DNA of 64,000 nucleotides from Microbulbifer sp. YPW1. Its GTDB lineage: Bacteria; Pseudomonadota; Gammaproteobacteria; Pseudomonadales; Cellvibrionaceae. Position 1 is the stretch's first letter. Each line of letters opens with the position of its first letter. The notes beneath the pieces are model-generated. The model was given only the letters and a program-made list of their open reading frames with translations. It did not search any database and was not told the DNA's origin. The position numbers and the translations under genes are program-made. Positions 1 to 64,000 of the stretch are shown here, piece by piece. The stretch covers positions 310,001 to 374,000 of the forward strand of contig NZ_CP055157.1 in the NCBI RefSeq assembly GCF_013367775.1, written 5' to 3'.

Positions 1-594
1 ATCGGCATGCCGGATGTGGGTATTTTCCCCATGCCCCAGGCCAATGCGTTCGCCACCGGCTGGAACCGTAACAACGCACTGGTCGCGGTGAGCGCGGGCC
101 TGCTGCAGCGCTTCAACCGCGACGAGGCGCGCGCGGTGATTGGCCATGAAATCGGTCACGTGGCCAACGGCGATATGATCACCCTGGCACTGATCCAGGG
201 GGTGGTGAACACCTTTGTGATGTTCTTCGCGCGACTCGTGGGCTTCTTCGTGGACCGGGTACTGCTGCGCAATGAACAGGGCCTGGGTATCGGCTACTAC
301 CTGACTTCCATCATCATGGACATGGTGTTCGGTGTATTCGCCATGGTCATCGTCGCCTGGTTCAGCCGTCGCCGCGAATACCGCGCCGATGAAGCCGGCG
401 CGCACCTGGCCAGCCCCAACGCAATGATCGCAGCGCTGGCGCGAATCAAGGCGGAGTCCGAGGCCGGACGCGAGGAGCCGCTGCCGGCCAACATGAAAGC
501 CTTCGGCATCTACGGCAACAGCATGGCCGCCCTGCTCGCCAGCCACCCGCCCCTTGAGGATCGGATCCTGGCGCTGCAAAATTCTGCTCGTTGA
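1..594 (+). CDS. htpX: HtpX zinc metalloprotease, 3' part
   Basis: Inner-membrane M48 metalloprotease that degrades misfolded membrane proteins. Only about the last 197 residues are in the window; the frame is open at base 1, so the start lies upstream. The zinc-binding HEIGH motif is at nt 145-159, followed by two hydrophobic segments (roughly nt 175-250 and 285-360). The third zinc ligand is expected in the [11 protein letters not shown] segment near nt 370-400. HtpX proteins are usually about 290 residues, so roughly a third is missing because of the window edge, not truncation. A 10-bp GC-rich hairpin lies just downstream. Confidence 0.95.
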
Positions 595-610
595 TCGCTA
601 ACAGTACGGG

Positions 611-632
611 GCGTGCCCGCCTGCGGGCACGC
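611..632 (+). terminator. GC-rich stem-loop after htpX
   Basis: Perfect 10-bp inverted repeat GCGTGCCCGC / GCGGGCACGC with a two-base spacer, between the htpX stop and the next gene. No T-run follows, so it may be a weak or Rho-assisted terminator or an mRNA-protecting hairpin. Confidence 0.35.
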
Positions 633-675
633 CTGTCACTACAGCAAATCTATACGCAGGAGCCCGCCCACAGAA

Positions 676-1737
676 ATGACGCCGACAAAACCCCTTTCCG
701 CTTTCGCCCTGTCCCTGCTGATGATCTGTACCGCGCTACCTGCGCAGGCAGACTCCCGCATCCCCCAATTCGCCACAGACGATGAAACCAACACCATGCA
801 GGTGTTCAATTTCGCCAGTCCATCGGTGGTGTATGTCACCAACGAAGCCGTGGTGCGCGACCGCTGGACCCTGAAACTGCACACCGTACCCAAGGGAGCC
901 GGCAGCGGCTTTATCTGGGACATCCAGGGCCATGTGGTGACCAACTTCCACGTGATCGAGGAGGCCCGCAAGATCACCATCACCCTGCAGGATCGCAGTG
1001 AGTGGCCGGCCACCCTGGTGGGCTCGGCTCCGGAAAAAGATCTGGCGGTACTCAAGATCGACGCCCCCGCGGAGTTGCTCAAACCACTGCTGCCCGGGCA
1101 ATCCGCCGGACTCTCAGTGGGGCGCAAGGTGCTCGCGATCGGCAACCCCTTCGGTCTCGACACCACGCTCACCACCGGTGTGGTCAGCGCCCTCGGCCGC
1201 GAGATCGAAGCCGCGGGCAACCGCACCATTCGCAACGTGATCCAGACCGACGCAGCGATCAATCCCGGCAACTCCGGCGGGCCGCTGCTGGACTCCAGTG
1301 GTCGCCTGATCGGCGTCAATACCGCGATCTACAGCCCCAGCGGCGCAAGCGTGGGCATCGGCTTTGCCATCCCGGTGGATACGGTGAAAAAGATCGTTCC
1401 GGAACTGATCGCCCACGGACGTCTGGTGCGGCCGATCCTCGGAATTGAATCCGCGCCGGACCAGTGGGCCAGTCGCTACGACTTCAAAGGGGTTGCCGTA
1501 CTGCGTACCGCACCGGGGCTGCCGGCGGAGCGCGCCGGCCTGCGCGGTGTCTACCGCAGTAACCGCGGCGGCTGGCAGCTGGGCGATGTGATCATTGGAA
1601 TCGATGGATTGCCCATCAGTAACTACGACGATCTGATGAACGTGCTGGAAAACCGGCGCCCCGGCGACAAGGTGAAGGTGGATTACCTGCGCGATGGGGA
1701 GACGTACCAGACCTCACTGGAACTGGCGGCGCCTTGA
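676..1737 (+). CDS. Periplasmic HtrA/DegS-family serine protease with one PDZ domain
   Basis: Trypsin-like S1C protease of 353 residues. I chose the ATG at 676 because it opens a clean signal peptide (hydrophobic stretch about 8-22, cleavage after AQA) and an AGGAG lies at 658-662; an in-frame upstream start would add 21 non-signal residues. The catalytic triad is visible: His92 (TNFHVI), Asp122 (EKDLAVL) and Ser200 (NPGNSGGP). A single PDZ domain covers about 255-353. The cleavable signal suggests a soluble periplasmic enzyme rather than membrane-anchored DegS. One PDZ and this length separate it from DegP/DegQ, which have two. It follows htpX, so two envelope proteases are adjacent. Confidence 0.88.
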   Translation: MTPTKPLSAFALSLLMICTALPAQADSRIPQFATDDETNTMQVFNFASPSVVYVTNEAVVRDRWTLKLHTVPKGAGSGFIWDIQGHVVTNFHVIEEARKITITLQDRSEWPATLVGSAPEKDLAVLKIDAPAELLKPLLPGQSAGLSVGRKVLAIGNPFGLDTTLTTGVVSALGREIEAAGNRTIRNVIQTDAAINPGNSGGPLLDSSGRLIGVNTAIYSPSGASVGIGFAIPVDTVKKIVPELIAHGRLVRPILGIESAPDQWASRYDFKGVAVLRTAPGLPAERAGLRGVYRSNRGGWQLGDVIIGIDGLPISNYDDLMNVLENRRPGDKVKVDYLRDGETYQTSLELAAP

Positions 1738-1844
1738 TGACTTTGTAAGATGCCCGGTGGCAGTACCGCCACCGCAGCCAGTTAAATTCAATCGCTATTT
1801 CGGTACACTCTCACGCCAGATTGAATCAGGCCGGAACAGATCCC

Positions 1845-2189
1845 ATGCAAAAACACTTTCTCTGCCGCTACGAAGACCTCAGCGAAGGCGACTCCAAAGG
1901 CTTCTCCCTCGGAGACAACAGCGCCGGAATGAACAATGTATTTGCGGTAAAGAAAGATGGCGAGATTTTCGCCTACAAGAACATCTGCCCGCACCGGGGC
2001 ATCAACCTGGAGTGGCAGCCGGACCAGTTTCTGGATTCGGAAAAAGCGCTGATCCAGTGCGCCTCCCACGGCGCCCTGTTCGAAATCACCACCGGTGAAT
2101 GTATCGCCGGCCCCTGTGCCGGGGACGCGCTGACACCAGTACCGGTGGAATACGCCCAGGAGGGACTCTACGTCCTGTTGGCAGACTGA
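1845..2189 (+). CDS. Rieske [2Fe-2S] small ferredoxin-like protein
   Basis: Protein of 114 residues that is a Rieske domain and little else. Cluster ligands are Cys48-x-His50 (CPH) and Cys72-x2-His75 (CASH). The ATG at 1845 is preferred over the in-frame TTG 24 bases earlier. No membrane anchor or signal is seen, so it is probably a cytoplasmic electron carrier or a subunit for an oxygenase-like enzyme encoded elsewhere; no partner oxygenase or reductase is adjacent. It converges with sfsA with a gap of only 6 bases. The specific electron-transfer partner cannot be named. Confidence 0.85.
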   Translation: MQKHFLCRYEDLSEGDSKGFSLGDNSAGMNNVFAVKKDGEIFAYKNICPHRGINLEWQPDQFLDSEKALIQCASHGALFEITTGECIAGPCAGDALTPVPVEYAQEGLYVLLAD

Positions 2190-2195
2190 CTCCCG

Positions 2196-2906
2196 TCAGT
2201 CTTTCTGGGGCAGGTACGGAAGCGGCGCCTCAAGGCGAATCTCGTCCGCGCCCAGTTTCGCCCGATAGGCGATCACCTCCACCCCCGCCGCAACCGCCTC
2301 TTTCAGCGCCGCCGCATAGGCAGGGTCGATTTCTGCGGCGGCCTCCACAGTTTCTATGGCCGAGTGCTGGACGCAGTAAAAAAGCACCGCGCGCACCCCG
2401 GATTGTGCCAGCTTCTGCAATTCCCGCAGATGCTTGGCGCCACGCGCACTGACCGCATCGGGAAACAATCCGCGCGCCCCTTCCGCCAGAGTGACGTTTT
2501 TCACTTCCACATAGCAGTCGCCCTGCTCACCACTCAGCAGAAAATCGATACGGCTGTTTTCCTCGCCGTACTTCACCTCCCGGCGCAACCGGGCATAGCC
2601 CTGTAACTCTGAAACCACGCCGCTGGTGATGGCCTCCTCCACCAGATGGTTGGCGCGGCCGGTATTCACGCCCGCCAAAGCGCCTTCCGGCGTGGTGGTG
2701 ATTTCCAGGGTATGGCGGTACTTGCGCTTGGGATTACCGGAGTCGGAAAACCAGCAAGGCGTGTTTTCCTCCCAACAATTTTTCATTGAGCCGGTGTTCG
2801 GGCAGTGAATGGTTATAATTTCACCAGATGAAAGTTCAATATCGGCGAGAAATCGCTTGTAGCGGCGCAATAATTTTCCCTGGGCCAGGGGCGGGTTAAT
2901 TTTCAC
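2196..2906 (-). CDS. sfsA: Sugar fermentation stimulation protein SfsA
   Basis: 236 residues, close to the 234 of the E. coli protein. The N-terminal part is an OB-like region (KRYKRFLADIELSSGE), followed by the conserved HCPNTGSM segment. The C-terminal half has the nuclease-like core, with RIDFLL at about 115-120 and the YVEVKN strand at about 130. It is described as a DNA-binding protein affecting maltose metabolism genes; its biochemical role is still unclear in general. In many gammaproteobacteria sfsA lies next to dksA, as here, where the two are divergent with a 288-bp intergenic region. Confidence 0.93.
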   Translation of the reverse strand: MKINPPLAQGKLLRRYKRFLADIELSSGEIITIHCPNTGSMKNCWEENTPCWFSDSGNPKRKYRHTLEITTTPEGALAGVNTGRANHLVEEAITSGVVSELQGYARLRREVKYGEENSRIDFLLSGEQGDCYVEVKNVTLAEGARGLFPDAVSARGAKHLRELQKLAQSGVRAVLFYCVQHSAIETVEAAAEIDPAYAAALKEAVAAGVEVIAYRAKLGADEIRLEAPLPYLPQKD

Positions 2907-3194
2907 ACAACAACCTGTAAAAAGTCAGAATTGGATGGACTGAACGCCAACCTGTCGAAAAAACGGTCGCCAGAATACACCATCCCGTTCATTCTTTGCC
3001 GAAGGATCGTCCTCAGTGCCGTTACAGAGCAACATTTTGTGGCGCAGCCCTGAGAGTTTTGATAGTTTCCTCGCCTTGGTCGCGCTAGCGGCCTGAGGAT
3101 ACAGCCGGCGGTCGCTTAGGCTTTGTGCAGCCTGCTAGGCTTGAATTTGGTTGTAGTGCCCTAATAACTCAGGGCCCGTATTACGAGAGAGGCA

Positions 3195-3638
3195 ATGACT
3201 ATGCCCAATACTGCTGCGAAATCCGATTCTCTGCACGGCTTCGAGCCCTATCAGGAACAGAAGGGCGAGGAGTACATGAATGAGAAGCAGCAGGAGCATT
3301 TCCGCAAGCTGCTGCTGGCCTGGAAGGCCGAACTCATGGCAGAAGTGGATCGCACCGTAACTCACATGAAAGATGAAGCTGCAAACTTCCCTGACCCGGC
3401 GGATCGCGCCAGCCAGGAAGAAGAGTTCAGCCTGGAACTGCGCACCCGCGATCGCGAGCGCAAACTGATCAAGAAGATCGACGCCACGATCGAACTGATC
3501 GACCAGGAAGATTACGGCTTCTGTGAAGCCTGCGGCGTCGAGATCGGCATCCGCCGCCTGGAAGCACGTCCCACCGCCACCCTGTGCGTGGACTGCAAAA
3601 CCCTGGCGGAGATCAAGGAAAAGCAGATTTCCGGCTGA
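3195..3638 (+). CDS. dksA: RNA polymerase-binding transcription factor DksA
   Basis: 147 residues. DksA enters the RNA polymerase secondary channel and potentiates ppGpp control of rRNA and amino acid promoters. The coiled-coil region (about 30-105) carries the acidic tip DPADRAS at 67-73 with both aspartates present. The C4 zinc finger is intact: Cys110, Cys113, Cys131, Cys134. The ATG at 3195 is preceded by a purine-rich GAGAGAGG ribosome binding site. The N-terminal extension of about 27 residues before the coiled coil is usual in Pseudomonas-like DksA. gluQ follows 83 bases downstream, the standard arrangement. Confidence 0.97.
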   Translation: MTMPNTAAKSDSLHGFEPYQEQKGEEYMNEKQQEHFRKLLLAWKAELMAEVDRTVTHMKDEAANFPDPADRASQEEEFSLELRTRDRERKLIKKIDATIELIDQEDYGFCEACGVEIGIRRLEARPTATLCVDCKTLAEIKEKQISG

Positions 3639-3721
3639 TCTGCCGTTGCCCGGGCAGCATTTGAGCTGCCCGGCACTCCTTCCCCATCTCGACTGTTTCA
3701 CCCGATTCCCCGGTTTACGGC

Positions 3722-4588
3722 ATGCCCGAACAATACATCGGCCGCTTTGCCCCCTCGCCCACCGGCCCGCTCCATTTCGGCTCCCTGGTCTGCGCCATAG
3801 GCAGCTACCTCGATGCCATCGCCCACGGCGGCCACTGGCTCGTGCGCATGGAAGACCTGGACCCGCCACGGGAAATGCCCGGCGCCGCCGAGCGCATTCT
3901 TCACGCGCTGCACGCCCACGGCTTGCACGGCCACGGTGAAACCGTCTGGCAGAGCCACCGCCACCACCTCTACAAGAGCGCGCTGGAACAGCTACAGGCA
4001 CAACAGCTGATCTACCGCTGCCACTGCACCCGCGAACAGATCCGCCGCGCCGGCGGCCACCGCCGGGAAAACTGCACCGCCACCCAATCCGGCGATGACA
4101 GTTACGCCCTGCGCTTTCGCTGCGCCGGCGCACAGGAGACCTTTCACGACCTCTGGCAGGGCGAACAGACCCAGATCGTCGACGAAGACCCGATCCTGAA
4201 ACGCAAGGACGGCCTCTACGCCTACCAGCTGGCAGTGGTCGTGGACGATATCGCCCAGGGCGTGAATTGCGTGGTGCGGGGAGCCGACCTGCTGGATTGC
4301 ACCGGCGTACAGAGTCAGTTATTCCGTGCACTGGGGGGCCGGGTTCCCCAGTTCGGACATCTGCCACTGGTGATGAACGAGGGTGGCCAGAAACTCAGCA
4401 AGCAGAATCACGCCGCGCCACTGGACGACAAAAAGGCTTCCGCGAATCTGGTTCAGGCACTGGGCTTCCTGGGGTTTCACCCGCTGCCGGGGCTCGAATT
4501 AGAACTTCCGGCGCAGATTCTCTCCTGGGCGAGTGCGCGCTGGCAGCGACAAGCCGTGGACCGGCGTAACCGCCTGCTAGCGCAATAG
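3722..4588 (+). CDS. gluQ: Glutamyl-Q tRNA(Asp) synthetase
   Basis: 288 residues, a truncated glutamyl-tRNA synthetase paralogue without anticodon-binding domain. It attaches glutamate to queuosine at the wobble position of tRNA(Asp). The HIGH-like motif is PLHFGSL (residues 16-22), the KMSKS-like motif is KLSKQN near residue 226, and the zinc-binding part has CHC near residue 100 plus a later Cys. Placement directly after dksA is the conserved gammaproteobacterial arrangement and supports co-transcription. A long inverted repeat follows 38 bases after its stop. Confidence 0.95.
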   Translation: MPEQYIGRFAPSPTGPLHFGSLVCAIGSYLDAIAHGGHWLVRMEDLDPPREMPGAAERILHALHAHGLHGHGETVWQSHRHHLYKSALEQLQAQQLIYRCHCTREQIRRAGGHRRENCTATQSGDDSYALRFRCAGAQETFHDLWQGEQTQIVDEDPILKRKDGLYAYQLAVVVDDIAQGVNCVVRGADLLDCTGVQSQLFRALGGRVPQFGHLPLVMNEGGQKLSKQNHAAPLDDKKASANLVQALGFLGFHPLPGLELELPAQILSWASARWQRQAVDRRNRLLAQ

Positions 4589-4626
4589 AGATTTCGACAA
4601 TGCCGACTCAATAGCTTCAATGCTAA

Positions 4627-4740
4627 GGTGGCGATAGCGGGAACAGCTTTGCGAGACCTTCACCGCCATGGATGGCGGTGCAGAGCCCCCATGGATGGGT
4701 TTACGGCGTGTCTCGCAAAGCTGTTCGCGGTAGCGCCACC
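4627..4740 (+). repeat. Long inverted-repeat element, copy 1 (ANGGAN-loop family)
   Basis: Outer arms 4627-4657 and 4710-4740 are 31 nt each with 28 complementary positions. Between them are two hairpins with the same hexaloop ATGGAT: a 7-bp stem (CACCGCC / GGCGGTG, 4661-4680) and a short CCC / GGG stem (4688-4699). The predicted fold is a three-way junction. The loops start 23 nt apart. The core after the second loop, GGGTTTACGGCGTGTC, is shared with other copies while the outer arms differ. It lies between gluQ and cbrX. Confidence 0.85.
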
Positions 4741-4873
4741 GCCACTGCGCTTCGATCAGGACCGGCACCAGTAGAACCAGCAAAGAGTTGAACTCTCCCC
4801 CAAGCGCGCATTAACATTTTGCGCCGAATTTCTCCCTTTCTGCCTCACCGCAGGACGACCCTACAGGTCCTTA

Positions 4874-5050
4874 ATGAGCAACCGTACCCTGTTAATCCTG
4901 CTGGTACTGGTGGGCTATGTATTCAGCCCCACCGTATTCACCTGGATGATCAACCCATCCGGCGCCTGGTATCGCCCCTTCATCCTCTGGTTCGTACTGA
5001 TCCTGCTGGCGATCTTTATTCAGCGGAGGCGCAAACCCGATGACCTTTGA
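4874..5050 (+). CDS. cbrX: CbrX-like small membrane protein
   Basis: A 58-residue protein with two hydrophobic segments (about 5-24 and 36-51) and a basic tail ending RRRKPDDL. It starts with ATG at 4874 and stops at 5048-5050, overlapping the cbrA start (5040) by 11 bases. In Pseudomonas a similarly small protein, CbrX, precedes cbrA and its translation is reported to be coupled to that of CbrA. Position, size, two-helix topology and overlap all fit. I assign the name by synteny and architecture, not by alignment. Its biochemical function is unknown. Confidence 0.75.
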   Translation: MSNRTLLILLVLVGYVFSPTVFTWMINPSGAWYRPFILWFVLILLAIFIQRRRKPDDL

Positions 5051-8036
5051 GATCGTCAACATTGCGCTGATCGGCGTCGCCTATATTTTTGCCCTGTTTT
5101 TCGTGGCCTTCGCCACCTCCAAGGGCTGGCTGTCCAGCAACTGGGTAAGACACCCGTTCTTCTACGTGCTCTCACTGGGCGTCTCCCTCAGCGCCTGGAC
5201 CTACTACGGCATCATCGACCTCGCCTGGCAACACGGCTACGGGGTACTCGCCTACTACCTCGGCACCGGCGCCATGTTCCTGTTCGCACCGGTGGCCCTG
5301 GAACCGCTCGCGCGCCTCGCCCAGCGCTACCAGCTCACCTCCCCCGCAGACCTGCTGGTATTCCGCTACCACAGCCGCGAGGCGGGCACCCTGGCCACCC
5401 TGTTCATGCTGCTGGGACTGCTGCCACTGATCGCACTGCAGATCCAGGCCGTAGCGGAAACCCTGGCACTGCTATCCCGCGACAATGTGGCGGCACTGGC
5501 ACTGCCCGCCAGCGGCGTCACCAGCAAAGACCTGATCGCCTTCTTGTACTGTGTGCTGCTCGCGCTGTTTACCAGCACCTATGGTGCATCCGGTAAACGG
5601 CGCGCCGGCCTCGCCAGCGCCATGGCCCTGGAATCCCTGGTAAAACTGGTGGCCCTGCTGGCGGTGGGGCTGTACGCGGTATACGGCGTGTTCGGCGGAC
5701 TCGGCGAGCTCGATCAGTGGCTCGCGCAGAACAACGACATGCAGCAACTGCTCTACTCCCCGATCAAACAGGGTTCTTCTCACACCCTGCTGCTCGTGTT
5801 TATCGCCACCGCGGTCGCAATGCCGCATATTTTTTATCTCAGTATTGCGGATCGCCCCGCCACCCAGGGGCTGCGCACTGCCAGCTGGGGCTTCCCCCTG
5901 TTCCTGCTGCTGATGGCGTTACCCATCTTCCCCATCATGTGGGCGGGCTTTGCCCTGGATGTGGCGGAACCCGTGCAGTACTTCACCCTTGCGGTGCCCC
6001 GCGCCAGCGGCTCGGCAACCCTGACCATCCTCGCCTTTATCGGCGGCCTGTCCGCGGCTACCGGCGCGCTGATCATGATCACCCTGGCGCTGTCCACCAT
6101 GGTGATGAACCACTGGTTGCTGCCGGGTACCCGCTGGCAGTCCGACGACAACATGTATCGCCAGCTTCTGTGGCTGCGCCGGGCGCTGGTCGCAGCGCTG
6201 TTTCTCGCGGGCTTCGGCTTCTACCTGCTGCTCAACAATCGCCTGTCCCTCTCCGACCTGGCCATCATCGCGTTTATCGCCTCGCTGCAGTTCCTGCCTG
6301 GCATCTTCGCGGTAATTCACTGGCCTCAGGGCAATCGCCGCGGCTTTATCGGCGGACTGCTGGCGGGCATGCTGATCTGGGCCGCGGGCCTGCTGTTCCC
6401 CGCCATGGTGGGCAACAGCGGCATTGCGTTCGGCAGCTACCGGATTCCCCTGGGCATGGAAATCTGGCCGCAGATCACCACCCTGTCACTGTCAGTCAAC
6501 GTGCTGCTGTTCGTGTGTCTGTCGATATTCACCCGCGCCAGCAGCCTGGAGCGCTACGCCGCGGACCTGTGCAGTGACGACTCCATCAGCCAGGCGCTGC
6601 GCCTGGAGCTGGATGTGCAATCCGCCGCCGAATTCCGTATGCGCCTGTCCGAGAGCCTCGGTGCCGCCACCGCAAGCCAGGAAGTCAGCCGCGCCCTGCG
6701 ACAGCTCAACCTGCCGGAGAACGAGCGGCGGCCGTACGCCCTGCGCCAGCTGCGCGACAAGCTGGAGGCCAACCTGTCCGGTCTGCTGGGGCGGGTGCTG
6801 GCAGGGCAGATTGTGGATCGGCACCTGCCGTTCGTTACCAGCGATCAGCCGGCCAACAAAGACATCAACCTGATTGAAACCCGCCTGAGCCGGTACAAAA
6901 ACCAGCTGACCGGTCTCGCCGCGGAACTGAACAACCTGCGTCTCTATCATCGGCAGATGCTGGAAGAGCTACCCATGGCCGCCTGCTCCCTCGGGCGCGA
7001 TGGCGAGATCCTGCTGTGGAACTACGCCATGACCGACCTTACCGGGGTCAGCGCCAGTGAGGTTATCGGTTCCAAACCGGAGTACCTGCCGGAACCCTGG
7101 CGATCCCTGGTCACCGAATTTGCCGAATCCGCCGATGGCAGTCGTTTCAAGCAACAGGTGGAGATGGATGGCAGCAGCCGCTGGCTCAACCTGCACAAGA
7201 CACGCCTCAAGCAGCGCACGGGAAAATACGGACGAGAAAATAAAGAAAGCGGTAAAGAAAACCGCAGTGACGGCCAGATGCTGCTGGTGGAAGACATCAC
7301 CGAGACCCAGGTGCTCGAGCAGGAGCTGATGCACAGCGAACGCCTGGCCTCGGTAGGCCGCCTGGCCGCCGGCGTCGCCCACGAGGTAGGCAATCCGGTT
7401 ACCGGCATCGCCTGTCTCGCGCAGAACCTGCAGTTTGACTCCGACAATCCCGAGGTCCTCGAGACCGCGGACCAGATCCTGAGCCAGACCCAGCGAATCA
7501 GCCGTATCGTCCACTCCCTGGTGAGCTTCTCCCACAGCGGCAACCAGGAAAGCGAAAAGGCCCCGGTAGACCTGCACGCCTGTGTGGAAGAAGCGGTACA
7601 GCTCCTGTCCCTGCAGCGAGACAAGACCGAGGTCACCTTCGCCAATCGGGTACCCGAGGATCTCTACGCGCTGGGGGACAACCAGCGACTGATTCAGGTG
7701 TTCATCAATCTGCTCAGCAACGCCCGCGATGCCAGTCCGGATGGCGGCAACATCGAAGTAGAGGGTTACATTCGTGCGGGGCTCGCCTGTATCGCGGTCA
7801 CCGATGACGGACCGGGTATATCCCCCGCTCACCGCGAGCGAATCCTCGAGCCGTTCTTCACCACCAAGGAACCCGGGGAAGGCACCGGCCTGGGGCTGGC
7901 AATGGTCTACAGCATCGTGGAGGAGCACGGCGGACAACTGGAACTGGTGAGTCCCGCCCACCCGGAAACCGGACGCGGCGCGCGATTTATCGTGCAATTG
8001 CCACTGGAAAGCACCGAGAATGGGGCGATCTCGTGA
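5040..8036 (+). CDS. cbrA: CbrA sensor histidine kinase with SLC5 transporter-like domain
   Basis: 998 residues. The N-terminal ~500 residues form a 12-13 helix sodium:solute symporter (SLC5)-like membrane domain, followed by a linker/STAC region (about 510-640), a PAS domain (about 640-750) and a kinase core. The phospho-accepting His781 is in GVAHEVGNP; the ATPase has NLLSNARDA, DDGPGIS and GTGLGLAM. CbrA controls carbon/nitrogen catabolism through CbrB and, in Pseudomonas, histidine use and catabolite repression. A polar low-complexity insert rich in Lys, Asn and Glu sits at about 731-748 between the PAS domain and the kinase. It overlaps cbrX by 11 bases, suggesting coupled translation. 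cbrB follows after 127 bases. Confidence 0.93.
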   Translation: MTFEIVNIALIGVAYIFALFFVAFATSKGWLSSNWVRHPFFYVLSLGVSLSAWTYYGIIDLAWQHGYGVLAYYLGTGAMFLFAPVALEPLARLAQRYQLTSPADLLVFRYHSREAGTLATLFMLLGLLPLIALQIQAVAETLALLSRDNVAALALPASGVTSKDLIAFLYCVLLALFTSTYGASGKRRAGLASAMALESLVKLVALLAVGLYAVYGVFGGLGELDQWLAQNNDMQQLLYSPIKQGSSHTLLLVFIATAVAMPHIFYLSIADRPATQGLRTASWGFPLFLLLMALPIFPIMWAGFALDVAEPVQYFTLAVPRASGSATLTILAFIGGLSAATGALIMITLALSTMVMNHWLLPGTRWQSDDNMYRQLLWLRRALVAALFLAGFGFYLLLNNRLSLSDLAIIAFIASLQFLPGIFAVIHWPQGNRRGFIGGLLAGMLIWAAGLLFPAMVGNSGIAFGSYRIPLGMEIWPQITTLSLSVNVLLFVCLSIFTRASSLERYAADLCSDDSISQALRLELDVQSAAEFRMRLSESLGAATASQEVSRALRQLNLPENERRPYALRQLRDKLEANLSGLLGRVLAGQIVDRHLPFVTSDQPANKDINLIETRLSRYKNQLTGLAAELNNLRLYHRQMLEELPMAACSLGRDGEILLWNYAMTDLTGVSASEVIGSKPEYLPEPWRSLVTEFAESADGSRFKQQVEMDGSSRWLNLHKTRLKQRTGKYGRENKESGKENRSDGQMLLVEDITETQVLEQELMHSERLASVGRLAAGVAHEVGNPVTGIACLAQNLQFDSDNPEVLETADQILSQTQRISRIVHSLVSFSHSGNQESEKAPVDLHACVEEAVQLLSLQRDKTEVTFANRVPEDLYALGDNQRLIQVFINLLSNARDASPDGGNIEVEGYIRAGLACIAVTDDGPGISPAHRERILEPFFTTKEPGEGTGLGLAMVYSIVEEHGGQLELVSPAHPETGRGARFIVQLPLESTENGAIS

Positions 8037-8146
8037 TCTGCCTGTTACCAGCAGACAGCGAATTTGAACATTTTTCAGCCAGATCGGGCTATTTGGGTTG
8101 CATAGAAACGCCCAAAAGGTAAAACTTAGCCTCCCCTGAACAATTT

Positions 8147-8162
8147 GTAACCAGGCGTAACA
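8147..8162 (+). promoter_or_regulatory. Directly repeated GTAAC boxes upstream of cbrB
   Basis: GTAAC at 8147-8151 and GTAACA at 8157-8162 occur 10 bases apart immediately before the cbrB ATG. The same half-site recurs upstream of the CrcZ-like promoter. This could mean autoregulation by CbrB, but the match is short. Confidence 0.25.
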
Positions 8163-8163
8163 C

Positions 8164-9561
8164 ATGAGCCACATCCTGATCGTAGAAGATGAAGCCATTA
8201 TCCGTACAGCACTGCGCAAGCTGCTGGAGAGGCACCGCTACAAGATCAGTGAAGCCGGCTCAGTTCGAGAAGCGACCACCAAGTTTCGCATCACGGACAT
8301 GGACCTGATTATTTCCGACCTGCGCCTGCCCGGCGCTCCCGGCACCGATCTGCTGAAACTTGCTGGTGACGTACCGGTACTGATCATGACCAGCTATGCG
8401 AGCCTGCGCTCCGCGGTGGATTCCATGCGTATGGGCGCGGCGGACTACATCGCCAAACCCTTTGATCACGACGAGATGCTGGCCACCGTGCGCCGGGTAA
8501 TCGGCAAGGCGGAGCAGAATCGTGCCGCCGGTGCCGCCGCCGCAGACAGCAAGGCCGAAGGTCGCGCCATTGCGGGCATGATCGGCGACAGCCCGGTCAT
8601 GCGCGATCTTTATGCGCGTATCCACAAGGTGGCCCCCACCGACGCCACTGTACTGGTACACGGCGAGACCGGCACCGGTAAGGAACTGGTGGCGCGAGCG
8701 ATTCACGAAGAGAGTAAACGCAACGGCAAGCCCCTGATCTCGGTGAACTGTGCGGCGATTCCCGAAACCCTGATTGAAGCGGAACTCTTTGGTCACGAAA
8801 AAGGCGCCTTTACCGGTGCCCAGACCGCCCGCGAGGGCCTGATTGCCGCCGCCGATGGCGGCACCCTGTTCCTGGATGAGATCGGCGAACTGCCCCTGGA
8901 AGCCCAGGCGCGACTGCTGCGGGTCCTGCAGGAGGGCGAAGTACGGCCCATCGGCGCCATCGAATCCCGCAAGGTTAACGTACGGCTGGTTGCGGCAACC
9001 CACAGGAACCTCCGCCAGCTATCCGCCGAGCGCAAGTTCCGGGAAGACCTTTATTACCGTATCAATGTGGTCCAGATGACCCTGCCGCCCCTGCGCGAGC
9101 GCGGCAAGGATGTGCTGTCCATCTCCGAAAGCCTGCTGAAGAAGTTCTGCGGCAAGATCAACCGCCCTATTTTGAAACTGTCACCGGAGGCGGTCCAGGC
9201 GGTAACAACCTACACCTGGCCGGGCAATGTGCGCGAACTGGAGAACGCTATCCAGCGCGCGGTGATTCTCACCGAGGACAGTGACGAGATCGACCATCGC
9301 ACCCTGGATATCGACCTGGACCTGGTCCCCATAGAGGAAGCCGATCCAGAGCGTCGTCCGCGCAGTAACAGCCTGCACGCCGATCCCCGCGAAGACCTGT
9401 CACTGGAAGATTACTTTGCCCGCTTCGTCCTCGAACACCAGGAAACCATGAGCGAGACCGAGTTGGCCAAGAAGCTGGGTGTGAGCCGAAAATGCCTGTG
9501 GGAGCGCCGCCAGAAGCTCGGCATCCCGCGCAAGAAGGCCAAGCGCGTCGCCGAAGCCTGA
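8164..9561 (+). CDS. cbrB: CbrB NtrC-family sigma-54 response regulator
   Basis: 465 residues: receiver domain (1-120, phosphoacceptor Asp52 in ISDLRLPG), AAA+ sigma-54 activation domain (about 140-375) and Fis-type helix-turn-helix (about 420-460). The Walker A motif is GETGTGKE, the sigma-54 contact loop is intact (GAFTGA), and the Walker B-like LFLDEIGE is present. It should activate -24/-12 promoters when phosphorylated by CbrA. Such a promoter, with GTAACA-type inverted repeats upstream, lies 420 bp downstream of its stop. A Rho-independent terminator follows within 20 bases. Confidence 0.94.
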   Translation: MSHILIVEDEAIIRTALRKLLERHRYKISEAGSVREATTKFRITDMDLIISDLRLPGAPGTDLLKLAGDVPVLIMTSYASLRSAVDSMRMGAADYIAKPFDHDEMLATVRRVIGKAEQNRAAGAAAADSKAEGRAIAGMIGDSPVMRDLYARIHKVAPTDATVLVHGETGTGKELVARAIHEESKRNGKPLISVNCAAIPETLIEAELFGHEKGAFTGAQTAREGLIAAADGGTLFLDEIGELPLEAQARLLRVLQEGEVRPIGAIESRKVNVRLVAATHRNLRQLSAERKFREDLYYRINVVQMTLPPLRERGKDVLSISESLLKKFCGKINRPILKLSPEAVQAVTTYTWPGNVRELENAIQRAVILTEDSDEIDHRTLDIDLDLVPIEEADPERRPRSNSLHADPREDLSLEDYFARFVLEHQETMSETELAKKLGVSRKCLWERRQKLGIPRKKAKRVAEA

Positions 9562-9578
9562 CCCCACGCCGAAATCTC

Positions 9579-9618
9579 AAAAAAAAGCCCGGACAGTAAC
9601 CGCTGCCCGGGCTTTTTT
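9579..9618 (+). terminator. Rho-independent terminator of cbrB
   Basis: GCCCGG pairs with CCGGGC, extended by CAG/CTG across one mismatch, followed by six T residues at 9613-9618 and preceded by an A-run. It starts about 17 bases after the cbrB stop and separates cbrB from the downstream RNA locus. Confidence 0.88.
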
Positions 9619-9847
9619 ATGTCCGGCACTGCCGCCCCCGCCAGACCGGCCCCTACCGCGCCCAGCACAAGCACCCGACAGGGCTTTTCGGCAAGGTAAC
9701 GACACGCGGGTAGCGCCGCCCCACAAGGTTCCCACATTCCGTCACCGCCCCACGGGAAAGCAAAAATCCATTGAAAATCAACAGCTTGCATTGACATCCG
9801 GGGGTCGAAAGGTGACCTGATGTGCGTGAGCACCGGAGCGGAAATTG

Positions 9848-9908
9848 GTAACAAGTGAAAGTGTTACCCCCTCTCACAGTGGAGTAACAACTGCCGCGCT
9901 ATGCGTAA
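9848..9908 (+). promoter_or_regulatory. Putative CbrB upstream activator sites
   Basis: GTAACA at 9848-9853, TGTTAC at 9862-9867, GTAACA at 9884-9889 and GTAAC at 9904-9908. The middle two form an inverted repeat with a 16-base spacer. The Pseudomonas CbrB site, as I recall it, is TGTTAC and GTAACA about 14 bases apart, so the spacing is close but not identical. The sites are about 100-135 bp upstream of a -24/-12 promoter, the normal distance for a sigma-54 activator. An AT-rich stretch (9934-9980) that could allow bending lies between them. Confidence 0.6.
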
Positions 9909-9983
9909 CGGAAATCTGTATTTACACGACACAAAAAAGTTCCTCAAAAAGTTAACTTATTGATTTTTAAGAACTTTTTAAAG

Positions 9984-10000
9984 TTGGCACGCTATCTGCT
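9984..10000 (+). promoter_or_regulatory. Sigma-54 (-24/-12) promoter of the CrcZ-like RNA
   Basis: TTGGCACGCTATCTGCT: the invariant GG (9986-9987) and GC (9998-9999) are exactly 10 bases apart, and TGGCACG matches the -24 consensus fully. Transcription would begin near 10011. Confidence 0.85.
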
Positions 10001-10010
10001 TTGTATAGGT

Positions 10011-10425
10011 CAAACAACAAGAACAGCCAAGAATAAAAATAAATGACTGTTTAAGCCCTAATAACAACTGACAATAAGTGGGCGCAACACAATAAGAATA
10101 ATGAGAACGGGCAGATCGACAATAAAAACCAAAGTGATCGATGCCGGAGCAAAAATTGAGCAATAAAAATAATAAGGCTCAGAACAACAATAAAAATAAA
10201 CAAAAAGTACTAAAAATAACGACTAATAATAAAAATAAACAATAAGAATAAAGAGAAATAACAAAAACAATAACTTGTAGAAGACAACAAAAATAACGAC
10301 AAGCACGTGACAAACTGACTGATTGTGCCTGGGAAAGGGTTTGCTGAAAAGCAAATTGATAGCGCAAGGATGCCGCTGCCTTCATACCAAATAAGAATAA
10401 TTCCCTTCTTTTCTTTGTTTTATTC
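10011..10425 (+). ncRNA. crcZ: CrcZ-like Hfq/Crc-sequestering small RNA (3' end approximate)
   Basis: No credible ORF. From the predicted start at about 10011, the transcript contains at least ten A-rich clusters of the AANAANAA type, for example AACAACAA (10013), AAGAATAA (10029), AATAACAA (10060), AATAAGAA (10091) and long runs at 10183-10206, 10225-10253 and 10256-10273; a last one is at 10390. This is the pattern by which Pseudomonas CrcZ binds Hfq with Crc to relieve catabolite repression. Location between cbrB and pcnB and a sigma-54 promoter behind putative CbrB sites match the Pseudomonas locus. A TTTGCT / AGCAAA hairpin with GAAA loop (10340-10355) and a T-rich tract (10401-10425) are candidate 3' features, but I see no textbook terminator, so the end is uncertain. 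Identification rests on synteny and motif density. Confidence 0.75.
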
Positions 10426-10596
10426 AATGTATGCACACCGTTTGCTGGCCCCCGCAAGGAGCGGGACCGGCAGCTGTGCATTGCTGTGTGTTAGAATCCG
10501 CCTCCACAATAGTCCGGAATCACGTCCTCTCGGTGCGCCCCCGGATCAACACAGCGGCCCAATGACAATCGGGCTGCGGATAACACAGTAAGCCGT

Positions 10597-12069
10597 ATGT
10601 TCAATTCCCTGATCAGCAGTATCAAACGCTGGCACAGCAAGCCCAAAGCCACAGACAAGGCATCCGCCAGTGAAGCCAGCTCCGGCGGGGGCAAGCCGCC
10701 GCAAAAGCGGGGCCGCAAATCGCGCCCCAGCCCGAGTAGATCCCGGGTCGTCGTTCCCCGCAGCGATCACAACCTTTCGCGACGGGACGTCAGCCGTGCA
10801 GCACTCACGGTCATGAAGCGCCTGCAGGAAGCCGGGTTCGAGGCCTATATTGTGGGCGGCGGTGTACGCGACCTGCTACTGGGTGGCCACCCCAAAGATT
10901 TTGACGTCGCCACCGACGCCACTCCGGAACAGGCCAAGCAGCTGTTCCGCGGCGCCCGTATCGTCGGCCGTCGCTTCCGCATCCTGCACGCCCGCATTGG
11001 CCGCGAGGTCATTGAGGTCACCACCTTCCGCGGCCACCACAGTGATGGCGAGGCCCATGAAGCCCAGCAATCCGAGCACGGCATGCTGCTGCGGGACAAC
11101 GTCTACGGCGACCTGGAAAGTGATGCAGTGCGTCGCGACTTCACCGTCAACGCGCTCTACTACACCACCAACGGGTTCGAAATCCACGACTACACCGGCG
11201 GCATCGAAGATATCGAGCAGCGCCGGATCCGGATGATCGGCGACCCGGAGACCCGCTACAAAGAAGACCCGGTGCGCATGTTGCGCGCGGTGCGCTTTGC
11301 CGCCAAGCTGGACTTCGATATCGAGCCCGCCACGGCCGCACCACTCGAGGAGCTGGCGCCGCTGCTGCGCAACATTGCCCCCGCGCGCCTGTTTGACGAG
11401 GTGCTCAAGCTACTGATGAGCGGCCACGGTGTGCGCACCTTCGAACTGATGTGCGAGCACCACCTGTGGCCGCACCTGTTCCCGGACAATGCCAGCCAGC
11501 TGGATAACCCGGAGGCCCTCGCCCTTACCCGTTTGGCCCTGCGCAACACCGACCAGCGGATTCGCAACGACCAGCGGGTAACCCCGGCCTTCCTGTATGC
11601 AGCGTTGCTGTGGCCAGCGGTGAATTCCGAGCAAAAGTTCCTGATCGACAAAGGCATCCCGCCGGTACCGGCGCTGGCCCAGGCCGCACAGAAGATCACC
11701 AGTAACCAGCTGGTGCACACCGCTGTTCCCAAACGCTTCTCCATGCCAATGCGGGAAATCTGGGACATGCAGTCCCGCCTGCCCCGCCGCGGTGGCGAGC
11801 GCGCCTTCCGCCTGATGGAAATGCCGCGTTTCCGCGCCGCTTACGACTTCCTGTTGCTGCGTGAGGAAAGTGGCGAGATCCCCGCGGGACTCGGCCAATG
11901 GTGGACCGACTTCCAGCAGGCCGACGAAGAGCTGCGTCAAAAGATGGTCCAGGATGTTCCGCGCAACGGTCCGCGCGGAGGCAAAGGCCGCGGGCGACGC
12001 AATCGCAGCGGGCGCAACCGGAACCGCAACAAGCGCCCAAACAACGGTGCGGAACACCCATCAAATTGA
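10597..12069 (+). CDS. pcnB: Poly(A) polymerase I
   Basis: 490 residues. Adds 3' poly(A) tails to RNA and so promotes decay. The class II nucleotidyltransferase signature is clear: VGGGVRDLLLG near 85-95 and the catalytic DFDVATD near 100-106. RNA-binding motifs such as RRDFTVNALYY and the neck/body region follow. The N-terminal ~55 residues and the last ~35 residues are strongly basic (Arg/Asn/Gly-rich tail), typical of PcnB and likely RNA contacts. It starts the pcnB-folK-kinase-panB run. Confidence 0.95.
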   Translation: MFNSLISSIKRWHSKPKATDKASASEASSGGGKPPQKRGRKSRPSPSRSRVVVPRSDHNLSRRDVSRAALTVMKRLQEAGFEAYIVGGGVRDLLLGGHPKDFDVATDATPEQAKQLFRGARIVGRRFRILHARIGREVIEVTTFRGHHSDGEAHEAQQSEHGMLLRDNVYGDLESDAVRRDFTVNALYYTTNGFEIHDYTGGIEDIEQRRIRMIGDPETRYKEDPVRMLRAVRFAAKLDFDIEPATAAPLEELAPLLRNIAPARLFDEVLKLLMSGHGVRTFELMCEHHLWPHLFPDNASQLDNPEALALTRLALRNTDQRIRNDQRVTPAFLYAALLWPAVNSEQKFLIDKGIPPVPALAQAAQKITSNQLVHTAVPKRFSMPMREIWDMQSRLPRRGGERAFRLMEMPRFRAAYDFLLLREESGEIPAGLGQWWTDFQQADEELRQKMVQDVPRNGPRGGKGRGRRNRSGRNRNRNKRPNNGAEHPSN

Positions 12070-12082
12070 GCGGAATTCACAA

Positions 12083-12559
12083 GTGAATCGCTGTTATATT
12101 GGCCTCGGTAGCAACCTGCAGGATCCGGCGGCACAACTGCGCAGTGCGCTGGAGCAGATGAAGGCAATCCCGGATACGACTCTGCTCGACTGCTCTGACC
12201 TGTACAGCAGTGCGCCGATCGGTCCCGGACAGCAACCGGACTATGTCAACGCCGTCGCCAGTCTGGACACCGGCCTGGCGCCTGAAGATTTGCTGGACTC
12301 GCTGCAGGCAATCGAGAACCGCCACGGCCGCGAGCGGACCCTGCGCTGGGGCGCGCGAACCCTGGACCTGGATATTCTCCTGTTCGGTACCCGACAACTG
12401 GATACCGCGCGCCTGCAAGTGCCGCACCCGCGTATGGCAGAGCGCAATTTTGTACTGGAACCACTGGCGCAACTGGCCCCGGACCTGACCATGCCCGACG
12501 GCACGCCTTTGCAGGCGCTGCTGGCCCAGTGCCCACCCAATCGATTACACCGCCTGTAA
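12083..12559 (+). CDS. folK: 6-hydroxymethyl-dihydropterin pyrophosphokinase
   Basis: 158 residues with a GTG start at 12083. The protein then begins MNRCYIGLGSNL, the conserved FolK N-terminus; the open frame upstream lies inside pcnB and is not used. It transfers pyrophosphate from ATP to 6-hydroxymethyl-dihydropterin in folate synthesis. Signature residues are GSNL (8-11), YVNAV and RWGARTLDLDILLFG (ATP and magnesium site, about 92-106). It starts 13 bases after the pcnB stop, so translational coupling is likely. Confidence 0.94.
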   Translation: MNRCYIGLGSNLQDPAAQLRSALEQMKAIPDTTLLDCSDLYSSAPIGPGQQPDYVNAVASLDTGLAPEDLLDSLQAIENRHGRERTLRWGARTLDLDILLFGTRQLDTARLQVPHPRMAERNFVLEPLAQLAPDLTMPDGTPLQALLAQCPPNRLHRL

Positions 12560-12586
12560 TCAGGGAAAAGAAAAGGAGTATCCCCG

Positions 12587-13306
12587 GTGACAAGACTTCC
12601 CACATCCGACGCTACTTCTGGCGACAATTACAGTGCAGAAAATATCGCCCAGGAACTGGATCTGGAAGGCAGGACACTACCGCGTTTTATTGCTGTGGAA
12701 GGCAATATCGGTGTCGGCAAGACCACTCTCGCCAAGAAGCTCGCGGCCACCTTCAACTACGACACCCTGCTGGAACTGCCGGAAGAGAATCCGTTCCTGG
12801 AGCGCTTTTATCGCGACCCGAAGAGCGCCGCGCTACCCACCCAGCTGCACTTCCTGCTACAGCGCTCGCAACAAATTCAGGCGCTGCGCCAGGACGATAT
12901 GTTCAAGCCAGTACGAGTGGCTGACTTCCTGATTGAAAAAGATCACCTGTTTGCAGAAGTCACCCTGGACAGCGATGAATTGCAGCTGTATCAGCAGGTT
13001 TACCAGCACCTCACCCTGGAGGCGCCGAAGCCGGACCTGGTGATTTACCTGCAGGCGCCACTGAATGTGCTGCAGGAGCGCATCCACAAACGCGGCATCG
13101 CGTCCGAGCGCAGCATCAGCAACGAATACCTGTCGACCCTCAACGAGGCCTATACCAATTTCTTCCACTACTACGACCAGGCCCCGCTGCTGATCGTCAA
13201 CTGTGCGGAGATCGATATCGTCGACCAGCAGAAAGATTACCTGCAGCTGGTGGAGTACCTGCTGAACGTCAACAGCGGACGCCACTACTACAATCCCGGC
13301 AAGTGA
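12587..13306 (+). CDS. Deoxynucleoside (deoxyadenosine/deoxyguanosine-type) kinase
   Basis: 239 residues, GTG start with a strong AAGGAG eight bases upstream. A Walker A P-loop EGNIGVGKTT lies near residue 41-50. The segments LPEENPFLERFY and DFLIEKDHLFA, and the lid-region arginines in RGIASERSIS, are typical of the dNK family, which phosphorylates deoxynucleosides for salvage. The first ~33 residues before the P-loop are polar and unlike the core. The substrate cannot be decided from sequence alone. It sits between folK and panB, where Pseudomonas has none. Confidence 0.85.
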   Translation: MTRLPTSDATSGDNYSAENIAQELDLEGRTLPRFIAVEGNIGVGKTTLAKKLAATFNYDTLLELPEENPFLERFYRDPKSAALPTQLHFLLQRSQQIQALRQDDMFKPVRVADFLIEKDHLFAEVTLDSDELQLYQQVYQHLTLEAPKPDLVIYLQAPLNVLQERIHKRGIASERSISNEYLSTLNEAYTNFFHYYDQAPLLIVNCAEIDIVDQQKDYLQLVEYLLNVNSGRHYYNPGK

Positions 13307-13374
13307 CCGGTTCAGTGCCAGATCCCTGCCCCCAAGAATTCCCGGGTTGAGAACCCGCAACGTGAGTCATTGCC

Positions 13375-14190
13375 ATGCCCTACGCCCCCGTTGAGCTGAC
13401 CAAACCGATTACCGTACAGACCCTGCGCAAGATGAAGGCCGATGGAGAAAAGTTTATCTGCGTCGCCCTCTACGATGCGCCCATGGCCGCTATGGCCCAG
13501 AAAACCGGTGTTGAAACCGTGCTGATCGGCGACTCCCTGGGGATGACCGTACTCGGCTATGACAGCACCATCCCCGTCACCATGGAACAGATGATCTACC
13601 ACGTGGAGGCCGTGGCCCGGGGCAACAAGCGATCCCTGATCATGGGCGACCTGCCGTTTATGACCTACGCCACCCCGGAGCAGGCACTGACCAACGCCAC
13701 CCGCATCATGCAGGCCGGTGCGCACATGGTGAAAATTGAGGGCGGCGCCTGGCTCGCCCCAACGGTGAAAATGCTCACCGAGCGCGGCATCCCGGTATGC
13801 GCCCACCTTGGCCTGACGCCGCAATCGGTGCACAAGCTGGGCGGTTTCCGGGTTCAAGGCCGGGACGACGACCGCGCCGGTGAAATCCTCGACGACGCCG
13901 TGCAGCTGGATGAGGCAGGTGCAGACCTGCTGGTGCTGGAGTGCGTGCCCAGCGACCTGGGTAAGCGTATTACCGACACGGTTACCATGCCCACCATCGG
14001 CATCGGCGCCGGCCCCCACACCGACGCCCAGGTACTGGTGATTAACGACATACTTGGCCTCACCGAGAAGCCGCCCAAATTCTCCAAGAACTTCCTGCAG
14101 GAAGCCGGGGACATTCCAGGCGCCCTGCGTAAATACGCGGAAGATGTGAAAAATGGCACCTTCCCGGATGATGCACACAGCTTCAGCTGA
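13375..14190 (+). CDS. panB: 3-methyl-2-oxobutanoate hydroxymethyltransferase
   Basis: 271 residues (family about 264). It makes ketopantoate from 2-oxoisovalerate and methylene-tetrahydrofolate, the first step to pantothenate. Conserved blocks: ALYDAPMAAMAQ (about 32-43), GDSLGMTVLGY (metal-binding Asp), DLPFMTY, VKIEGG, AHLGLTPQ and GIGAGPHTDAQVLV. It is downstream of folK, a linkage between folate and pantothenate genes that is widespread. panC, normally next, is absent here and must be elsewhere if the pathway is complete. Confidence 0.96.
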   Translation: MPYAPVELTKPITVQTLRKMKADGEKFICVALYDAPMAAMAQKTGVETVLIGDSLGMTVLGYDSTIPVTMEQMIYHVEAVARGNKRSLIMGDLPFMTYATPEQALTNATRIMQAGAHMVKIEGGAWLAPTVKMLTERGIPVCAHLGLTPQSVHKLGGFRVQGRDDDRAGEILDDAVQLDEAGADLLVLECVPSDLGKRITDTVTMPTIGIGAGPHTDAQVLVINDILGLTEKPPKFSKNFLQEAGDIPGALRKYAEDVKNGTFPDDAHSFS

Positions 14191-14265
14191 GTGTGCTCGA
14201 CAAATCCCAACGACCTGGCACTCGGCACAGCAAAAGCGCCCCGGCAGTAGAGACTGAGAAGTAGG

Positions 14266-15090
14266 ATGGAATTCAATACCCTGATCGAGAATGCGAAAGA
14301 TACCGCCAAGGTAACCATTCCCGGAGGCTGGACCCAGGGGCGCGCCACCTTCGGCGGCCTCGCCGCAGCGCTGCTCTATCAGCCCATGGAAGCTGCCCTG
14401 GAAGCCGCAACCCAGGGCGCCATAGCGGAAACCCCGCTGCGCTCAATGACCATTTCATTTGTCGCGCCGGCAGCAGCTGGCGAACTGGACACACGCTCCC
14501 GCGTGCTGCGCGCAGGCCGCTCGGCGGTGCAGATCGAGGCCCACGCCAGCCAGGGCGACCAGATAGTAACCGCAGCCCTTGCCAGCTTCGGCAAACCGCG
14601 ACAATCCACGATTGCGGTTTCCCCGGATGCCGCGCCACAGTTCCGCGCACCGGACGAATGTGAAGCCCTGCCCTATATCGAAGGGCTGGTGCCGGAATTT
14701 ACCCAACATTTCGACTACCGCCTGGCCGCAGGTGCCTTCCCGTTCAGTGGCAGCAGTGAACCCCATCTGGGTGGCTGGATCCGCTTTCGCGAATCCGCAG
14801 GCCCGGTCACCACCGCCCACCTGCTGGCACTGATCGACGCCTGGCCCCCGGCAGTATTGTCGATGCTGAAAGACCTGGCCGCCGCCAGCTCACTCACCTG
14901 GACCCTGGAAATGATGCCCACGGCCCACCGCGTAAAAGCCGAGCGCAGCGCAGACAGCGGCGACTGGTGGCAGTATCTGGCGGAAGTGGAGCAGGCGGAA
15001 GACGGTTACGGTGCGATTCGCGCACGGCTGTGGGATGCCGATGGCCGGCTGATGGCCCTGTCCCGGCAGACGGTTACGGTATTTGGCTGA
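14266..15090 (+). CDS. Acyl-CoA thioesterase, TesB-like double hotdog
   Basis: 274 residues, ATG preceded by a purine-rich AAGTAGG. The N-terminal hotdog has WTQGRATFGGLAAAL, a typical start of TesB-like/4HBT_3 thioesterases, and the C-terminal hotdog ends with RLWDADGRLMALSRQTV, the usual terminal strand. It probably hydrolyses acyl-CoA; chain length is unknown. It is transcribed in the same direction as panB, 75 bases downstream, and converges with zntB with 3 bases between stops. No functional link to pantothenate (the CoA precursor) can be shown, though the association is suggestive. Confidence 0.78.
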   Translation: MEFNTLIENAKDTAKVTIPGGWTQGRATFGGLAAALLYQPMEAALEAATQGAIAETPLRSMTISFVAPAAAGELDTRSRVLRAGRSAVQIEAHASQGDQIVTAALASFGKPRQSTIAVSPDAAPQFRAPDECEALPYIEGLVPEFTQHFDYRLAAGAFPFSGSSEPHLGGWIRFRESAGPVTTAHLLALIDAWPPAVLSMLKDLAAASSLTWTLEMMPTAHRVKAERSADSGDWWQYLAEVEQAEDGYGAIRARLWDADGRLMALSRQTVTVFG

Positions 15091-15093
15091 CGG

Positions 15094-16062
15094 TCAGAGC
15101 CACTTTTTCCAGCGAAAAACCACCAGCTGGACGGCCACGGTTACCGCCAGTAACGCACAGAAAATCAGGAATGCACGGGGATTTTCCGAGCCGGGAATTC
15201 CCCCCACATTGACCCCCAGCAGGCCGGTAAAGAAACCCAGCGGCAGGAAGATCGCCGCGATAATGGAAAGCACATACATGCGACTGTTGAGCTGCTCGGA
15301 GATGCGGCTCATCAGCTCTTCCTGGGTCACCGCCGCGCGCTCCCGCACCGCATCGATATCCTCAATATGCCGCAGCAGGCGGTCGCTCACTTCCCGCAGC
15401 TGCAAGCGCTCGGGCTCGCCGATCCAGTCCAGCTTTTCCACCATCAGGCGCGCCAGCGCCTCCCGCTGTGGGGAGAGGTAACGGCGCAGGGTAATGGTCT
15501 GCTTGCGCAACAGCGCCAGGTCGAGGCGCAGGCTGCCGCTGGCTCCGGCCACCACCCGATCTTCCAGCTCGTCGATGGTGTCCTCGAAGGTATCCACGGT
15601 ATCGCTCATACGCCACACCAACAGATCCGCCAATTCCACCACCAGCGCCGAACAGTTGCGCGGTCCGCGGCCACTCTCCAGTTGCTGACACAGGTCGTTC
15701 ACCGACAATAACTGCCGCTTGCGGGTACTGATCACCCGGTGTTCCTCCGCCCAAAGACGGATCGAAACCATATCTTCCGGCTGAGATTCCGGATTCAGGT
15801 TGACCCCGCGCAGGGCGATCAACAGGCCGTCGCCGATACCGGTGGTACGTGGGCGAGTTTCCTCGGTAAGCAGGGCATCGGCCACCAGCGGATCCAGCTG
15901 TGCCGCGCCACCAATCCATGCCCGGGCACCGGGGTCGCTGTAGTCCAGGTGCAGCCACAGCTTTCCCTGCTCGGGTGCCCAGGCCTCCACTTCGGGCCAG
16001 CCAATACGACGCCCGCGACCGCGGCCGTCCAACAGATAGGCGTGAATCAATCCGGATTGCAT
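15094..16062 (-). CDS. zntB: ZntB-type CorA-family zinc transporter
   Basis: 322 residues from the ATG at 16062, which has GGAGA about eight bases upstream; a GTG 30 bases earlier is less likely. A long soluble alpha-beta and helical N-terminal part is followed by two C-terminal membrane helices. The pore signature is GVNVGGIPG just after the first helix, a ZntB-type variant of the CorA GMN motif, which argues for zinc rather than magnesium. The last residues (FRWKKWL) are basic as in CorA proteins. Confidence 0.88.
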   Translation of the reverse strand: MQSGLIHAYLLDGRGRGRRIGWPEVEAWAPEQGKLWLHLDYSDPGARAWIGGAAQLDPLVADALLTEETRPRTTGIGDGLLIALRGVNLNPESQPEDMVSIRLWAEEHRVISTRKRQLLSVNDLCQQLESGRGPRNCSALVVELADLLVWRMSDTVDTFEDTIDELEDRVVAGASGSLRLDLALLRKQTITLRRYLSPQREALARLMVEKLDWIGEPERLQLREVSDRLLRHIEDIDAVRERAAVTQEELMSRISEQLNSRMYVLSIIAAIFLPLGFFTGLLGVNVGGIPGSENPRAFLIFCALLAVTVAVQLVVFRWKKWL

Positions 16063-16111
16063 GGGAACGTCTCCGCGGTCGAGGCCAGACACCGGCAGAA
16101 ATAAGGAAAAC

Positions 16112-16987
16112 TCAGCGGCTCAGGGTCAGGCTGGCACGCGCACTTTCACCGGCGCCCAGCTGCCAGCTGTTGGCGAAGGCATTGCCGTGTTCCACGCACA
16201 CAAAGCCGTGGTAGTGCTCGCCGATATCGCCAATGGTGGCCGCCAACTCCGCCCCCGGATTCCAGGTGATCACCGTATGGCAATTTTCACTGTGCGCGGT
16301 GATCGGGTTGGGGGTAACAATTTTCTGACTGGCTGGCGCCTGCTCGAATACCCGATCCACTTCGCCACCAAAGGTCTGCGGGCCTTCGAGGGTATCGCGG
16401 GCAAATCCAAGGGTCTTGTCCAGGTAACTCACACCGGAAAGCCCCTCGACCTCGACCTCGGCCACGTCTGCCACCGCGAAGTAACTGTGCAACGCCCAGC
16501 TGTATTCCGCAGCCGTGTCGGCGGTATTGGTCAGCTCGAGATCAAAGGTGAGCGATTTGCCGAGGCCGACTTTCAGCAGACACTCGAAACTGGCGGCGAA
16601 AAGGTCATCCCCCGGGTGCTGGAAACGAAACGTCAGTACAACCGTGCCGTCCGCCTGCTCTTCAGTGCCGGCGATCTCCCACAATTGGGTGCGTACCAGA
16701 CCGTGTTTGGGTTTGCTGGGGTCACTGCGGTTTTCTCCGAACCACGGCAGGCACAGCGGTACACCGCCGCGCACCGCGGTTCCGGCTTTGAAAGTGGCAC
16801 TCGGGCTCAACCACAACAGTGGCGCGCGGCCCTGTGCGGTGAACTCCAGCACCTGCGCGCCCTGCAGGGATATCACTGCGCGACACAGACCGGTTTCCAC
16901 CAGCAGTAGATCCTGACCGGGTTTGTTGTACAGGGCACCGCTGTCGGTGCGGGTGAGATATTGGGTGAGGTGGTCGAATGCTGCCAC
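16112..16987 (-). CDS. D-hexose-6-phosphate mutarotase (YeaD family)
   Basis: 291 residues using the GTG at 16987, which has GGGAG nine bases upstream; the longer open frame would run into the neighbouring gene and encodes unrelated Arg/Ser-rich sequence. Aldose 1-epimerase fold: ISLQGAQVLEF near the N-terminus, RGGVPLCLPWFG, the HGLVRTQLW segment with active-site His, LHSYFAVAD with a second conserved His, and the late FVCVEHGNA with the acidic catalytic residue. It should interconvert alpha and beta glucose-6-phosphate. It is 49 bases upstream of zntB on the same strand. Confidence 0.88.
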   Translation of the reverse strand: MAAFDHLTQYLTRTDSGALYNKPGQDLLLVETGLCRAVISLQGAQVLEFTAQGRAPLLWLSPSATFKAGTAVRGGVPLCLPWFGENRSDPSKPKHGLVRTQLWEIAGTEEQADGTVVLTFRFQHPGDDLFAASFECLLKVGLGKSLTFDLELTNTADTAAEYSWALHSYFAVADVAEVEVEGLSGVSYLDKTLGFARDTLEGPQTFGGEVDRVFEQAPASQKIVTPNPITAHSENCHTVITWNPGAELAATIGDIGEHYHGFVCVEHGNAFANSWQLGAGESARASLTLSR

Positions 16988-17072
16988 GGAACGAAACTCC
17001 CTTTCCCTGATGCCATTTTTCTTGAAATTGTTGAGAGGGTCGGCCGCGGACGCGCCCCACCCGAATGGGATA

Positions 17073-17846
17073 CTACTCTGCCTTTTCGATCTGCAGCCAG
17101 TCAAACCCTTCCTGCTGACAGGCAAAAATACAGTTGGCAGCGCGGGCGGCGGCATCAGCGAGTGCCGCACGCGCCAGCTCCAGACTGTTGTTCTTCTCAC
17201 TGATATGCGCCACGACAAGGTGCTGCAGGTGATCACTTCCCACCCGCTGCAGGAAACCAGCAGCCTGCTGGTTGCTCAGGTGTCCATAGGCACCACCGAC
17301 CCGTCGCTTGAGCGAGGGCGGGTAAGGCCCCTGGGCAAGCATTTGCGGGTCGTGGTTGGCCTCAAGCACCAGAGCGTCGCAGTCGCTGTAGTGAGACTCC
17401 ACATGGGGAGTGATGGTCCCCAAATCGGTCAATAACCCCAGGCTACTGCCGCGGCTGCGGAACACAAACTGCGCCGCCTCGCGGGCATCGTGCGGCACCG
17501 CCACCGGCGTCACCTGGATATCCCCCACGGCGAATGGCTGGTGCCCCTCAATCAGGTGCACCTCCGGCAACTTGCCCACATCCCGCGCACGCAGGGTGCC
17601 AGGGGTGAGGTATACCGGCAGGCGATACTTGCGCGCCAGTGGGCCGACACCGCCCAGGTGATCGCTGTGTTCGTGTGTGACGAGGATCGCGGAGAGATCC
17701 GCGGGAGAGACACCGAGCCGCGCCATGCGCCGCTCGGTTTCCTTGATGGTGAAACCGCAGTCCACCAGAAGACAGTGGTCGCCGGAGGCGACCAGAGTGC
17801 CATTGCCCTTGCTGCCACTACCCAGGGAGGCAAATCTGATCGCCAT
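17073..17846 (-). CDS. MBL-fold metallohydrolase, YycJ/WalJ-like
   Basis: 257 residues. The metallo-beta-lactamase metal motif is HEHSDHLGG (near 58-66), with further ligands in the VPHDA and TDLGT segments and in VVAHISEKNN. It resembles the small exonuclease-like YycJ group. In Pseudomonas a protein of this family lies directly after bamC in the dapA-bamC operon, exactly as here, with 46 bases between. Nuclease activity is inferred from family, not demonstrated. Confidence 0.85.
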   Translation of the reverse strand: MAIRFASLGSGSKGNGTLVASGDHCLLVDCGFTIKETERRMARLGVSPADLSAILVTHEHSDHLGGVGPLARKYRLPVYLTPGTLRARDVGKLPEVHLIEGHQPFAVGDIQVTPVAVPHDAREAAQFVFRSRGSSLGLLTDLGTITPHVESHYSDCDALVLEANHDPQMLAQGPYPPSLKRRVGGAYGHLSNQQAAGFLQRVGSDHLQHLVVAHISEKNNSLELARAALADAAARAANCIFACQQEGFDWLQIEKAE

Positions 17847-17892
17847 GTACGCTATCCGATACTCTACTTGCGATGCTGACCGAGAGACCCGG

Positions 17893-19071
17893 TCAGATCA
17901 GGTTCTGACGGATAGCCATCAGCAATTCAGATGTCTTGGCGCGAGACAGCGGCAGGCCGCGGGTATTGCGGATACGCACCTCAATGGCATCGTCTACACC
18001 GCGCAATACCACCAGGTAACCCGGAATATTGCTGTTGGGAGCGCCACCCAGGCCCTGCATATTTGCAAACAGGGCGGGCTCGACATTGGCGCTCGTATCG
18101 ATATTCGCCAGTACCTGTTGCAGGCTGTAGGCATCCGCCGACTGGGCCAGTTTGTCCTCGCCTTTGCCGGAGCCCCAGCTGGAGAACCAGCCACCCTCTT
18201 CGTCTTCCGCCAGCTCGCGCTCCGGATCGTAGGTTACATAGAAGACCCGGATATCCGCGTCTTCCTTGTGCAGCCGGTAGGCACCGGTGTTCAGTGCGTG
18301 GCTCACCGTTGCCCAGGCGCGGCTCATGGACAGGCCCAGAGCGATGAACGGCTCTTTGCCCGCCGGCTCCATCACCTGCACCTTGACCTTGCCACCACCG
18401 ATTGCCTGTGCCACCAGGGATGCCGCCGCACCGCTGGATTCCGCCGCCAGCGCACCGGACATCTCGTCGATCATCCAGCCCTCGCGCTCCGGGCTAGAGG
18501 ACTGCGCCGGCCAGTTCACCGCACCGCCAACCTGTGCATCCAGGGGAACCGCGAGATGCCTGACGTGAATTTCAGTGGTATCTGGTTGAACTCCGGATTC
18601 CACTTGCAGGCGGTATTTGTCTTTGGTCTCGGGAGAGTCCCCGAAGGTAAGCCAGGTCGTTTCCATGGTACCGGCGCCCGCATCAGACAAGGCCAGCTGC
18701 AGTCCGGTGGTACGCAGGAAATAATGCAGCTGCGGCCAGACCTCATCCGGCGGCTGGTTCACCAGCACCCAGCGGCGATTGCCCAGCTTCTGGATCTTCA
18801 CCCTATCCAGGCCGACGTTGACCGACAGCGCCTGAGGACGCGGCACCACGAATTCGCCGCGGTCCACTTCAGCGCTGACCTGCGGTACTTCGTAGAGCTC
18901 TTCCTGTTGTTTCACGGAAACACCTTCGGGCACCTGCAGCGGAGGCAGGCTGTCCGCCAGCTGATAGTCGTCACCGCGGTCGCGGAAATAACCGTCCTTG
19001 CCAAAGATGCCACAGCCACTCAGGGTGGTAACCGCAGCGCACAGCAGGGCTCCGGCGGTAAGTTTTGTCAT
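17893..19071 (-). CDS. bamC: Outer membrane assembly lipoprotein BamC
   Basis: 392 residues. Lipoprotein signal peptide with lipobox LSGC, acylated Cys at 20. After it comes the unstructured segment that contacts BamD (YFRDRGDDYQLADSLPPL), then two helix-grip domains (about 90-220 and 260-390). It is an accessory subunit of the beta-barrel assembly machine. Location downstream of dapA is the conserved gammaproteobacterial linkage. Confidence 0.92.
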   Translation of the reverse strand: MTKLTAGALLCAAVTTLSGCGIFGKDGYFRDRGDDYQLADSLPPLQVPEGVSVKQQEELYEVPQVSAEVDRGEFVVPRPQALSVNVGLDRVKIQKLGNRRWVLVNQPPDEVWPQLHYFLRTTGLQLALSDAGAGTMETTWLTFGDSPETKDKYRLQVESGVQPDTTEIHVRHLAVPLDAQVGGAVNWPAQSSSPEREGWMIDEMSGALAAESSGAAASLVAQAIGGGKVKVQVMEPAGKEPFIALGLSMSRAWATVSHALNTGAYRLHKEDADIRVFYVTYDPERELAEDEEGGWFSSWGSGKGEDKLAQSADAYSLQQVLANIDTSANVEPALFANMQGLGGAPNSNIPGYLVVLRGVDDAIEVRIRNTRGLPLSRAKTSELLMAIRQNLI

Positions 19072-19175
19072 TATTGGTACCTTGTCGAATCAATCCCGAT
19101 CGCATTTGTCCTGGTACGGTAATGGCCAGTTGGCCGGGGCAAAAAGCCCATGGTTACCGCGAAGTTTTCTGCCTG

Positions 19176-20051
19176 TCAGAGCACACCCGCACTGCGCAGT
19201 GCGTCGCGCACTACAGCGTGGTGCTCGGGTGACAGAGCGGTGAGCGGCAGGCGAATACCGCTGTCGATGCGACCCATTTCTTTCAGCGCCCATTTCACCG
19301 GTATGGGGTTGGACTCCACAAACAGCGTTTTGTGCAATACATCGATGCGCTGGTTGATCGCGCGCGCGGTTTCCGCGTCGCCGGCCAGTGCCGCTTCGCA
19401 CATCTGCGCCACCGCAGCGGGGGCGACATTGGCGGTAACACTGATATTGCCGTGGCCGCCCAGAAGCATCAGTTCTATGGCGGTAGCGTCATCTCCGGAG
19501 TAGACCGCAAAGTCTTCCGGCACCCGTTCAATGACCTCGCGCGCCCGCTCGAGGTCGCCAGTGGCTTCCTTGATGCCCACGATATTGCTCACCGCGGACA
19601 GGCGCTGCACGGTCTCCGGTAACATGTCTACCGCGGTGCGCCCCGGCACATTGTAGAGGATCTGGGGAATATCAACGGCTTTGGCCACTGCCAGGAAATG
19701 CTGGTACAGCCCTTCCTGAGTGGGCTTGTTGTAGTAGGGGGTCACCAGCAGACAAGCATCGGCGCCACATTTGGCGGCAGTTGCAGTCAGCTCGATGGCT
19801 TCGGTGGTGGAATTAGCGCCGGTACCGGCGATCACCGGGATACGTCCAGCAACCTGGTCCACCACGCGGCGAATGACTTCCAGGTGTTCATGCACGTCGA
19901 GAGTCGCCGATTCACCAGTGGTGCCTACCGCCACCAGCGCCCGGGTGCCCTGCTCTATGTGCCACTCCACCAGCTCGTGCAGCTTGTCCCAGTCGAGGCT
20001 ACCATCTGCATACATGGGTGTGGCCAGCGCCACCATACTGCCGGAAATCAT
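19176..20051 (-). CDS. dapA: 4-hydroxy-tetrahydrodipicolinate synthase
   Basis: 291 residues. Condenses pyruvate and aspartate semialdehyde in lysine/diaminopimelate synthesis. TIM-barrel signatures: GTTGESATL near the N-terminus, the active-site Tyr in [11 protein letters not shown], and the Schiff-base Lys in GIKEATGD (about 161). First gene of a dapA-bamC-MBL unit, with 104 bases to bamC. Confidence 0.96.
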
Positions 20052-20189
20052 TGCAACTCCTTCTCCAGCCGACCCAGTCGCCGGCCTGTACCGCCAAAAA
20101 TTGAATGCGGTATGTTACTGAGCGTGCCAGTTCGATGCCAGCGCAAAAAAGCCATCCCGCCACATCACATCAAACAGGCTATTTTTTGA

Positions 20190-21146
20190 TCAAACCTTGC
20201 GCTTTTTACGGCGCTTCTTGCGCGCCGGGTAAAAACTCGCCTCGCCCTCGGGGCGCGTCTTGAAGCGACGGTGTACCCACATGTACTGCGAGGGGTTCTC
20301 GCGCATGCGCGCCTCCACAAACTGATTGACCAGCACCGCGTCTTTCAGTTCGTCGCCTGACGGAATTTCCTCGATCGGCGGATACACTTTTACGTGGTAA
20401 ACGCCCTTCTCTTCCAGGCGGGTCACCGTGTAGGGCACCACCTGCGCACGCCCCACCCGCGCAAATCGCGAAGTGCCGGTAACCGTCGCCGTGGGGATGC
20501 CGAACAGGGGCGCGAACACTCCCTGCTTGATGCCGTAATCCTGGTCCGGTGCATACCACACCGCACGCCCCTTTTGCAGGGCCCGCAGCATGCCGCGCAC
20601 ATCTTTACGCTGCAGTACGTTGGAACTCTCCCCGTGGCGCTCGCGGCCTTTGCGCTGCATATAGTCGTAGACGGGATTCTTATGGGGCCGGTACATGCCA
20701 TCCACGGGATGACTCATGCTCATAAACGCGGCACCGATTTCCAGGGTGGTGAAATGCATCGCCATCATCACCACTCCCTGTCCGCGGCTGTGCGCATCCT
20801 GCAGGTATTCCAGCCCCTCGATGGTAAAGCGTTTGCGCAGCCAGGTGCTGGAGCGAAACCAGGCCATACCGGTTTCCATCAGCGCTATGCCGTTAGAGGC
20901 AAAGTTGCGGCGCAGCAGTTGTTCGCGCTTGTGCGCAGAGAGCTCGGGGAAGCACAGTGCCAGATTGCGCGCGGCGATTTCCCGGCGACTGGAGGCAAAG
21001 CGCAGCATCAGCTTGCCGACAACGCGGCCGATTGATATTTGCCAGCGGTAAGGTAATTGCGCCACCAGATACCAGAGCCCGAACAGCGACCAGGTCAGCC
21101 AGTAACGCGGGTGTAACAGGGCGACACGAAAATGTGGTTTTTCCAT
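20190..21146 (-). CDS. lpxL: Lipid A lauroyl acyltransferase (LpxL/HtrB family)
   Basis: 318 residues from the ATG at 21146; 40 upstream in-frame residues are discarded because the family begins with a short basic stretch and a membrane helix (about 16-32). The acyltransferase His-x4-acidic motif is HFTTLE. Also typical are DGMYRPHKNP, YAPDQDYG and YMWVHRRFKTRP. It adds a secondary acyl chain to lipid A at the inner membrane. The C-terminus is a run of Arg and Lys. Confidence 0.9.
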   Translation of the reverse strand: MEKPHFRVALLHPRYWLTWSLFGLWYLVAQLPYRWQISIGRVVGKLMLRFASSRREIAARNLALCFPELSAHKREQLLRRNFASNGIALMETGMAWFRSSTWLRKRFTIEGLEYLQDAHSRGQGVVMMAMHFTTLEIGAAFMSMSHPVDGMYRPHKNPVYDYMQRKGRERHGESSNVLQRKDVRGMLRALQKGRAVWYAPDQDYGIKQGVFAPLFGIPTATVTGTSRFARVGRAQVVPYTVTRLEEKGVYHVKVYPPIEEIPSGDELKDAVLVNQFVEARMRENPSQYMWVHRRFKTRPEGEASFYPARKKRRKKRKV

Positions 21147-21334
21147 AGATTGCGGACAACAGCGATCGGCGAGTGGGGATCCGGAGGCCTGGGCGCCCGG
21201 AAGAAAACGGCGCATTATAGCCGCGCCCGCCGTTCGGAGGTACTCCCCCGGCGTCCAGCTATCCACGATACCGCCGCTGTCCCTGCAAAGGCCTACTGGC
21301 CGGCAGTTCCCGTTACTGATTGACCGCAGTGCGG

Positions 21335-21565
21335 CTAGTGCCTCAGCAGGGCGTCCAGCTCATCCACAACCTCACACCAGTCGGAATCCTCGACAATGGC
21401 ATCGTGCAGAAACTTGCGCTGACTGTCGCTCCAGAACTCGGCTTTGGCCAGCTTCTCCTCCCCGGCCAGGTGATGCCGGGAGAGGAAGTCCTCTATCGCG
21501 GTGTCATCTGATCCCAGGCCCAACTGGGCAAAAAGCTCATTCAGCGTGTGGTGACCGGTCTCCAT
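21335..21565 (-). CDS. DUF2789 family small acidic protein
   Basis: 76 residues from the ATG at 21565, preceded by GGGAGG four bases upstream. The sequence starts METGHHTLNELFAQLGL and is mostly helical and acidic (SDDTAIEDFL, EEKLAKAEFW, DELDALLRH), matching the DUF2789 pattern as I recall it. Function unknown. It stands alone between lpxL and tas on the same strand, with gaps of about 190 and 215 bases. Confidence 0.75.
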   Translation of the reverse strand: METGHHTLNELFAQLGLGSDDTAIEDFLSRHHLAGEEKLAKAEFWSDSQRKFLHDAIVEDSDWCEVVDELDALLRH

Positions 21566-21780
21566 ACAACCTCCCATTTGCGCAATTTCATGCGGACTTG
21601 TGGCGGCGCCCCGTAGAACAGGCACGCCTCGGCAATCTGACGCGCCTTGTCGGCAGGGCGCGCAACACTACCTGTGAGTATAGATAGTCGTGCAGATTCC
21701 GGCGCCAGATAACGCGTAGGACGAACGGGATCAGGTCACACGACCCTTCACCACCATGCCTGACGTCACCGACTCAGATT

Positions 21781-22824
21781 TCAAGGGGCGGGGTTGGGGT
21801 TTTGACGATGAATATCTTCTATCGCCGCCAGTTGATCCTCACTCAACGCGATTTCGGCGCTGGCAATATTGCTCTTTAGCTGCGCCATGGTGGTAGCGCC
21901 GATGATATTGGACGTCACAAATGGCTGCTGGGTAACGAAGGCCAGGGCCATCTGCGCGGGATCGAGACCGAACTCGCGGGCAAGGTTCACATATTGCTCG
22001 GTGGCGGATACCGCGCGCTCGCCGGTGTAACGCTGGAAACGCTCGAACAGGGTCAGGCGTGCGCCCGCAGGCCGGGCACCATCAAGATATTTGCCACTGA
22101 GGGTGCCAAATGCCAGCGGTGAATAGGCCAACAGACCACACTGCTCGCGAATCGCCATCTCAGCCAATCCCACCTCGAAGGTGCGGTTCAGCAAGTTGTA
22201 GGGGTTCTGGATGGAGGCAACCCGTGGCTTGTTGCCATGGGCGGCGAGCCGCAGGTAACGGTGCATACCCCAGGGCGTTTCATTGGACAGACCGATGTGG
22301 CGCACCTTGCCGGCCGCTACCAGCTCCTGCAGGGCAGACAGGGTTTCACTGATATCCACACCGTCATCGTCGCCGTGCTGGTAGCCGAGTTTGCCGAAGA
22401 AGTTGGACTGTCGCTCGGGCCAGTGCACCTGATATAGGTCGATATAATCGGTTTTCAGTCGCGACAGGGAGTCGTCACAGGCCCTGAGGATCTGCGCGCG
22501 ATCGAGACGGGGACCGCCGCGAATATGCCCCACTCCGGAATTGGCAGCACCGCGCCCCGTGACCTTGCTCGCCAAAATAACCTCTGCGCGCTTGCCCCGT
22601 TTCTGCAGCCAGTTACCGATAATTTCTTCGGTAGCACCGTAGGTCTCCGGCTTTGGCGGCACCGGATACATTTCGGCACAATCAATAAAATTGACTCCCT
22701 GTCCCAGTGCGTAATCCAACTGTTCGAACGCTTCCACCTCGCTGTTCTGCTCTCCGAACGTCATGGTGCCAAGACAGATCTTGCTGACCTCAATATCGGT
22801 TTTGCCGAGCTTGCGATACTCCAT
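21781..22824 (-). CDS. tas: Tas-like NADP(H)-dependent aldo-keto reductase
   Basis: 347 residues. Very close to E. coli Tas through its length: LGTMTFGEQNSE, the catalytic Asp/Tyr in FIDCAEMYPVPPKPET, a lysine in ILASKV, and the His in YQVHWPER. The nucleotide-binding end is ATTMAQLKSNI. It is a TIM-barrel oxidoreductase; the physiological substrate is not known. Monocistronic by appearance. Confidence 0.9.
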   Translation of the reverse strand: MEYRKLGKTDIEVSKICLGTMTFGEQNSEVEAFEQLDYALGQGVNFIDCAEMYPVPPKPETYGATEEIIGNWLQKRGKRAEVILASKVTGRGAANSGVGHIRGGPRLDRAQILRACDDSLSRLKTDYIDLYQVHWPERQSNFFGKLGYQHGDDDGVDISETLSALQELVAAGKVRHIGLSNETPWGMHRYLRLAAHGNKPRVASIQNPYNLLNRTFEVGLAEMAIREQCGLLAYSPLAFGTLSGKYLDGARPAGARLTLFERFQRYTGERAVSATEQYVNLAREFGLDPAQMALAFVTQQPFVTSNIIGATTMAQLKSNIASAEIALSEDQLAAIEDIHRQNPNPAP

Positions 22825-22923
22825 TTGAACTCCCCCTGAAAATGGTCGTGCAGATTTTGTCTCGCATTATGCAGCGCCCCTGCACACGCGCCAACCGCAC
22901 CCCAACTTATTTCACGGTTAGTT

Positions 22924-23550
22924 TCATCCACCAAAATACCCAGGGGTTCCGTAGCGCATTGGCGTTAATACAAGGATGGCGACCGCAGATGCGACGATAA
23001 ACAGGCCTGTGCCGACAATCCAGGTAGTTTCACTGCGGGAGCAGATCAGGATCAAAAGTAAAGCAGCGAGGACCAGATCTTCCACGTTGGTTGGATCGAA
23101 ATAACCGATATCAAATAGAAGTACGTTGATGAAGTAGCCGATAATAAAATACACCGCGAGACAGGCAAGCGCCCAGCGGCCATTAAACAGAAATCGATGA
23201 AAGGCATCACCGCGGTTTTCCACGCGCAATCCATCCCCAGAAGTTGCGAGACTTTCTGACGAGCTTTCGGGGACTATCAGACGTCCCGCTACACACAGTA
23301 CCAGAGTTAACCCGACCAACAGGCCAAATTCCAGAGCGGTCCACTCGCGCTGTATCTGATGCAACTCAAATGCGGCCCACAATAATTGATATTGCCAGGC
23401 CAGCACGAGCATCACCCAGACAAAAGTCAGCCAGTGCATTGGTCGGTATTCTCGCTGACGAAAAGCCCGCACCAGATCCCCCAGCATGGTTGTCAGTGCC
23501 AGCGCGACAACCACCAGAAGAAAGCTGATGACATACTCAAAAATGCTCAT
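22924..23550 (-). CDS. Hypothetical polytopic membrane protein
   Basis: 208 residues from the ATG at 23550 (MSIFEYV); a longer frame adds 15 unlikely residues. About six hydrophobic segments are visible (roughly 5-25, 40-60, 70-90, 120-145, 150-170, 178-200), with a polar loop at 92-115. I recognise no domain or motif that gives a function. Somewhat lower GC than its neighbours. It lies alone between tas and fabV, and the next gene upstream, fabV, ends with a terminator. Confidence 0.65.
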   Translation of the reverse strand: MSIFEYVISFLLVVVALALTTMLGDLVRAFRQREYRPMHWLTFVWVMLVLAWQYQLLWAAFELHQIQREWTALEFGLLVGLTLVLCVAGRLIVPESSSESLATSGDGLRVENRGDAFHRFLFNGRWALACLAVYFIIGYFINVLLFDIGYFDPTNVEDLVLAALLLILICSRSETTWIVGTGLFIVASAVAILVLTPMRYGTPGYFGG

Positions 23551-23723
23551 TATTGACCACCCGTTCTCTTGAAGTGATCCAGCCGGACCAATCACGGGTC
23601 CATTAAAGGGTCGCAGGGATCAAATCGCGAATAATGTTTTCCCTCACAGAAAAAAATGAGCACAAGTGGCTTGAGAAACAATCCTCGGGCCATTGCAAAA
23701 CACCGTTTTGCAAATTTCACGTA

Positions 23724-23756
23724 TAAAAAAACCGGCCATAAATGGCCGGTTTTTTA
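23724..23756 (-). terminator. Rho-independent terminator of fabV
   Basis: ACCGGCCA / TGGCCGGT 8-bp stem with TAAA loop, flanked by an A-run and a T-run, so it can work in both directions. It lies 15 bases beyond the fabV stop on the minus strand. Confidence 0.9.
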
Positions 23757-23770
23757 AGTACTATCAAGAA

Positions 23771-24949
23771 TTACTGAAACTTGGCTTCCACCAGCGGACT
23801 GGTATCTGCCTCGTAATCGACACCGTCGACGCCGAAGCCAAACAGTTTCAGGAAGTCGTCACTGTAGCCCTTGTAATCGGTGAGCTGGAACAGGTTTTCC
23901 TCGGTCACTTCCGGCCAAAGTTTTTCGATCTTGGCCTGGGTTTCCGGGCGCAGCTCCTTGTCGTCCATACGGAAGCGGTTGGTATCATCCAATCGCGGCG
24001 TATCGGTGTACAGGCCTTCTGTGTAGAGTCGGTACAGCTGCTCGATACAACCCTCGTGAGTACCCTCTTCCTTCATCACCTTGTAAACAAGGGAAATGTA
24101 CAGCGGCATTACCGGGATAGCAGAGCTTGACTGGGTCACCAGGGCTTTCAGTACCGCCACATTGGCGCTGGCGTTACCGCTGTCACTGATGGCCTTGGCC
24201 GCGCGGTCCAGGTCTTCTTTCGCTTTGCCGATGGTGGCGTGGCCGTAGATCGGCCAGGTCAGCTTCTCGCCGATGTAGGTGTAGGCCACGGTCTTGCAAT
24301 CGTCGGCAAGTACACCGGCGTCGCCCAGGGCTTTCATCCACAGTTCCCAGTCTTCGCCACCCATGACTTTAACGGTAGCGGCGATTTCTTCTTCATTGGC
24401 CGGGTCGACACTGATGTCGGAGATTTCCAGCTTGTCGGTATTGAGGTTCTTGGCGGTGTAGGACTTGCCGATAGGCTTCAGCACGGAGCTGTACAGTTCA
24501 CCGGTCTCCGGATCGGTACGACGAGGAGAGGCCAGGCTGTAGATCACCAGGTCGATTTTGCCGAGATCCTGCTTGATCAGGTCGATGGCCTTGGCCTTGA
24601 TCTCATTGGAGAAGGCGTCACCGTTGATGCTTTTTGCGTACAGGCCAGCCTTGTGCGCTTCCTCTTCAAATGCTGCGGAATTGTAGTAACCGGCTGAAGC
24701 AGTGCGCTTTTCAGTGGGCGGCTTTTCAAAGAAGACACCGAGGGTTTTGGCTCCGCAACCGAAGGCGGCAGTAATACGGGAAGCCAGACCGTAACCGGTG
24801 GAAGCGCCAACCACGAGGACGTTTTTCGGGCCATCTTCAATGGCGGGCTGGGACTTGATGTATTCGATCTGCTCGCGCACGTTGGCGGCACAGCCCTGCG
24901 GGTGGGCATTGGTGCAGATGAATCCGCGTACTTTCGGCTTGATGATCAT
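23771..24949 (-). CDS. fabV: FabV trans-2-enoyl-ACP/CoA reductase (NADH)
   Basis: 392 residues from the ATG at 24949 ([10 protein letters not shown]); 41 upstream in-frame residues are rejected. FabV catalyses the last reduction of the fatty acid elongation cycle and is a triclosan-resistant alternative to FabI. The NADH site is [13 protein letters not shown] (about 48-60), and the active-site Tyr-x8-Lys is present as [10 protein letters not shown] (near 235-244). The length fits the 390-400 of the family. Own terminator downstream; a 425-base intergenic region separates it from a divergent thioesterase. Confidence 0.95.
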
Positions 24950-25374
24950 GCCGGGCTCTCTCCGTTGGGTGATTCTTCGGTCTTGTCTTGGGGCACGGTC
25001 AATCGACTGACCGGCCATTAAAGCGCCACATTCTAATGGGTGTTGGAGGTAACGCCCATAGTGACAGGTCACGGTTGAGGAGATTGGTGGCCAGAATTTC
25101 CGGGGTGGCGGCCAGTTTAGCCAAGCCGAACACTCAGCCCCTGCCCCAGGTCAGTGCAAGATGCATAAAAAACGCACATAAATGACCGAATCAATCGAAA
25201 ACAGTCACCCACAAACAAGTGCCCGCCACCGCTGTAGGCAGCGGCCCAGACGTTGAATCACAAGTCACAAATCCCTAACACTCGTTGGCACACTTAATGC
25301 AAAACCCGCGGTGAGACCGCGAGGAAACGCGGCGCTCTTTAATTTTCCAGGGAAATGCAGCGAGGTAAATTCCC
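24950..25374. other. Intergenic region between divergent fabV and thioesterase
   Basis: 425 bases with no supported gene. It must hold the fabV promoter. On the plus strand it holds a sigma-54 promoter at 25285-25301 and a small hairpin CGCGGT / ACCGCG (25307-25321) at about the transcription start. The rest shows no clear signal. Confidence 0.6.
25285..25301 (+). promoter_or_regulatory. Sigma-54 promoter upstream of the YciA-like thioesterase
   Basis: TTGGCACACTTAATGCA: GG at 25287-25288 and GC at 25299-25300, exactly 10 bases apart, with a full TTGGCAC -24 element. Predicted start near 25312, about 63 bases before the ATG. No obvious activator site was found upstream. Confidence 0.75.
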
Positions 25375-25788
25375 ATGAAGTACTACTCACGTCATTTCGT
25401 TAAACCCGGCGATCTGAATCCAGCGCAACGCCTCTTCGGTGGCCAGGCACTGGCGTGGATAGATGAGGAAGCAGCTATTTTCGCGGGGTGCCAGATGGGC
25501 ACCGCCAATATCGTGACCAAGCTGATGTCGGAGATCGATTTTGTCAGCTCTGCCGTCTGCGGCGACATTGTGGAATTCGGGTTTGAGGTAACGGCAATTG
25601 GCCGCACCTCCCTCACCGTGCACTGCGAAATGCGCAACAAGCAGACCCGGGAACTGATTGTGCGCGTTGAACGGATTGTCTTCGTATCTCTGGATGCAGA
25701 GGGAAAGCCCACGCCGCATAAAAAGGCGGGAATGACAGTGCCCGAAGCCGCCAACTCCTCCTCTGAGCCGAGCAAGCTGGCCAGCTAA
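25375..25788 (+). CDS. Acyl-CoA thioesterase, single hotdog (YciA/ACOT-like)
   Basis: 137 residues. Short hotdog protein with FGGQALAWIDEEAAIFA near 21-37, where the Asp after WI is the catalytic acid of this family, and a conserved DFVSSAVCGDIVEF block. It should release fatty acids from CoA. The last ~15 residues are a polar Ser/Glu tail. Ribosome binding site GAGG about eight bases before the ATG. Unusually for a housekeeping thioesterase it lies behind a sigma-54 promoter. A bidirectional terminator follows. Confidence 0.82.
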   Translation: MKYYSRHFVKPGDLNPAQRLFGGQALAWIDEEAAIFAGCQMGTANIVTKLMSEIDFVSSAVCGDIVEFGFEVTAIGRTSLTVHCEMRNKQTRELIVRVERIVFVSLDAEGKPTPHKKAGMTVPEAANSSSEPSKLAS

Positions 25789-25811
25789 TTCACATCCAGT
25801 CCCAATAAAAT

Positions 25812-25847
25812 AAAAAAAGCCTGTGGGGGCTCCCCACAGGCTTTTTT
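25812..25847. terminator. Bidirectional terminator between thioesterase and usp
   Basis: Perfect 10-bp stem GCCTGTGGGG / CCCCACAGGC with a GCT loop, flanked by seven A and six T residues. It serves the two convergent genes. Confidence 0.95.
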
Positions 25848-25868
25848 ACTGGAACCGCTAGCTGAGCG

Positions 25869-26726
25869 TTATCGCAACAGCAGCAGCGGCTGGTTGGTAC
25901 CCAGCAACATTTTTGCGGTCACGCTTCCCAGCAACAGATCGCGTAATTTGCTGTGACTGAAAGCGCCCATTACCGTCAGATCGATCTCGTGCTCCTGCTG
26001 GTAGGCAATCAGTGCCTCCACCGTCTTGCCCCGCAGATTCGCACTGGTCACCGAAACCCCACCGTGACTCAACGCCTCCGCGCCCTCGGCAAGCACCGAC
26101 TCGGCACCGTCTCCCACGTAAACCAGGTGACACTCTGTCTCTTTCAGCAGCGGACTGGTCGCCACCATATCCAGCGCCTTGCGCGCGGCCTCACTGCCGT
26201 CGTAGGCAAGCATGATCGAACGCGGCGCCTTGAACTCCCGGTTTACCACCAGAATCGGCTTGTGCAGGGAACGCACCACTGACTCCAGCTGCGCCCCCAG
26301 ACCGCGATCCGCCTCACCGTGCTCCTCCCCGCGAATCCCCAGCACCAGAACCCGGATATGATCCTCCAGCTCCACCAGAGACTCGATCAGGCTGCCGTGG
26401 CGCTGGCAGGTAACCACCCGCTCCGCCCCGGCACCAAGCGCGCGCTCCCGCGCCCCCTCCAGCATCTGCCGCCCCTGCTCCAGCAACAGCTTCGAGCGCT
26501 GCTGCTCCAGGGTAGTCAGCTCCTCCAGCAGCTCCTCCTGGCTACCCAGACCAATACTGCCGCTCAGGTCCGCCACTGCTGGTGTGGAGACGCGTTCGAT
26601 ATTGTGCAGAAGTTTGATGGGGGCGCCGGTGCGGCTGGCAATCCAGGCGGCGTAATCACACACCGCGCCGGTGTAGTGGGATCCGTCGATGCAGGCAAGT
26701 ACTAGGGGATCTTTTTGTTCGGTCAT
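25869..26726 (-). CDS. Tandem universal stress protein (UspE-like)
   Basis: 285 residues made of two Usp domains: 1-145 (LACIDGSHYTGAVCDYAA start) and 150-285 (IMLAYDGSEAARKALD start). The second ends with a nucleotide-loop-like GAFSHSKLRDLLLGSVT, close to the ATP-binding pattern; the first is more degenerate. It lies downstream of the SulP transporter gene on the same strand with a palindromic element between; sulP-usp pairs are common. Its role in stress or transport regulation is inferred. Confidence 0.85.
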   Translation of the reverse strand: MTEQKDPLVLACIDGSHYTGAVCDYAAWIASRTGAPIKLLHNIERVSTPAVADLSGSIGLGSQEELLEELTTLEQQRSKLLLEQGRQMLEGARERALGAGAERVVTCQRHGSLIESLVELEDHIRVLVLGIRGEEHGEADRGLGAQLESVVRSLHKPILVVNREFKAPRSIMLAYDGSEAARKALDMVATSPLLKETECHLVYVGDGAESVLAEGAEALSHGGVSVTSANLRGKTVEALIAYQQEHEIDLTVMGAFSHSKLRDLLLGSVTAKMLLGTNQPLLLLR

Positions 26727-26809
26727 TTATTATTTTCTCTCTGTCGCTATCCAACTTAATAAACTACGAAGCGAGGTGCTTGCTTACGGAGTGAAGGGAT
26801 CAGGGAGAA

Positions 26810-26975
26810 GCCGAAATGCTGGGTGGAAGTTTTTGAAACCGTCGGCGACACGGAAGTCGCCGCCGGAACCCGATACGACCGCCATGGATGGCGGAAGTGC
26901 AGAAAATGCATGGATGCAATTTTCTGCCAGGGATGTACTTGTGCGCTTTCAAAAACTTCCGCCCAGTGTTTCGGC
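26810..26975 (+). repeat. Long inverted-repeat element, copy 2 (ANGGAN-loop family)
   Basis: Arms 26810-26838 and 26947-26975 (29 nt, 26 Watson-Crick; the other three positions are G-U wobbles if read as plus-strand RNA). Inside: GGCGAC / GTCGCC with loop ACGGAA (26844-26861), CCGCC / GGCGG with loop ATGGAT (26879-26894), an 11-bp stem with one bulge and loop ATGGAT (26899-26927), then AGGGAT at 26929-26934. The element points opposite to both flanking genes, which are on the minus strand. Confidence 0.75.
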
Positions 26976-27017
26976 GCCAATGGAGCCAAAACAGAGCTCC
27001 TGACCGAAGCTCCGGGC

Positions 27018-28526
27018 TTAGTGCCCCCCGAGTACCTTCTCAATCTCTTCCGGCTTATCGTGCACACCAAAGCGGTCGACGATAGTGGAGCTGGCCTCGT
27101 TCAGGCCAATCAGCTCTACCTCTGCGCCCTCGCGGCGGAACTTCACCACCGCCTTGTCCAGCGAGTACACCGCCGACACATCCCAGAAGTGCGCGCGACT
27201 CAGGTCGATCACCACCTTGTCCAGCGCCTCCTTGAAATCAAACGCCGCTACGAATTTGTCCGCTGAGTTGAAGAACACCTGCCCCACAACCTTGTAAGTC
27301 CGGCAATTCTGCTCCTCATCCAGCTCCGAGCTCACATACATAAAGTGGCTCACCTTGTTGGCGAAGAACAGGGAAGCCAGCAGCACCCCCACAAACACGC
27401 CAAACGCCAGATTATGGGTAAACACTACCACAATCACGGTGGACAGCATCACCAGATTGGTCGACAGCGGCAGCTTCTTCAGATTGCGGATAGAGCCCCA
27501 GTCGAAGGTACCGATGGACACCATGATCATCACTGCCACCAGCGCCGCCATCGGAATCACCGCCACCCAGTCACTCAGGAACACCACCAGAGTCAGCAGG
27601 CCGACACCGGCCACCAGTGTGGACAGACGGCCACGGCCACCGGATTTCACGTTAATCACCGACTGGCCGATCATCGCACAGCCCGCCATACCGCCCAGCA
27701 TGCCGGCGCCGATATTGGCAATGCCCTGGCCCTTACACTCGCGGTTCTTGTCGCTGTTGGTGTCGGTCAGGTCGTCCACGATGGTGGCGGTCATCAGGGA
27801 TTCCAGCAGGCCCACCACAGCGAGGCCAGCGGAGTAAGGGAAGATGATCTTCAGGGTTTCAAAGTTGAGCGGCACATCTGGCCACAGGAAGATCGGCAGG
27901 GTGTCCGGCAGGTCGCCCATATCGCCCACGGTGCGGATATCCAGGCCCATCACCACGGCGACTGCGGTCAGCACCAGGATACAGACCAGCGGAGACGGCA
28001 GAATCTTGCCCACGACGGGAACGTAGGGGAACAGGTAGATGATACCGAGGCCGGCGGCGGTCATGGCGTAGACATGCCAGGTGACGTCGGTGAGTTCAGG
28101 CAGCTGCGCCATAAAGATGAGGATGGCCAGCGCGTTCACAAACCCCGTGACCACGGCCCTGGAGACGAAGCTCATCAGGCTGCCGAGCTTGAGGTAGCCA
28201 GCAATGATCTGCAGCACCCCGGTCAGCAACGTGGCGGCCAACAGGTATTGCAGCCCGTGCTCTTTGACCAGCGTAACCATGAGCAGTGCCATGGCACCGG
28301 TGGCGGCGGAGATCATACCGGGGCGGCCACCGACGAAGGCGATGACCACGGCGATACAGAAAGAGGCGTACAGGCCCACCCGCGGGTCGACGCCGGCGAT
28401 GATGGAGAAGGCGATGGCCTCGGGAATCAGGGCCAGGGCCACGACGAGACCAGCGAGTACATCGCGGCGGATATTGCCGAACCAGTCATTCCTGGTGGAC
28501 GACAACAGGGTGTTGGAGAACTGCAT
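27018..28526 (-). CDS. SulP-family anion transporter with STAS domain
   Basis: 502 residues from the ATG at 28526 (MQFSNTLL); the longer frame overlaps a repeat element and is rejected. About 10-12 membrane segments (30-390), with the SulP start [20 protein letters not shown], then a C-terminal cytoplasmic STAS domain (about 400-495, [13 protein letters not shown]). Substrate could be sulfate, bicarbonate or another anion; this subgroup resembles bicarbonate-type SulP proteins, but I cannot settle it. Followed by usp on the same strand. Confidence 0.87.
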
Positions 28527-28688
28527 AATCAGATGAGCCTGTCTGGGAAGTCTTATTGATTGCTGAATTTTTCTGACGGATTGGCTGTGACACGGACGTG
28601 CCGAAAGCCTGGAAAAATGGGCGCGGATTCTAGCATGGCCGGGGTTTTGACTAAAGAACGCACAAAGCCTTAAAGCAAGTCCGGTGGC

Positions 28689-28803
28689 GGTGCCGCTGCC
28701 GACTACGGCTTTGCGACACACGCCGTGCACCCATCCCTGGGGGCTCGAATGCGGCCATCCAGGCCGCATACAGTCTCGCAAAGCCGTAGCCGGCACCGGC
28801 ACC
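28689..28803 (-). repeat. Long inverted-repeat element, copy 3 (ANGGAN-loop family)
   Basis: Arms 28689-28716 and 28776-28803 (28 nt, 26 complementary). The conserved core is on the minus strand. Inner hairpins there: an 8-bp stem ATGCGGCC / GGCCGCAT with loop TGGAT (28749-28769) and CCC / GGG with loop AGGGAT (28730-28741). The core GAGCCCCCAGGGATGGGT is shared with copies 1 and 4. The element is in the same orientation as sulP, upstream of it. Confidence 0.82.
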
Positions 28804-28865
28804 TTCACAATTCCCTTTCGCGACGCCCCATCATTTCACCTCCATAAGGCGCCAAAATTCACACC

Positions 28866-28911
28866 TGTCCGCATTAGCGGACACGACCTGTCCGGACACA
28901 TTTTCCGGACA
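28866..28911 (+). promoter_or_regulatory. Upstream activator sites of the export operon
   Basis: TGTCCG at 28866 and CGGACA at 28878 form an 18-bp inverted repeat; TGTCCGGACA is at 28889-28898; another TCCGGACA is at 28904-28911. They are 75-120 bp upstream of a -24/-12 promoter, the usual place for an NtrC-type activator, most likely the regulator encoded at the end of this operon. Confidence 0.7.
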
Positions 28912-28985
28912 CCCCGCCGCCATCCAGAAAAACGCTTAAATTTAAATTCCCCTTAATTTTCAAACACTTATATGGCAGATCAGTG

Positions 28986-29002
28986 TTGGCACGGCGATTG
29001 CG
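28986..29002 (+). promoter_or_regulatory. Sigma-54 promoter of the export operon
   Basis: TTGGCACGGCGATTGCG: GG (28988-28989) and GC (29000-29001) exactly 10 apart, TTGGCACG and TTGC both consensus. Predicted start near 29013, giving a leader of about 94 bases before the adaptor gene. Confidence 0.9.
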
Positions 29003-29106
29003 ATAAGGCCGTTGCATCCAAAAATTTAACTGTGCATCCGCGGCGAGAAATGCCCGCGTCACAGTGACAGAACAAGACAAACTGATTCGAAGCATTTGGG
29101 AACAAC

Positions 29107-30387
29107 ATGATCAGAGATACCTCCGGGCAGGACATCCAACTCACCCCGCGGAGCCCGTGGAAGAACCCGCGCCTGTTGAAGCGCGCAGCCCTCGGCCTCG
29201 GCGCGGCGGCTTTTGTGGTTTGGGGGCTGGTGAGCTGGCAGAGCACCAACGCGGTAGACGCAAGCCTGTCGCTGTCGCGGATCAATATCGCGGCGGTGGA
29301 GCGCGGGAATCTGATCCGCGACCTGGTCGTCCAGGGCAAGGTGGTGGCGGCCAACAGCCCTACCCTGTTCAGCCCCGCCCAGGGCATCGTCAAATTTGCG
29401 GTTAAGGCCGGTGATGCGGTGGAGAAAGGTCAGCTGCTGGCGGAAGTGGACAGCCCGGAATTGCAAAACCAGCTCGCCCAGGAAAGCGCACTGTATAACA
29501 AGTTGAGCGTGGAACTGGCCCGGCAAAAGATCCAGGCCAAGCGCCAGCGTCTGGAAAATACCCAGAAAGCCGATCTGGCCAAGGTAGACCTGGTCGCAGC
29601 CGAGCGCGAGCTGAAGCGCGCAGAGCTGTCCATGGAGAAACAGATCATTTCCCAGCTGGACTTCGAAAAAGCCAGCGACGACCTCGCCCGCGCCAAGCTC
29701 GAATACAAGCAGGCAGTACAGAACTCCCAGCTGGAAAACGAAGCCCTCACCTTCGAGACTCAGACCCTGCAACTGCAGGTTGACCAACAGCAACTCCAGG
29801 TAGAAGAGCTGCAGCGCAAGGTCAATGAACTGCAGATCGTCTCTCCCGTCGACGGCACCATCGGCAGCCTCGCCGCCACCCAGCGCTCCGCTGTTGCGGC
29901 CAATGCGCCACTCTTGACCGTCGTCGACCTCACCAGCTTCGAACTGGAAGCCGCGGTGCCAGAAAACTACGCCGATGACCTGGGCCTGGCGATGGACGTG
30001 GTAATCAATATGGGCGGCAAAAAACTGCCCGGTGAAATCACAGCAATTGCTCCCGAAGTCATCGACAACCAGGTCACCGCCCGCGTCCGCTTTACCGAAG
30101 GGCAACCCGCGAATTTACGCCAGAACCTGCGACTCACCGCGCGCATCCTGCTGGAAAACCGCAGCGACGTGATCCTGGTGAAACGCGGTGCGTTCCTGGA
30201 TCAGACCGGCGGTCGCTTTGCCTGGAAGCTGAACGACCAGCAGCAGGCCGTCAAAGTACCGATCACCATCGGTGCACTGGGACTGAATCAGGTGGAAATT
30301 GTTTCCGGCCTGAACGAAGGCGACCGGATTATTACTTCTTCCGCGGAAGAGCTGCACAAGGCGCAGCTGGTTGCGCTGAAAGATTAG
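29107..30387 (+). CDS. MacA/HlyD-type periplasmic adaptor of an ABC exporter
   Basis: 426 residues. One N-terminal membrane anchor (about 28-46), then a split lipoyl/barrel-sandwich half, a long coiled-coil hairpin (about 110-245, many Gln/Glu/Leu heptads), the second lipoyl half (IVSPVDGTIGSL), a beta-barrel and a membrane-proximal domain. It bridges an inner-membrane ABC transporter to an outer-membrane channel; no channel gene is adjacent, so a shared TolC is presumed. First gene of a six-gene operon behind a sigma-54 promoter. Followed by an inverted-repeat element before the ATPase gene. Confidence 0.9.
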   Translation: MIRDTSGQDIQLTPRSPWKNPRLLKRAALGLGAAAFVVWGLVSWQSTNAVDASLSLSRINIAAVERGNLIRDLVVQGKVVAANSPTLFSPAQGIVKFAVKAGDAVEKGQLLAEVDSPELQNQLAQESALYNKLSVELARQKIQAKRQRLENTQKADLAKVDLVAAERELKRAELSMEKQIISQLDFEKASDDLARAKLEYKQAVQNSQLENEALTFETQTLQLQVDQQQLQVEELQRKVNELQIVSPVDGTIGSLAATQRSAVAANAPLLTVVDLTSFELEAAVPENYADDLGLAMDVVINMGGKKLPGEITAIAPEVIDNQVTARVRFTEGQPANLRQNLRLTARILLENRSDVILVKRGAFLDQTGGRFAWKLNDQQQAVKVPITIGALGLNQVEIVSGLNEGDRIITSSAEELHKAQLVALKD

Positions 30388-30413
30388 AAAAGAACTGAAA
30401 ATTTCAATGAGAA

Positions 30414-30525
30414 GGCGCTGATGCCGGGACTCGGTTGCGGGACTGTCGAAAAGAGGGACCTTTTCGACAAGCCCCCAGGGATGGGTTCACGGCGTGTCCC
30501 GCAACCGAGTCCCGGCAGCAGCGCC
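30414..30525 (+). repeat. Long inverted-repeat element, copy 4 (ANGGAN-loop family)
   Basis: Arms 30414-30443 and 30496-30525 (30 nt, 29 complementary). First inner hairpin is a 9-bp stem (GTCGAAAAG / CTTTTCGAC, 30445-30468) with loop AGGGAC; second is CCC / GGG with loop AGGGAT (30474-30485). Loops start 23 nt apart. It lies within the export operon between the adaptor and ATPase genes. Confidence 0.88.
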
Positions 30526-30582
30526 GCCACAAGAATCGAAAGAATTTCAATATCGCCAAATAAAACGACAAGGAAATCCATC

Positions 30583-31284
30583 ATGCTGAAAATGCAGAAC
30601 ATCCGTAAAAGCTACCGTACAGATACCATCGAAACCCACGCGTTGCGGGATTTCAGCCTTGAAGTGAACGAAGGAGAGTTCGTATCTGTCACCGGTCCCA
30701 GTGGCTCCGGTAAAACCACCTTTTTGAATATTGCAGGCCTGCTGGAAACTCCCACCGGTGGAGAATACCTCCTCGACGGACAGGAAGTCGGCGGCCTCTC
30801 CGACCGCGATCGCTCGCGCATGCGCAACGAAAAAATTGGCTTTATTTTCCAGGGCTTCAACCTGATTCCCGATCTCAACCTATTCGACAACATCGACGTC
30901 CCCCTGCGCTACCGCGGCTTCAACGCCAAAGAACGCCGTCGTCGCATCGAAAAATCCCTCGAACAGGTCGGCCTCTCCGCCCGCGCCAAACACCTGCCCG
31001 CACAACTGTCCGGCGGTCAGCAACAGCGCGTCGCCATCGCCCGTGCACTGGCCGGCGAACCCCGCTTCCTGCTCGCGGACGAACCCACCGGTAACCTCGA
31101 CTCCCTCATGGCCCGCCAGGTCATGGAACTGCTCGAATTCATCAACGAATGGGGCACCACCATCATCATGGTCACCCACGACCCGGATCTCGCGCGCCGC
31201 GCGCAGCGCAATATCCAGATCGTCGACGGCCAGGTATCCGACCTGCGCCAGAGTATCGCGCAAGAAGAAATCGCCACCGCATAA
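30583..31284 (+). CDS. ABC transporter ATP-binding protein (MacB/LolD type)
   Basis: 233 residues from the ATG at 30583 with an AAGGA ribosome binding site; the longer frame runs through the inverted repeat and is not coding. Walker A is GPSGSGKTT, the Q-loop is FIFQGFNL, the signature is LSGGQQQR, Walker B is RFLLADEP, and the switch His is VTHD. This is the stand-alone ATPase class that pairs with MacB/FtsX-like permeases, two of which follow. Confidence 0.95.
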   Translation: MLKMQNIRKSYRTDTIETHALRDFSLEVNEGEFVSVTGPSGSGKTTFLNIAGLLETPTGGEYLLDGQEVGGLSDRDRSRMRNEKIGFIFQGFNLIPDLNLFDNIDVPLRYRGFNAKERRRRIEKSLEQVGLSARAKHLPAQLSGGQQQRVAIARALAGEPRFLLADEPTGNLDSLMARQVMELLEFINEWGTTIIMVTHDPDLARRAQRNIQIVDGQVSDLRQSIAQEEIATA

Positions 31285-31323
31285 GCTGACCGCGTATTCG
31301 TTGAAAAAGAAAAGGACACCGAA

Positions 31324-32652
31324 ATGATCGGCTACTACATCAGCCTCGCCTTGCGCAGCCTGCGGGGCACCCCCATATTGAGCGCGCTCATGGTCGCCGC
31401 CATCGCCGTCGGCGTCGGCGCATCCATGACCGTACTCACGCTCAACTACATGATGTCCCAGAACGCCCTGGCACATAAGGACGACGTACTCTACGCCGTA
31501 CAGCTGGACAGCTGGGATCCGAACGACGCTTACAACCGTGGCGGCCGCGGAAATGAAATGCCCTGGCAGCTCACATACCGGGATGCAGAAGCACTGCTGC
31601 GCTCGGATATTCCCACCCGACAGGTGGCCATGCACCGCTTCGGCTTCACCGTTACCCTGGAAGACTCCGAAGTACGGCCGTTTGTCGCCGAAACACGGGT
31701 CACCACCCGCGACTTCTTCTCCATGTTCGACGTGCCCATGCTGTACGGCAACATCTGGAACGAAGATGCAGATACCTCACCGGTACAAACCGTTGTCCTG
31801 AACAAGGCCCTCAACGAAAAACTGTTCGGTGGTGAAGACAGTGTCGGCAAAACCGTAGAGCTCAACGGCGAGCCCTTCACCGTCGCAGGCGTTATCGATT
31901 ACTGGAACCCCTCTCCCAAGGTGTACGACCTGAACAACAGCCCGTTCAGCGATTCGGAGGAGCTTTACATTCCATTCGGCCTGCATCGCAAATTTGAAAT
32001 CTATAGCTGGGGTAACACCAACGGCTGGAACAGCCCGGATCCCGGAGTCGACGGCTTCGAAGGACACCTGCTCAGTGAAAGCGTTTGGATCCAGTATTGG
32101 GTAGAGCTCGACAACGACACGCAAAAACAGGACTACGAAAATTTCCTGACCGGCTACATCCAGCAGCAAAAAGAACAGGGCCGCTTCCAACGCCCGCTCA
32201 AATTCGGCCTTACCCATCCCTCGGAATGGCTGGTATTGAATGAAGTACTGCGCGACGACAACCGCGTTCTGGGATGGGCATCCCTGGCCTTCCTGCTGGT
32301 GTGTGTCGTGAACGCTGTGGCACTACTGCTGGCCAAATTCCTGCGCAAGGCACCGGAAGCCGGTGTCCGCCGCGCACTGGGTGCCAGCCGCAATGCGATT
32401 TTCCTCCAGCACCTGATCGAAAGCAGCTGCATCGGCGTGCTGGGTGGCCTGATCGGTATTGGCTTCGCGCTGCTAGGTTTGTCCGGTATCCGCATGCTGT
32501 CCATGGGCCAGATCGACCAGATCGCCTCCATGGACTGGCTGATGATGCTCTCCGCCGTTGGCCTCGCCATACTGGCCAGCCTGCTCGCCGGCCTGTATCC
32601 CGCATGGCGTATCAGCCGAACCAACCCATCTGTCTACTTGAAAACCCAATAA
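31324..32652 (+). CDS. MacB/FtsX-type ABC permease, first of two
   Basis: 442 residues. One N-terminal membrane helix (about 18-40), a large periplasmic MacB core domain (45-315) and three C-terminal helices (about 320-345, 370-395, 405-430) ending in the PAWRISRTNP segment typical of FtsX permeases. The motif ALGASRNAIFLQHLIES between helices is the usual ATPase-coupling region. It forms a heterodimer, most likely, with the next gene product. Gap to the ATPase gene 39 bases. Confidence 0.9.
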   Translation: MIGYYISLALRSLRGTPILSALMVAAIAVGVGASMTVLTLNYMMSQNALAHKDDVLYAVQLDSWDPNDAYNRGGRGNEMPWQLTYRDAEALLRSDIPTRQVAMHRFGFTVTLEDSEVRPFVAETRVTTRDFFSMFDVPMLYGNIWNEDADTSPVQTVVLNKALNEKLFGGEDSVGKTVELNGEPFTVAGVIDYWNPSPKVYDLNNSPFSDSEELYIPFGLHRKFEIYSWGNTNGWNSPDPGVDGFEGHLLSESVWIQYWVELDNDTQKQDYENFLTGYIQQQKEQGRFQRPLKFGLTHPSEWLVLNEVLRDDNRVLGWASLAFLLVCVVNAVALLLAKFLRKAPEAGVRRALGASRNAIFLQHLIESSCIGVLGGLIGIGFALLGLSGIRMLSMGQIDQIASMDWLMMLSAVGLAILASLLAGLYPAWRISRTNPSVYLKTQ

Positions 32653-32670
32653 GCCGGAGAGGAAACGACC

Positions 32671-33879
32671 ATGTTTGAATTGAAACCCATGTTGTCCGCC
32701 CTCTGGCGCAACAAAGTGTCGGCAATGCTGATCGCACTGCAACTGGCCCTGACCCTGGCCATCGTCAGCAATGCCACCGTCATCGTAAAGGACCGCCTCA
32801 CCAGTATGGCGCGTCCAACCGGCATGGATGTGGAAAACATCATCGCCATCACCTTTATGCCCGTGCCAAAAGATTACGATATGGCGGGCGCAGTACGCGC
32901 CGACCTCGACATGATGCGCTCCATGCCCGGCGTGGTGGATGCCACGGTCACCAACCAGATCCCGGTATCCGGATCCGGTTCCGCCAGTAGTTTTTATCTC
33001 AAGCCCAATGCCCAGGTGGGAGACGTGGACGGCAACTACTACCAGACCGATCCGCACTTTATTAACACCCTGGGGCTCAACCTCATCGCCGGACGTAACT
33101 TTCGCGACGATGAAATGCACGTGATCGGCTCCAATGAAAACTTCATCGGTAGTGTCATTATTGTTACCCAGCAATTCGCCGATGCCGCCTTCCCCGAGGG
33201 CGACGCCCTGGGCAAATTCCTGTATCACGGCAATAAAGACAATCCCATGGAAATCATTGGTATTGTCGAGCGACACCTGGGTGCATGGCCCACCTGGTCA
33301 TTGGCCGGCAATGTGGTATTCCACCCGCTACTGGTAGAAGGCAACCACAAACGCTATCTGGTCCGCGCCGAACCCGGCCAGCGCGATGCCATTTTCAAAC
33401 AACTGGAAGACAAACTCGCAGAGCGGGATCCACAGCGGGTCATCCACCTGGAAACCCTGTCCGAAAACCTCGCCTCGAGCTATGTAAGCGATAACATCAT
33501 GGTCAAGGTATTGTCCGCGGTAATGACCATGCTGACGTTTATCGTTGCCCTGGGCATCGTCGGTCTCACCATTTTCTGGATCAACCAGCGCGCCAAGCAG
33601 ATCGGCATCCGCCGCGCACTGGGAGCGACCCGTGCCAATATCAGTCGCTACTTCCTGGTGGAAAATTCCTTGATCGCGGGTACCGGGCTGGTACTGGGGA
33701 CTGCGGGAGCGCTGATCATCAATCAGTTGATGGTCAGTGAATTTTCACAACCCGCGCTATCACTAACCATACTTACCGTGTGTGCGATACTATTGCTCGC
33801 AGTCAGCCTTGCGGCGGCCCTGATGCCCGCCATGCGCGCTGCGAATATATCGCCGGCGATGGCAACACGAAGCGTTTAA
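32671..33879 (+). CDS. MacB/FtsX-type ABC permease, second of two
   Basis: 402 residues, same topology as the preceding permease: N-terminal helix (about 15-35), periplasmic domain (40-275) and three C-terminal helices, with the coupling motif RRALGATRANISRYFL. It is clearly diverged from the first. Eighteen bases separate the two genes. Two different permeases with one ATPase suggest an asymmetric exporter; the substrate (peptide, antibiotic or lipid) is not evident. Confidence 0.9.
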   Translation: MFELKPMLSALWRNKVSAMLIALQLALTLAIVSNATVIVKDRLTSMARPTGMDVENIIAITFMPVPKDYDMAGAVRADLDMMRSMPGVVDATVTNQIPVSGSGSASSFYLKPNAQVGDVDGNYYQTDPHFINTLGLNLIAGRNFRDDEMHVIGSNENFIGSVIIVTQQFADAAFPEGDALGKFLYHGNKDNPMEIIGIVERHLGAWPTWSLAGNVVFHPLLVEGNHKRYLVRAEPGQRDAIFKQLEDKLAERDPQRVIHLETLSENLASSYVSDNIMVKVLSAVMTMLTFIVALGIVGLTIFWINQRAKQIGIRRALGATRANISRYFLVENSLIAGTGLVLGTAGALIINQLMVSEFSQPALSLTILTVCAILLLAVSLAAALMPAMRAANISPAMATRSV

Positions 33880-33900
33880 AAGCCGATTGCTCAAAGCGAA

Positions 33901-34012
33901 GGTCCTGCGCCCGATACGGGTTTGCGGGACCGTCGAAAAGAGGGACCTTTTCGACAAGCTGCCATGGATGGGTTCACTGTGAGTCCTGCAAACCTCTATC
34001 GGGTGCAGGACC
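33901..34012 (+). repeat. Long inverted-repeat element, copy 5 (ANGGAN-loop family)
   Basis: Arms 33901-33930 and 33983-34012 (30 nt, 26 Watson-Crick plus three G-U wobbles on the plus strand). The first inner hairpin (33932-33955) is identical to that in copy 4, loop AGGGAC; the second loop is ATGGAT (33964-33969). Loops start 23 nt apart. It lies inside the export operon between the second permease and the regulator genes. Confidence 0.87.
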
Positions 34013-34054
34013 GCCACAGAGCATGTTAAAGACAACCGCAACAGGAAGCGCGAG

Positions 34055-35401
34055 TTGGACAAAGTACTGATCATCGACGACAACACCAGCATCATCTCTG
34101 CCCTGTCCCTGTTGTTGTCCCTGCACGATATACAAACCCTCAGCGCCATCACCCCACAGGCGGGATTACAGTTGCTGCGGGAAAACCCCGATATCGGCCT
34201 CGTCATCCAGGACATGAACTTCACCGCCGACACCACCTCTGGCGAAGAGGGGCGCGCCCTGTTTTTTGCCCTGCGCGAACTGCAACCGGATATCCCCGTG
34301 ATCCTGCTCACCGCCTGGACCCAGCTGGAAATGGCCGTGGAACTAGTCAAAGCGGGCGCCGCCGATTACGTCGGCAAACCCTGGGACGATAACAAGCTCA
34401 TTGCCACCATAAAAAACCTGCTGGAACTACACGACCTGCAGCAACAGCAGCGACTGGCCAAAAGCCGCGAACAACAGGCGCGTGACCAGCTGCAACAGCA
34501 GTACGACCTGCAAGGTATTGTCTACCGCAGTAACAGTCTGCAAAAACTGCTGGAAATGGCCACCCAGGTCGCCCACGCCGACGTCCCCGTACTGATCACC
34601 GGCCCCAACGGCGCCGGCAAGGAAAAGATCGCCGATATCGTACAGGCCAACTCCAGTGTCAAAGACGGCCCTTTTATCAAGGTCAACGTCGGCGCCCTGC
34701 CGGAAGACCTGATGGAAGCGGAACTGTTCGGCGCCGAGGCCGGCGCTTACACCGGTGCCGGCAACAAAGCCCGCCAGGGCCGCTTCGAGGCCGCCGATGG
34801 TGGCACCCTGTTTCTGGATGAGATCGGCGAGCTCTCCGCCAGTGGCCAGGTCAAACTTCTGCGCGTGCTGCAGACCGGTGAATTCCAGCGTCTCGGCAGC
34901 AGTCACACACGCAAAGTGCGGGTGCGGGTAATCAGCGCCACCAACAGCAACCTGCAAGAGATGATCGACCAGGGCGGGTTTCGCCAGGACCTGTTCTATC
35001 GCCTGAATGTGATCGAACTGAAATTGCCGCCGCTGTGCGACAGACCCGAAGACATACTGCCACTGGCCCGCGCCTTTCTCTCCGGCTCCGGAAAACAATT
35101 GAGCGCCGCTGCCCAGCAACAATTACTGCGCTACTCCTGGCCCGGGAACGTGCGCGAGCTGCAGAATGTTATGCAGCGGGCGGCGGTTCTCACCCGCGGT
35201 GACACCATCGAGGAAGCAACCCTGGCGCTGCCGCAGGAAGAACCGCATAAACTGCCCGAGCACAGCTTTGAGCCCAGCCGCGAACTGCTGGAACAGACCC
35301 TGGCGCAGTGCAACGGCATCATCGCCCAGGCTGCACGCGAACTCGGCCTCAGCCGACAGGCGCTGTACCGGCGCCTGGATAAATACGGTATTCCCTACTG
35401 A
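34055..35401 (+). CDS. NtrC-family response regulator of the export operon
   Basis: 448 residues with a TTG start at 34055, supported by AGGAAG six bases upstream and by the standard receiver start KVLIIDDN. Receiver 1-125 (Asp in VIQDMNF), AAA+ domain about 150-375 (Walker [17 protein letters not shown]), Fis-type helix-turn-helix at the end ([16 protein letters not shown]). The sigma-54 contact loop reads GAYTGA, a Tyr for the usual Phe. It should activate the operon's own -24/-12 promoter. The stop overlaps the kinase start by one base (TGATG). Confidence 0.92.
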
Positions 35402-36717
35402 TGCCTCACCCATCCATAGAAGGCCGCATTTTTGCCGTCGTAATGGCCGCGGTACTTGTCGGCACCGCCCTTCCATTCCTGTTACTGAAACTCGGTGCCG
35501 ATCCACTACTGGCATGGAGTGGCGGACTGCTGCTGGCGCTGGTCTGCGCCCTGATTCTTATTCGCCCGGTTACCCGCAAACTGAACCGGGCACTTACCAG
35601 CCTGGAAGGCGGGTTGCTGAACTTTCGCGATGGGGACTTTTCCATTTCCTTGGCACTCGACCGCAACGACCAGCTCGGCGAGCTGGCGGCCCTGTATAAC
35701 GAGGTGGGAGAAATCCTGCGGCGGGAGCGGGCGCATATTCACCAGCGGGAACTGCTGCTCGATACCGTTATCCAGAGCTCGCCACTGGCACTACTACTGA
35801 TCGACCACAGCGACCACATCATCTATGCCAACACCAGCGCTCGCCATCTGGTACACGGTGGCAAACCCCTGCAGGGACATCTTCTGCAGCAGGTACTGTC
35901 CCGGTGTCCGCCGGAACTCGCGCAGGCCATAGAGCAAAAGCAGGACGGGCTCACCAGCTATCTCGATGGCGAAGACAACCACACCCTGCATATCAGCAAC
36001 AGCACCTTTGTACTCAACTCGCACAAGCACCGACTGATCCTGCTGCGGGAGATGACCCGTGAACTGACCCGCGCGGAAGTACAGGTGTGGAAAAAAGTCA
36101 TCCGCCTGATCAGCCATGAGCTGAACAACTCCCTGGCACCCATTTCTTCCATGGCGCACAGTGGCAAGATGCTGTCGGAAAAATTGCAGTCGACACAACT
36201 GGCGGGGGTATTTGATGTTATCGCCGATCGCTGCCGTCACCTGACCGAGTTCACCCAGGGCTACGCGCGGTTTGCCAAATTGCCGCCACCGGCCGCCGAA
36301 GAAGTGTCCTGGAGGAAACTGGTAGAGCGAATACAACCACTGCAGCCGTTCACCCTGCAGGGAGAGCTGCCATCGCGCCCGGGGTATTTCGACCCGGCGC
36401 AAATTGAGCAGGCCCTGCTGAACCTGCTCAAAAACGCCGCCGAATCCGACAGCCCCGAGCAGGACATCAGCTTGCGTATCGAGACCGACGCCCACGGCCA
36501 GCTGCTCACTATTTCGGACCGGGGTTGTGGTATGAGCGACAAGGTTTTGCAGCAGGCACTACTGCCCTTCTACTCTACCAAGCCCCAGGGAGTGGGACTG
36601 GGTCTGGCACTGTGCCGGGAAATTGCCGACGCCCACGGCGGCCAGATTCGCCTGCACAATCGCACCGGGGGCGGGCTTCAGGTCAGCCTCTGGCTGCCCT
36701 GGCCAGAAACCGTTTAA
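35401..36717 (+). CDS. Sensor histidine kinase of the export operon
   Basis: 438 residues. Two N-terminal membrane helices (about 12-30 and 37-55) with almost no periplasmic loop, a HAMP-like segment (60-110), a PAS-like domain (115-220) and an NtrB-type kinase core. His239 is in LISHELNNSLAP; the ATPase has NLLKNAAES, SDRGCGMS and GVGLGLAL. The lack of a periplasmic sensor suggests it senses membrane perturbation or an intramembrane or cytoplasmic signal. Coupled by one-base overlap to the regulator gene. Confidence 0.92.
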   Translation: MPHPSIEGRIFAVVMAAVLVGTALPFLLLKLGADPLLAWSGGLLLALVCALILIRPVTRKLNRALTSLEGGLLNFRDGDFSISLALDRNDQLGELAALYNEVGEILRRERAHIHQRELLLDTVIQSSPLALLLIDHSDHIIYANTSARHLVHGGKPLQGHLLQQVLSRCPPELAQAIEQKQDGLTSYLDGEDNHTLHISNSTFVLNSHKHRLILLREMTRELTRAEVQVWKKVIRLISHELNNSLAPISSMAHSGKMLSEKLQSTQLAGVFDVIADRCRHLTEFTQGYARFAKLPPPAAEEVSWRKLVERIQPLQPFTLQGELPSRPGYFDPAQIEQALLNLLKNAAESDSPEQDISLRIETDAHGQLLTISDRGCGMSDKVLQQALLPFYSTKPQGVGLGLALCREIADAHGGQIRLHNRTGGGLQVSLWLPWPETV

Positions 36718-36773
36718 GGGAAAGCAGCACTACACCAGCAGCGGTAGTCGTATCAGGAAAGAGCGTAACCGGC

Positions 36774-37169
36774 TCATACGTCAACGGCGTGACAGCGCAG
36801 CCCTTCACTGTAGAGCCAGCACTTGCCACCCTCGGGACAGGGCGCATCCATTGCCATGGGGGCGGCACCCGCAGGACACTGCGGCGCGCGGCCGGCAGTA
36901 CACCAGGCTCCGGTGTCCAGCTGATAACAGACGGCATCGTCCACCAGGCAGGTACTGGCCGTGGGCACCTGGTTGTCACCGGCAAAGCAGTTGCGTGGAT
37001 AGGCGGGCATCAGGTTTGCCGGCATGGGGCGCTGGTAGTAGGTCGCCGGGGTGCCGGTAAGATCACACCAGAAGCCATCCAGGGCCGCAGCGTTTCCAAG
37101 TTCTCCGCGGGTGTTCGCGCAGCCAGCGGATATTGCGGCCAACAAAAGGCAAAACAGGCGCAGTTTCAT
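36774..37169 (-). CDS. Small Cys-rich lipoprotein A
   Basis: 131 residues. Lipoprotein signal with lipobox AISAGC (acylated Cys at about 17). The mature part has about nine Cys in short paired blocks (CYQLDTGAWC, PQCPAG, APCPEGGKCW, LRCHAV), suggesting disulfide bonds in the periplasm or outer membrane. I recognise no family. It is the first of three small lipoproteins in a row on the minus strand, converging with the kinase gene. Confidence 0.75.
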   Translation of the reverse strand: MKLRLFCLLLAAISAGCANTRGELGNAAALDGFWCDLTGTPATYYQRPMPANLMPAYPRNCFAGDNQVPTASTCLVDDAVCYQLDTGAWCTAGRAPQCPAGAAPMAMDAPCPEGGKCWLYSEGLRCHAVDV

Positions 37170-37243
37170 ATCACGTCCTCTGTGACAGAATGTTCCGGGC
37201 AGAATTTCCGGGTTTCCCTACCCGCGGCCCCGACGTGCAGAAA

Positions 37244-37504
37244 TTACTTTTCGTAGACGATACAGCGGCGCCCGCCGGAGATTTCGTAGCACTGGGCAGT
37301 GGTCGGACAGATGGATCCGGGCGCCAGCTCTTCCGCATCGCCGGGACAGCCGTCGTAATTGGTTTTCTGCTCCGCATGTGCCGGTGCACGGGGAATAGGT
37401 GCACTGTTAGGGTAGACCACCTGATCGCGCACGCTGCTGGTACCACAGGCGGACAACAGTGTAGCTGCCGCCATCAGGGAAAAAATCGTCACTCGTTTGC
37501 GCAT
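37244..37504 (-). CDS. Small Cys-containing lipoprotein B
   Basis: 86 residues. Signal peptide with lipobox LLSAC. Four Cys in the mature chain in the order C-x11-C-x5-C-x8-C, ending CYEISGGRRCIVYEK, similar in layout to the CYQLDTGAWCTAG block of the neighbouring lipoprotein. Family unknown. A GGAGG ribosome binding site precedes the ATG. It is 74 bases upstream of lipoprotein A on the same strand. Confidence 0.72.
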   Translation of the reverse strand: MRKRVTIFSLMAAATLLSACGTSSVRDQVVYPNSAPIPRAPAHAEQKTNYDGCPGDAEELAPGSICPTTAQCYEISGGRRCIVYEK

Positions 37505-37560
37505 GGAGCCTCCTTAACAATCACTTCATTTGCCGGTTCAACCGGCGCTATGGATGCGCA

Positions 37561-37830
37561 TCAGTAGACCCGCATCACCGGGAAAAACCAGCAGGCTGAT
37601 CCCACTCGATTCCCGTCTCCGTCCATCGAGCACTGGCGGCTGGCCGCCGGTGGCACCGACGCATTCGGCAGATAATTCCCCACTTCGACAAAGTCTGCAC
37701 TCTGGGTATTGTCATCGGGGTTGAAGAAAAATGGATCGTAACTGTTTTCGTTCCCGTAGGGTACGAAGATACAACCCTGCAAAGACAGCGTAACTCCCAT
37801 TGCCACTGCGGCGATCCCTGTGCGGTTCAT
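37561..37830 (-). CDS. Small lipoprotein C
   Basis: 89 residues from the ATG at 37830 (MNRTGIAAVAMG), with lipobox LQGC; an upstream in-frame start would add 40 non-signal residues. The mature chain is short, with the end block QCSMDGDGNRVGSACWFF, again a pair of Cys around a Gly-rich turn as in lipoproteins A and B. Function unknown. The three probably form one transcription unit. Confidence 0.68.
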   Translation of the reverse strand: MNRTGIAAVAMGVTLSLQGCIFVPYGNENSYDPFFFNPDDNTQSADFVEVGNYLPNASVPPAASRQCSMDGDGNRVGSACWFFPVMRVY

Positions 37831-38139
37831 GGCTCGACTACCTCGCAACTTGATAACTGCCTGACCACCACCGGAAATTTCCATCTTCCGGCATTTACTC
37901 ACTGATACTTTCAGTTTAGCGCGCAGGAAGTGTTCGACGACGCTGTTCACGTTTTAACCAGAATTAAATGCGCAGTAATCAACGCCGCCCCGATTTCGAC
38001 GCCAAAGCTCCCCTGGCGACGTATTTTCCCCCTTAAAAATGTGAAGTCTGCGACGATTCAGGCCCACGAATTAAGCACAAAAAAAGCGCCGGCGGGAAAA
38101 CCCACCGGCGCTTTTTTGAATCAGCTGAGAATCCGCAGA
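37831..38139. other. Intergenic region with promoter of the lipoproteins and aceF terminator
   Basis: 309 bases without a gene. It ends with the terminator of aceF (38079-38117). The promoter of the lipoprotein genes should be in the first half, but no clear -35/-10 pair is visible. Confidence 0.5.
38079..38117 (-). terminator. Rho-independent terminator of aceEF
   Basis: AGCGCCGG-GGG pairs with CCC-CCGGCGCT around an AAAA loop with one mismatch, flanked by A- and T-runs. It is 22 bases past the aceF stop on the minus strand. Confidence 0.93.
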
Positions 38140-39819
38140 TTACAGCAGCAGTCGACGCACGTCGGCCAGCACATCTGCCAGGTAGGTCAGGAAACGACCC
38201 GCATCACCGCCGTTAACGGCGCGATGATCGTAAGACAGTGCCAGCGGCAGCATCTTGCGCGGTACAAATTCCTTACCGTTCCATTCCGGACGAATCGCCA
38301 GCTTGGAGACTCCGAGGATACCCACTTCCGGGGCATTCACGATCGGGGTAAAGCCGGTGCCACCGATAGCGCCGAGACTGGAAATGGTGAAGCAGGCACC
38401 CTGCATATCGCGGGGTTTCAGCTTGCCGTCGCGGGCAGCGATCGCCATGGCGGTCGCTTCCTCTGCCAGCTCGTACAGGCCTTTCTTGTCCACATCGCGA
38501 ATGACTGGAACCATCAGGCCTTTGGGGGTATCTACCGCCATACCGATGTGTACGTAGTCCTTCTTGACGATGTGCTCGCCGTCGTTGTGCAGGGAAACGT
38601 TGAAGCTCGGCACTTCGCGCAGGGCCGCAGCAGCGGCTTTCAGCAGGAAGGGTACCGGAGTGAGCTTCACACCACGCTTCTCGGCTTCTGCCTTCATCGC
38701 CTTGCGGAAATCTTCCAGCTCGGTGATGTCCGCGTCGTCGAACTGGGTAACGTGCGGCACATTCAGCCAGTTGCGCGACATATTGGCCGCGGTGAGCTTG
38801 TGGATCTTGCTCATCGGCTCGGTAGTCACCGGGCCGAACTGGCTGAAGTCGATTTCCGGCATCGGCGCAATGCCGATGTTGCCACCAACGCCACTTACAG
38901 CGCCGCTCTCGGCCTTCTTCACCTGCTCCTTGATATAGGCATGCAGGTCGTCTTTGGTCACACGACCGCGCGGACCGGTCGGCTTGACCTTGTTCAGGGT
39001 CACGCCCAGCTCACGGGCCAGCTTGCGCACGGCGGGGCCGGCGTAAACTTCTGCGGACGGGGTGTGATCGCGCTCCACGTGCGGATCTTTCTGCGGTGCC
39101 GCCGGCGGTTCCTGGCTTGCGGATGCAGCTGCAGCAGGTGCTGCCGCCGGAGCAGGCGCGGGTGCTGCAGCAGCTGGTGCCGGTGCAGCGCCGCCGCTCT
39201 CGCCACCGCCGCTCTCTCCGCCAGACAGGGTTTTGATCACCCCGATCACGTCGCCGGTGGATACCTTGTCGCCTTCCTTTACGGAGATGGAAACAATGGT
39301 ACCGGAAGCGGAAGACGGTACATCCATGGAGGCCTTGTCGCCCTCCACAACGATCAGTGCATCGCCCTCTTCCACGCTGTCGCCAGCGGAGACGGAAATT
39401 TCAATCACGTCCACCGCATCGGCACCGCCGAGGTCCGGGACCTTGATTTCCTCTTCCTTCTCTTCACCTGCAGCAGCGGGCGCCGGAGTTGGCGCCTCTT
39501 CAGCGGCAGGTGCCGGCGCGGATTCTTCCGCCGGAGCCGAGGCCGCCTCTTCAGCAGCCTCGTCTGCACTGTCGCCTGCAGCCTCGGTTTCCATTTCACC
39601 GATGACGTCGCCTTCGGAGACCTTGTCACCTTCCTTGACGGAGATGCTCAGGATCTTGCCGGCAACTGGTGCGGGAACGTCCATGGAGGCTTTGTCGCCC
39701 TCCACAACAATCAGCGCATCCTCTTCCGCCACCGTGTCACCCACGGCAACGGCGATTTCAATAACATCTACCTGATCGGCGCCGCCGAGATCAGGCACTT
39801 TAATGACTTGTTTTGCCAT
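38140..39819 (-). CDS. aceF: Pyruvate dehydrogenase E2, dihydrolipoamide acetyltransferase
   Basis: 559 residues. Two N-terminal lipoyl domains with lipoylated Lys43 and Lys162, both in the same EGDKASMDVP context, joined by Ala/Pro/Glu-rich linkers. Then the E1/E3-binding domain (about 250-285) and the catalytic core, ending with the active-site SYDHRAVNGGDAG. It transfers the acetyl group to CoA. E. coli has three lipoyl domains; two is common in Pseudomonas-like species. GGAAGG ribosome binding site; 27 bases after aceE. The E3 gene (lpd) is not adjacent. Confidence 0.97.
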   Translation of the reverse strand: MAKQVIKVPDLGGADQVDVIEIAVAVGDTVAEEDALIVVEGDKASMDVPAPVAGKILSISVKEGDKVSEGDVIGEMETEAAGDSADEAAEEAASAPAEESAPAPAAEEAPTPAPAAAGEEKEEEIKVPDLGGADAVDVIEISVSAGDSVEEGDALIVVEGDKASMDVPSSASGTIVSISVKEGDKVSTGDVIGVIKTLSGGESGGGESGGAAPAPAAAAPAPAPAAAPAAAASASQEPPAAPQKDPHVERDHTPSAEVYAGPAVRKLARELGVTLNKVKPTGPRGRVTKDDLHAYIKEQVKKAESGAVSGVGGNIGIAPMPEIDFSQFGPVTTEPMSKIHKLTAANMSRNWLNVPHVTQFDDADITELEDFRKAMKAEAEKRGVKLTPVPFLLKAAAAALREVPSFNVSLHNDGEHIVKKDYVHIGMAVDTPKGLMVPVIRDVDKKGLYELAEEATAMAIAARDGKLKPRDMQGACFTISSLGAIGGTGFTPIVNAPEVGILGVSKLAIRPEWNGKEFVPRKMLPLALSYDHRAVNGGDAGRFLTYLADVLADVRRLLL

Positions 39820-39846
39820 GTCTCTACCTTCCTTAATCAGCGGGCC

Positions 39847-42519
39847 TTAAACCAGACGCGGATTGACTTTTTCCGGGTCGATATTGAGCTTCTTGATGGC
39901 ATCCGCCACTTCACTCGCTTCGATCACGCCCTGATCGGCCAGGCCTTTCAGTGCCGCGATGGTGACGTAGTTGCGGTTAACCTCGAAGAAACGGCGCAGC
40001 TGCTCGCGACTGTCGGAGCGACCGAAGCCGTCGGTGCCCAGTGCGATCACATCGCCATCGATAAACTCACGCAGCGGCTCGACGTAGGCGCGAATGTAAT
40101 CGGTGGAAATCACAACCGGGGTCTCGTTGCCTTCGAACTGCTCGCTGATCCACGCTTTGCGCGGTGCTTCGGTCGGGTGCAGCATGTTCCAGCGCGCCAC
40201 GTCCTGACCTTCACGGGCCGCTTCAGTAGCAGAAGTCAGGTTCCACACGTCGGAAGTCACACCAAACTGGTCGGCGAGGATATCCGCCGCTGCGAGAACT
40301 TCGCGCAGGATGGAGCCGGCACCCACCAGCTGTACGTGCTTCTTCGCTGCCTTGCCTTTTGCCGGCTTGCGACAATTGTTTTCCAGCTTGTAGATACCGC
40401 GGATGATGCCTTCCTCGACACCTTGCGGCATTTCCGGCTGCAGGTAGTTTTCGTTCTCGATGGTGACGTAGTAGAACAGGTTCTTCTGCTCTTCGTACAT
40501 CTCCTTCAGACCGTGGCGCATGATCACCGCCAGGTCGTAACCGTAAGCCGGGTCGTAGCTCTTACAGTTCGGGATGGTGGCAGACAGCACGTGGCTGTGG
40601 CCATCCTGGTGCTGCAGACCTTCGCCGTTCAGGGTGGTACGGCCAGCGGTGGCACCGATCAGGAAGCCGCGCGCCTGCATGTCGCCCGCCGCCCAGGCGA
40701 GATCGCCGATACGCTGGAAGCCGAACATGGAGTAGTAGATATAGAAAGGCACCATCGGCACGCCGTGGTTGCTGTAGGCAGTCGCCAGGGCCATCCACGC
40801 GGACATGGCGCCGGCTTCGTTGATGCCCTCTTCCAGCACCTGGCCTTTCTTGTCTTCCTTGTAATACATGATCTGGCCGTGGTCGACCGGGGTGTATTTC
40901 TGCCCTTGAGAAGAGTAGATACCCAGCTGACGGAACAGGCCTTCCATACCGAAGGTACGGGCTTCGTCCGGTACGATGGGCGCCACGTTCTGGCCCATTT
41001 TTTTGTCTTTCACCAACACGGACAGCGCGCGTACGAACGCCATGGTGGTGGAAATTTCGCGGTCACCGGAGCCCTTGGTCAGTGCGTTGAAGGCATCCAG
41101 CTCGGGAATTTCCAGCTTCGCGACTTCGGTGCTGCGGGACGGTACCGGGCCACCCAGCGCCTTGCGGCGTTCGGCCATGTACTTCATTTCCGGGCTGTCG
41201 GGAGACGGCCGGTAATAAGGAACGTCTTCGATTTCCTTATCGGTAATCGGAATCGCGAAGCGGTCGCGGAAACGCTTCAGCGCTTCGGTGTCCATCTTCT
41301 TGACGTTGTGAGTATCCATCGCCGCTTCACCGGCGGCACCCAGGCCGTAGCCTTTCACGGTCTGCGCCAGGATCACGGTGGGCTTGCCCTTGCTCGCCAT
41401 GGCTTCTGCATAGGCTGCGTAGACCTTGTACGGGTCGTGGCCGCCGCGGTTCAGCTTCATGATCTCGTCGTCGGAGAAGTCCTTGACCATCTCCTCGAGC
41501 TCCGGGTATTTGCCGAAGAAATGCTCGCGGGTGTAAGCGCCACCATTGGCCTTGAAGTTCTGCATCTCGCCATCGACGGTCTCGTCCATGACTTTCTGCA
41601 GCAGGCCTTTTTCGTCTTTCTCGAACAGCGGATCCCACAGGCGGCCCCACAGAACCTTGATCACGTTCCAGCCGGCACCGCGGAATACGCCTTCCAGCTC
41701 CTGCACGATCTTGCCGTTACCGCGCACCGGGCCGTCCAGGCGCTGCAGGTTACAGTTGACCACGAATACCAGGTTTTCCAATTTCTCGCGGCCTGCCAGG
41801 GCGATGGCGCCGAGGGATTCCGGCTCATCACACTCACCGTCACCCAGGAATGCCCACACCTTGCGATCGCCGCGCGGGGACAGGCCACGAGCAGACAGGT
41901 AGCGCATGATGTGCGCCTGGTAGATCGCCTGGATCGGGCCGAGGCCCATGGACACGGTGGGGAACTGCCAGTATTCCGGCATCAGCCACGGGTGCGGGTA
42001 AGAGGAGAGGCCATTGCCGTTCACTTCGCGGCGGAAGTTGTCCAGCTGCTCTTCGTCAAAGCGGCCTTCCAGGTAGGAACGGGCGTAGATACCCGGTGCG
42101 CTGTGGCCCTGGAAGAAGATCAGGTCGCCGCGCTCTTCCCCTTCGTTACCGCGGAAGAAGTAGTTAAACGCTACGTCGTACAGGGTCGCTGCGGACGAGA
42201 AGCTGGCGATGTGGCCACCCAGGCTGTCGCTGTTGGAGTTGGCGCGAACCACCATGGCCAGCGCGTTCCAGCGGATCAGGGAGCGGATACGACGCTCCAT
42301 AAACAGGTCCCCGGGCATACGCTTTTCCGCTTCCGGCGGAATGGTATTGCGGTACGGGGTGGTAATGGCCGCCGGCAACTGAACGCCAGTGTTGGTGGCG
42401 CGGTCAGACAGCTGCTTGATCAGAAACGCTGCGCGTTCCTTACCGCTGTGGCGGATGACCGCCTGCAGCGCATCCAGCCATTCCTGCGTTTCCTGAATGT
42501 CGGTTTCTTCGTGCATCAA
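39847..42519 (-). CDS. aceE: Pyruvate dehydrogenase E1 component
   Basis: 890 residues, the homodimeric E1 of gammaproteobacteria. It decarboxylates pyruvate with thiamine diphosphate and reductively acetylates the E2 lipoyl groups. Thiamine-binding GDGECDEPESLGA and VVNCNLQRLDGP are near 230-265; the C-terminal part has ALGTDGFGRSDSRE. First gene of aceE-aceF. No pdhR is next to it, but a dyad operator-like site lies 338 bases upstream. Confidence 0.97.
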   Translation of the reverse strand: MMHEETDIQETQEWLDALQAVIRHSGKERAAFLIKQLSDRATNTGVQLPAAITTPYRNTIPPEAEKRMPGDLFMERRIRSLIRWNALAMVVRANSNSDSLGGHIASFSSAATLYDVAFNYFFRGNEGEERGDLIFFQGHSAPGIYARSYLEGRFDEEQLDNFRREVNGNGLSSYPHPWLMPEYWQFPTVSMGLGPIQAIYQAHIMRYLSARGLSPRGDRKVWAFLGDGECDEPESLGAIALAGREKLENLVFVVNCNLQRLDGPVRGNGKIVQELEGVFRGAGWNVIKVLWGRLWDPLFEKDEKGLLQKVMDETVDGEMQNFKANGGAYTREHFFGKYPELEEMVKDFSDDEIMKLNRGGHDPYKVYAAYAEAMASKGKPTVILAQTVKGYGLGAAGEAAMDTHNVKKMDTEALKRFRDRFAIPITDKEIEDVPYYRPSPDSPEMKYMAERRKALGGPVPSRSTEVAKLEIPELDAFNALTKGSGDREISTTMAFVRALSVLVKDKKMGQNVAPIVPDEARTFGMEGLFRQLGIYSSQGQKYTPVDHGQIMYYKEDKKGQVLEEGINEAGAMSAWMALATAYSNHGVPMVPFYIYYSMFGFQRIGDLAWAAGDMQARGFLIGATAGRTTLNGEGLQHQDGHSHVLSATIPNCKSYDPAYGYDLAVIMRHGLKEMYEEQKNLFYYVTIENENYLQPEMPQGVEEGIIRGIYKLENNCRKPAKGKAAKKHVQLVGAGSILREVLAAADILADQFGVTSDVWNLTSATEAAREGQDVARWNMLHPTEAPRKAWISEQFEGNETPVVISTDYIRAYVEPLREFIDGDVIALGTDGFGRSDSREQLRRFFEVNRNYVTIAALKGLADQGVIEASEVADAIKKLNIDPEKVNPRLV

Positions 42520-43092
42520 ATGCTCCTCGGCGAATATACGACGTCGAGTCGGTTTTTTTATGGTCAGAATTTTTAGCTGCGCAACAGTAACTCATCCCCG
42601 GGAAATGACGCCCGGAATTGACACCCCGTTCGCCATTTCACCACCCCTATTGGCGGAAAAGCAGCGTTCACTGCCCAGCGTGTTGGCACTGTGAGTGAAA
42701 GGAGAGGAACTGTGCGACCTGAATACCGCCGGTTTTGAAACCGGCTCGACTTTGAATTCGGCGTTGAATTCTCGACCTGCTAAATGTAAGGCGGGCGCCT
42801 TGCGGCGCACAGGATTGCCCTCAAATAACAGGCGGCAAGTGCTCAAGCGGGGGCGATTGTAGTATTACTACAAACGTTTTTCCAGACAGGACGATTAGTA
42901 ACAATTAAAACCAAATTGTAAAACAAATATTTGCCATTCGGCGCAATTACCGAAACAAATATCGGCCAAAGCAGGAATTCTTATTACATAATCGAGTCCA
43001 AAAAACCGATTCTGGTCACGCTTCTCGCCTGTACCGGGACCGGGGAAGGCCCTTCACAAGACGTCAGTACCAGGCACGATTAGGACCTGTGA
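42520..43092. other. aceE upstream region
   Basis: 573 bases without a supported gene; two short frames here have no convincing start or family. On the minus strand a plausible promoter (TTTACA, 17 bases, ACTAAT at about 42895-42925) precedes the dyad at 42857-42873. The rest, up to the sortase stop, shows nothing recognisable. Confidence 0.5.
42857..42873 (-). promoter_or_regulatory. Palindromic GntR/PdhR-like operator upstream of aceE
   Basis: TTGTAGTA and TACTACAA form a perfect 8-bp dyad around one central base. The GT-N-AC type core is the pattern of FadR/PdhR-type GntR repressors. It lies just downstream of a possible aceE promoter. Identity of the repressor is a guess. Confidence 0.45.
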
Positions 43093-43695
43093 CTACAATT
43101 CCACCAGTTCATTCGCCCCAACATAGTCCGCGTACACAAGATAGCGCAGCGGCCCACCGGCGGTGACCGCATCGAAGGGATAGCAGGTCACCAACAGCAA
43201 TCCCGGCGCGTCGGTAACCGGCAGGCGCTCGGTTTCGCTGTTTACGACCTTGGCGCCCCGTACCCGGTAGACATGCCAGCGCCCGCCCCTGTCCTGCAGG
43301 TGTACGTCGGCGCCGGGCTGTAATTCCCCCAGGCTGCTGAAGTGCGTATCGCGATGGGCGGCGATCACCGTGGTGCGCGGCTCGGCCAGATTGCCCGGCT
43401 CACCGGAACCGGTCATCAGGCCGGGACCAAACGCCAACGCCTGGCCACTGGTGCCCTGCAATACCGCCAGCGGTTTTTCTCCTGCCAGCTTCAACTGTGC
43501 CACCGGCACGGTGTCCGCCCAGGGCCACGGCTTGTGCGACTCTCCGCTGGCAATCTGGCGCTGCCAGGCATCGCTGATCAGGTACTGCGCCAGTTCTGCC
43601 TTCAGCAGCAGCCAGGCGCCGCCGCCCAGCTGCCAGAGCCCTGCGGTGATCAGCAATGCCGAAAACCAGGGGGCGAGTTTTACCGCCCGGATCAC
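43093..43695 (-). CDS. Class GN sortase
   Basis: 200 residues, GTG start overlapping the stop of the upstream gene by four bases. N-terminal membrane anchor (about 10-30). Catalytic residues are visible: His114 (AAHRDTHF), Cys171 (LLVTCYPF) and Arg184 (PLRYLVYA). Sortases cut a C-terminal sorting motif and transfer the protein to an acceptor; in Gram-negatives this class occurs mostly in marine proteobacteria, always paired with one VIT/vWA substrate gene, as here. The acceptor in these bacteria is not known. Confidence 0.92.
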   Translation of the reverse strand: MIRAVKLAPWFSALLITAGLWQLGGGAWLLLKAELAQYLISDAWQRQIASGESHKPWPWADTVPVAQLKLAGEKPLAVLQGTSGQALAFGPGLMTGSGEPGNLAEPRTTVIAAHRDTHFSSLGELQPGADVHLQDRGGRWHVYRVRGAKVVNSETERLPVTDAPGLLLVTCYPFDAVTAGGPLRYLVYADYVGANELVEL

Positions 43696-46079
43696 AACGG
43701 CATTCCCGGCTGGTGCCGCGAACGCCGACGGCGCAAATCGGGCACCACACGGCGCAGCCAGCGGCGCACAGTCCGCTCAACTCCCGCCATCCACTTGCGC
43801 AACAGGCGCGGTTTTAGCAGAAGGCCCTTGAGTGTCGCCGGTGCGCGCCCGATTGCCCGCAGCAGTCCACCCAGCGCCAGAAGGATCGCGGCGAACATTA
43901 ACTGTCCGTATACGCCGGTGGCCGTGGAGGGATAGGTAAACGACTGCATCACCTGCCCCTTGGCAACGGCATTCGGTACCGGACTCGATTTCAGGGGTTC
44001 CGACTGCGGCCGCGCCGGGGTTTCTTCCACCGCGACAAAGCTGGTGTATGGGCTGAGCAACTGATACGCCAGGGCCAGCTCAAGAATATTTTCCCGCAGC
44101 GGATCGATCGCCTCCGGATCATTGATCGGGCCGCGCTCGCGCTGCTTGTCCCGCAGTGCGGCAATTTTTTCCCGCGCCCACAAACTGCCGATGCCTTTTG
44201 CCGAGGCTTCCACGGTGAGCTGGGCGAGAGACAGGCTGCGGGTAAATCGCTTGCCCGCCAGTCGACCGCTGATTACAAGCTCGCCGCTCTGGGGTTTACC
44301 CAGTGCATCGCCATCCACCCGTGCCAGCAAGCGGACTGGTTCCCCACGGTACAGGTCGGGCAAACGCTTGGGATACGACTCCACTTTCACCCCCTGGGGC
44401 CACTGGACCTGCAGGTCGGTCACCAGCGGGCTCTCCAGCTTCTGGAACAGCGCCCCCATTTTTGACTGCACTTCTGCGAGATCACCAATCTGCACAAAAC
44501 TGCCGCGGCCGTACTGCGCTGCCTTGGTCATGAAAAAGCTGTTGGGCGCGGAACCGATGCCCACGGTAAACAGTCGGGTTTCCCCAAGGCGCTGGCGGAT
44601 AATCTCGAACAGTGCGCGCTCGTTGCCTACCGAGCCATCGGTAATAAACACCACCTGGCGCACCAGCTCGCCGGCCTGGTGATCCAGCTGTTGCGACAGC
44701 GCTTCTTTAAGTGCCGGCGCCATTTCGGTACCACCGTTGGCCTGCAGCGACTCCACCCAACCGCGGGCGCGGGAGATATTGTCCGGCGTGGCCGCCATCG
44801 GGCGCGGAAAGAAACTGCGGTGATTGCTGTTGAATTCAATTATGTTGAAACGATCCACAGCGGTGAGGCGCGACAGCGCCAGCAACAAGCTTTCCTTTGC
44901 CTGGCGAATGGAGTTGCCGCCCATGGAGCCGGATGTATCCACCACATACACCACTTCCCGCGGCAATTTGCGCGCGGCATGATTGCCCTGGGGAGGCAGC
45001 AGTAGCAGCTGCATATATTGTGCCGAGGACTCGGAGGCCATCGCCGACTGTTCCGCAAACAGGGCCGCGGATGGCATCGCCGAGGTTTGCGGCCGCCAGG
45101 CAAGTACAAAGTCACGATCCATAGCCACAGCACCCTGCTTAAGGCTCACCCGATAGCGGTGGTTGTCTTCACGGCGGAAGCTCACCTCGTGATACGGGCT
45201 ATAAATATCCGCCAGTGGCAGTCCCATGCCCAGGTCCACGGATATTTTCATCTGGTGACTGCCATCCCGGTCCGCCAGCTCATTCACCGGCATCATCACC
45301 GGCGTGATCTGATCGGCATCGGGCACCTGGTCCGACGGCAGCGACCAGCCGTGCGCGTTCAGCGCAACTGTCTGTGTGGAGGCAGCCGGGCTGCCCGGGA
45401 CATAGCGCGGGGTCAGGGTACTCGGCAGGCGCAGGCTGAACTGGCCGCTATCAAAACGCAAAGTCTGCAAATAGCGCACCTGCACCAATATTTCTTCGCC
45501 CGGTGCAATATTGGCCATGCGGCTGGTAAACAGGTTCGGGCGCTGCTGCTCCAGCAGCGCCGCACGTTTCCCCGCCTCCCGCGCCGCCTTGTATACCTTG
45601 CGCGCCTGTTCCCGCTCGCGCACCTTGCCCACAATACGCCGCTCGCCGATCACGATTTCCATACCGTTAACCGCCGCATTTTCTGGCAAAGGCAACACAT
45701 AAACGGCTTCCTGCCAGTCGTTGCTGGTATTGCGGAACTGCTGCTCCAGCGTTACCTCGGCAACCAGCCCGCGCACACGGATATCCACTTCGGTGCCCAG
45801 GTGAATAGCGGGGATATAACGTCCGGGCTCGCCGCTTTTGAACAGCAGATCGCCGCTGCCCGATTCATCCATGCCGACACGTTCAAAGGTTTCAACAGTG
45901 GATTCCGCGGCTTGCGCGCGTACGCCGAGGGCGGCAACAAGCACAGCGATTGCCGTCACCAGCAACAACAGCCAGCTGCCTCCGCGACTTTTGCGATAGC
46001 GGCGGCGGTAGTACTCATCTTGGGGAAGAATTACCAGCTCACGCTGAATACGGGGCGGATGAAAAAAGGGACGATTCAC
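43692..46079 (-). CDS. VIT/vWA-domain sortase substrate protein
   Basis: 795 residues from the GTG at 46079, which has GGAGG six bases upstream; a TTG 33 bases earlier lacks such a site. A 30-residue basic N-terminus precedes a membrane segment ending AQAAE, then a VIT domain (about 60-185), a vWA domain (about 375-560) with the MIDAS DTSGS, and a linker. The sorting region is YPSTATG about 80 residues from the end, followed by a membrane helix and an unusually long Arg-rich tail of about 50 residues. It is the expected substrate of the sortase encoded next. A strong hairpin covers its ribosome binding site. Confidence 0.88.
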   Translation of the reverse strand: MNRPFFHPPRIQRELVILPQDEYYRRRYRKSRGGSWLLLLVTAIAVLVAALGVRAQAAESTVETFERVGMDESGSGDLLFKSGEPGRYIPAIHLGTEVDIRVRGLVAEVTLEQQFRNTSNDWQEAVYVLPLPENAAVNGMEIVIGERRIVGKVREREQARKVYKAAREAGKRAALLEQQRPNLFTSRMANIAPGEEILVQVRYLQTLRFDSGQFSLRLPSTLTPRYVPGSPAASTQTVALNAHGWSLPSDQVPDADQITPVMMPVNELADRDGSHQMKISVDLGMGLPLADIYSPYHEVSFRREDNHRYRVSLKQGAVAMDRDFVLAWRPQTSAMPSAALFAEQSAMASESSAQYMQLLLLPPQGNHAARKLPREVVYVVDTSGSMGGNSIRQAKESLLLALSRLTAVDRFNIIEFNSNHRSFFPRPMAATPDNISRARGWVESLQANGGTEMAPALKEALSQQLDHQAGELVRQVVFITDGSVGNERALFEIIRQRLGETRLFTVGIGSAPNSFFMTKAAQYGRGSFVQIGDLAEVQSKMGALFQKLESPLVTDLQVQWPQGVKVESYPKRLPDLYRGEPVRLLARVDGDALGKPQSGELVISGRLAGKRFTRSLSLAQLTVEASAKGIGSLWAREKIAALRDKQRERGPINDPEAIDPLRENILELALAYQLLSPYTSFVAVEETPARPQSEPLKSSPVPNAVAKGQVMQSFTYPSTATGVYGQLMFAAILLALGGLLRAIGRAPATLKGLLLKPRLLRKWMAGVERTVRRWLRRVVPDLRRRRSRHQPGMPL

Positions 46080-46080
46080 G

Positions 46081-46113
46081 ATTGCCTCCAGACAATTGGT
46101 TTCTGGAGGCAAT
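46081..46113 (-). promoter_or_regulatory. Hairpin sequestering the ribosome binding site of the sortase substrate
   Basis: On the minus strand, ATTGCCTCCAGA and TCTGGAGGCAAT are perfect 12-nt complements separated by 9 bases. The second arm contains the GGAGG and ends two bases before the GTG start. In mRNA this would hide the ribosome binding site. Confidence 0.7.
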
Positions 46114-46211
46114 TAAACGGGAGCAAGTTGGCGGGGGGCGGGCCGAATTCCGGCCCTGCAGAGATCAAATATGGCGAATTGTGGCAGCGCCCGATTCAGA
46201 CACAACAATCA

Positions 46212-47228
46212 TTAGATCTGGTTGCGGCGAGTCTGCCAGGTAATCGGCCGCGCGTATTGGTCGACCTTGTCGTCCACCCCCAGCAACATCGCGAACAGTG
46301 CCATACGCACCAGCAGGCCATTGTCGGTCTGGCGGAAAATAGCCAGGCTGGGGTGCTCGTTCAAATCCGAATCCAGCTCGTTGGCCTCGGCACGGGAATC
46401 CCGCGGCAGCGGATGCATGATCACCGTGTTGGGTTCCGCGTGGCGGGTAAAGATATCCCGGTTCAGGCGGAAGCGGCCGCGGTAGCGGTCGGCGTCGGCC
46501 TGGGATTCAAAACGCTCTTCCTGGATACGGGTGGAATAGACGATATCCACATGTTTGATCGACGGCTCAAGCTGATCCGTAACGGTCACCTGATGCCCGG
46601 CCTCGCGCAGCTTCTCCACCACCGCATCAGGCATTGCCAGCTCCGCCGGCGATACCAGTACCAGCTGGACGTTTTTAAACAGACACAGCAGTTTGCACAG
46701 GGAATGCACGGTACGACCATGCTTGAGGTCGCCGATCATGGCGATGCGGAAGTTATCCAGGGAGCCGCCCTTGCCTTCCAACTCTTTGCGGATGGTATAC
46801 AGGTCGAGCAGCGCCTGGGTCGGATGCTCATTGGCACCGTCGCCGCCATTCACGATCGGCACCCGGCTGGCCGCGGCAAATTCTGCGACGGATCCGGACT
46901 GCGGGTGGCGCATGCAGATCACATCGGAATACCCGGACAGAACCCGCGCGGTATCGTACAGGGACTCGCCCTTCGCCAGCGAGCTGGCAGAAACACCCAC
47001 CGTCTCGCGCACTGTGCCGCCAAGCAGGTTGAACGCGCAGCCGAAGCTCACCCGGGTACGGGTGCTGGGCTCGAAAAACATATTACCGAGGATCGCACCC
47101 TCAAGAACCCGGGTGACTTTTTCCCGGCGGGCATAGGGGACCATGGTGTCTGCCACGGCGAAAATGCGGTCAATGTCTCCCCGTTCGAATTGGCTGACGG
47201 AAAGGATGTTGGCACCGATAAAGTCCAT
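46212..47228 (-). CDS. pyrB: Aspartate carbamoyltransferase catalytic subunit
   Basis: 338 residues. Second step of pyrimidine synthesis, forming carbamoyl aspartate. Carbamoyl phosphate site EPSTRTRVSFG (about 53-63), NEHPTQALLDLYT (about 134-146) and MHPLPRDS (about 272-279) are all intact, as is the SLAKGES loop. No pyrI regulatory gene and no pyrC-like partner is adjacent. The sortase pair follows on the same strand after 132 bases. Confidence 0.95.
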   Translation of the reverse strand: MDFIGANILSVSQFERGDIDRIFAVADTMVPYARREKVTRVLEGAILGNMFFEPSTRTRVSFGCAFNLLGGTVRETVGVSASSLAKGESLYDTARVLSGYSDVICMRHPQSGSVAEFAAASRVPIVNGGDGANEHPTQALLDLYTIRKELEGKGGSLDNFRIAMIGDLKHGRTVHSLCKLLCLFKNVQLVLVSPAELAMPDAVVEKLREAGHQVTVTDQLEPSIKHVDIVYSTRIQEERFESQADADRYRGRFRLNRDIFTRHAEPNTVIMHPLPRDSRAEANELDSDLNEHPSLAIFRQTDNGLLVRMALFAMLLGVDDKVDQYARPITWQTRRNQI

Positions 47229-47327
47229 TGTTTCTCCACTGTTTGCGCCGGGATCGCCGGCTGCTTTACCGGGCGCGTATTCTACGCGGGAGACTGCCCG
47301 CGGAACAGAGAGTCTTTGCCTGCAGTA

Positions 47328-48779
47328 TTATCCCAGCAGAGCGTCAGCCCAGGCTTCCAACTGATCCAGTAGTGCCGTGCGATCCGGGTACTCCTCCCGC
47401 AGCCGCGCGATCTCCTCGAAATAGGACTCCATGGTGATGCTGGCACCGAATGCCGGGTCGGTCAGGCGCTGATAGCGCCACTCTTCCCAGCGCTCGCCCT
47501 CCTCTTCACTCAGCGTTTCGGGAAAGTTGCGCGCCCTCAGGCGAAAGAGTAGCTCCGGCAATCGGGAATCGGAAAACGGGATCTCTGACGCGAGGGCCTG
47601 CGGGCCGCGGCTCGCCAGCGCACTGTGCAGCTGGCGGCACAGGTCGCGGTCGGCGTCATTCATGAAGCCGTCGTAGAGGCGCGCTTCCACATCCCGGGCG
47701 GGGAAATCGCCATCGAGGAAAACCCCGTGCAACTTCTCGGTCAGGTCCAGATCCCGCAGGGTTGCCCAGTGGGATTCGCAGGCCGCCTTGTCGATACCCA
47801 GCTCAGCGGCGCGCTGGTCGGAGAGCATGTTGGCCGGGGCGAGCACCGGGCAGCGGTTCATATGGATCAGTTTCAGCCCAACCGGCAACGCCCCTTCCGC
47901 CAGTTTGTCGCGGGCAGTGTAGAGACGCTCGCGCAGCGCCTCCGCGTCCAGGTCTAGTATCGGCTGAGGGTCCATGGCGAGATTCGCGCAGATCACGGCA
48001 TTGCGGTTGACCGGATGCATTGCCAGGGGCAGCACATAGGTCAGGTGTCCGTGGCTGGCAGGTACCTTGCCAGAGATATGCAGCAGGGGCTTGCGCTCAC
48101 GCGGGTTGAGTATCTTGGCCACCGCCTGTTTGCGGCGCAGGTTGTAGACATAGTCGTAGAGCTTGGGCTGCTTTTCGCGGATCAGGCGCGCCATATCTAT
48201 GGTGGCGTGCACATCGGACAGCGCATCGTGGGCGCCCTCGTGGCTGATGCCATTGGCCGCGGTCAGCTCCTCGAGGCGGAAGGATGGCACCTTCGTCACG
48301 GTCCCGTCCGCACCGGTCACCTCCCGCTCGGGCCACTCGATGCCCTCGGGGCGCAGGGCGTAGGTCAGGCGCACCATGTCGATGATGTCCCAACGGCTAT
48401 TGCCGGAGCGCCATTCACGCTCGTAGGGATCCAGCAGGTTGCGGTACAGGGTGTGGCGGGTGACCTCGTCATCAAAACGCAGGCTGTTGTATCCCACACC
48501 ACAGGTGCCGGGGGCACCCAGCTCGTCGAGGATGCGACGGATAAACTCAATCTCCGGCAACCCCTCGGCAAACGCCTTCTGCGGCGCCAACCCGGTCACC
48601 AGCGCCGCCATCGGCTGGGGAAGGCAATCACTGGTGGGCTTGGCATAGATCATCAGTGGCTCACCGACGATATTGAGGTCTTCATCGGTGCGGATACCGG
48701 CAAACTGGGAGGGCTTGTCTGCGCCCGGGTCCACGCCCCAGGTTTCATAGTCATGCCAGTAAAGTGTGGTGCCGGACAT
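47328..48779 (-). CDS. sbcB: Exodeoxyribonuclease I
   Basis: 483 residues from the ATG at 48779 (MSGTTLYWHDYETWG). A 3'-5' single-strand DNA exonuclease of the DEDD group: HDYETWG carries the first acidic pair, FDDEV the second, and HDALSDVHATIDMARL the third with the catalytic His. SH3-like and C-terminal helical domains follow (to 483). It acts in mismatch repair and recombination. Divergent from argS, 147 bases apart. Confidence 0.95.
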   Translation of the reverse strand: MSGTTLYWHDYETWGVDPGADKPSQFAGIRTDEDLNIVGEPLMIYAKPTSDCLPQPMAALVTGLAPQKAFAEGLPEIEFIRRILDELGAPGTCGVGYNSLRFDDEVTRHTLYRNLLDPYEREWRSGNSRWDIIDMVRLTYALRPEGIEWPEREVTGADGTVTKVPSFRLEELTAANGISHEGAHDALSDVHATIDMARLIREKQPKLYDYVYNLRRKQAVAKILNPRERKPLLHISGKVPASHGHLTYVLPLAMHPVNRNAVICANLAMDPQPILDLDAEALRERLYTARDKLAEGALPVGLKLIHMNRCPVLAPANMLSDQRAAELGIDKAACESHWATLRDLDLTEKLHGVFLDGDFPARDVEARLYDGFMNDADRDLCRQLHSALASRGPQALASEIPFSDSRLPELLFRLRARNFPETLSEEEGERWEEWRYQRLTDPAFGASITMESYFEEIARLREEYPDRTALLDQLEAWADALLG

Positions 48780-48926
48780 CTCTCCCCCCGATAATTGCCG
48801 CAAAAGGCACCATGTTAACCCAGAATCGCGTCACTCCCCGTGCAGCTTGCAATGCTAAGGGGGCACATTAAAATCCCGCCTTCCTCTATATTGTCCAAGA
48901 ATCCCAATTCGGATCAGCATTCCTTT

Positions 48927-50663
48927 ATGAATATTCGCCAGCAGCTCAACGACATTTTCCAGACCGCCATGACCGCCGCGGGCATTCCCGCGGACTGCAG
49001 CCCGGCGGTGGCCCCGGCCAAGAAGGCGGGCTTTGGTGACTACCAGGCCAACGGCGCCATGGCTGCGGCCAAGAAAGTGGGCACCAATCCCCGCGAGCTG
49101 GCGGCGAAGATTGTGGATAACCTGGGCGACCAGCCCATGATCGAGAAAGTAGAGATTGCCGGCCCCGGCTTTATCAACATCCACCTGAGCGAGGACTGGA
49201 TGGGTAAAACCCTGGCCGCCGCTCGTGCCGACGATCGCCTGAATATCGCCACCATCGCCGAACCCCAGACCGTGGTGCTGGACTACTCAGCGCCCAACCT
49301 GGCCAAGGAGATGCACGTGGGCCACCTGCGCTCCACCATCATCGGCGACGCCCTGGCGCGGCTGCTGGAATTCCAGGGACACAAGGTTATTCGCCAGAAC
49401 CACATGGGCGACTGGGGCACCCAGTTCGGCATGCTGCTGGCGCACCTGTCGGACCAGATTCAGAAAGAAGATGCGGAAGTCGCACTGGCGGACCTGGAAA
49501 AATTCTACCGCGAAGCCAAGATCCGCTTCGATGAAGAGGAAGGCTTTGCCGACCGCGCACGGGAATACGTGGTGAAGCTGCAGGGCGGCGACCCCGAATG
49601 CCTGAAACTGTGGCAGCGCTTTATCGATATCTCGATCAGCCACAGTGAAGAGATCTACGAAAAGCTGAACGTCACCCTGAAGCGCAGCGACGTCTACGGC
49701 GAGAGCCGCTACAACGACGACCTGCCGGTGCTGGTGAAGGAGCTACTCGACCGCGGTATCGCCGTCGAGGATCAGGGCGCGGTTGTTGTCTTCCTCGAAG
49801 AGATGGCCGACAAGGAAGGCAATCCCAGCCCGATGATCATCCGCAAGCAGGGCGGCGGGTACCTGTACGCCACCACCGACCTGGCCGGTATCCGCTACCG
49901 CGCCAACCAACTGAAAGCCGACCGCATCGTGATTGTGGTGGACGCGCGTCAGTCCCTGCACCTGAAGCAGGCATTCACCACCGCGCGCAAGGCCGGTTTC
50001 CTGCCGGAAACGGTATCCCTGGAGCACTGCGCCTTCGGCACCATGATGGGCGAGGATGGCAAGCCGTTCAAAACCCGTACCGGCGGCACCGTAAAACTGG
50101 CCGCACTGCTGGACGAAGCGGTGGAGCGCGCCACCGCACTGGTTGCACAAAAGAATCCGGACCTGAGCCAGGAAGAGCGGGACCTGATTGGACGCGTAGT
50201 GGGTATCGGCGCCGTAAAGTACGCGGATCTCAGCAAAACCCGCACCAACGATTACGTGTTCAACTGGGACTCAATGCTGGCATTTGAGGGCAACACCGCG
50301 CCCTACCTGCAATATGCCTACACCCGCGTGCGCAGCATTTTCCGTCGCGCCGGTGTGGACCCGTCTGATCTGAAAGGCGACATTATCCTCGGTACCGACG
50401 CTGAGCGTGCGCTGGCGATCAAGCTGAATCAGTTTGGTGAAGTACTGGACCAGGTGGCCAAAGACACCTTCCCGCACGTGCTGTGTACTTACCTGTACGA
50501 ACTGGCGAGTGCCTACATGGGCTTCTATGAAGCCTGCCCGGTACTGAAAGAGGGGGTAAGCGAAGAAGAGAAGCTGAGCCGACTGCAGCTGTGCGATCTG
50601 GTTGCGCGCACCCTGGCCACAGGTCTGGACCTGCTGGGTATCGAAGTCCTGGAGCAGATGTAA
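48927..50663 (+). CDS. argS: Arginyl-tRNA synthetase
   Basis: 578 residues from the ATG at 48927 (MNIRQQLND); an upstream in-frame start in the intergenic region adds 29 unlikely residues. Class I enzyme: N-terminal additional domain, then [18 protein letters not shown] with the HIGH-like HVGH, and the DALRM anticodon-binding domain at the end. The canonical KMSKS is absent, as in many arginyl enzymes. It converges with the DUF2007 gene, 13 bases apart. Confidence 0.97.
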
Positions 50664-50676
50664 ACGCGGTAAGTGT

Positions 50677-50925
50677 TCAGGCGCTCTCGCCGGAGAGTGC
50701 CTGCTGTAAAACCTGCTGGGCACTGGCGAGATCCGCATCGTGGATCAGCCAGAGTTCTGAAGACCAGTCCAGGTTGCCCGGTCCGCCGGGGCCACCCTGC
50801 CCTGCAGGAGGTGCCGGCTCCACCCGGGTCTTCTGGGTCAACACGGAATAACCGGCGGACTCCAGTAGATTTCGCAGATAACTACCGAGAAGTTGATCGT
50901 TGGTGGTGTAAATTTTACTCGCCAT
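50677..50925 (-). CDS. DUF2007-type small protein
   Basis: 82 residues from the ATG at 50925 (MASKIYTT). The pattern of an N-terminal VYTT-like strand, NLLESAGY helix, a Gly/Pro linker (PAGQGGPGGPG) and LWLIHDADLASAQQVL is that of DUF2007 (putative signal-transducing) proteins. The start is not certain: an upstream in-frame start would add 23 residues. Function unknown. It stands alone between argS and a diguanylate cyclase. Confidence 0.72.
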   Translation of the reverse strand: MASKIYTTNDQLLGSYLRNLLESAGYSVLTQKTRVEPAPPAGQGGPGGPGNLDWSSELWLIHDADLASAQQVLQQALSGESA

Positions 50926-51193
50926 TTTGCGACTGACTAACCTTTCTTCACCGGGCTTGTGGCCCGGACTGCCCGAATACTGCCGATGCGGCAATCACTT
51001 CATTTTCCTATCGCAAGTTCTGTAACTAGGGGGTACACCGGTGCAGAATTTACGCGCAGGACCCTTATAAACATAGATCAAATGCGACGGCTCCGCCGGT
51101 TGTGAAAGAAATTTTTCCCGGAAAAACCGGACAGACCTGCGGACAGAAAACGCGCAGTGGCGACACGGTAACGTAGCAATTGAGACGGGGAAT

Positions 51194-52993
51194 TCAGCGC
51201 GGTTTGGTCGTCACCAGCTCCAGCGGTGTTACCGGCCCTTTACCGGGCAGCGAGTGGTTGGGGGATACCCGCACTTCATCGGCCTCCGCACGCAGATCCG
51301 GGGTGTACAGCTGGTATTTGTTTTTGCCGTGACGTTTGGCGTGGTACATGGCGATGTCCGCCTTCTGCAGAATGGCCTCCAGGGTCTCCCCTTTTTCATC
51401 CACTGCCACCACTCCCACACTCATGGTAACGGTTACTTCGCTATCCTCGATTTTTACCGGCTGCGCCACGGTATTGAGCAACTTCTCGGCGAGAACCCGG
51501 TAGGCTTCAGGCTCCTTCAGGCCCCGCACCAGCACACAGAACTCGTCGCCGCCGAGACGCGCGACAATGTCCCCGCAGCGCATCACACTCAATAGCCGCC
51601 GCGCAATCACACACAGGAGTTCATCACCGCCTTGATGGCCCAGGGTGTCATTCACCAGCTTGAAATCATCCAGGTCGATAAAGAACACATAGCCCCGCTC
51701 CGGAACCGGTTCCGGCTGGTGCTCGCTCAGCTGCAGGTGAAACTCCAGTTGCTCAAGCAGGCTGTAGCGGTTGTCCAGCCCGGTCAGACTGTCGTGCATG
51801 GCAATCTGCTCTAGCTGCGCGGTTTTGCGGGTCACCATGTCATTCATGTCTTCCAGCTGGTCGCACATCGTCAGCCCGGTGTTATCCAGTACGTCCAGCT
51901 CGTCGAATTTATCTATGGATTTGAACACCGGGCGGATCAGTCGCCGCGCCTCATCGAAACGGCCATTGGTCAGCAACGGCAGCGCCTGGGCCAGTCGCCG
52001 CAGGCGCACGATCGGGCGCCACAGGGTACCTGCCACCGCGGCACTGAAGATCAGTGCACCCAGTACCGAGAACAGGAACAGCAGCTTCACCGACTGGTCG
52101 ATGTGCTCTACCTGTTCCGAGACATCCTCGATAAATACAAACTGGGCACCCTGCTCATCCACATCCACCCGCATGGTGCGAATATCGAACTCCCGATCAT
52201 CCAGCTCGAAAACCCGCAATCGATGCAGCTCGGACACAGCAGGCACCTCACCCGCAACCCCGGTAAGCAGCGGTAAAACCCGCTCCTGCGACGTTAGCGA
52301 CAGGACCTCGCGCCGCCAGGATGCGAGATACTTGCTGCCGGCCTCCGCAGGCACCTCCTCCCGCTCCGCGGACAGGATGGCAATATCCGAACCGGTCATT
52401 TCACGAAAACGGCGCAACTGGTTTGTCAGCGGGCGATCCACCTGCAGAACATAATCGCCACCGCGGGCTCGCATGGGCAGCGACAGGCTCTGTACGCAGG
52501 TGTGCTCGCAGTGCACCAGATCCAGCGGCTGTCCGCGCAGGAGCACCTGTTTCACCTGGTCCGGGGTCAGTGCATTGTGCGGGGAACCCCAGCTCAATAC
52601 CGGTTCGCTGCCCCCGTCATATACCTTGAGCGAGTGCAGATCCCAGCTGTGCTGCAGCAGTTCCCACTGCCGGCTCATCGTCTTGCGCAATTCATCCCGT
52701 GAAGAAATCCGTCCGCGCGGGCTCAGGGCAATCAGCTCTGCCAGTCGCGACAGCTCCTGCCGCGACTCCTCTAACAAACCGGAAACCTGGAACTGAAAAT
52801 TGAGATGACGGTGCTCGCGGCTTTTGGCCAGCAGGGACTGCAGGCTGCCGTTACCGAGCAGAATAAAAAACAGGCACATCGCCACCACCAGCAGCAGCGA
52901 GAAAAGACTGGCTTTGAAGCGTAGAGTGTTGAGGTTGGCCAAATGCAACACGTAGAAGCCCCGATTCCCTGGGAGTGGATGTCCTGACGCCAT
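51194..52993 (-). CDS. Membrane-bound diguanylate cyclase
   Basis: 599 residues. Two membrane helices (about 27-48 and 305-330) enclose a periplasmic sensor of about 250 residues; a HAMP-like linker leads to a GGDEF domain (about 430-580). The catalytic GGDEF is intact at 481-485, and an RCGD inhibitory site lies five residues upstream, so product feedback is expected. No EAL domain. It makes c-di-GMP in response to an unknown periplasmic signal. Confidence 0.93.
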   Translation of the reverse strand: MASGHPLPGNRGFYVLHLANLNTLRFKASLFSLLLVVAMCLFFILLGNGSLQSLLAKSREHRHLNFQFQVSGLLEESRQELSRLAELIALSPRGRISSRDELRKTMSRQWELLQHSWDLHSLKVYDGGSEPVLSWGSPHNALTPDQVKQVLLRGQPLDLVHCEHTCVQSLSLPMRARGGDYVLQVDRPLTNQLRRFREMTGSDIAILSAEREEVPAEAGSKYLASWRREVLSLTSQERVLPLLTGVAGEVPAVSELHRLRVFELDDREFDIRTMRVDVDEQGAQFVFIEDVSEQVEHIDQSVKLLFLFSVLGALIFSAAVAGTLWRPIVRLRRLAQALPLLTNGRFDEARRLIRPVFKSIDKFDELDVLDNTGLTMCDQLEDMNDMVTRKTAQLEQIAMHDSLTGLDNRYSLLEQLEFHLQLSEHQPEPVPERGYVFFIDLDDFKLVNDTLGHQGGDELLCVIARRLLSVMRCGDIVARLGGDEFCVLVRGLKEPEAYRVLAEKLLNTVAQPVKIEDSEVTVTMSVGVVAVDEKGETLEAILQKADIAMYHAKRHGKNKYQLYTPDLRAEADEVRVSPNHSLPGKGPVTPLELVTTKPR

Positions 52994-53463
52994 TCTCCAC
53001 TAGGCGCGCGGTACGAGGTCTACCGCACTCGACATCGACTACATTTTTATGTCCAGCAAGTATGGCGCAAATCATCGAATTCGACGTTGGAACTGGCGCC
53101 GCACAGAATAAAATAACGCCAACTAGCTCAGAACAGGATATATGTCACAAATTCGCGACTCTTTCAGCATAGATTTGACCTCAATGAGCGCGAATTGCCC
53201 ACAATCCCTGCCGTTGCTAAGATGCGCGCCGGCCGGAACCCGCAGCAATACCGGGTCACAAACTGGCCATGAATACCGGTTGGGCGAGTAGACTCTGCCA
53301 CACCAGTATTACCGGATGTCGATTGCACAGGCATCCAGCCCCGGCAACGCCGGCCCCAGTCAGGCCGCGCCCCTGCCATTGGCCCACTTTGCTATTTTTT
53401 ACCGGTAGCTCCCGACATCAGCGCACCGGCTGCACATTCAGTGTTTACAGGAATCCATCCACC
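52994..53463. other. Divergent intergenic region, diguanylate cyclase to gcvP
   Basis: 470 bases without a supported gene. I looked for a glycine riboswitch ahead of gcvP and saw none of its conserved strings. Promoters for both genes must be here, but only weak -35/-10 candidates are visible. Confidence 0.5.
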
Positions 53464-56355
<2,892 letters not shown>

Positions 56356-56380
56356 TCCCTCCGGATTAAGCCCATAAAAA

Positions 56381-56415
56381 AAGGCCGCCACCTGAAACAG
56401 GTGGCGGCCTTTTTT
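56381..56415. terminator. Terminator between gcvP and the MHYT gene
   Basis: Perfect 14-bp stem AAGGCCGCCACCTG / CAGGTGGCGGCCTT with an AAA loop, flanked by A and T runs. It serves both converging genes. Confidence 0.97.
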
Positions 56416-56437
56416 ATTGCAACAAATTATTCACACA

Positions 56438-57172
56438 TCATGCGGGAACCGCTGGACGGTTGCGGTACCAGTGATTGACCCTAAGGGCCATCGCGATAAT
56501 CGCCACACTGATCACAATGGTCACACCACCGAGATGATCTCCACTCAGGGCACCGGCAAAGCCGGATTCAGGCACCACGCCGGTATGTCGATACGTGGCC
56601 GCCGCCATACCGGTGTAATGCATTCCGCAAACGGCAACCCCCATGATCAGAGCACTTCCCAGCTTCTGCCAGATACCGTGCAAATGGAAAGCCATCCACA
56701 GTGCTGCAAAGGCGGCAACCACTGCGATTACCACAGAGATGATCAGAATATTCAGGTTGTACTCGATCGACGCCGGCATCAGCATCGCTTCCATTCCCAT
56801 ATAGTGCATACCGGCAACGCCAATCCCCATCAGGATAGAAGTAGGCAAAAGCTTGTCGATGGTAAAGCGCCCGCTACCTAATATTGCCAGGCCACCAGTG
56901 CAGGCAGCCACGGCAATCACTACCGAAAGCACCGTCTGCAATACGTCGTAGGACATGGGCATGTGGGACTTCAGAGCCATCATGCCCACAAAATGCATTG
57001 ACCAGATGGCACCGCCTCCCATGGCAAGACCGGCGAACAATATGGCTCGCAAGCGATCAGCCTTGATAACAGCCTCTGAGATACCGGTAACCAGCTGCAA
57101 TGCAGCAAAGGACCCGAGTACGGAAATGCAATAGGAAAGGATGACCAGTGGAATACTGTATTGATCGAACAT
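56438..57172 (-). CDS. MHYT-domain integral membrane sensor
   Basis: 244 residues with seven membrane helices. Three MHYT-type motifs at conserved places: MHFVGM (about 59), MHYMGM (about 122) and MHYTGM (about 183), which in this family are proposed to bind metal and sense a diatomic gas. There is no output domain; related proteins carry GGDEF/EAL or kinase domains. It must signal through a partner or act alone. Monocistronic between gcvP and a lipoprotein gene. Confidence 0.9.
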   Translation of the reverse strand: MFDQYSIPLVILSYCISVLGSFAALQLVTGISEAVIKADRLRAILFAGLAMGGGAIWSMHFVGMMALKSHMPMSYDVLQTVLSVVIAVAACTGGLAILGSGRFTIDKLLPTSILMGIGVAGMHYMGMEAMLMPASIEYNLNILIISVVIAVVAAFAALWMAFHLHGIWQKLGSALIMGVAVCGMHYTGMAAATYRHTGVVPESGFAGALSGDHLGGVTIVISVAIIAMALRVNHWYRNRPAVPA

Positions 57173-57305
57173 AAGGGTCCCGTAGAAACTCCGCTTAACA
57201 AAAATCGCGTGACGGCACCCACAAATCTGGGCGACATGCTTCTCATACGTGGCTTTGTCAGTAGCAGATCAGTTTCAGCGAGACTCTTCGGGGTTGAGGG
57301 GAGGT

Positions 57306-57713
57306 CTATAGGCGCTCTGCAGGATCGCGGCACTCGCCGCGCACTTCACCACCGAGGTGGGATACCACGCGATCGATCACAAAATACCCATCCCGGCAGA
57401 ACCCGGTTTCCTGCAGTTTGAGTTTCAGCGCATAGTCAAAGTCGCGCTCTTGGGTCCGGCTTCCCCTTGAGGATCGCGCCATTTCCTGTTGCCGCACCAT
57501 GCCATTACGCATGTTGGGGCTCTCTGTATAGGGCCCGCGAATCATCGGCGCCGCCATTTCCAGGGAGTAGGTAAAACGCTTGGACCCGTTCGCAGAAATC
57601 TCGGTATGGAAAGATTCCTTCAGCCCAGGGTTGGGCGCCTTGGGCTCGCTGGCGCATCCAGCAAGCAGCAAGGTAGAAGCACACAAGGAATTGAAGAACA
57701 AACGGCTGAACAT
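57306..57713 (-). CDS. Hypothetical lipoprotein
   Basis: 135 residues. Signal peptide with lipobox LLAGC (Cys20). The mature part is soluble and of mixed charge (FHTEISANGSKRFTYSLEM, REDFDYALKLKLQETGFC), with two C-terminal Cys (GFCRDGY, RGECRDP) that might pair. I recognise no family. It lies just after purU on the same strand (23 bases), possibly co-transcribed. Confidence 0.7.
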   Translation of the reverse strand: MFSRLFFNSLCASTLLLAGCASEPKAPNPGLKESFHTEISANGSKRFTYSLEMAAPMIRGPYTESPNMRNGMVRQQEMARSSRGSRTQERDFDYALKLKLQETGFCRDGYFVIDRVVSHLGGEVRGECRDPAERL

Positions 57714-57736
57714 CGCTTTCCCCTATTTTTTAAACG

Positions 57737-58573
57737 CTATTTGAACACCACGGTTCGATTGCCATGGATAAAGACACGCTCTTCCAGCACAAGTTGCAGG
57801 GCTCGGCTCAACACCTGCTTTTCCACATCGCGACCGGCACTGGCCATGGACTCCGCAGAGTAGCCATGGTCCACGTGAATCACATCCTGCTCAATGATCG
57901 GACCCTCATCCAGATCGTCGGTCACAAAGTGTGCCGTAGCCCCGATGATCTTGACCCCGCGCTCGAATGCCTGCTGATAGGGTTTGGCACCGATAAAGGC
58001 TGGTAGGAAGGAGTGATGGATATTGATAATGCGCTTCCGATAATGGGCTACAAATTGTGGAGTCAGCACCCGCATATACTTGGCGAGAATCAGGTAATCC
58101 GGTTCGTAGCTGTCCACCAGCTGCATCACCTGCTCTTCGTGCTGCGCGCGCTCCAGATTGTCCGCCGGCACCCAGTGGAAAGGGATATCAAACTTCTCCA
58201 CCAATGACTGCAGGTTATTGTGGTTACCGATCACCGCAGCGATCTCCACATCCAGCGCCCCGGAATAGCACTTCATCAGAATATCGCCCAGGCAGTGCGC
58301 TTCCTTGGTCACCATCAGCACCAGACGCTTGCGGCCACTGGCAACCAGCTTGCGCTCCGCCCCTTCGGGCAGCGCCAGGTCCAAGTCTTCCAGCAGGGTC
58401 GTATCATTGAAGTTGCCCTCGAGGGCGGTGCGCATAAAGAAGCGGCCCTGGGCGCGATCGACGAACTCGTCGTTCTTGGTAATGTTCAGCTGGTGCTTGT
58501 AGCAGATGTTGGTGATCTTCGCGATCAGCCCCTTGGCATCCGGGCAGTCCGTTAGCAGTATCTTCTTTTCCAT
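57737..58573 (-). CDS. purU: Formyltetrahydrofolate deformylase
   Basis: 278 residues. Releases formate from 10-formyl-THF and so balances one-carbon pools, in functional relation to gcvP nearby. ACT-type N-terminal domain (about 1-85), then the formyl-transferase fold. Catalytic Asn in IGNHNN, His in NIHHSFLPAF, Asp in DDLDEGPIIEQD. Divergent from pepQ with 98 bases between. Confidence 0.95.
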   Translation of the reverse strand: MEKKILLTDCPDAKGLIAKITNICYKHQLNITKNDEFVDRAQGRFFMRTALEGNFNDTTLLEDLDLALPEGAERKLVASGRKRLVLMVTKEAHCLGDILMKCYSGALDVEIAAVIGNHNNLQSLVEKFDIPFHWVPADNLERAQHEEQVMQLVDSYEPDYLILAKYMRVLTPQFVAHYRKRIINIHHSFLPAFIGAKPYQQAFERGVKIIGATAHFVTDDLDEGPIIEQDVIHVDHGYSAESMASAGRDVEKQVLSRALQLVLEERVFIHGNRTVVFK

Positions 58574-58671
58574 GGCCCAAAATCAGACTAATTATTCAGA
58601 GAGCCGACTATACACTATGTGCATTCGTGCACCTGCCACGCAGGCTAATCTTTAACCAAATTCGGGGCAAT

Positions 58672-59976
58672 ATGGACAAGCAACTCTTCAGCGAACACCT
58701 GGCCACCCTGCGCAAACGCTACGACGATATTCTCGAACAGTGCGGCTTTGAGACCCTGAACGTCTTCAGCGGCGCGCCCTCTGTGCAGTTTCTGGACGAC
58801 AACTACTACCCGTTCCGCGTGAACCCCCAGTTCAAAGCGCTGGTACCGGTTACCGACAACCCGCACAGCTGGGTGATCTACCGCCGCGGGCAGAAGCCGA
58901 AGCTGCTGTTTTACCGCCCGGTGGACTTCTGGCATTACGTGCCGCCTGCCCCCCAGACGTTCTGGAGCGATGAGTACGACATCGAGCTGCTCGCCAAACC
59001 GGATGAGGCGAAGATGTTTCTGAACGGAGAAGACGCGGCGTTTATTGGCGAGACCGCGAAACTGGAAGGCTGGGAAATTGGCGAGCGCAATCCGCAGCAC
59101 CTGATCGACCGCCTGCACTGGGCGCGCGCTTACAAGACGCCTTACGAATTCGCCTGCCTGCGGGAAGCCAACCGAATCGCCGTGGGTGCCCACAAAGCTG
59201 CGGAAGAGGCATTCCGCGCGGGAGCCAGCGAATTCGAAATCAACCTGGCGTATTTGAAGGCCGCCGGCCAGGGCGAAAACCAGATGCCTTACGGCAACAT
59301 TGTGGGCCTGAACGAGCACGGTGCCATCCTGCACTACACCCACTTATCCACAGAAAAGCTGCCGGAAAGCGAACGTCGCAGCTTTCTGATCGACGCCGGT
59401 GCCGACTGCAACGGCTACTGTGCCGACATTACCCGCAGCTACGCCTATCGCGAAGGCGAGTTCGCTGATCTCGTTACGGCGATGCACGAGAAAGAGCAGG
59501 AACTGGTTGCGGGCCTGACTCCGGGCGCCTCCTATATCGAGCTACACCGTGAATGCCACAACAAAATTGGTCAGCTGCTCCAGCAGTTTGGCGTGATCAA
59601 GACCTCCCCCGAAAGCGCAGTGGAATCCGGCCTCACCGGTACCTTTATGCCCCACGGCCTCGGCCATTTCCTCGGCCTGCAGGTACACGACGTGGGCGGC
59701 CACCAGACCGCGCCGGAAGGCGGCACTACCCCGCCGCCGTCGGAGTTTCCGTTCCTGCGTACCACTCGCACCATTGAGGAAAACCAGGTCTTCACCATTG
59801 AACCCGGCCTCTACTTTATCGAGAGCCTGCTGGCAGACCTGAAGGAATCCCAGCTGGCAGATGAAGTGAACTGGGACAAGGTGGAAAAACTGCGTCCGTT
59901 CGGCGGTGTGCGTATTGAGGACAATCTTATTGTGCACGCGGATCGCGTGGAGAATATGACGCGGGATTGTTATTAA
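58672..59976 (+). CDS. pepQ: Xaa-Pro dipeptidase
   Basis: 434 residues from the ATG at 58672 (MDKQLFSEH); 15 upstream in-frame residues are discarded. Cleaves dipeptides with C-terminal proline. Pita-bread fold with dinuclear metal ligands visible: DAGADCNGYCADITRSY (two Asp), HGLGHFLGLQVHD (His), FTIEPGLYF (Glu) and VRIEDNLIV (Glu). The N-terminal part is the PepQ-type creatinase-like domain. A REP-type palindrome follows. Confidence 0.93.
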   Translation: MDKQLFSEHLATLRKRYDDILEQCGFETLNVFSGAPSVQFLDDNYYPFRVNPQFKALVPVTDNPHSWVIYRRGQKPKLLFYRPVDFWHYVPPAPQTFWSDEYDIELLAKPDEAKMFLNGEDAAFIGETAKLEGWEIGERNPQHLIDRLHWARAYKTPYEFACLREANRIAVGAHKAAEEAFRAGASEFEINLAYLKAAGQGENQMPYGNIVGLNEHGAILHYTHLSTEKLPESERRSFLIDAGADCNGYCADITRSYAYREGEFADLVTAMHEKEQELVAGLTPGASYIELHRECHNKIGQLLQQFGVIKTSPESAVESGLTGTFMPHGLGHFLGLQVHDVGGHQTAPEGGTTPPPSEFPFLRTTRTIEENQVFTIEPGLYFIESLLADLKESQLADEVNWDKVEKLRPFGGVRIEDNLIVHADRVENMTRDCY

Positions 59977-59992
59977 TTAAATACACTCCCAT

Positions 59993-60053
59993 TCGCCTGC
60001 AGGGCAGACTCCTATACGGCACCGCGCCAAGTAGGAGCCTGCCCTGCAGGCGA
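59993..60053. repeat. REP-type palindrome, copy 1
   Basis: Arms 59993-60014 and 60032-60053 (22 nt, 21 complementary) of the type TAGGAGCCTGCCCTGCAGG and its reverse, with 17 bases between. Each arm itself contains a CTGCAGG core palindrome, the form of a REP doublet (REPIN) as in Pseudomonas-type genomes. Confidence 0.85.
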
Positions 60054-60167
60054 CCCCTGATATATCCACCACTTCGCACACAAGTACCAATTGCGCTCAA
60101 ATAATAGCCAAACAAATCTCACTTAGATAAGATCAGCTCCAGGGAAATATTCAAATGGAGTTGAAGC

Positions 60168-61436
60168 ATGTTTGCCAACAAAGGCCTCAAGCAAGATGTG
60201 ATCATTGCCGGAAAATCCGCCGGCAAAAAAGTCAGCATCACCCCGCAAGCGGAACCCGTGTACAAGGAAATCCGCAATCTCGCCAAACAAGGCAACTACT
60301 GGGCCCAGATCACCGTCAACGCCCTCCACCAACTCGCCTCTGGCCGCCTCCATCAGGACAATATCTTTATCAAGCCCGGTCCTGTGCACCGTGGCGGTGA
60401 GGAAGAGTTTGTGATGATTCTGCCGGGCTGTAAGGTTACGGTGGAAAAGCAGTCCAAGGATGCATTCAAGATTGTTTATTTTGAGGCGGATGCGGGGTAT
60501 GCGGAGTTACAACAAAAAGAAAACACACCCGGCATCTATGAAGCGCTCTACACCAGAGAGGAAGTATGGACTTCGGTAAAGAGCAAAGCAGGGAAAATAT
60601 CTCCTCAAAAGGGACGACTTGTTGCCGTATGTAATTCAGGGTATCCAGACCCTAATAAAGCTGCTAGAGCAACAGCCCCGAAAGTCGCATCCAGCCATTA
60701 CAGCACCGAAACCGGTGAATCAACCTTACGAAAAACCAATTTCGACCTGCACTTTACTCCAGGGAAAAAGAAAATCGGCGGGTTGATCAACTTAAAAGAC
60801 GCACGAAACCCGAGCGCCAAATCAGACATTCATGCTTCAGCCCTTTTACTTTCCCGAGCAATGTACCAATCGAGGAAAGTGGATAACGTCAAATGGATAG
60901 CCGAATACGGCGGGTCCGCTGTACTCACACAAGCAATGAAAATTCTAGCTAGCCAGGGAGTCAAGCTGCCTAAGCACAGTATTTTCCTTTATGAACCAAA
61001 AACTTCTCAAGTTGAAGTACTGAATGCAGCGCGCGCTATTAATGTCACAATAGGTAGGAAGCTCAGCAGAATATCTCCTATCAATTTATCCGCCGTTTTT
61101 GGGCAGCCCGCCGCATCAGTCAATAGAATTTCCAATGAAAAAGACTACAAAATTCGCCGCGCTATAGGTGACAGTGTACAAATGGGAGCCTTGTTCACGG
61201 GAGGGCTCACATTCGCTGGCGCCGTTGCGGGTTATGCTGGTATTAACATTGGTGTTATTGCGGGAACGGTGGGCACTGCTGGTGCAGCTTCCATTCCAGC
61301 ATTGGGAGTATTTTTAACCGCTGTAAGTAAGGCAGCTCCTTATATCAAAGAAGTAAATACATTTACTAAAACAGTTGATACTGCTGCGGCACATTGGGCG
61401 CCACGTCTGCACAATCAATTTAAGAGTAAATTCTGA
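60168..61436 (+). CDS. Unknown protein with C-terminal hydrophobic glycine-rich region; toxin-like
   Basis: 422 residues; GGAG seven bases before the ATG. No known family recognised. The first ~110 codons (RelE-like in mere look: EIRNLAKQGNYWAQ, KIVYFEAD) are GC-rich like the host, and from about 60480 the DNA turns AT-rich. Residues 339-385 are a glycine/alanine-rich hydrophobic stretch (GALFTGGLTFAGAVAGYAGI, IGVIAGTVGTAGAASIPALG), compatible with membrane insertion. The end is basic (HNQFKSKF). The stop overlaps the next ATG by one base. A polymorphic toxin or contact effector is the best guess, not shown. Confidence 0.6.
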   Translation: MFANKGLKQDVIIAGKSAGKKVSITPQAEPVYKEIRNLAKQGNYWAQITVNALHQLASGRLHQDNIFIKPGPVHRGGEEEFVMILPGCKVTVEKQSKDAFKIVYFEADAGYAELQQKENTPGIYEALYTREEVWTSVKSKAGKISPQKGRLVAVCNSGYPDPNKAARATAPKVASSHYSTETGESTLRKTNFDLHFTPGKKKIGGLINLKDARNPSAKSDIHASALLLSRAMYQSRKVDNVKWIAEYGGSAVLTQAMKILASQGVKLPKHSIFLYEPKTSQVEVLNAARAINVTIGRKLSRISPINLSAVFGQPAASVNRISNEKDYKIRRAIGDSVQMGALFTGGLTFAGAVAGYAGINIGVIAGTVGTAGAASIPALGVFLTAVSKAAPYIKEVNTFTKTVDTAAAHWAPRLHNQFKSKF

Positions 61437-62308
61437 TGTTAGACTTTATTAAGTACAACCCTTTTGAATTAAGAGAACAAAATGGTCTGTGTATCCCAAA
61501 GGGGCCGAACTTCACACGTGCGCGTAAATATACATACGACTTACTCGGGAGCAAACTCAGTTTTAAAGCACCAAAGCAATTCTATTTATTTCGCCCAGGG
61601 TCAGAGCAGTACACACCGCGATGGTTTGAGTATGATTTAGAAAGCCTTAAACCCGGCAATGATCCAACACAAACGTGGTGGCATTCTCTATTATTCTCAA
61701 GAAAATATGCGTTTTACGGATCATGGTTTGTTGGTGAAAAAGCCGACGCAAGTTTTGCCATTTTAGCAATGGCTCCAGAGGTACCACCTGAAAATCTCAA
61801 TTTTTTACACCCGAGAGCATTTGAATCAGCAATTTCAGGTTATTTGACTGCTGAGTATGGATACGATGAGTGGGGAAAGGGTGTCGCCAGATGGAGGGCC
61901 CCTTTGAAATGGAAGGCTATTGATGATTTGCCCGTTCCTGCCGCGCTGCTTCATGTCGAGAATACGATTGACATGCACAGAACGATTTACTTTTTATTTC
62001 CGATCACTAAAGATCGGATTATCAGCCTCAGCTTTTCCTATCATCTTCACGCTTCCGGAAGCTTCGAAGAAAAAGAGTCCATTGTCAGCTCTAAGCCAGT
62101 CTTAGACCTGATCAACAACATTATCAATAGCGTAGAACTGAAACCCTCTCCCGAGCTTGAGAAGGAGCTCGCTGAACTCCGCAAATCCTGCCCCGACCTA
62201 AATGTAAGTAAAAACTTCCCACCGTTAAAATGGCCAGCAACGGTGGACGAGACGGGTTTGAATATCGTTGAAATGAATGAGAAACAGCGGAAGGCGTTGG
62301 TGGGATAG
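61436..62308 (+). CDS. Unknown partner protein, candidate immunity or accessory factor
   Basis: 290 residues, start overlapping the preceding stop (TGATG). No signal peptide, no convincing membrane helix, no family recognised. It is rich in aromatic residues (KQFYLFRPG, TWWHSLLFSRKYAFYGSWF) and ends with a charged helix (LEKELAELRKSCPDL). Markedly AT-rich compared with pepQ and metE. The tight coupling to the toxin-like gene suggests the two work together; immunity is the first hypothesis. It could instead be a chaperone or adaptor. Confidence 0.58.
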   Translation: MLDFIKYNPFELREQNGLCIPKGPNFTRARKYTYDLLGSKLSFKAPKQFYLFRPGSEQYTPRWFEYDLESLKPGNDPTQTWWHSLLFSRKYAFYGSWFVGEKADASFAILAMAPEVPPENLNFLHPRAFESAISGYLTAEYGYDEWGKGVARWRAPLKWKAIDDLPVPAALLHVENTIDMHRTIYFLFPITKDRIISLSFSYHLHASGSFEEKESIVSSKPVLDLINNIINSVELKPSPELEKELAELRKSCPDLNVSKNFPPLKWPATVDETGLNIVEMNEKQRKALVG

Positions 62309-62351
62309 CTTTCTAAAAACGCATTAGGTTGGGCGTACTTGATTTGGCTCT

Positions 62352-62418
62352 GTAGGAGCCTGCCCTGCAGGCGAACGGTCCGGAGATCCGGGGGTTCGCC
62401 TGCAAGGCAGGCTCCTAC
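62352..62418. repeat. REP-type palindrome, copy 2
   Basis: Arms 62352-62376 and 62394-62418 (25 nt, 24 complementary) with the same TAGGAGCCTGCC...CTGCAGGCGA unit as copy 1 and 17 bases between. It lies between the convergent accessory gene and metE. Confidence 0.87.
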
Positions 62419-62449
62419 GTTTACGGGGTATCGGAATGCGATCGGGGCA

Positions 62450-64000
62450 TCAGGCCACTTCGGCCCTGACGGTCCTCGCCGCTTCCACCATATTCAACAG
62501 TGCCGAACCCACTTCTGCCCAGTTGCGGGTTTTCAGGCCACAGTCGGGATTTATCCACAGTTTCTCTTGCGGAATCACTTTTAGCAGCTGGTACAGGCGA
62601 TTTACCAATTCCTTTCGCTCGGGCACGTTGGGCGAGTGAATATCGTAAATGCCCGGACCGATTTCATTGGGGTACCCACCCCTCTCTCCGGCAAAAGCCT
62701 CCAGTAGACGCAGGTCTGAACGTGCGGACTCGATGGTGATAACGTCCGCATCCAGCGCCACGATGGCATCCATGATCGCATTGAAGTTGGAATAACACAT
62801 GTGGGTGTGGATCTGGGTTTCCGCCTTTACTTCACTGCAGGTGTAGCGGAAGCAGCCCACCGCCCAGGCAAAGTAATCGTCGTGGCCGGACACACGCAGC
62901 GGCACCCCTTCGCGCAGTGCCGGTTCATCGATCTGGATGATACCGATGCCCGCCGCTTCCAGGTCCAGCACCTCTTCGCGCAATGCCTTGGCAATCTGCA
63001 GGCAGCTGACCGCGCGCGGAATGTCCTCGCGGGGGAAGGACCAGTTAAGGATGGTAACCGGGCCCGTGAGCATACCTTTTACCGGCTTCTTGCTCAGGCT
63101 CTGGGCGTATTCGCTCCACTGCACGGTCATTGGATTGGGCCGCGAGATATCCCCAGCGATAATCGGTGGCTTCACACAGCGGGAACCGTAACTCTGTACC
63201 CAGCCATTACCGGTGTGGATAAATCCATCCAGCTGCTCACCAAAGTACTCCACCATATCGTTGCGCTCGGCTTCGCCGTGTACCAGCACGTCGAGCCCAA
63301 GGATTTCCTGACGGCGGATGGCTTCGGCAATTTCCGCACGCAGGTGCCCGTTGTAGTCCTCGGCACTGATTTCCTGGTTGCGGAACTGCTTGCGTACCTG
63401 TCGCAGTACATCGGTCTGCGGGAAGGAGCCGATGGTTGTGGTGGGTAGTAGGGGCAGTTGCCAGCGCTCTCGCTGAACTTCCGCACGCTGTGGATACTTT
63501 TCTGCACGCCAGGTGCTATCCAGTTCCGCGCGCACGTCGGCTTCACTGGGGCTTTCGGTTTTGGAAATTGCCGGCAGCACATCGGCACCGGGTTTCAACG
63601 CCTGCTGCAGGGTGTTCAGCTCATCCAGCTTCTGGCGGCTGTAGGCCAGTTTCTGTTTATCCGCATCTGCCAGTTTGGTTTCGGTTTCCAGGTCCACCGG
63701 GCTGTGCAGGAGTGAGCAACTGGCAGATATCCACAGGCGCTCGCCAAGCTTGCTCGCAAGCGGTGACAGCTCCTGCTGCCAGCGGGTCAGATCCGTTCGC
63801 CAGACATTGCGGCCATTGATCACGCCGACGGACAGGACCTGCCCATCGCGCAGTGCGGCAGCTGCGGGAGCCACTTCTTCCGGCCCGCGCACCGCATCGA
63901 TATGTACACCATCCACAGGCAGATCAAATGCCAGCTGAAGATTTTCCTGCAGCGGCGAGAAATAGCTCGCGAGCAGTAGTTTACTGCCACTGGCTTTGGA
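62450..64000 (-). CDS. metE: Cobalamin-independent methionine synthase, 3' part
   Basis: About 516 C-terminal residues are in the window; the frame is open to base 64000, so the start is outside. MetE transfers a methyl group from polyglutamyl-methyltetrahydrofolate to homocysteine. Visible: the start of the catalytic barrel LPLLPTTTIGSFPQT, VHGEAERNDMVEYFG, the zinc-binding His/Cys in HTHMCYSNF, and the last zinc Cys in NPDCGLKTR. The stop is adjacent to a REP palindrome. Methionine supply and the folate enzymes purU and gcvP share one-carbon metabolism. Confidence 0.96.
   Translation of the reverse strand, partial: SKASGSKLLLASYFSPLQENLQLAFDLPVDGVHIDAVRGPEEVAPAAAALRDGQVLSVGVINGRNVWRTDLTRWQQELSPLASKLGERLWISASCSLLHSPVDLETETKLADADKQKLAYSRQKLDELNTLQQALKPGADVLPAISKTESPSEADVRAELDSTWRAEKYPQRAEVQRERWQLPLLPTTTIGSFPQTDVLRQVRKQFRNQEISAEDYNGHLRAEIAEAIRRQEILGLDVLVHGEAERNDMVEYFGEQLDGFIHTGNGWVQSYGSRCVKPPIIAGDISRPNPMTVQWSEYAQSLSKKPVKGMLTGPVTILNWSFPREDIPRAVSCLQIAKALREEVLDLEAAGIGIIQIDEPALREGVPLRVSGHDDYFAWAVGCFRYTCSEVKAETQIHTHMCYSNFNAIMDAIVALDADVITIESARSDLRLLEAFAGERGGYPNEIGPGIYDIHSPNVPERKELVNRLYQLLKVIPQEKLWINPDCGLKTRNWAEVGSALLNMVEAARTVRAEVA

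Follow-up and report, generated by a model that had tools for sequence, protein, structure and literature searches.

The palindromes found in the window (the whole stretch of 64,000 nucleotides analysed here, positions 310001-374000 of the single-contig, 4.58 Mb genome of Microbulbifer sp. YPW1) belong to a repeat family that is much larger than its five local copies and spans many gammaproteobacteria, and the fold of one of its strands, the core strand, is under constraint. A link between this palindrome family and CsrA is possible, judging from the sequence of its loops.

Results

The five palindromes of the window

Copy 1 (4620..4756, core on the plus strand) has arms at 4627-4657 and 4710-4740 and two ATGGAT loops (4668-4673 and 4691-4696); its neighbours are a class-I tRNA-synthetase-type gene (3722-4588) on one side and a gene for a PAS histidine kinase (5040-8036) on the other. 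Copy 2 (26803..26991, plus strand) is a longer composite copy scoring 57 bits with the covariance model, with four GGA words in loops (ACGGAA at 26850-26855, ATGGAT at 26884-26889 and 26910-26915, and AGGGAT at 26929-26934); its neighbours, genes for a universal stress protein and a sulfate permease, are both on the minus strand, so that copy 2 is antisense to both. Positioned upstream of the sulfate permease gene, copy 3 (28673..28810) has its core on the minus strand and carries the loops TGGAT (28757-28761) and AGGGAT (28733-28738). Copy 4 (30407..30541, plus strand), with loops AGGGAC (30454-30459) and AGGGAT (30477-30482), is flanked by an HlyD-type gene (29107-30387) and an ABC ATPase gene (called at 30583-31284), while copy 5 (33894..34028, plus strand), with loops AGGGAC (33941-33946) and ATGGAT (33964-33969), sits between a MacB/FtsX-type gene (32671-33879) and a sigma-54 response regulator gene (34055-35401).

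All five palindromes are at the places given by the first-pass annotation, with the loop sequences that it had read. An inverted-repeat scan lists four of them (arms of 30-36 nt, 86-97% complementary); copy 5 is outside that list, yet it folds as described, its second loop not being displayed as a hairpin in the lowest-energy fold. Among the window matches of the covariance model are exactly these five palindromes and no others, and the same model lists 119 places genome-wide, so that the palindromes are not a product of chance. The loop spacing noticed earlier (23 nt in copies 1, 4 and 5, and 24 nt in copy 3) recurs across the genome, with 23 or 24 nt between the first and last GGA word in 52 of 119 copies by a crude word count. 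As for the arm mismatches of the five copies, a gapless 31-nt comparison recovers the seven G·U mismatches on the core strand but raises the total from the earlier count of 13 to 17, only one of which is A·C on the core strand.

A large family in many gammaproteobacteria

The window copies had been proposed to represent a dispersed repeat family, and the genome bears this out. Searches of the own genome with blastn gave 43 matches with copy 1 and 44 with copy 4, and a covariance model made from 50 copies (alignment A1, from which three chance coding matches and one composite copy were dropped beforehand) gave 134 matches at E 0.01 when the best 150 of 1593 candidates were scored. With 15 opposite-strand duplicates removed, there are at least 119 distinct copies of a palindromic repeat of ~125 bp; all such counts are lower bounds. 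Copies are denser in the first 2.75 Mb (38.5 per Mb) than in the remainder (7.1 per Mb), with a cut chosen post hoc, and a rough GC skew places the origin in the copy-dense part.

At least one match is present in 24 of 25 Microbulbifer genomes, with per-genome counts ranging from 0 to at least 87. A pattern scan of one genome per species matched at least 117 stretches, and the genera among the matches listed include Xanthomonas, Stenotrophomonas, Marinobacter, Rheinheimera, Methylotuvimicrobium, Saccharospirillum, Oceanisphaera, Erwinia and Moritella, among others. The cross-genus alignment (A2) was assembled from these loci by skipping six as truncated or odd, removing copies more than 83% alike (114 to 89) and omitting a further 11 of the 89 by eye, leaving 78; at least two of the 11 (L108 and L134) have no GGA at hairpin A, and in the omitted copies L074, L079, L107, L119 and L123 something else stands in place of this hairpin. 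The resulting model of 78 copies found 9 to 150 matches, opposite-strand duplicates included, in each of 15 named genomes, all of which were picked because they already had a pattern match, and with stricter filters it found at least one match in 45 of 229 genomes sampled from gammaproteobacteria. Plasmids gave no match to a 301-bp stretch containing copy 4, and phages gave none to copy 1.

Anatomy of the repeat

Read along the core strand, the repeat begins with GCGAAGG and continues through a variable 5' arm, a stem end such as TTGYGRGAC, hairpin A, hairpin B and the 3' arm to CCGCCACNGAAC. Its overall shape is that of an outer stem of ~31 bp with hairpins A and B in a three-way junction, ending in GCGAAGG and CCGCCAC; hardly any conservation is found in the flanks outside GCGAAGG and CCGCCAC(NGAAC), thus defining a bounded unit. 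In the 119 own copies the polarity of the ends is clearly canonical in 86, unclear by score in 33 and clearly swapped in none. Hairpin A has diverse stems and a loop of the form A(N)GGAY or NGGAY, whereas hairpin B reads GCC-CCC-ANGGAT-GGG-TTYAC-GGC, with GTACAGGGATGTA in its place in a second subtype. Some copies carry an extra hairpin, GGGGGGCGCCTAGCYCG, and this hairpin is the main difference between two orthologous copies.

Folded on the core strand, 94 of the 119 copies display two GGA hairpin loops, 2 display three, 18 display one and 5 none; the opposite strand yields a single such loop in 2 copies and no such loop in the other 117. Whether the loops would turn out to be random in sequence genome-wide was one of the points on which the proposal of the first-pass annotation had been staked beforehand, and they are not, given these GGA hairpin loops and the ANGGAY words typical of the copies (AGGGAT 99, AGGGAC 44, ATGGAT 44, ATGGAC 7, ACGGAT 4, AAGGAC 2 and AAGGAT 1), at least two such words being present in 79 copies. 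In other genera, where the search pattern excluded the loop of hairpin A but included the GGA of hairpin B, a search starting from GGA detects this word around hairpin A in all 78 aligned copies and a stem of 3 bp or more in 75 of them; a cruder hairpin finder places GGA in the loop in 65 of 75 copies and finds no hairpin in 3. In own copies and across genera alike, GGA loops persist while stems change.

Constraint on the fold of one strand

Of the 39 base pairs in the alignment of 50 copies, 34 have changed on both sides, and 95.8% of all cells are paired, compared to 72.9% in shuffles and at most 44.2% upon sliding. Compensated arms alone are no proof of selection, since template switching between arms can yield the same pattern; this process can homogenise arms and invert the interior between them, as described in PMC8794818 and PMC8604942. 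The type of mismatch helps in separating selection from template switching, as on double-stranded DNA G·U and A·C would be expected equally often per strand. The G·U excess on the core strand, seen at first in five copies and another of the points staked beforehand, extends to the whole genome, with 69 G·U vs. 8 A·C mismatches in 103 of the 119 copies and G·U at 25 arm positions; 16 copies outside 128-140 nt were omitted and only mismatches flanked by matches were counted, and these numbers supersede a cruder count of 237 vs. 18 that was inflated by unpaired bases at stem ends. The excess is found in every gene context (G·U:A·C of 24:1 in sense copies, 26:3 in antisense copies, 13:4 between convergent and 6:0 between divergent genes), in three other species (29:2) and in other genera (74:15). 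The same 103 copies have 93 transversion mismatches in their arms, 57 of them at two fixed positions, showing that some arm positions are simply unpaired.

It should be recognized that G·T also outdoes A·C in single-stranded DNA. The G·U excess therefore implies a folded single strand and not RNA as such, and the earlier claim of a selected RNA structure is upheld with respect to a strand-specific constraint on the fold (69:8) but not with respect to RNA, as single-stranded DNA would give the same bias.

Gene context and orientation

An ORF caller trained on the window places 46 of the 119 own copies in sense with both neighbours and 38 antisense to both; convergent genes flank 27 copies and divergent genes 7, and the remaining copy overlaps a call. 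There is no sense bias in the own genome (46 vs. 38, p = 0.45), nor is there any once close pairs, which force balance, are taken out (38 vs. 29, p = 0.33). With a cruder caller in other genera, 15 copies are sense, 27 antisense, 21 between convergent and 7 between divergent genes, while 35 overlap an ORF call and 17 are at contig edges. No significant difference between sense and antisense copies is seen in mismatches, number of G·U pairs, energy (p = 0.08), bit score (p = 0.07) or GGA loops. It is chiefly the unbiased orientation that speaks against a role in the mRNA of neighbouring genes. The suggestion that the palindromes are operon control elements, or CsrA sites borne on mRNA, is thus not supported, given that orientation is unbiased and that antisense copies keep their loops, stems and G·U excess (26:3), and we rejected an mRNA-borne CsrA control site as a general explanation. 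Among the 84 copies between co-directional genes, 60 are nearer the stop codon of the upstream gene and 23 nearer the start of the downstream gene (medians of 48 and 79.5 nt), a proximity to the preceding stop codon that holds in either orientation.

Copies at orthologous sites and in pairs

The gap before the ABC gene contains an element in the own genome (G000) and in five relatives (G019, G020, G024, G012 and G021) and none in other relatives, with a GTAG REP instead in the same gap of G001 and G015. Comparing the 119 own copies with 60 from three relatives, we found 26 cross-species pairs that match at both flanks and in orientation, indicating that copies are long-lived. Between such same-site copies, 581 base pairs are unchanged, 103 have changed on both sides and are still Watson-Crick, 58 show single changes of the transition type and 72 have changed otherwise, with the proviso that loci are partly common to several pairs, so that counts are not independent, and that replacement by another copy is possible. 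Single-side changes lead to or from G·U in 42 cases vs. 16 to or from A·C. In one copy the interior has been inverted in place, with arms and flanks largely unchanged (G020 vs. G024), an outcome known for template switching (PMC8604942).

When neighbouring copies are less than 1 kb apart, 22 of 26 pairs are head-to-head. Of these head-to-head pairs, 17 are separated by 45-84 bp, vs. 3 tail-to-tail pairs; convergent genes enclose 7 of the 17, co-directional genes 8 and divergent genes 2. The ORFs in four of five gaps between paired copies (454-903 bp; the fifth, of 332 bp, was omitted) look ordinary by eye, and we thus rejected an autonomous gene carried between paired copies. A RAYT/Y1 transposase, the sole enzyme family searched, is not supported as the mover, with no Y1_Tnp match at E 0.001 in the copy-rich G012 and G021 (51 and 45 copies, respectively). 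No target-site duplication was established from the one filled/empty pair that was read closely. Insertion into terminator stems was seen in one case but is not the rule, with general flank complementarity at the shuffled level.

Relation to known repeats and RNA families

Rfam gave no match at threshold on the window copies, and the three matches on 18 loci from other genera are all unrelated; microRNA matches to the palindromes are all sub-threshold and were taken as chance matches to long hairpins. A description of the family was not found in the literature searched, which mostly excludes subscription journals. Below threshold, two RNA families deserve consideration. Ysr224, Yersinia sRNA 224 (RF02770), gives scores of 16.4-35.1 bits, all less than its threshold of 70 bits, the best match having an E value of 0.00026, or 2.2e-6 in a small search; all nine matches, on eight distinct copies, are on the strand opposite to the core, with a full-model alignment for one. 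Its consensus contains the complement of the family core, including both GGA hairpins and the TTYAC-GGC piece, but Ysr224 differs in being catalogued as an sRNA gene, on that opposite strand. This sequence likeness suggests that Ysr224 may be the other strand of a Yersinia member of the family. TwoAYGGAY (RF01731, clan CL00106) matches 4 of at least 34 copies scanned, all on the core strand (25.2, 31.7, 31.5 and 18.1 bits, E 0.49-4.9, vs. a threshold of 43 bits), and has in common an outer helix with two AYGGAY-type hairpin loops, a fold adopted by 94 of 119 own copies. Gammaproteobacteria are among its hosts (PMC2864571), and it is a predicted CsrA ligand (PMC4333381); in contrast to our family, the portions of its descriptions compared here give no account of it as a dispersed repeat.

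Among dispersed repeats, ERIC (RU-1), a MITE-like enterobacterial intergenic repeat of 127 bp, has the same size, palindromic shape and intergenic dispersal (PMC2759123), and our family, being a palindromic unit with definite bounds that is dispersed and has both filled and empty sites, shows what is characteristic of ERIC/MITE-like elements. ERIC-type repeats, however, are described there with TA ends and TA target duplications, whereas the ends here are GCGAAGG and CCGCCAC and the conserved part of the family is its inner hairpins with GGA loops. REPs associated with RAYT (Y1) transposases are also palindromic, intergenic and found in pairs of opposite orientation, and some relatives carry a GTAG REP in the gap before the ABC gene, but at 20-40 bp (PMC3733652) they are much shorter than the ~125 bp here, and Y1 was undetected in two copy-rich genomes. 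The sponge RNAs CsrB and RsmX/Y/Z carry multiple CsrA-type GGA sites (PMC4347634 and PMC4333381), but these are dedicated regulatory RNA genes as opposed to more than 100 dispersed palindromes without sense bias.

Occurrence of csrA

A full csrA match is present in 22 of 25 Microbulbifer genomes, the match in G008 being truncated. The csrA neighbourhood is masked in the genome sequences of G000 (own), G018 and G008, and the apparent absence of csrA from the own genome was taken for an artefact, as a neighbouring gene shows that the expected place is masked. Across the 229 sampled genomes there is no detectable association between csrA and the element: csrA is detected in 40 of the 45 genomes with the element and in 153 of the 184 without it, and masking may hide some. 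Six Microbulbifer genomes, seemingly mostly of one clade, have 5 to 18 csrA matches and contain 1, 1, 67, 2, 6 and 12 copies of the element.

Discussion

We surmise, with about even confidence, that these palindromes are a dispersed non-autonomous family of the ERIC/RU or MITE type, whose own single strand must fold and whose loops are of the CsrA type. The core strand of each copy adopts a long stem and a three-way junction with two hairpins bearing A(N)GGAY loops. That the fold is kept equally in antisense copies suggests that it is the strand of the element itself, rather than the mRNA of a neighbour, that must fold; the folding substrate may be single-stranded DNA during spread or upkeep, or RNA from the core strand. 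The likeliest reader would be a protein that handles the folded strand during spread and upkeep. Two processes would jointly maintain the complementarity of the arms, selection on the fold and events of template switching or gene conversion between arms and between copies. That copies are so strongly retained at orthologous sites would be as compatible with a function in place as with an old mobile element.

If the repeats were instead plain DNA palindromes of the REP/MITE type, devoid of any strand-specific role, arm complementarity would be a by-product of template switching, and this process, being able to homogenise arms and to invert the interior (PMC8794818 and PMC8604942), could account for the long near-perfect arms, the in-place inversion and the 103 double changes vs. 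58 single changes of the transition type and 72 others, with dispersal in accord as well. However, double-stranded DNA and template switching are blind to strand, whereas all groups examined have more G·U than A·C mismatches on the core strand, and GGA loops stay constant while stems vary; this explanation, already disfavoured, appears quite improbable to us. Distinctly improbable as well is the notion that the copies mark the 3' ends of transcripts as terminators or mRNA-stabilising hairpins working in either orientation. The preference of co-directional copies for the preceding stop codon (60 vs. 23 of 84), the 27 copies between convergent vs. 7 between divergent genes (raw counts without a baseline) and an outer stem that folds on both strands would be expected of such elements, but TTTTT is near the 3' end in 7% of 179 copies, most having no T run, and neither the conserved inner loops nor the strand specificity are explained.

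A third alternative is that the family encodes RNA bound by CsrA/RsmA, with core-strand transcripts offering two hairpin sites ~23 nt apart that a CsrA dimer could bridge, acting as a dispersed sponge or in local control. As is typical of CsrA/RsmA sites, the hairpins of the family combine a loop containing A(N)GGA with a stem that varies, and the loops fit the published consensus (PMC4347634). ANGGAY words with a free N are typical of the copies, the second subtype GTACAGGGATGTA is close to the published RUACARGGAUGU consensus (PMC4347634), and hairpin A keeps its GGA in 78 of 78 copies from other genera even though it was outside the search pattern. In addition, TwoAYGGAY, which comes closest among Rfam families on the core strand, is a predicted CsrA ligand (PMC4333381), and full csrA matches are common (22 of 25) in Microbulbifer. 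Set against this are the absence of sense bias (46 vs. 38, and 15 vs. 27 in other genera), antisense copies that roughly equal sense copies in intactness and G·U bias, the lack of a detectable association between element and csrA in 229 genomes, copy numbers of 1, 1, 67, 2, 6 and 12 in the csrA-rich Microbulbifer genomes (5 to 18 matches), and the fact that the Yersinia relative Ysr224 is catalogued on the opposite strand (9 of 9 sub-threshold matches). As judged by these data, we regard a CsrA/RsmA-binding RNA as rather unlikely. In its boldest form, the link to CsrA would make the family a class-wide set of mobile or once-mobile palindromes carrying a twin RNA ligand of the CsrA type, a dispersed mimic of CsrA sites folded on one strand in nearly every copy; the element would then either enlist CsrA for its life cycle or present the cell with over 100 dispersed CsrA sites. 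We consider this scenario unlikely.

Dispersed palindromes tend to be regarded as debris at the DNA level, but in this family the fold of one strand is constrained whichever way the neighbouring genes run. Counting G·U vs. A·C mismatches per strand provides a simple test of fold constraint that does not call for expression data. With its natural compensatory changes and an interior inversion at orthologous sites, the family offers material in which selection on shape and template switching are separable. It may also absorb a Yersinia sRNA entry, Ysr224, into a repeat family. Finally, with the fold of one strand thus constrained, the identity of its reader becomes directly testable, and the conserved GGA loops point to a first candidate.

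Structure and rearrangement of the repeat copies

Among the palindromes, copy 2 (window 26803-26991, + strand) is a composite that carries four GGA loops, in contrast to the copies with two loops. In variant copies elsewhere in the genome of strain YPW1, TTCAC(A/G)GCG is replaced by an extra hairpin, GGGGGGCGCCTAGCYCG, as exemplified by those at 131224-131372, 2063558-2063704 and 4458059-4458206; this same hairpin piece is the main point of difference between two orthologous copies. Comparison of orthologous sites in relatives also revealed that the interior of one repeat has been inverted in place between two species, with flanks and arms largely unchanged (stretches L427 near 8170 and L430 near 8750), and that a terminator-like stem, intact in Microbulbifer genome G020, has a repeat inserted within it in G024 (L437 near 640). 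Below-threshold Rfam matches of the Yersinia sRNA Ysr224 to family copies (window 26836-26959, L174 369-475, and copies in stretches L078, L113, L183, L185 and L192 from other genomes) all lie opposite to the core strand, the strand that folds into the outer stem and two GGA-loop hairpins.

Separately, two REP-like palindromes of the GTAGGAGCCTGC type (window 59993-60053 and 62352-62418) enclose ORFs 60168-61436 and 61436-62308, neither of which was called by the host-codon gene caller or matched in a Pfam search.

Distribution of the family and csrA copy number

In six relatives (G003, G004, G006, G009, G010 and G014), csrA-family genes are amplified, with 5-18 matches above the cut-off; palindrome counts in these genomes were 1, 1, 67, 2, 6 and 12, being low in five of the six. 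The association of csrA amplification with low palindrome count reached p = 0.009 (rank test, n = 22 genomes), although the csrA-rich six seem to belong mostly to one clade. Along the YPW1 chromosome, copy density at 0-2.75 Mb, a cut picked post hoc, was about five times that of the remainder, and this dense region apparently surrounds the replication origin.
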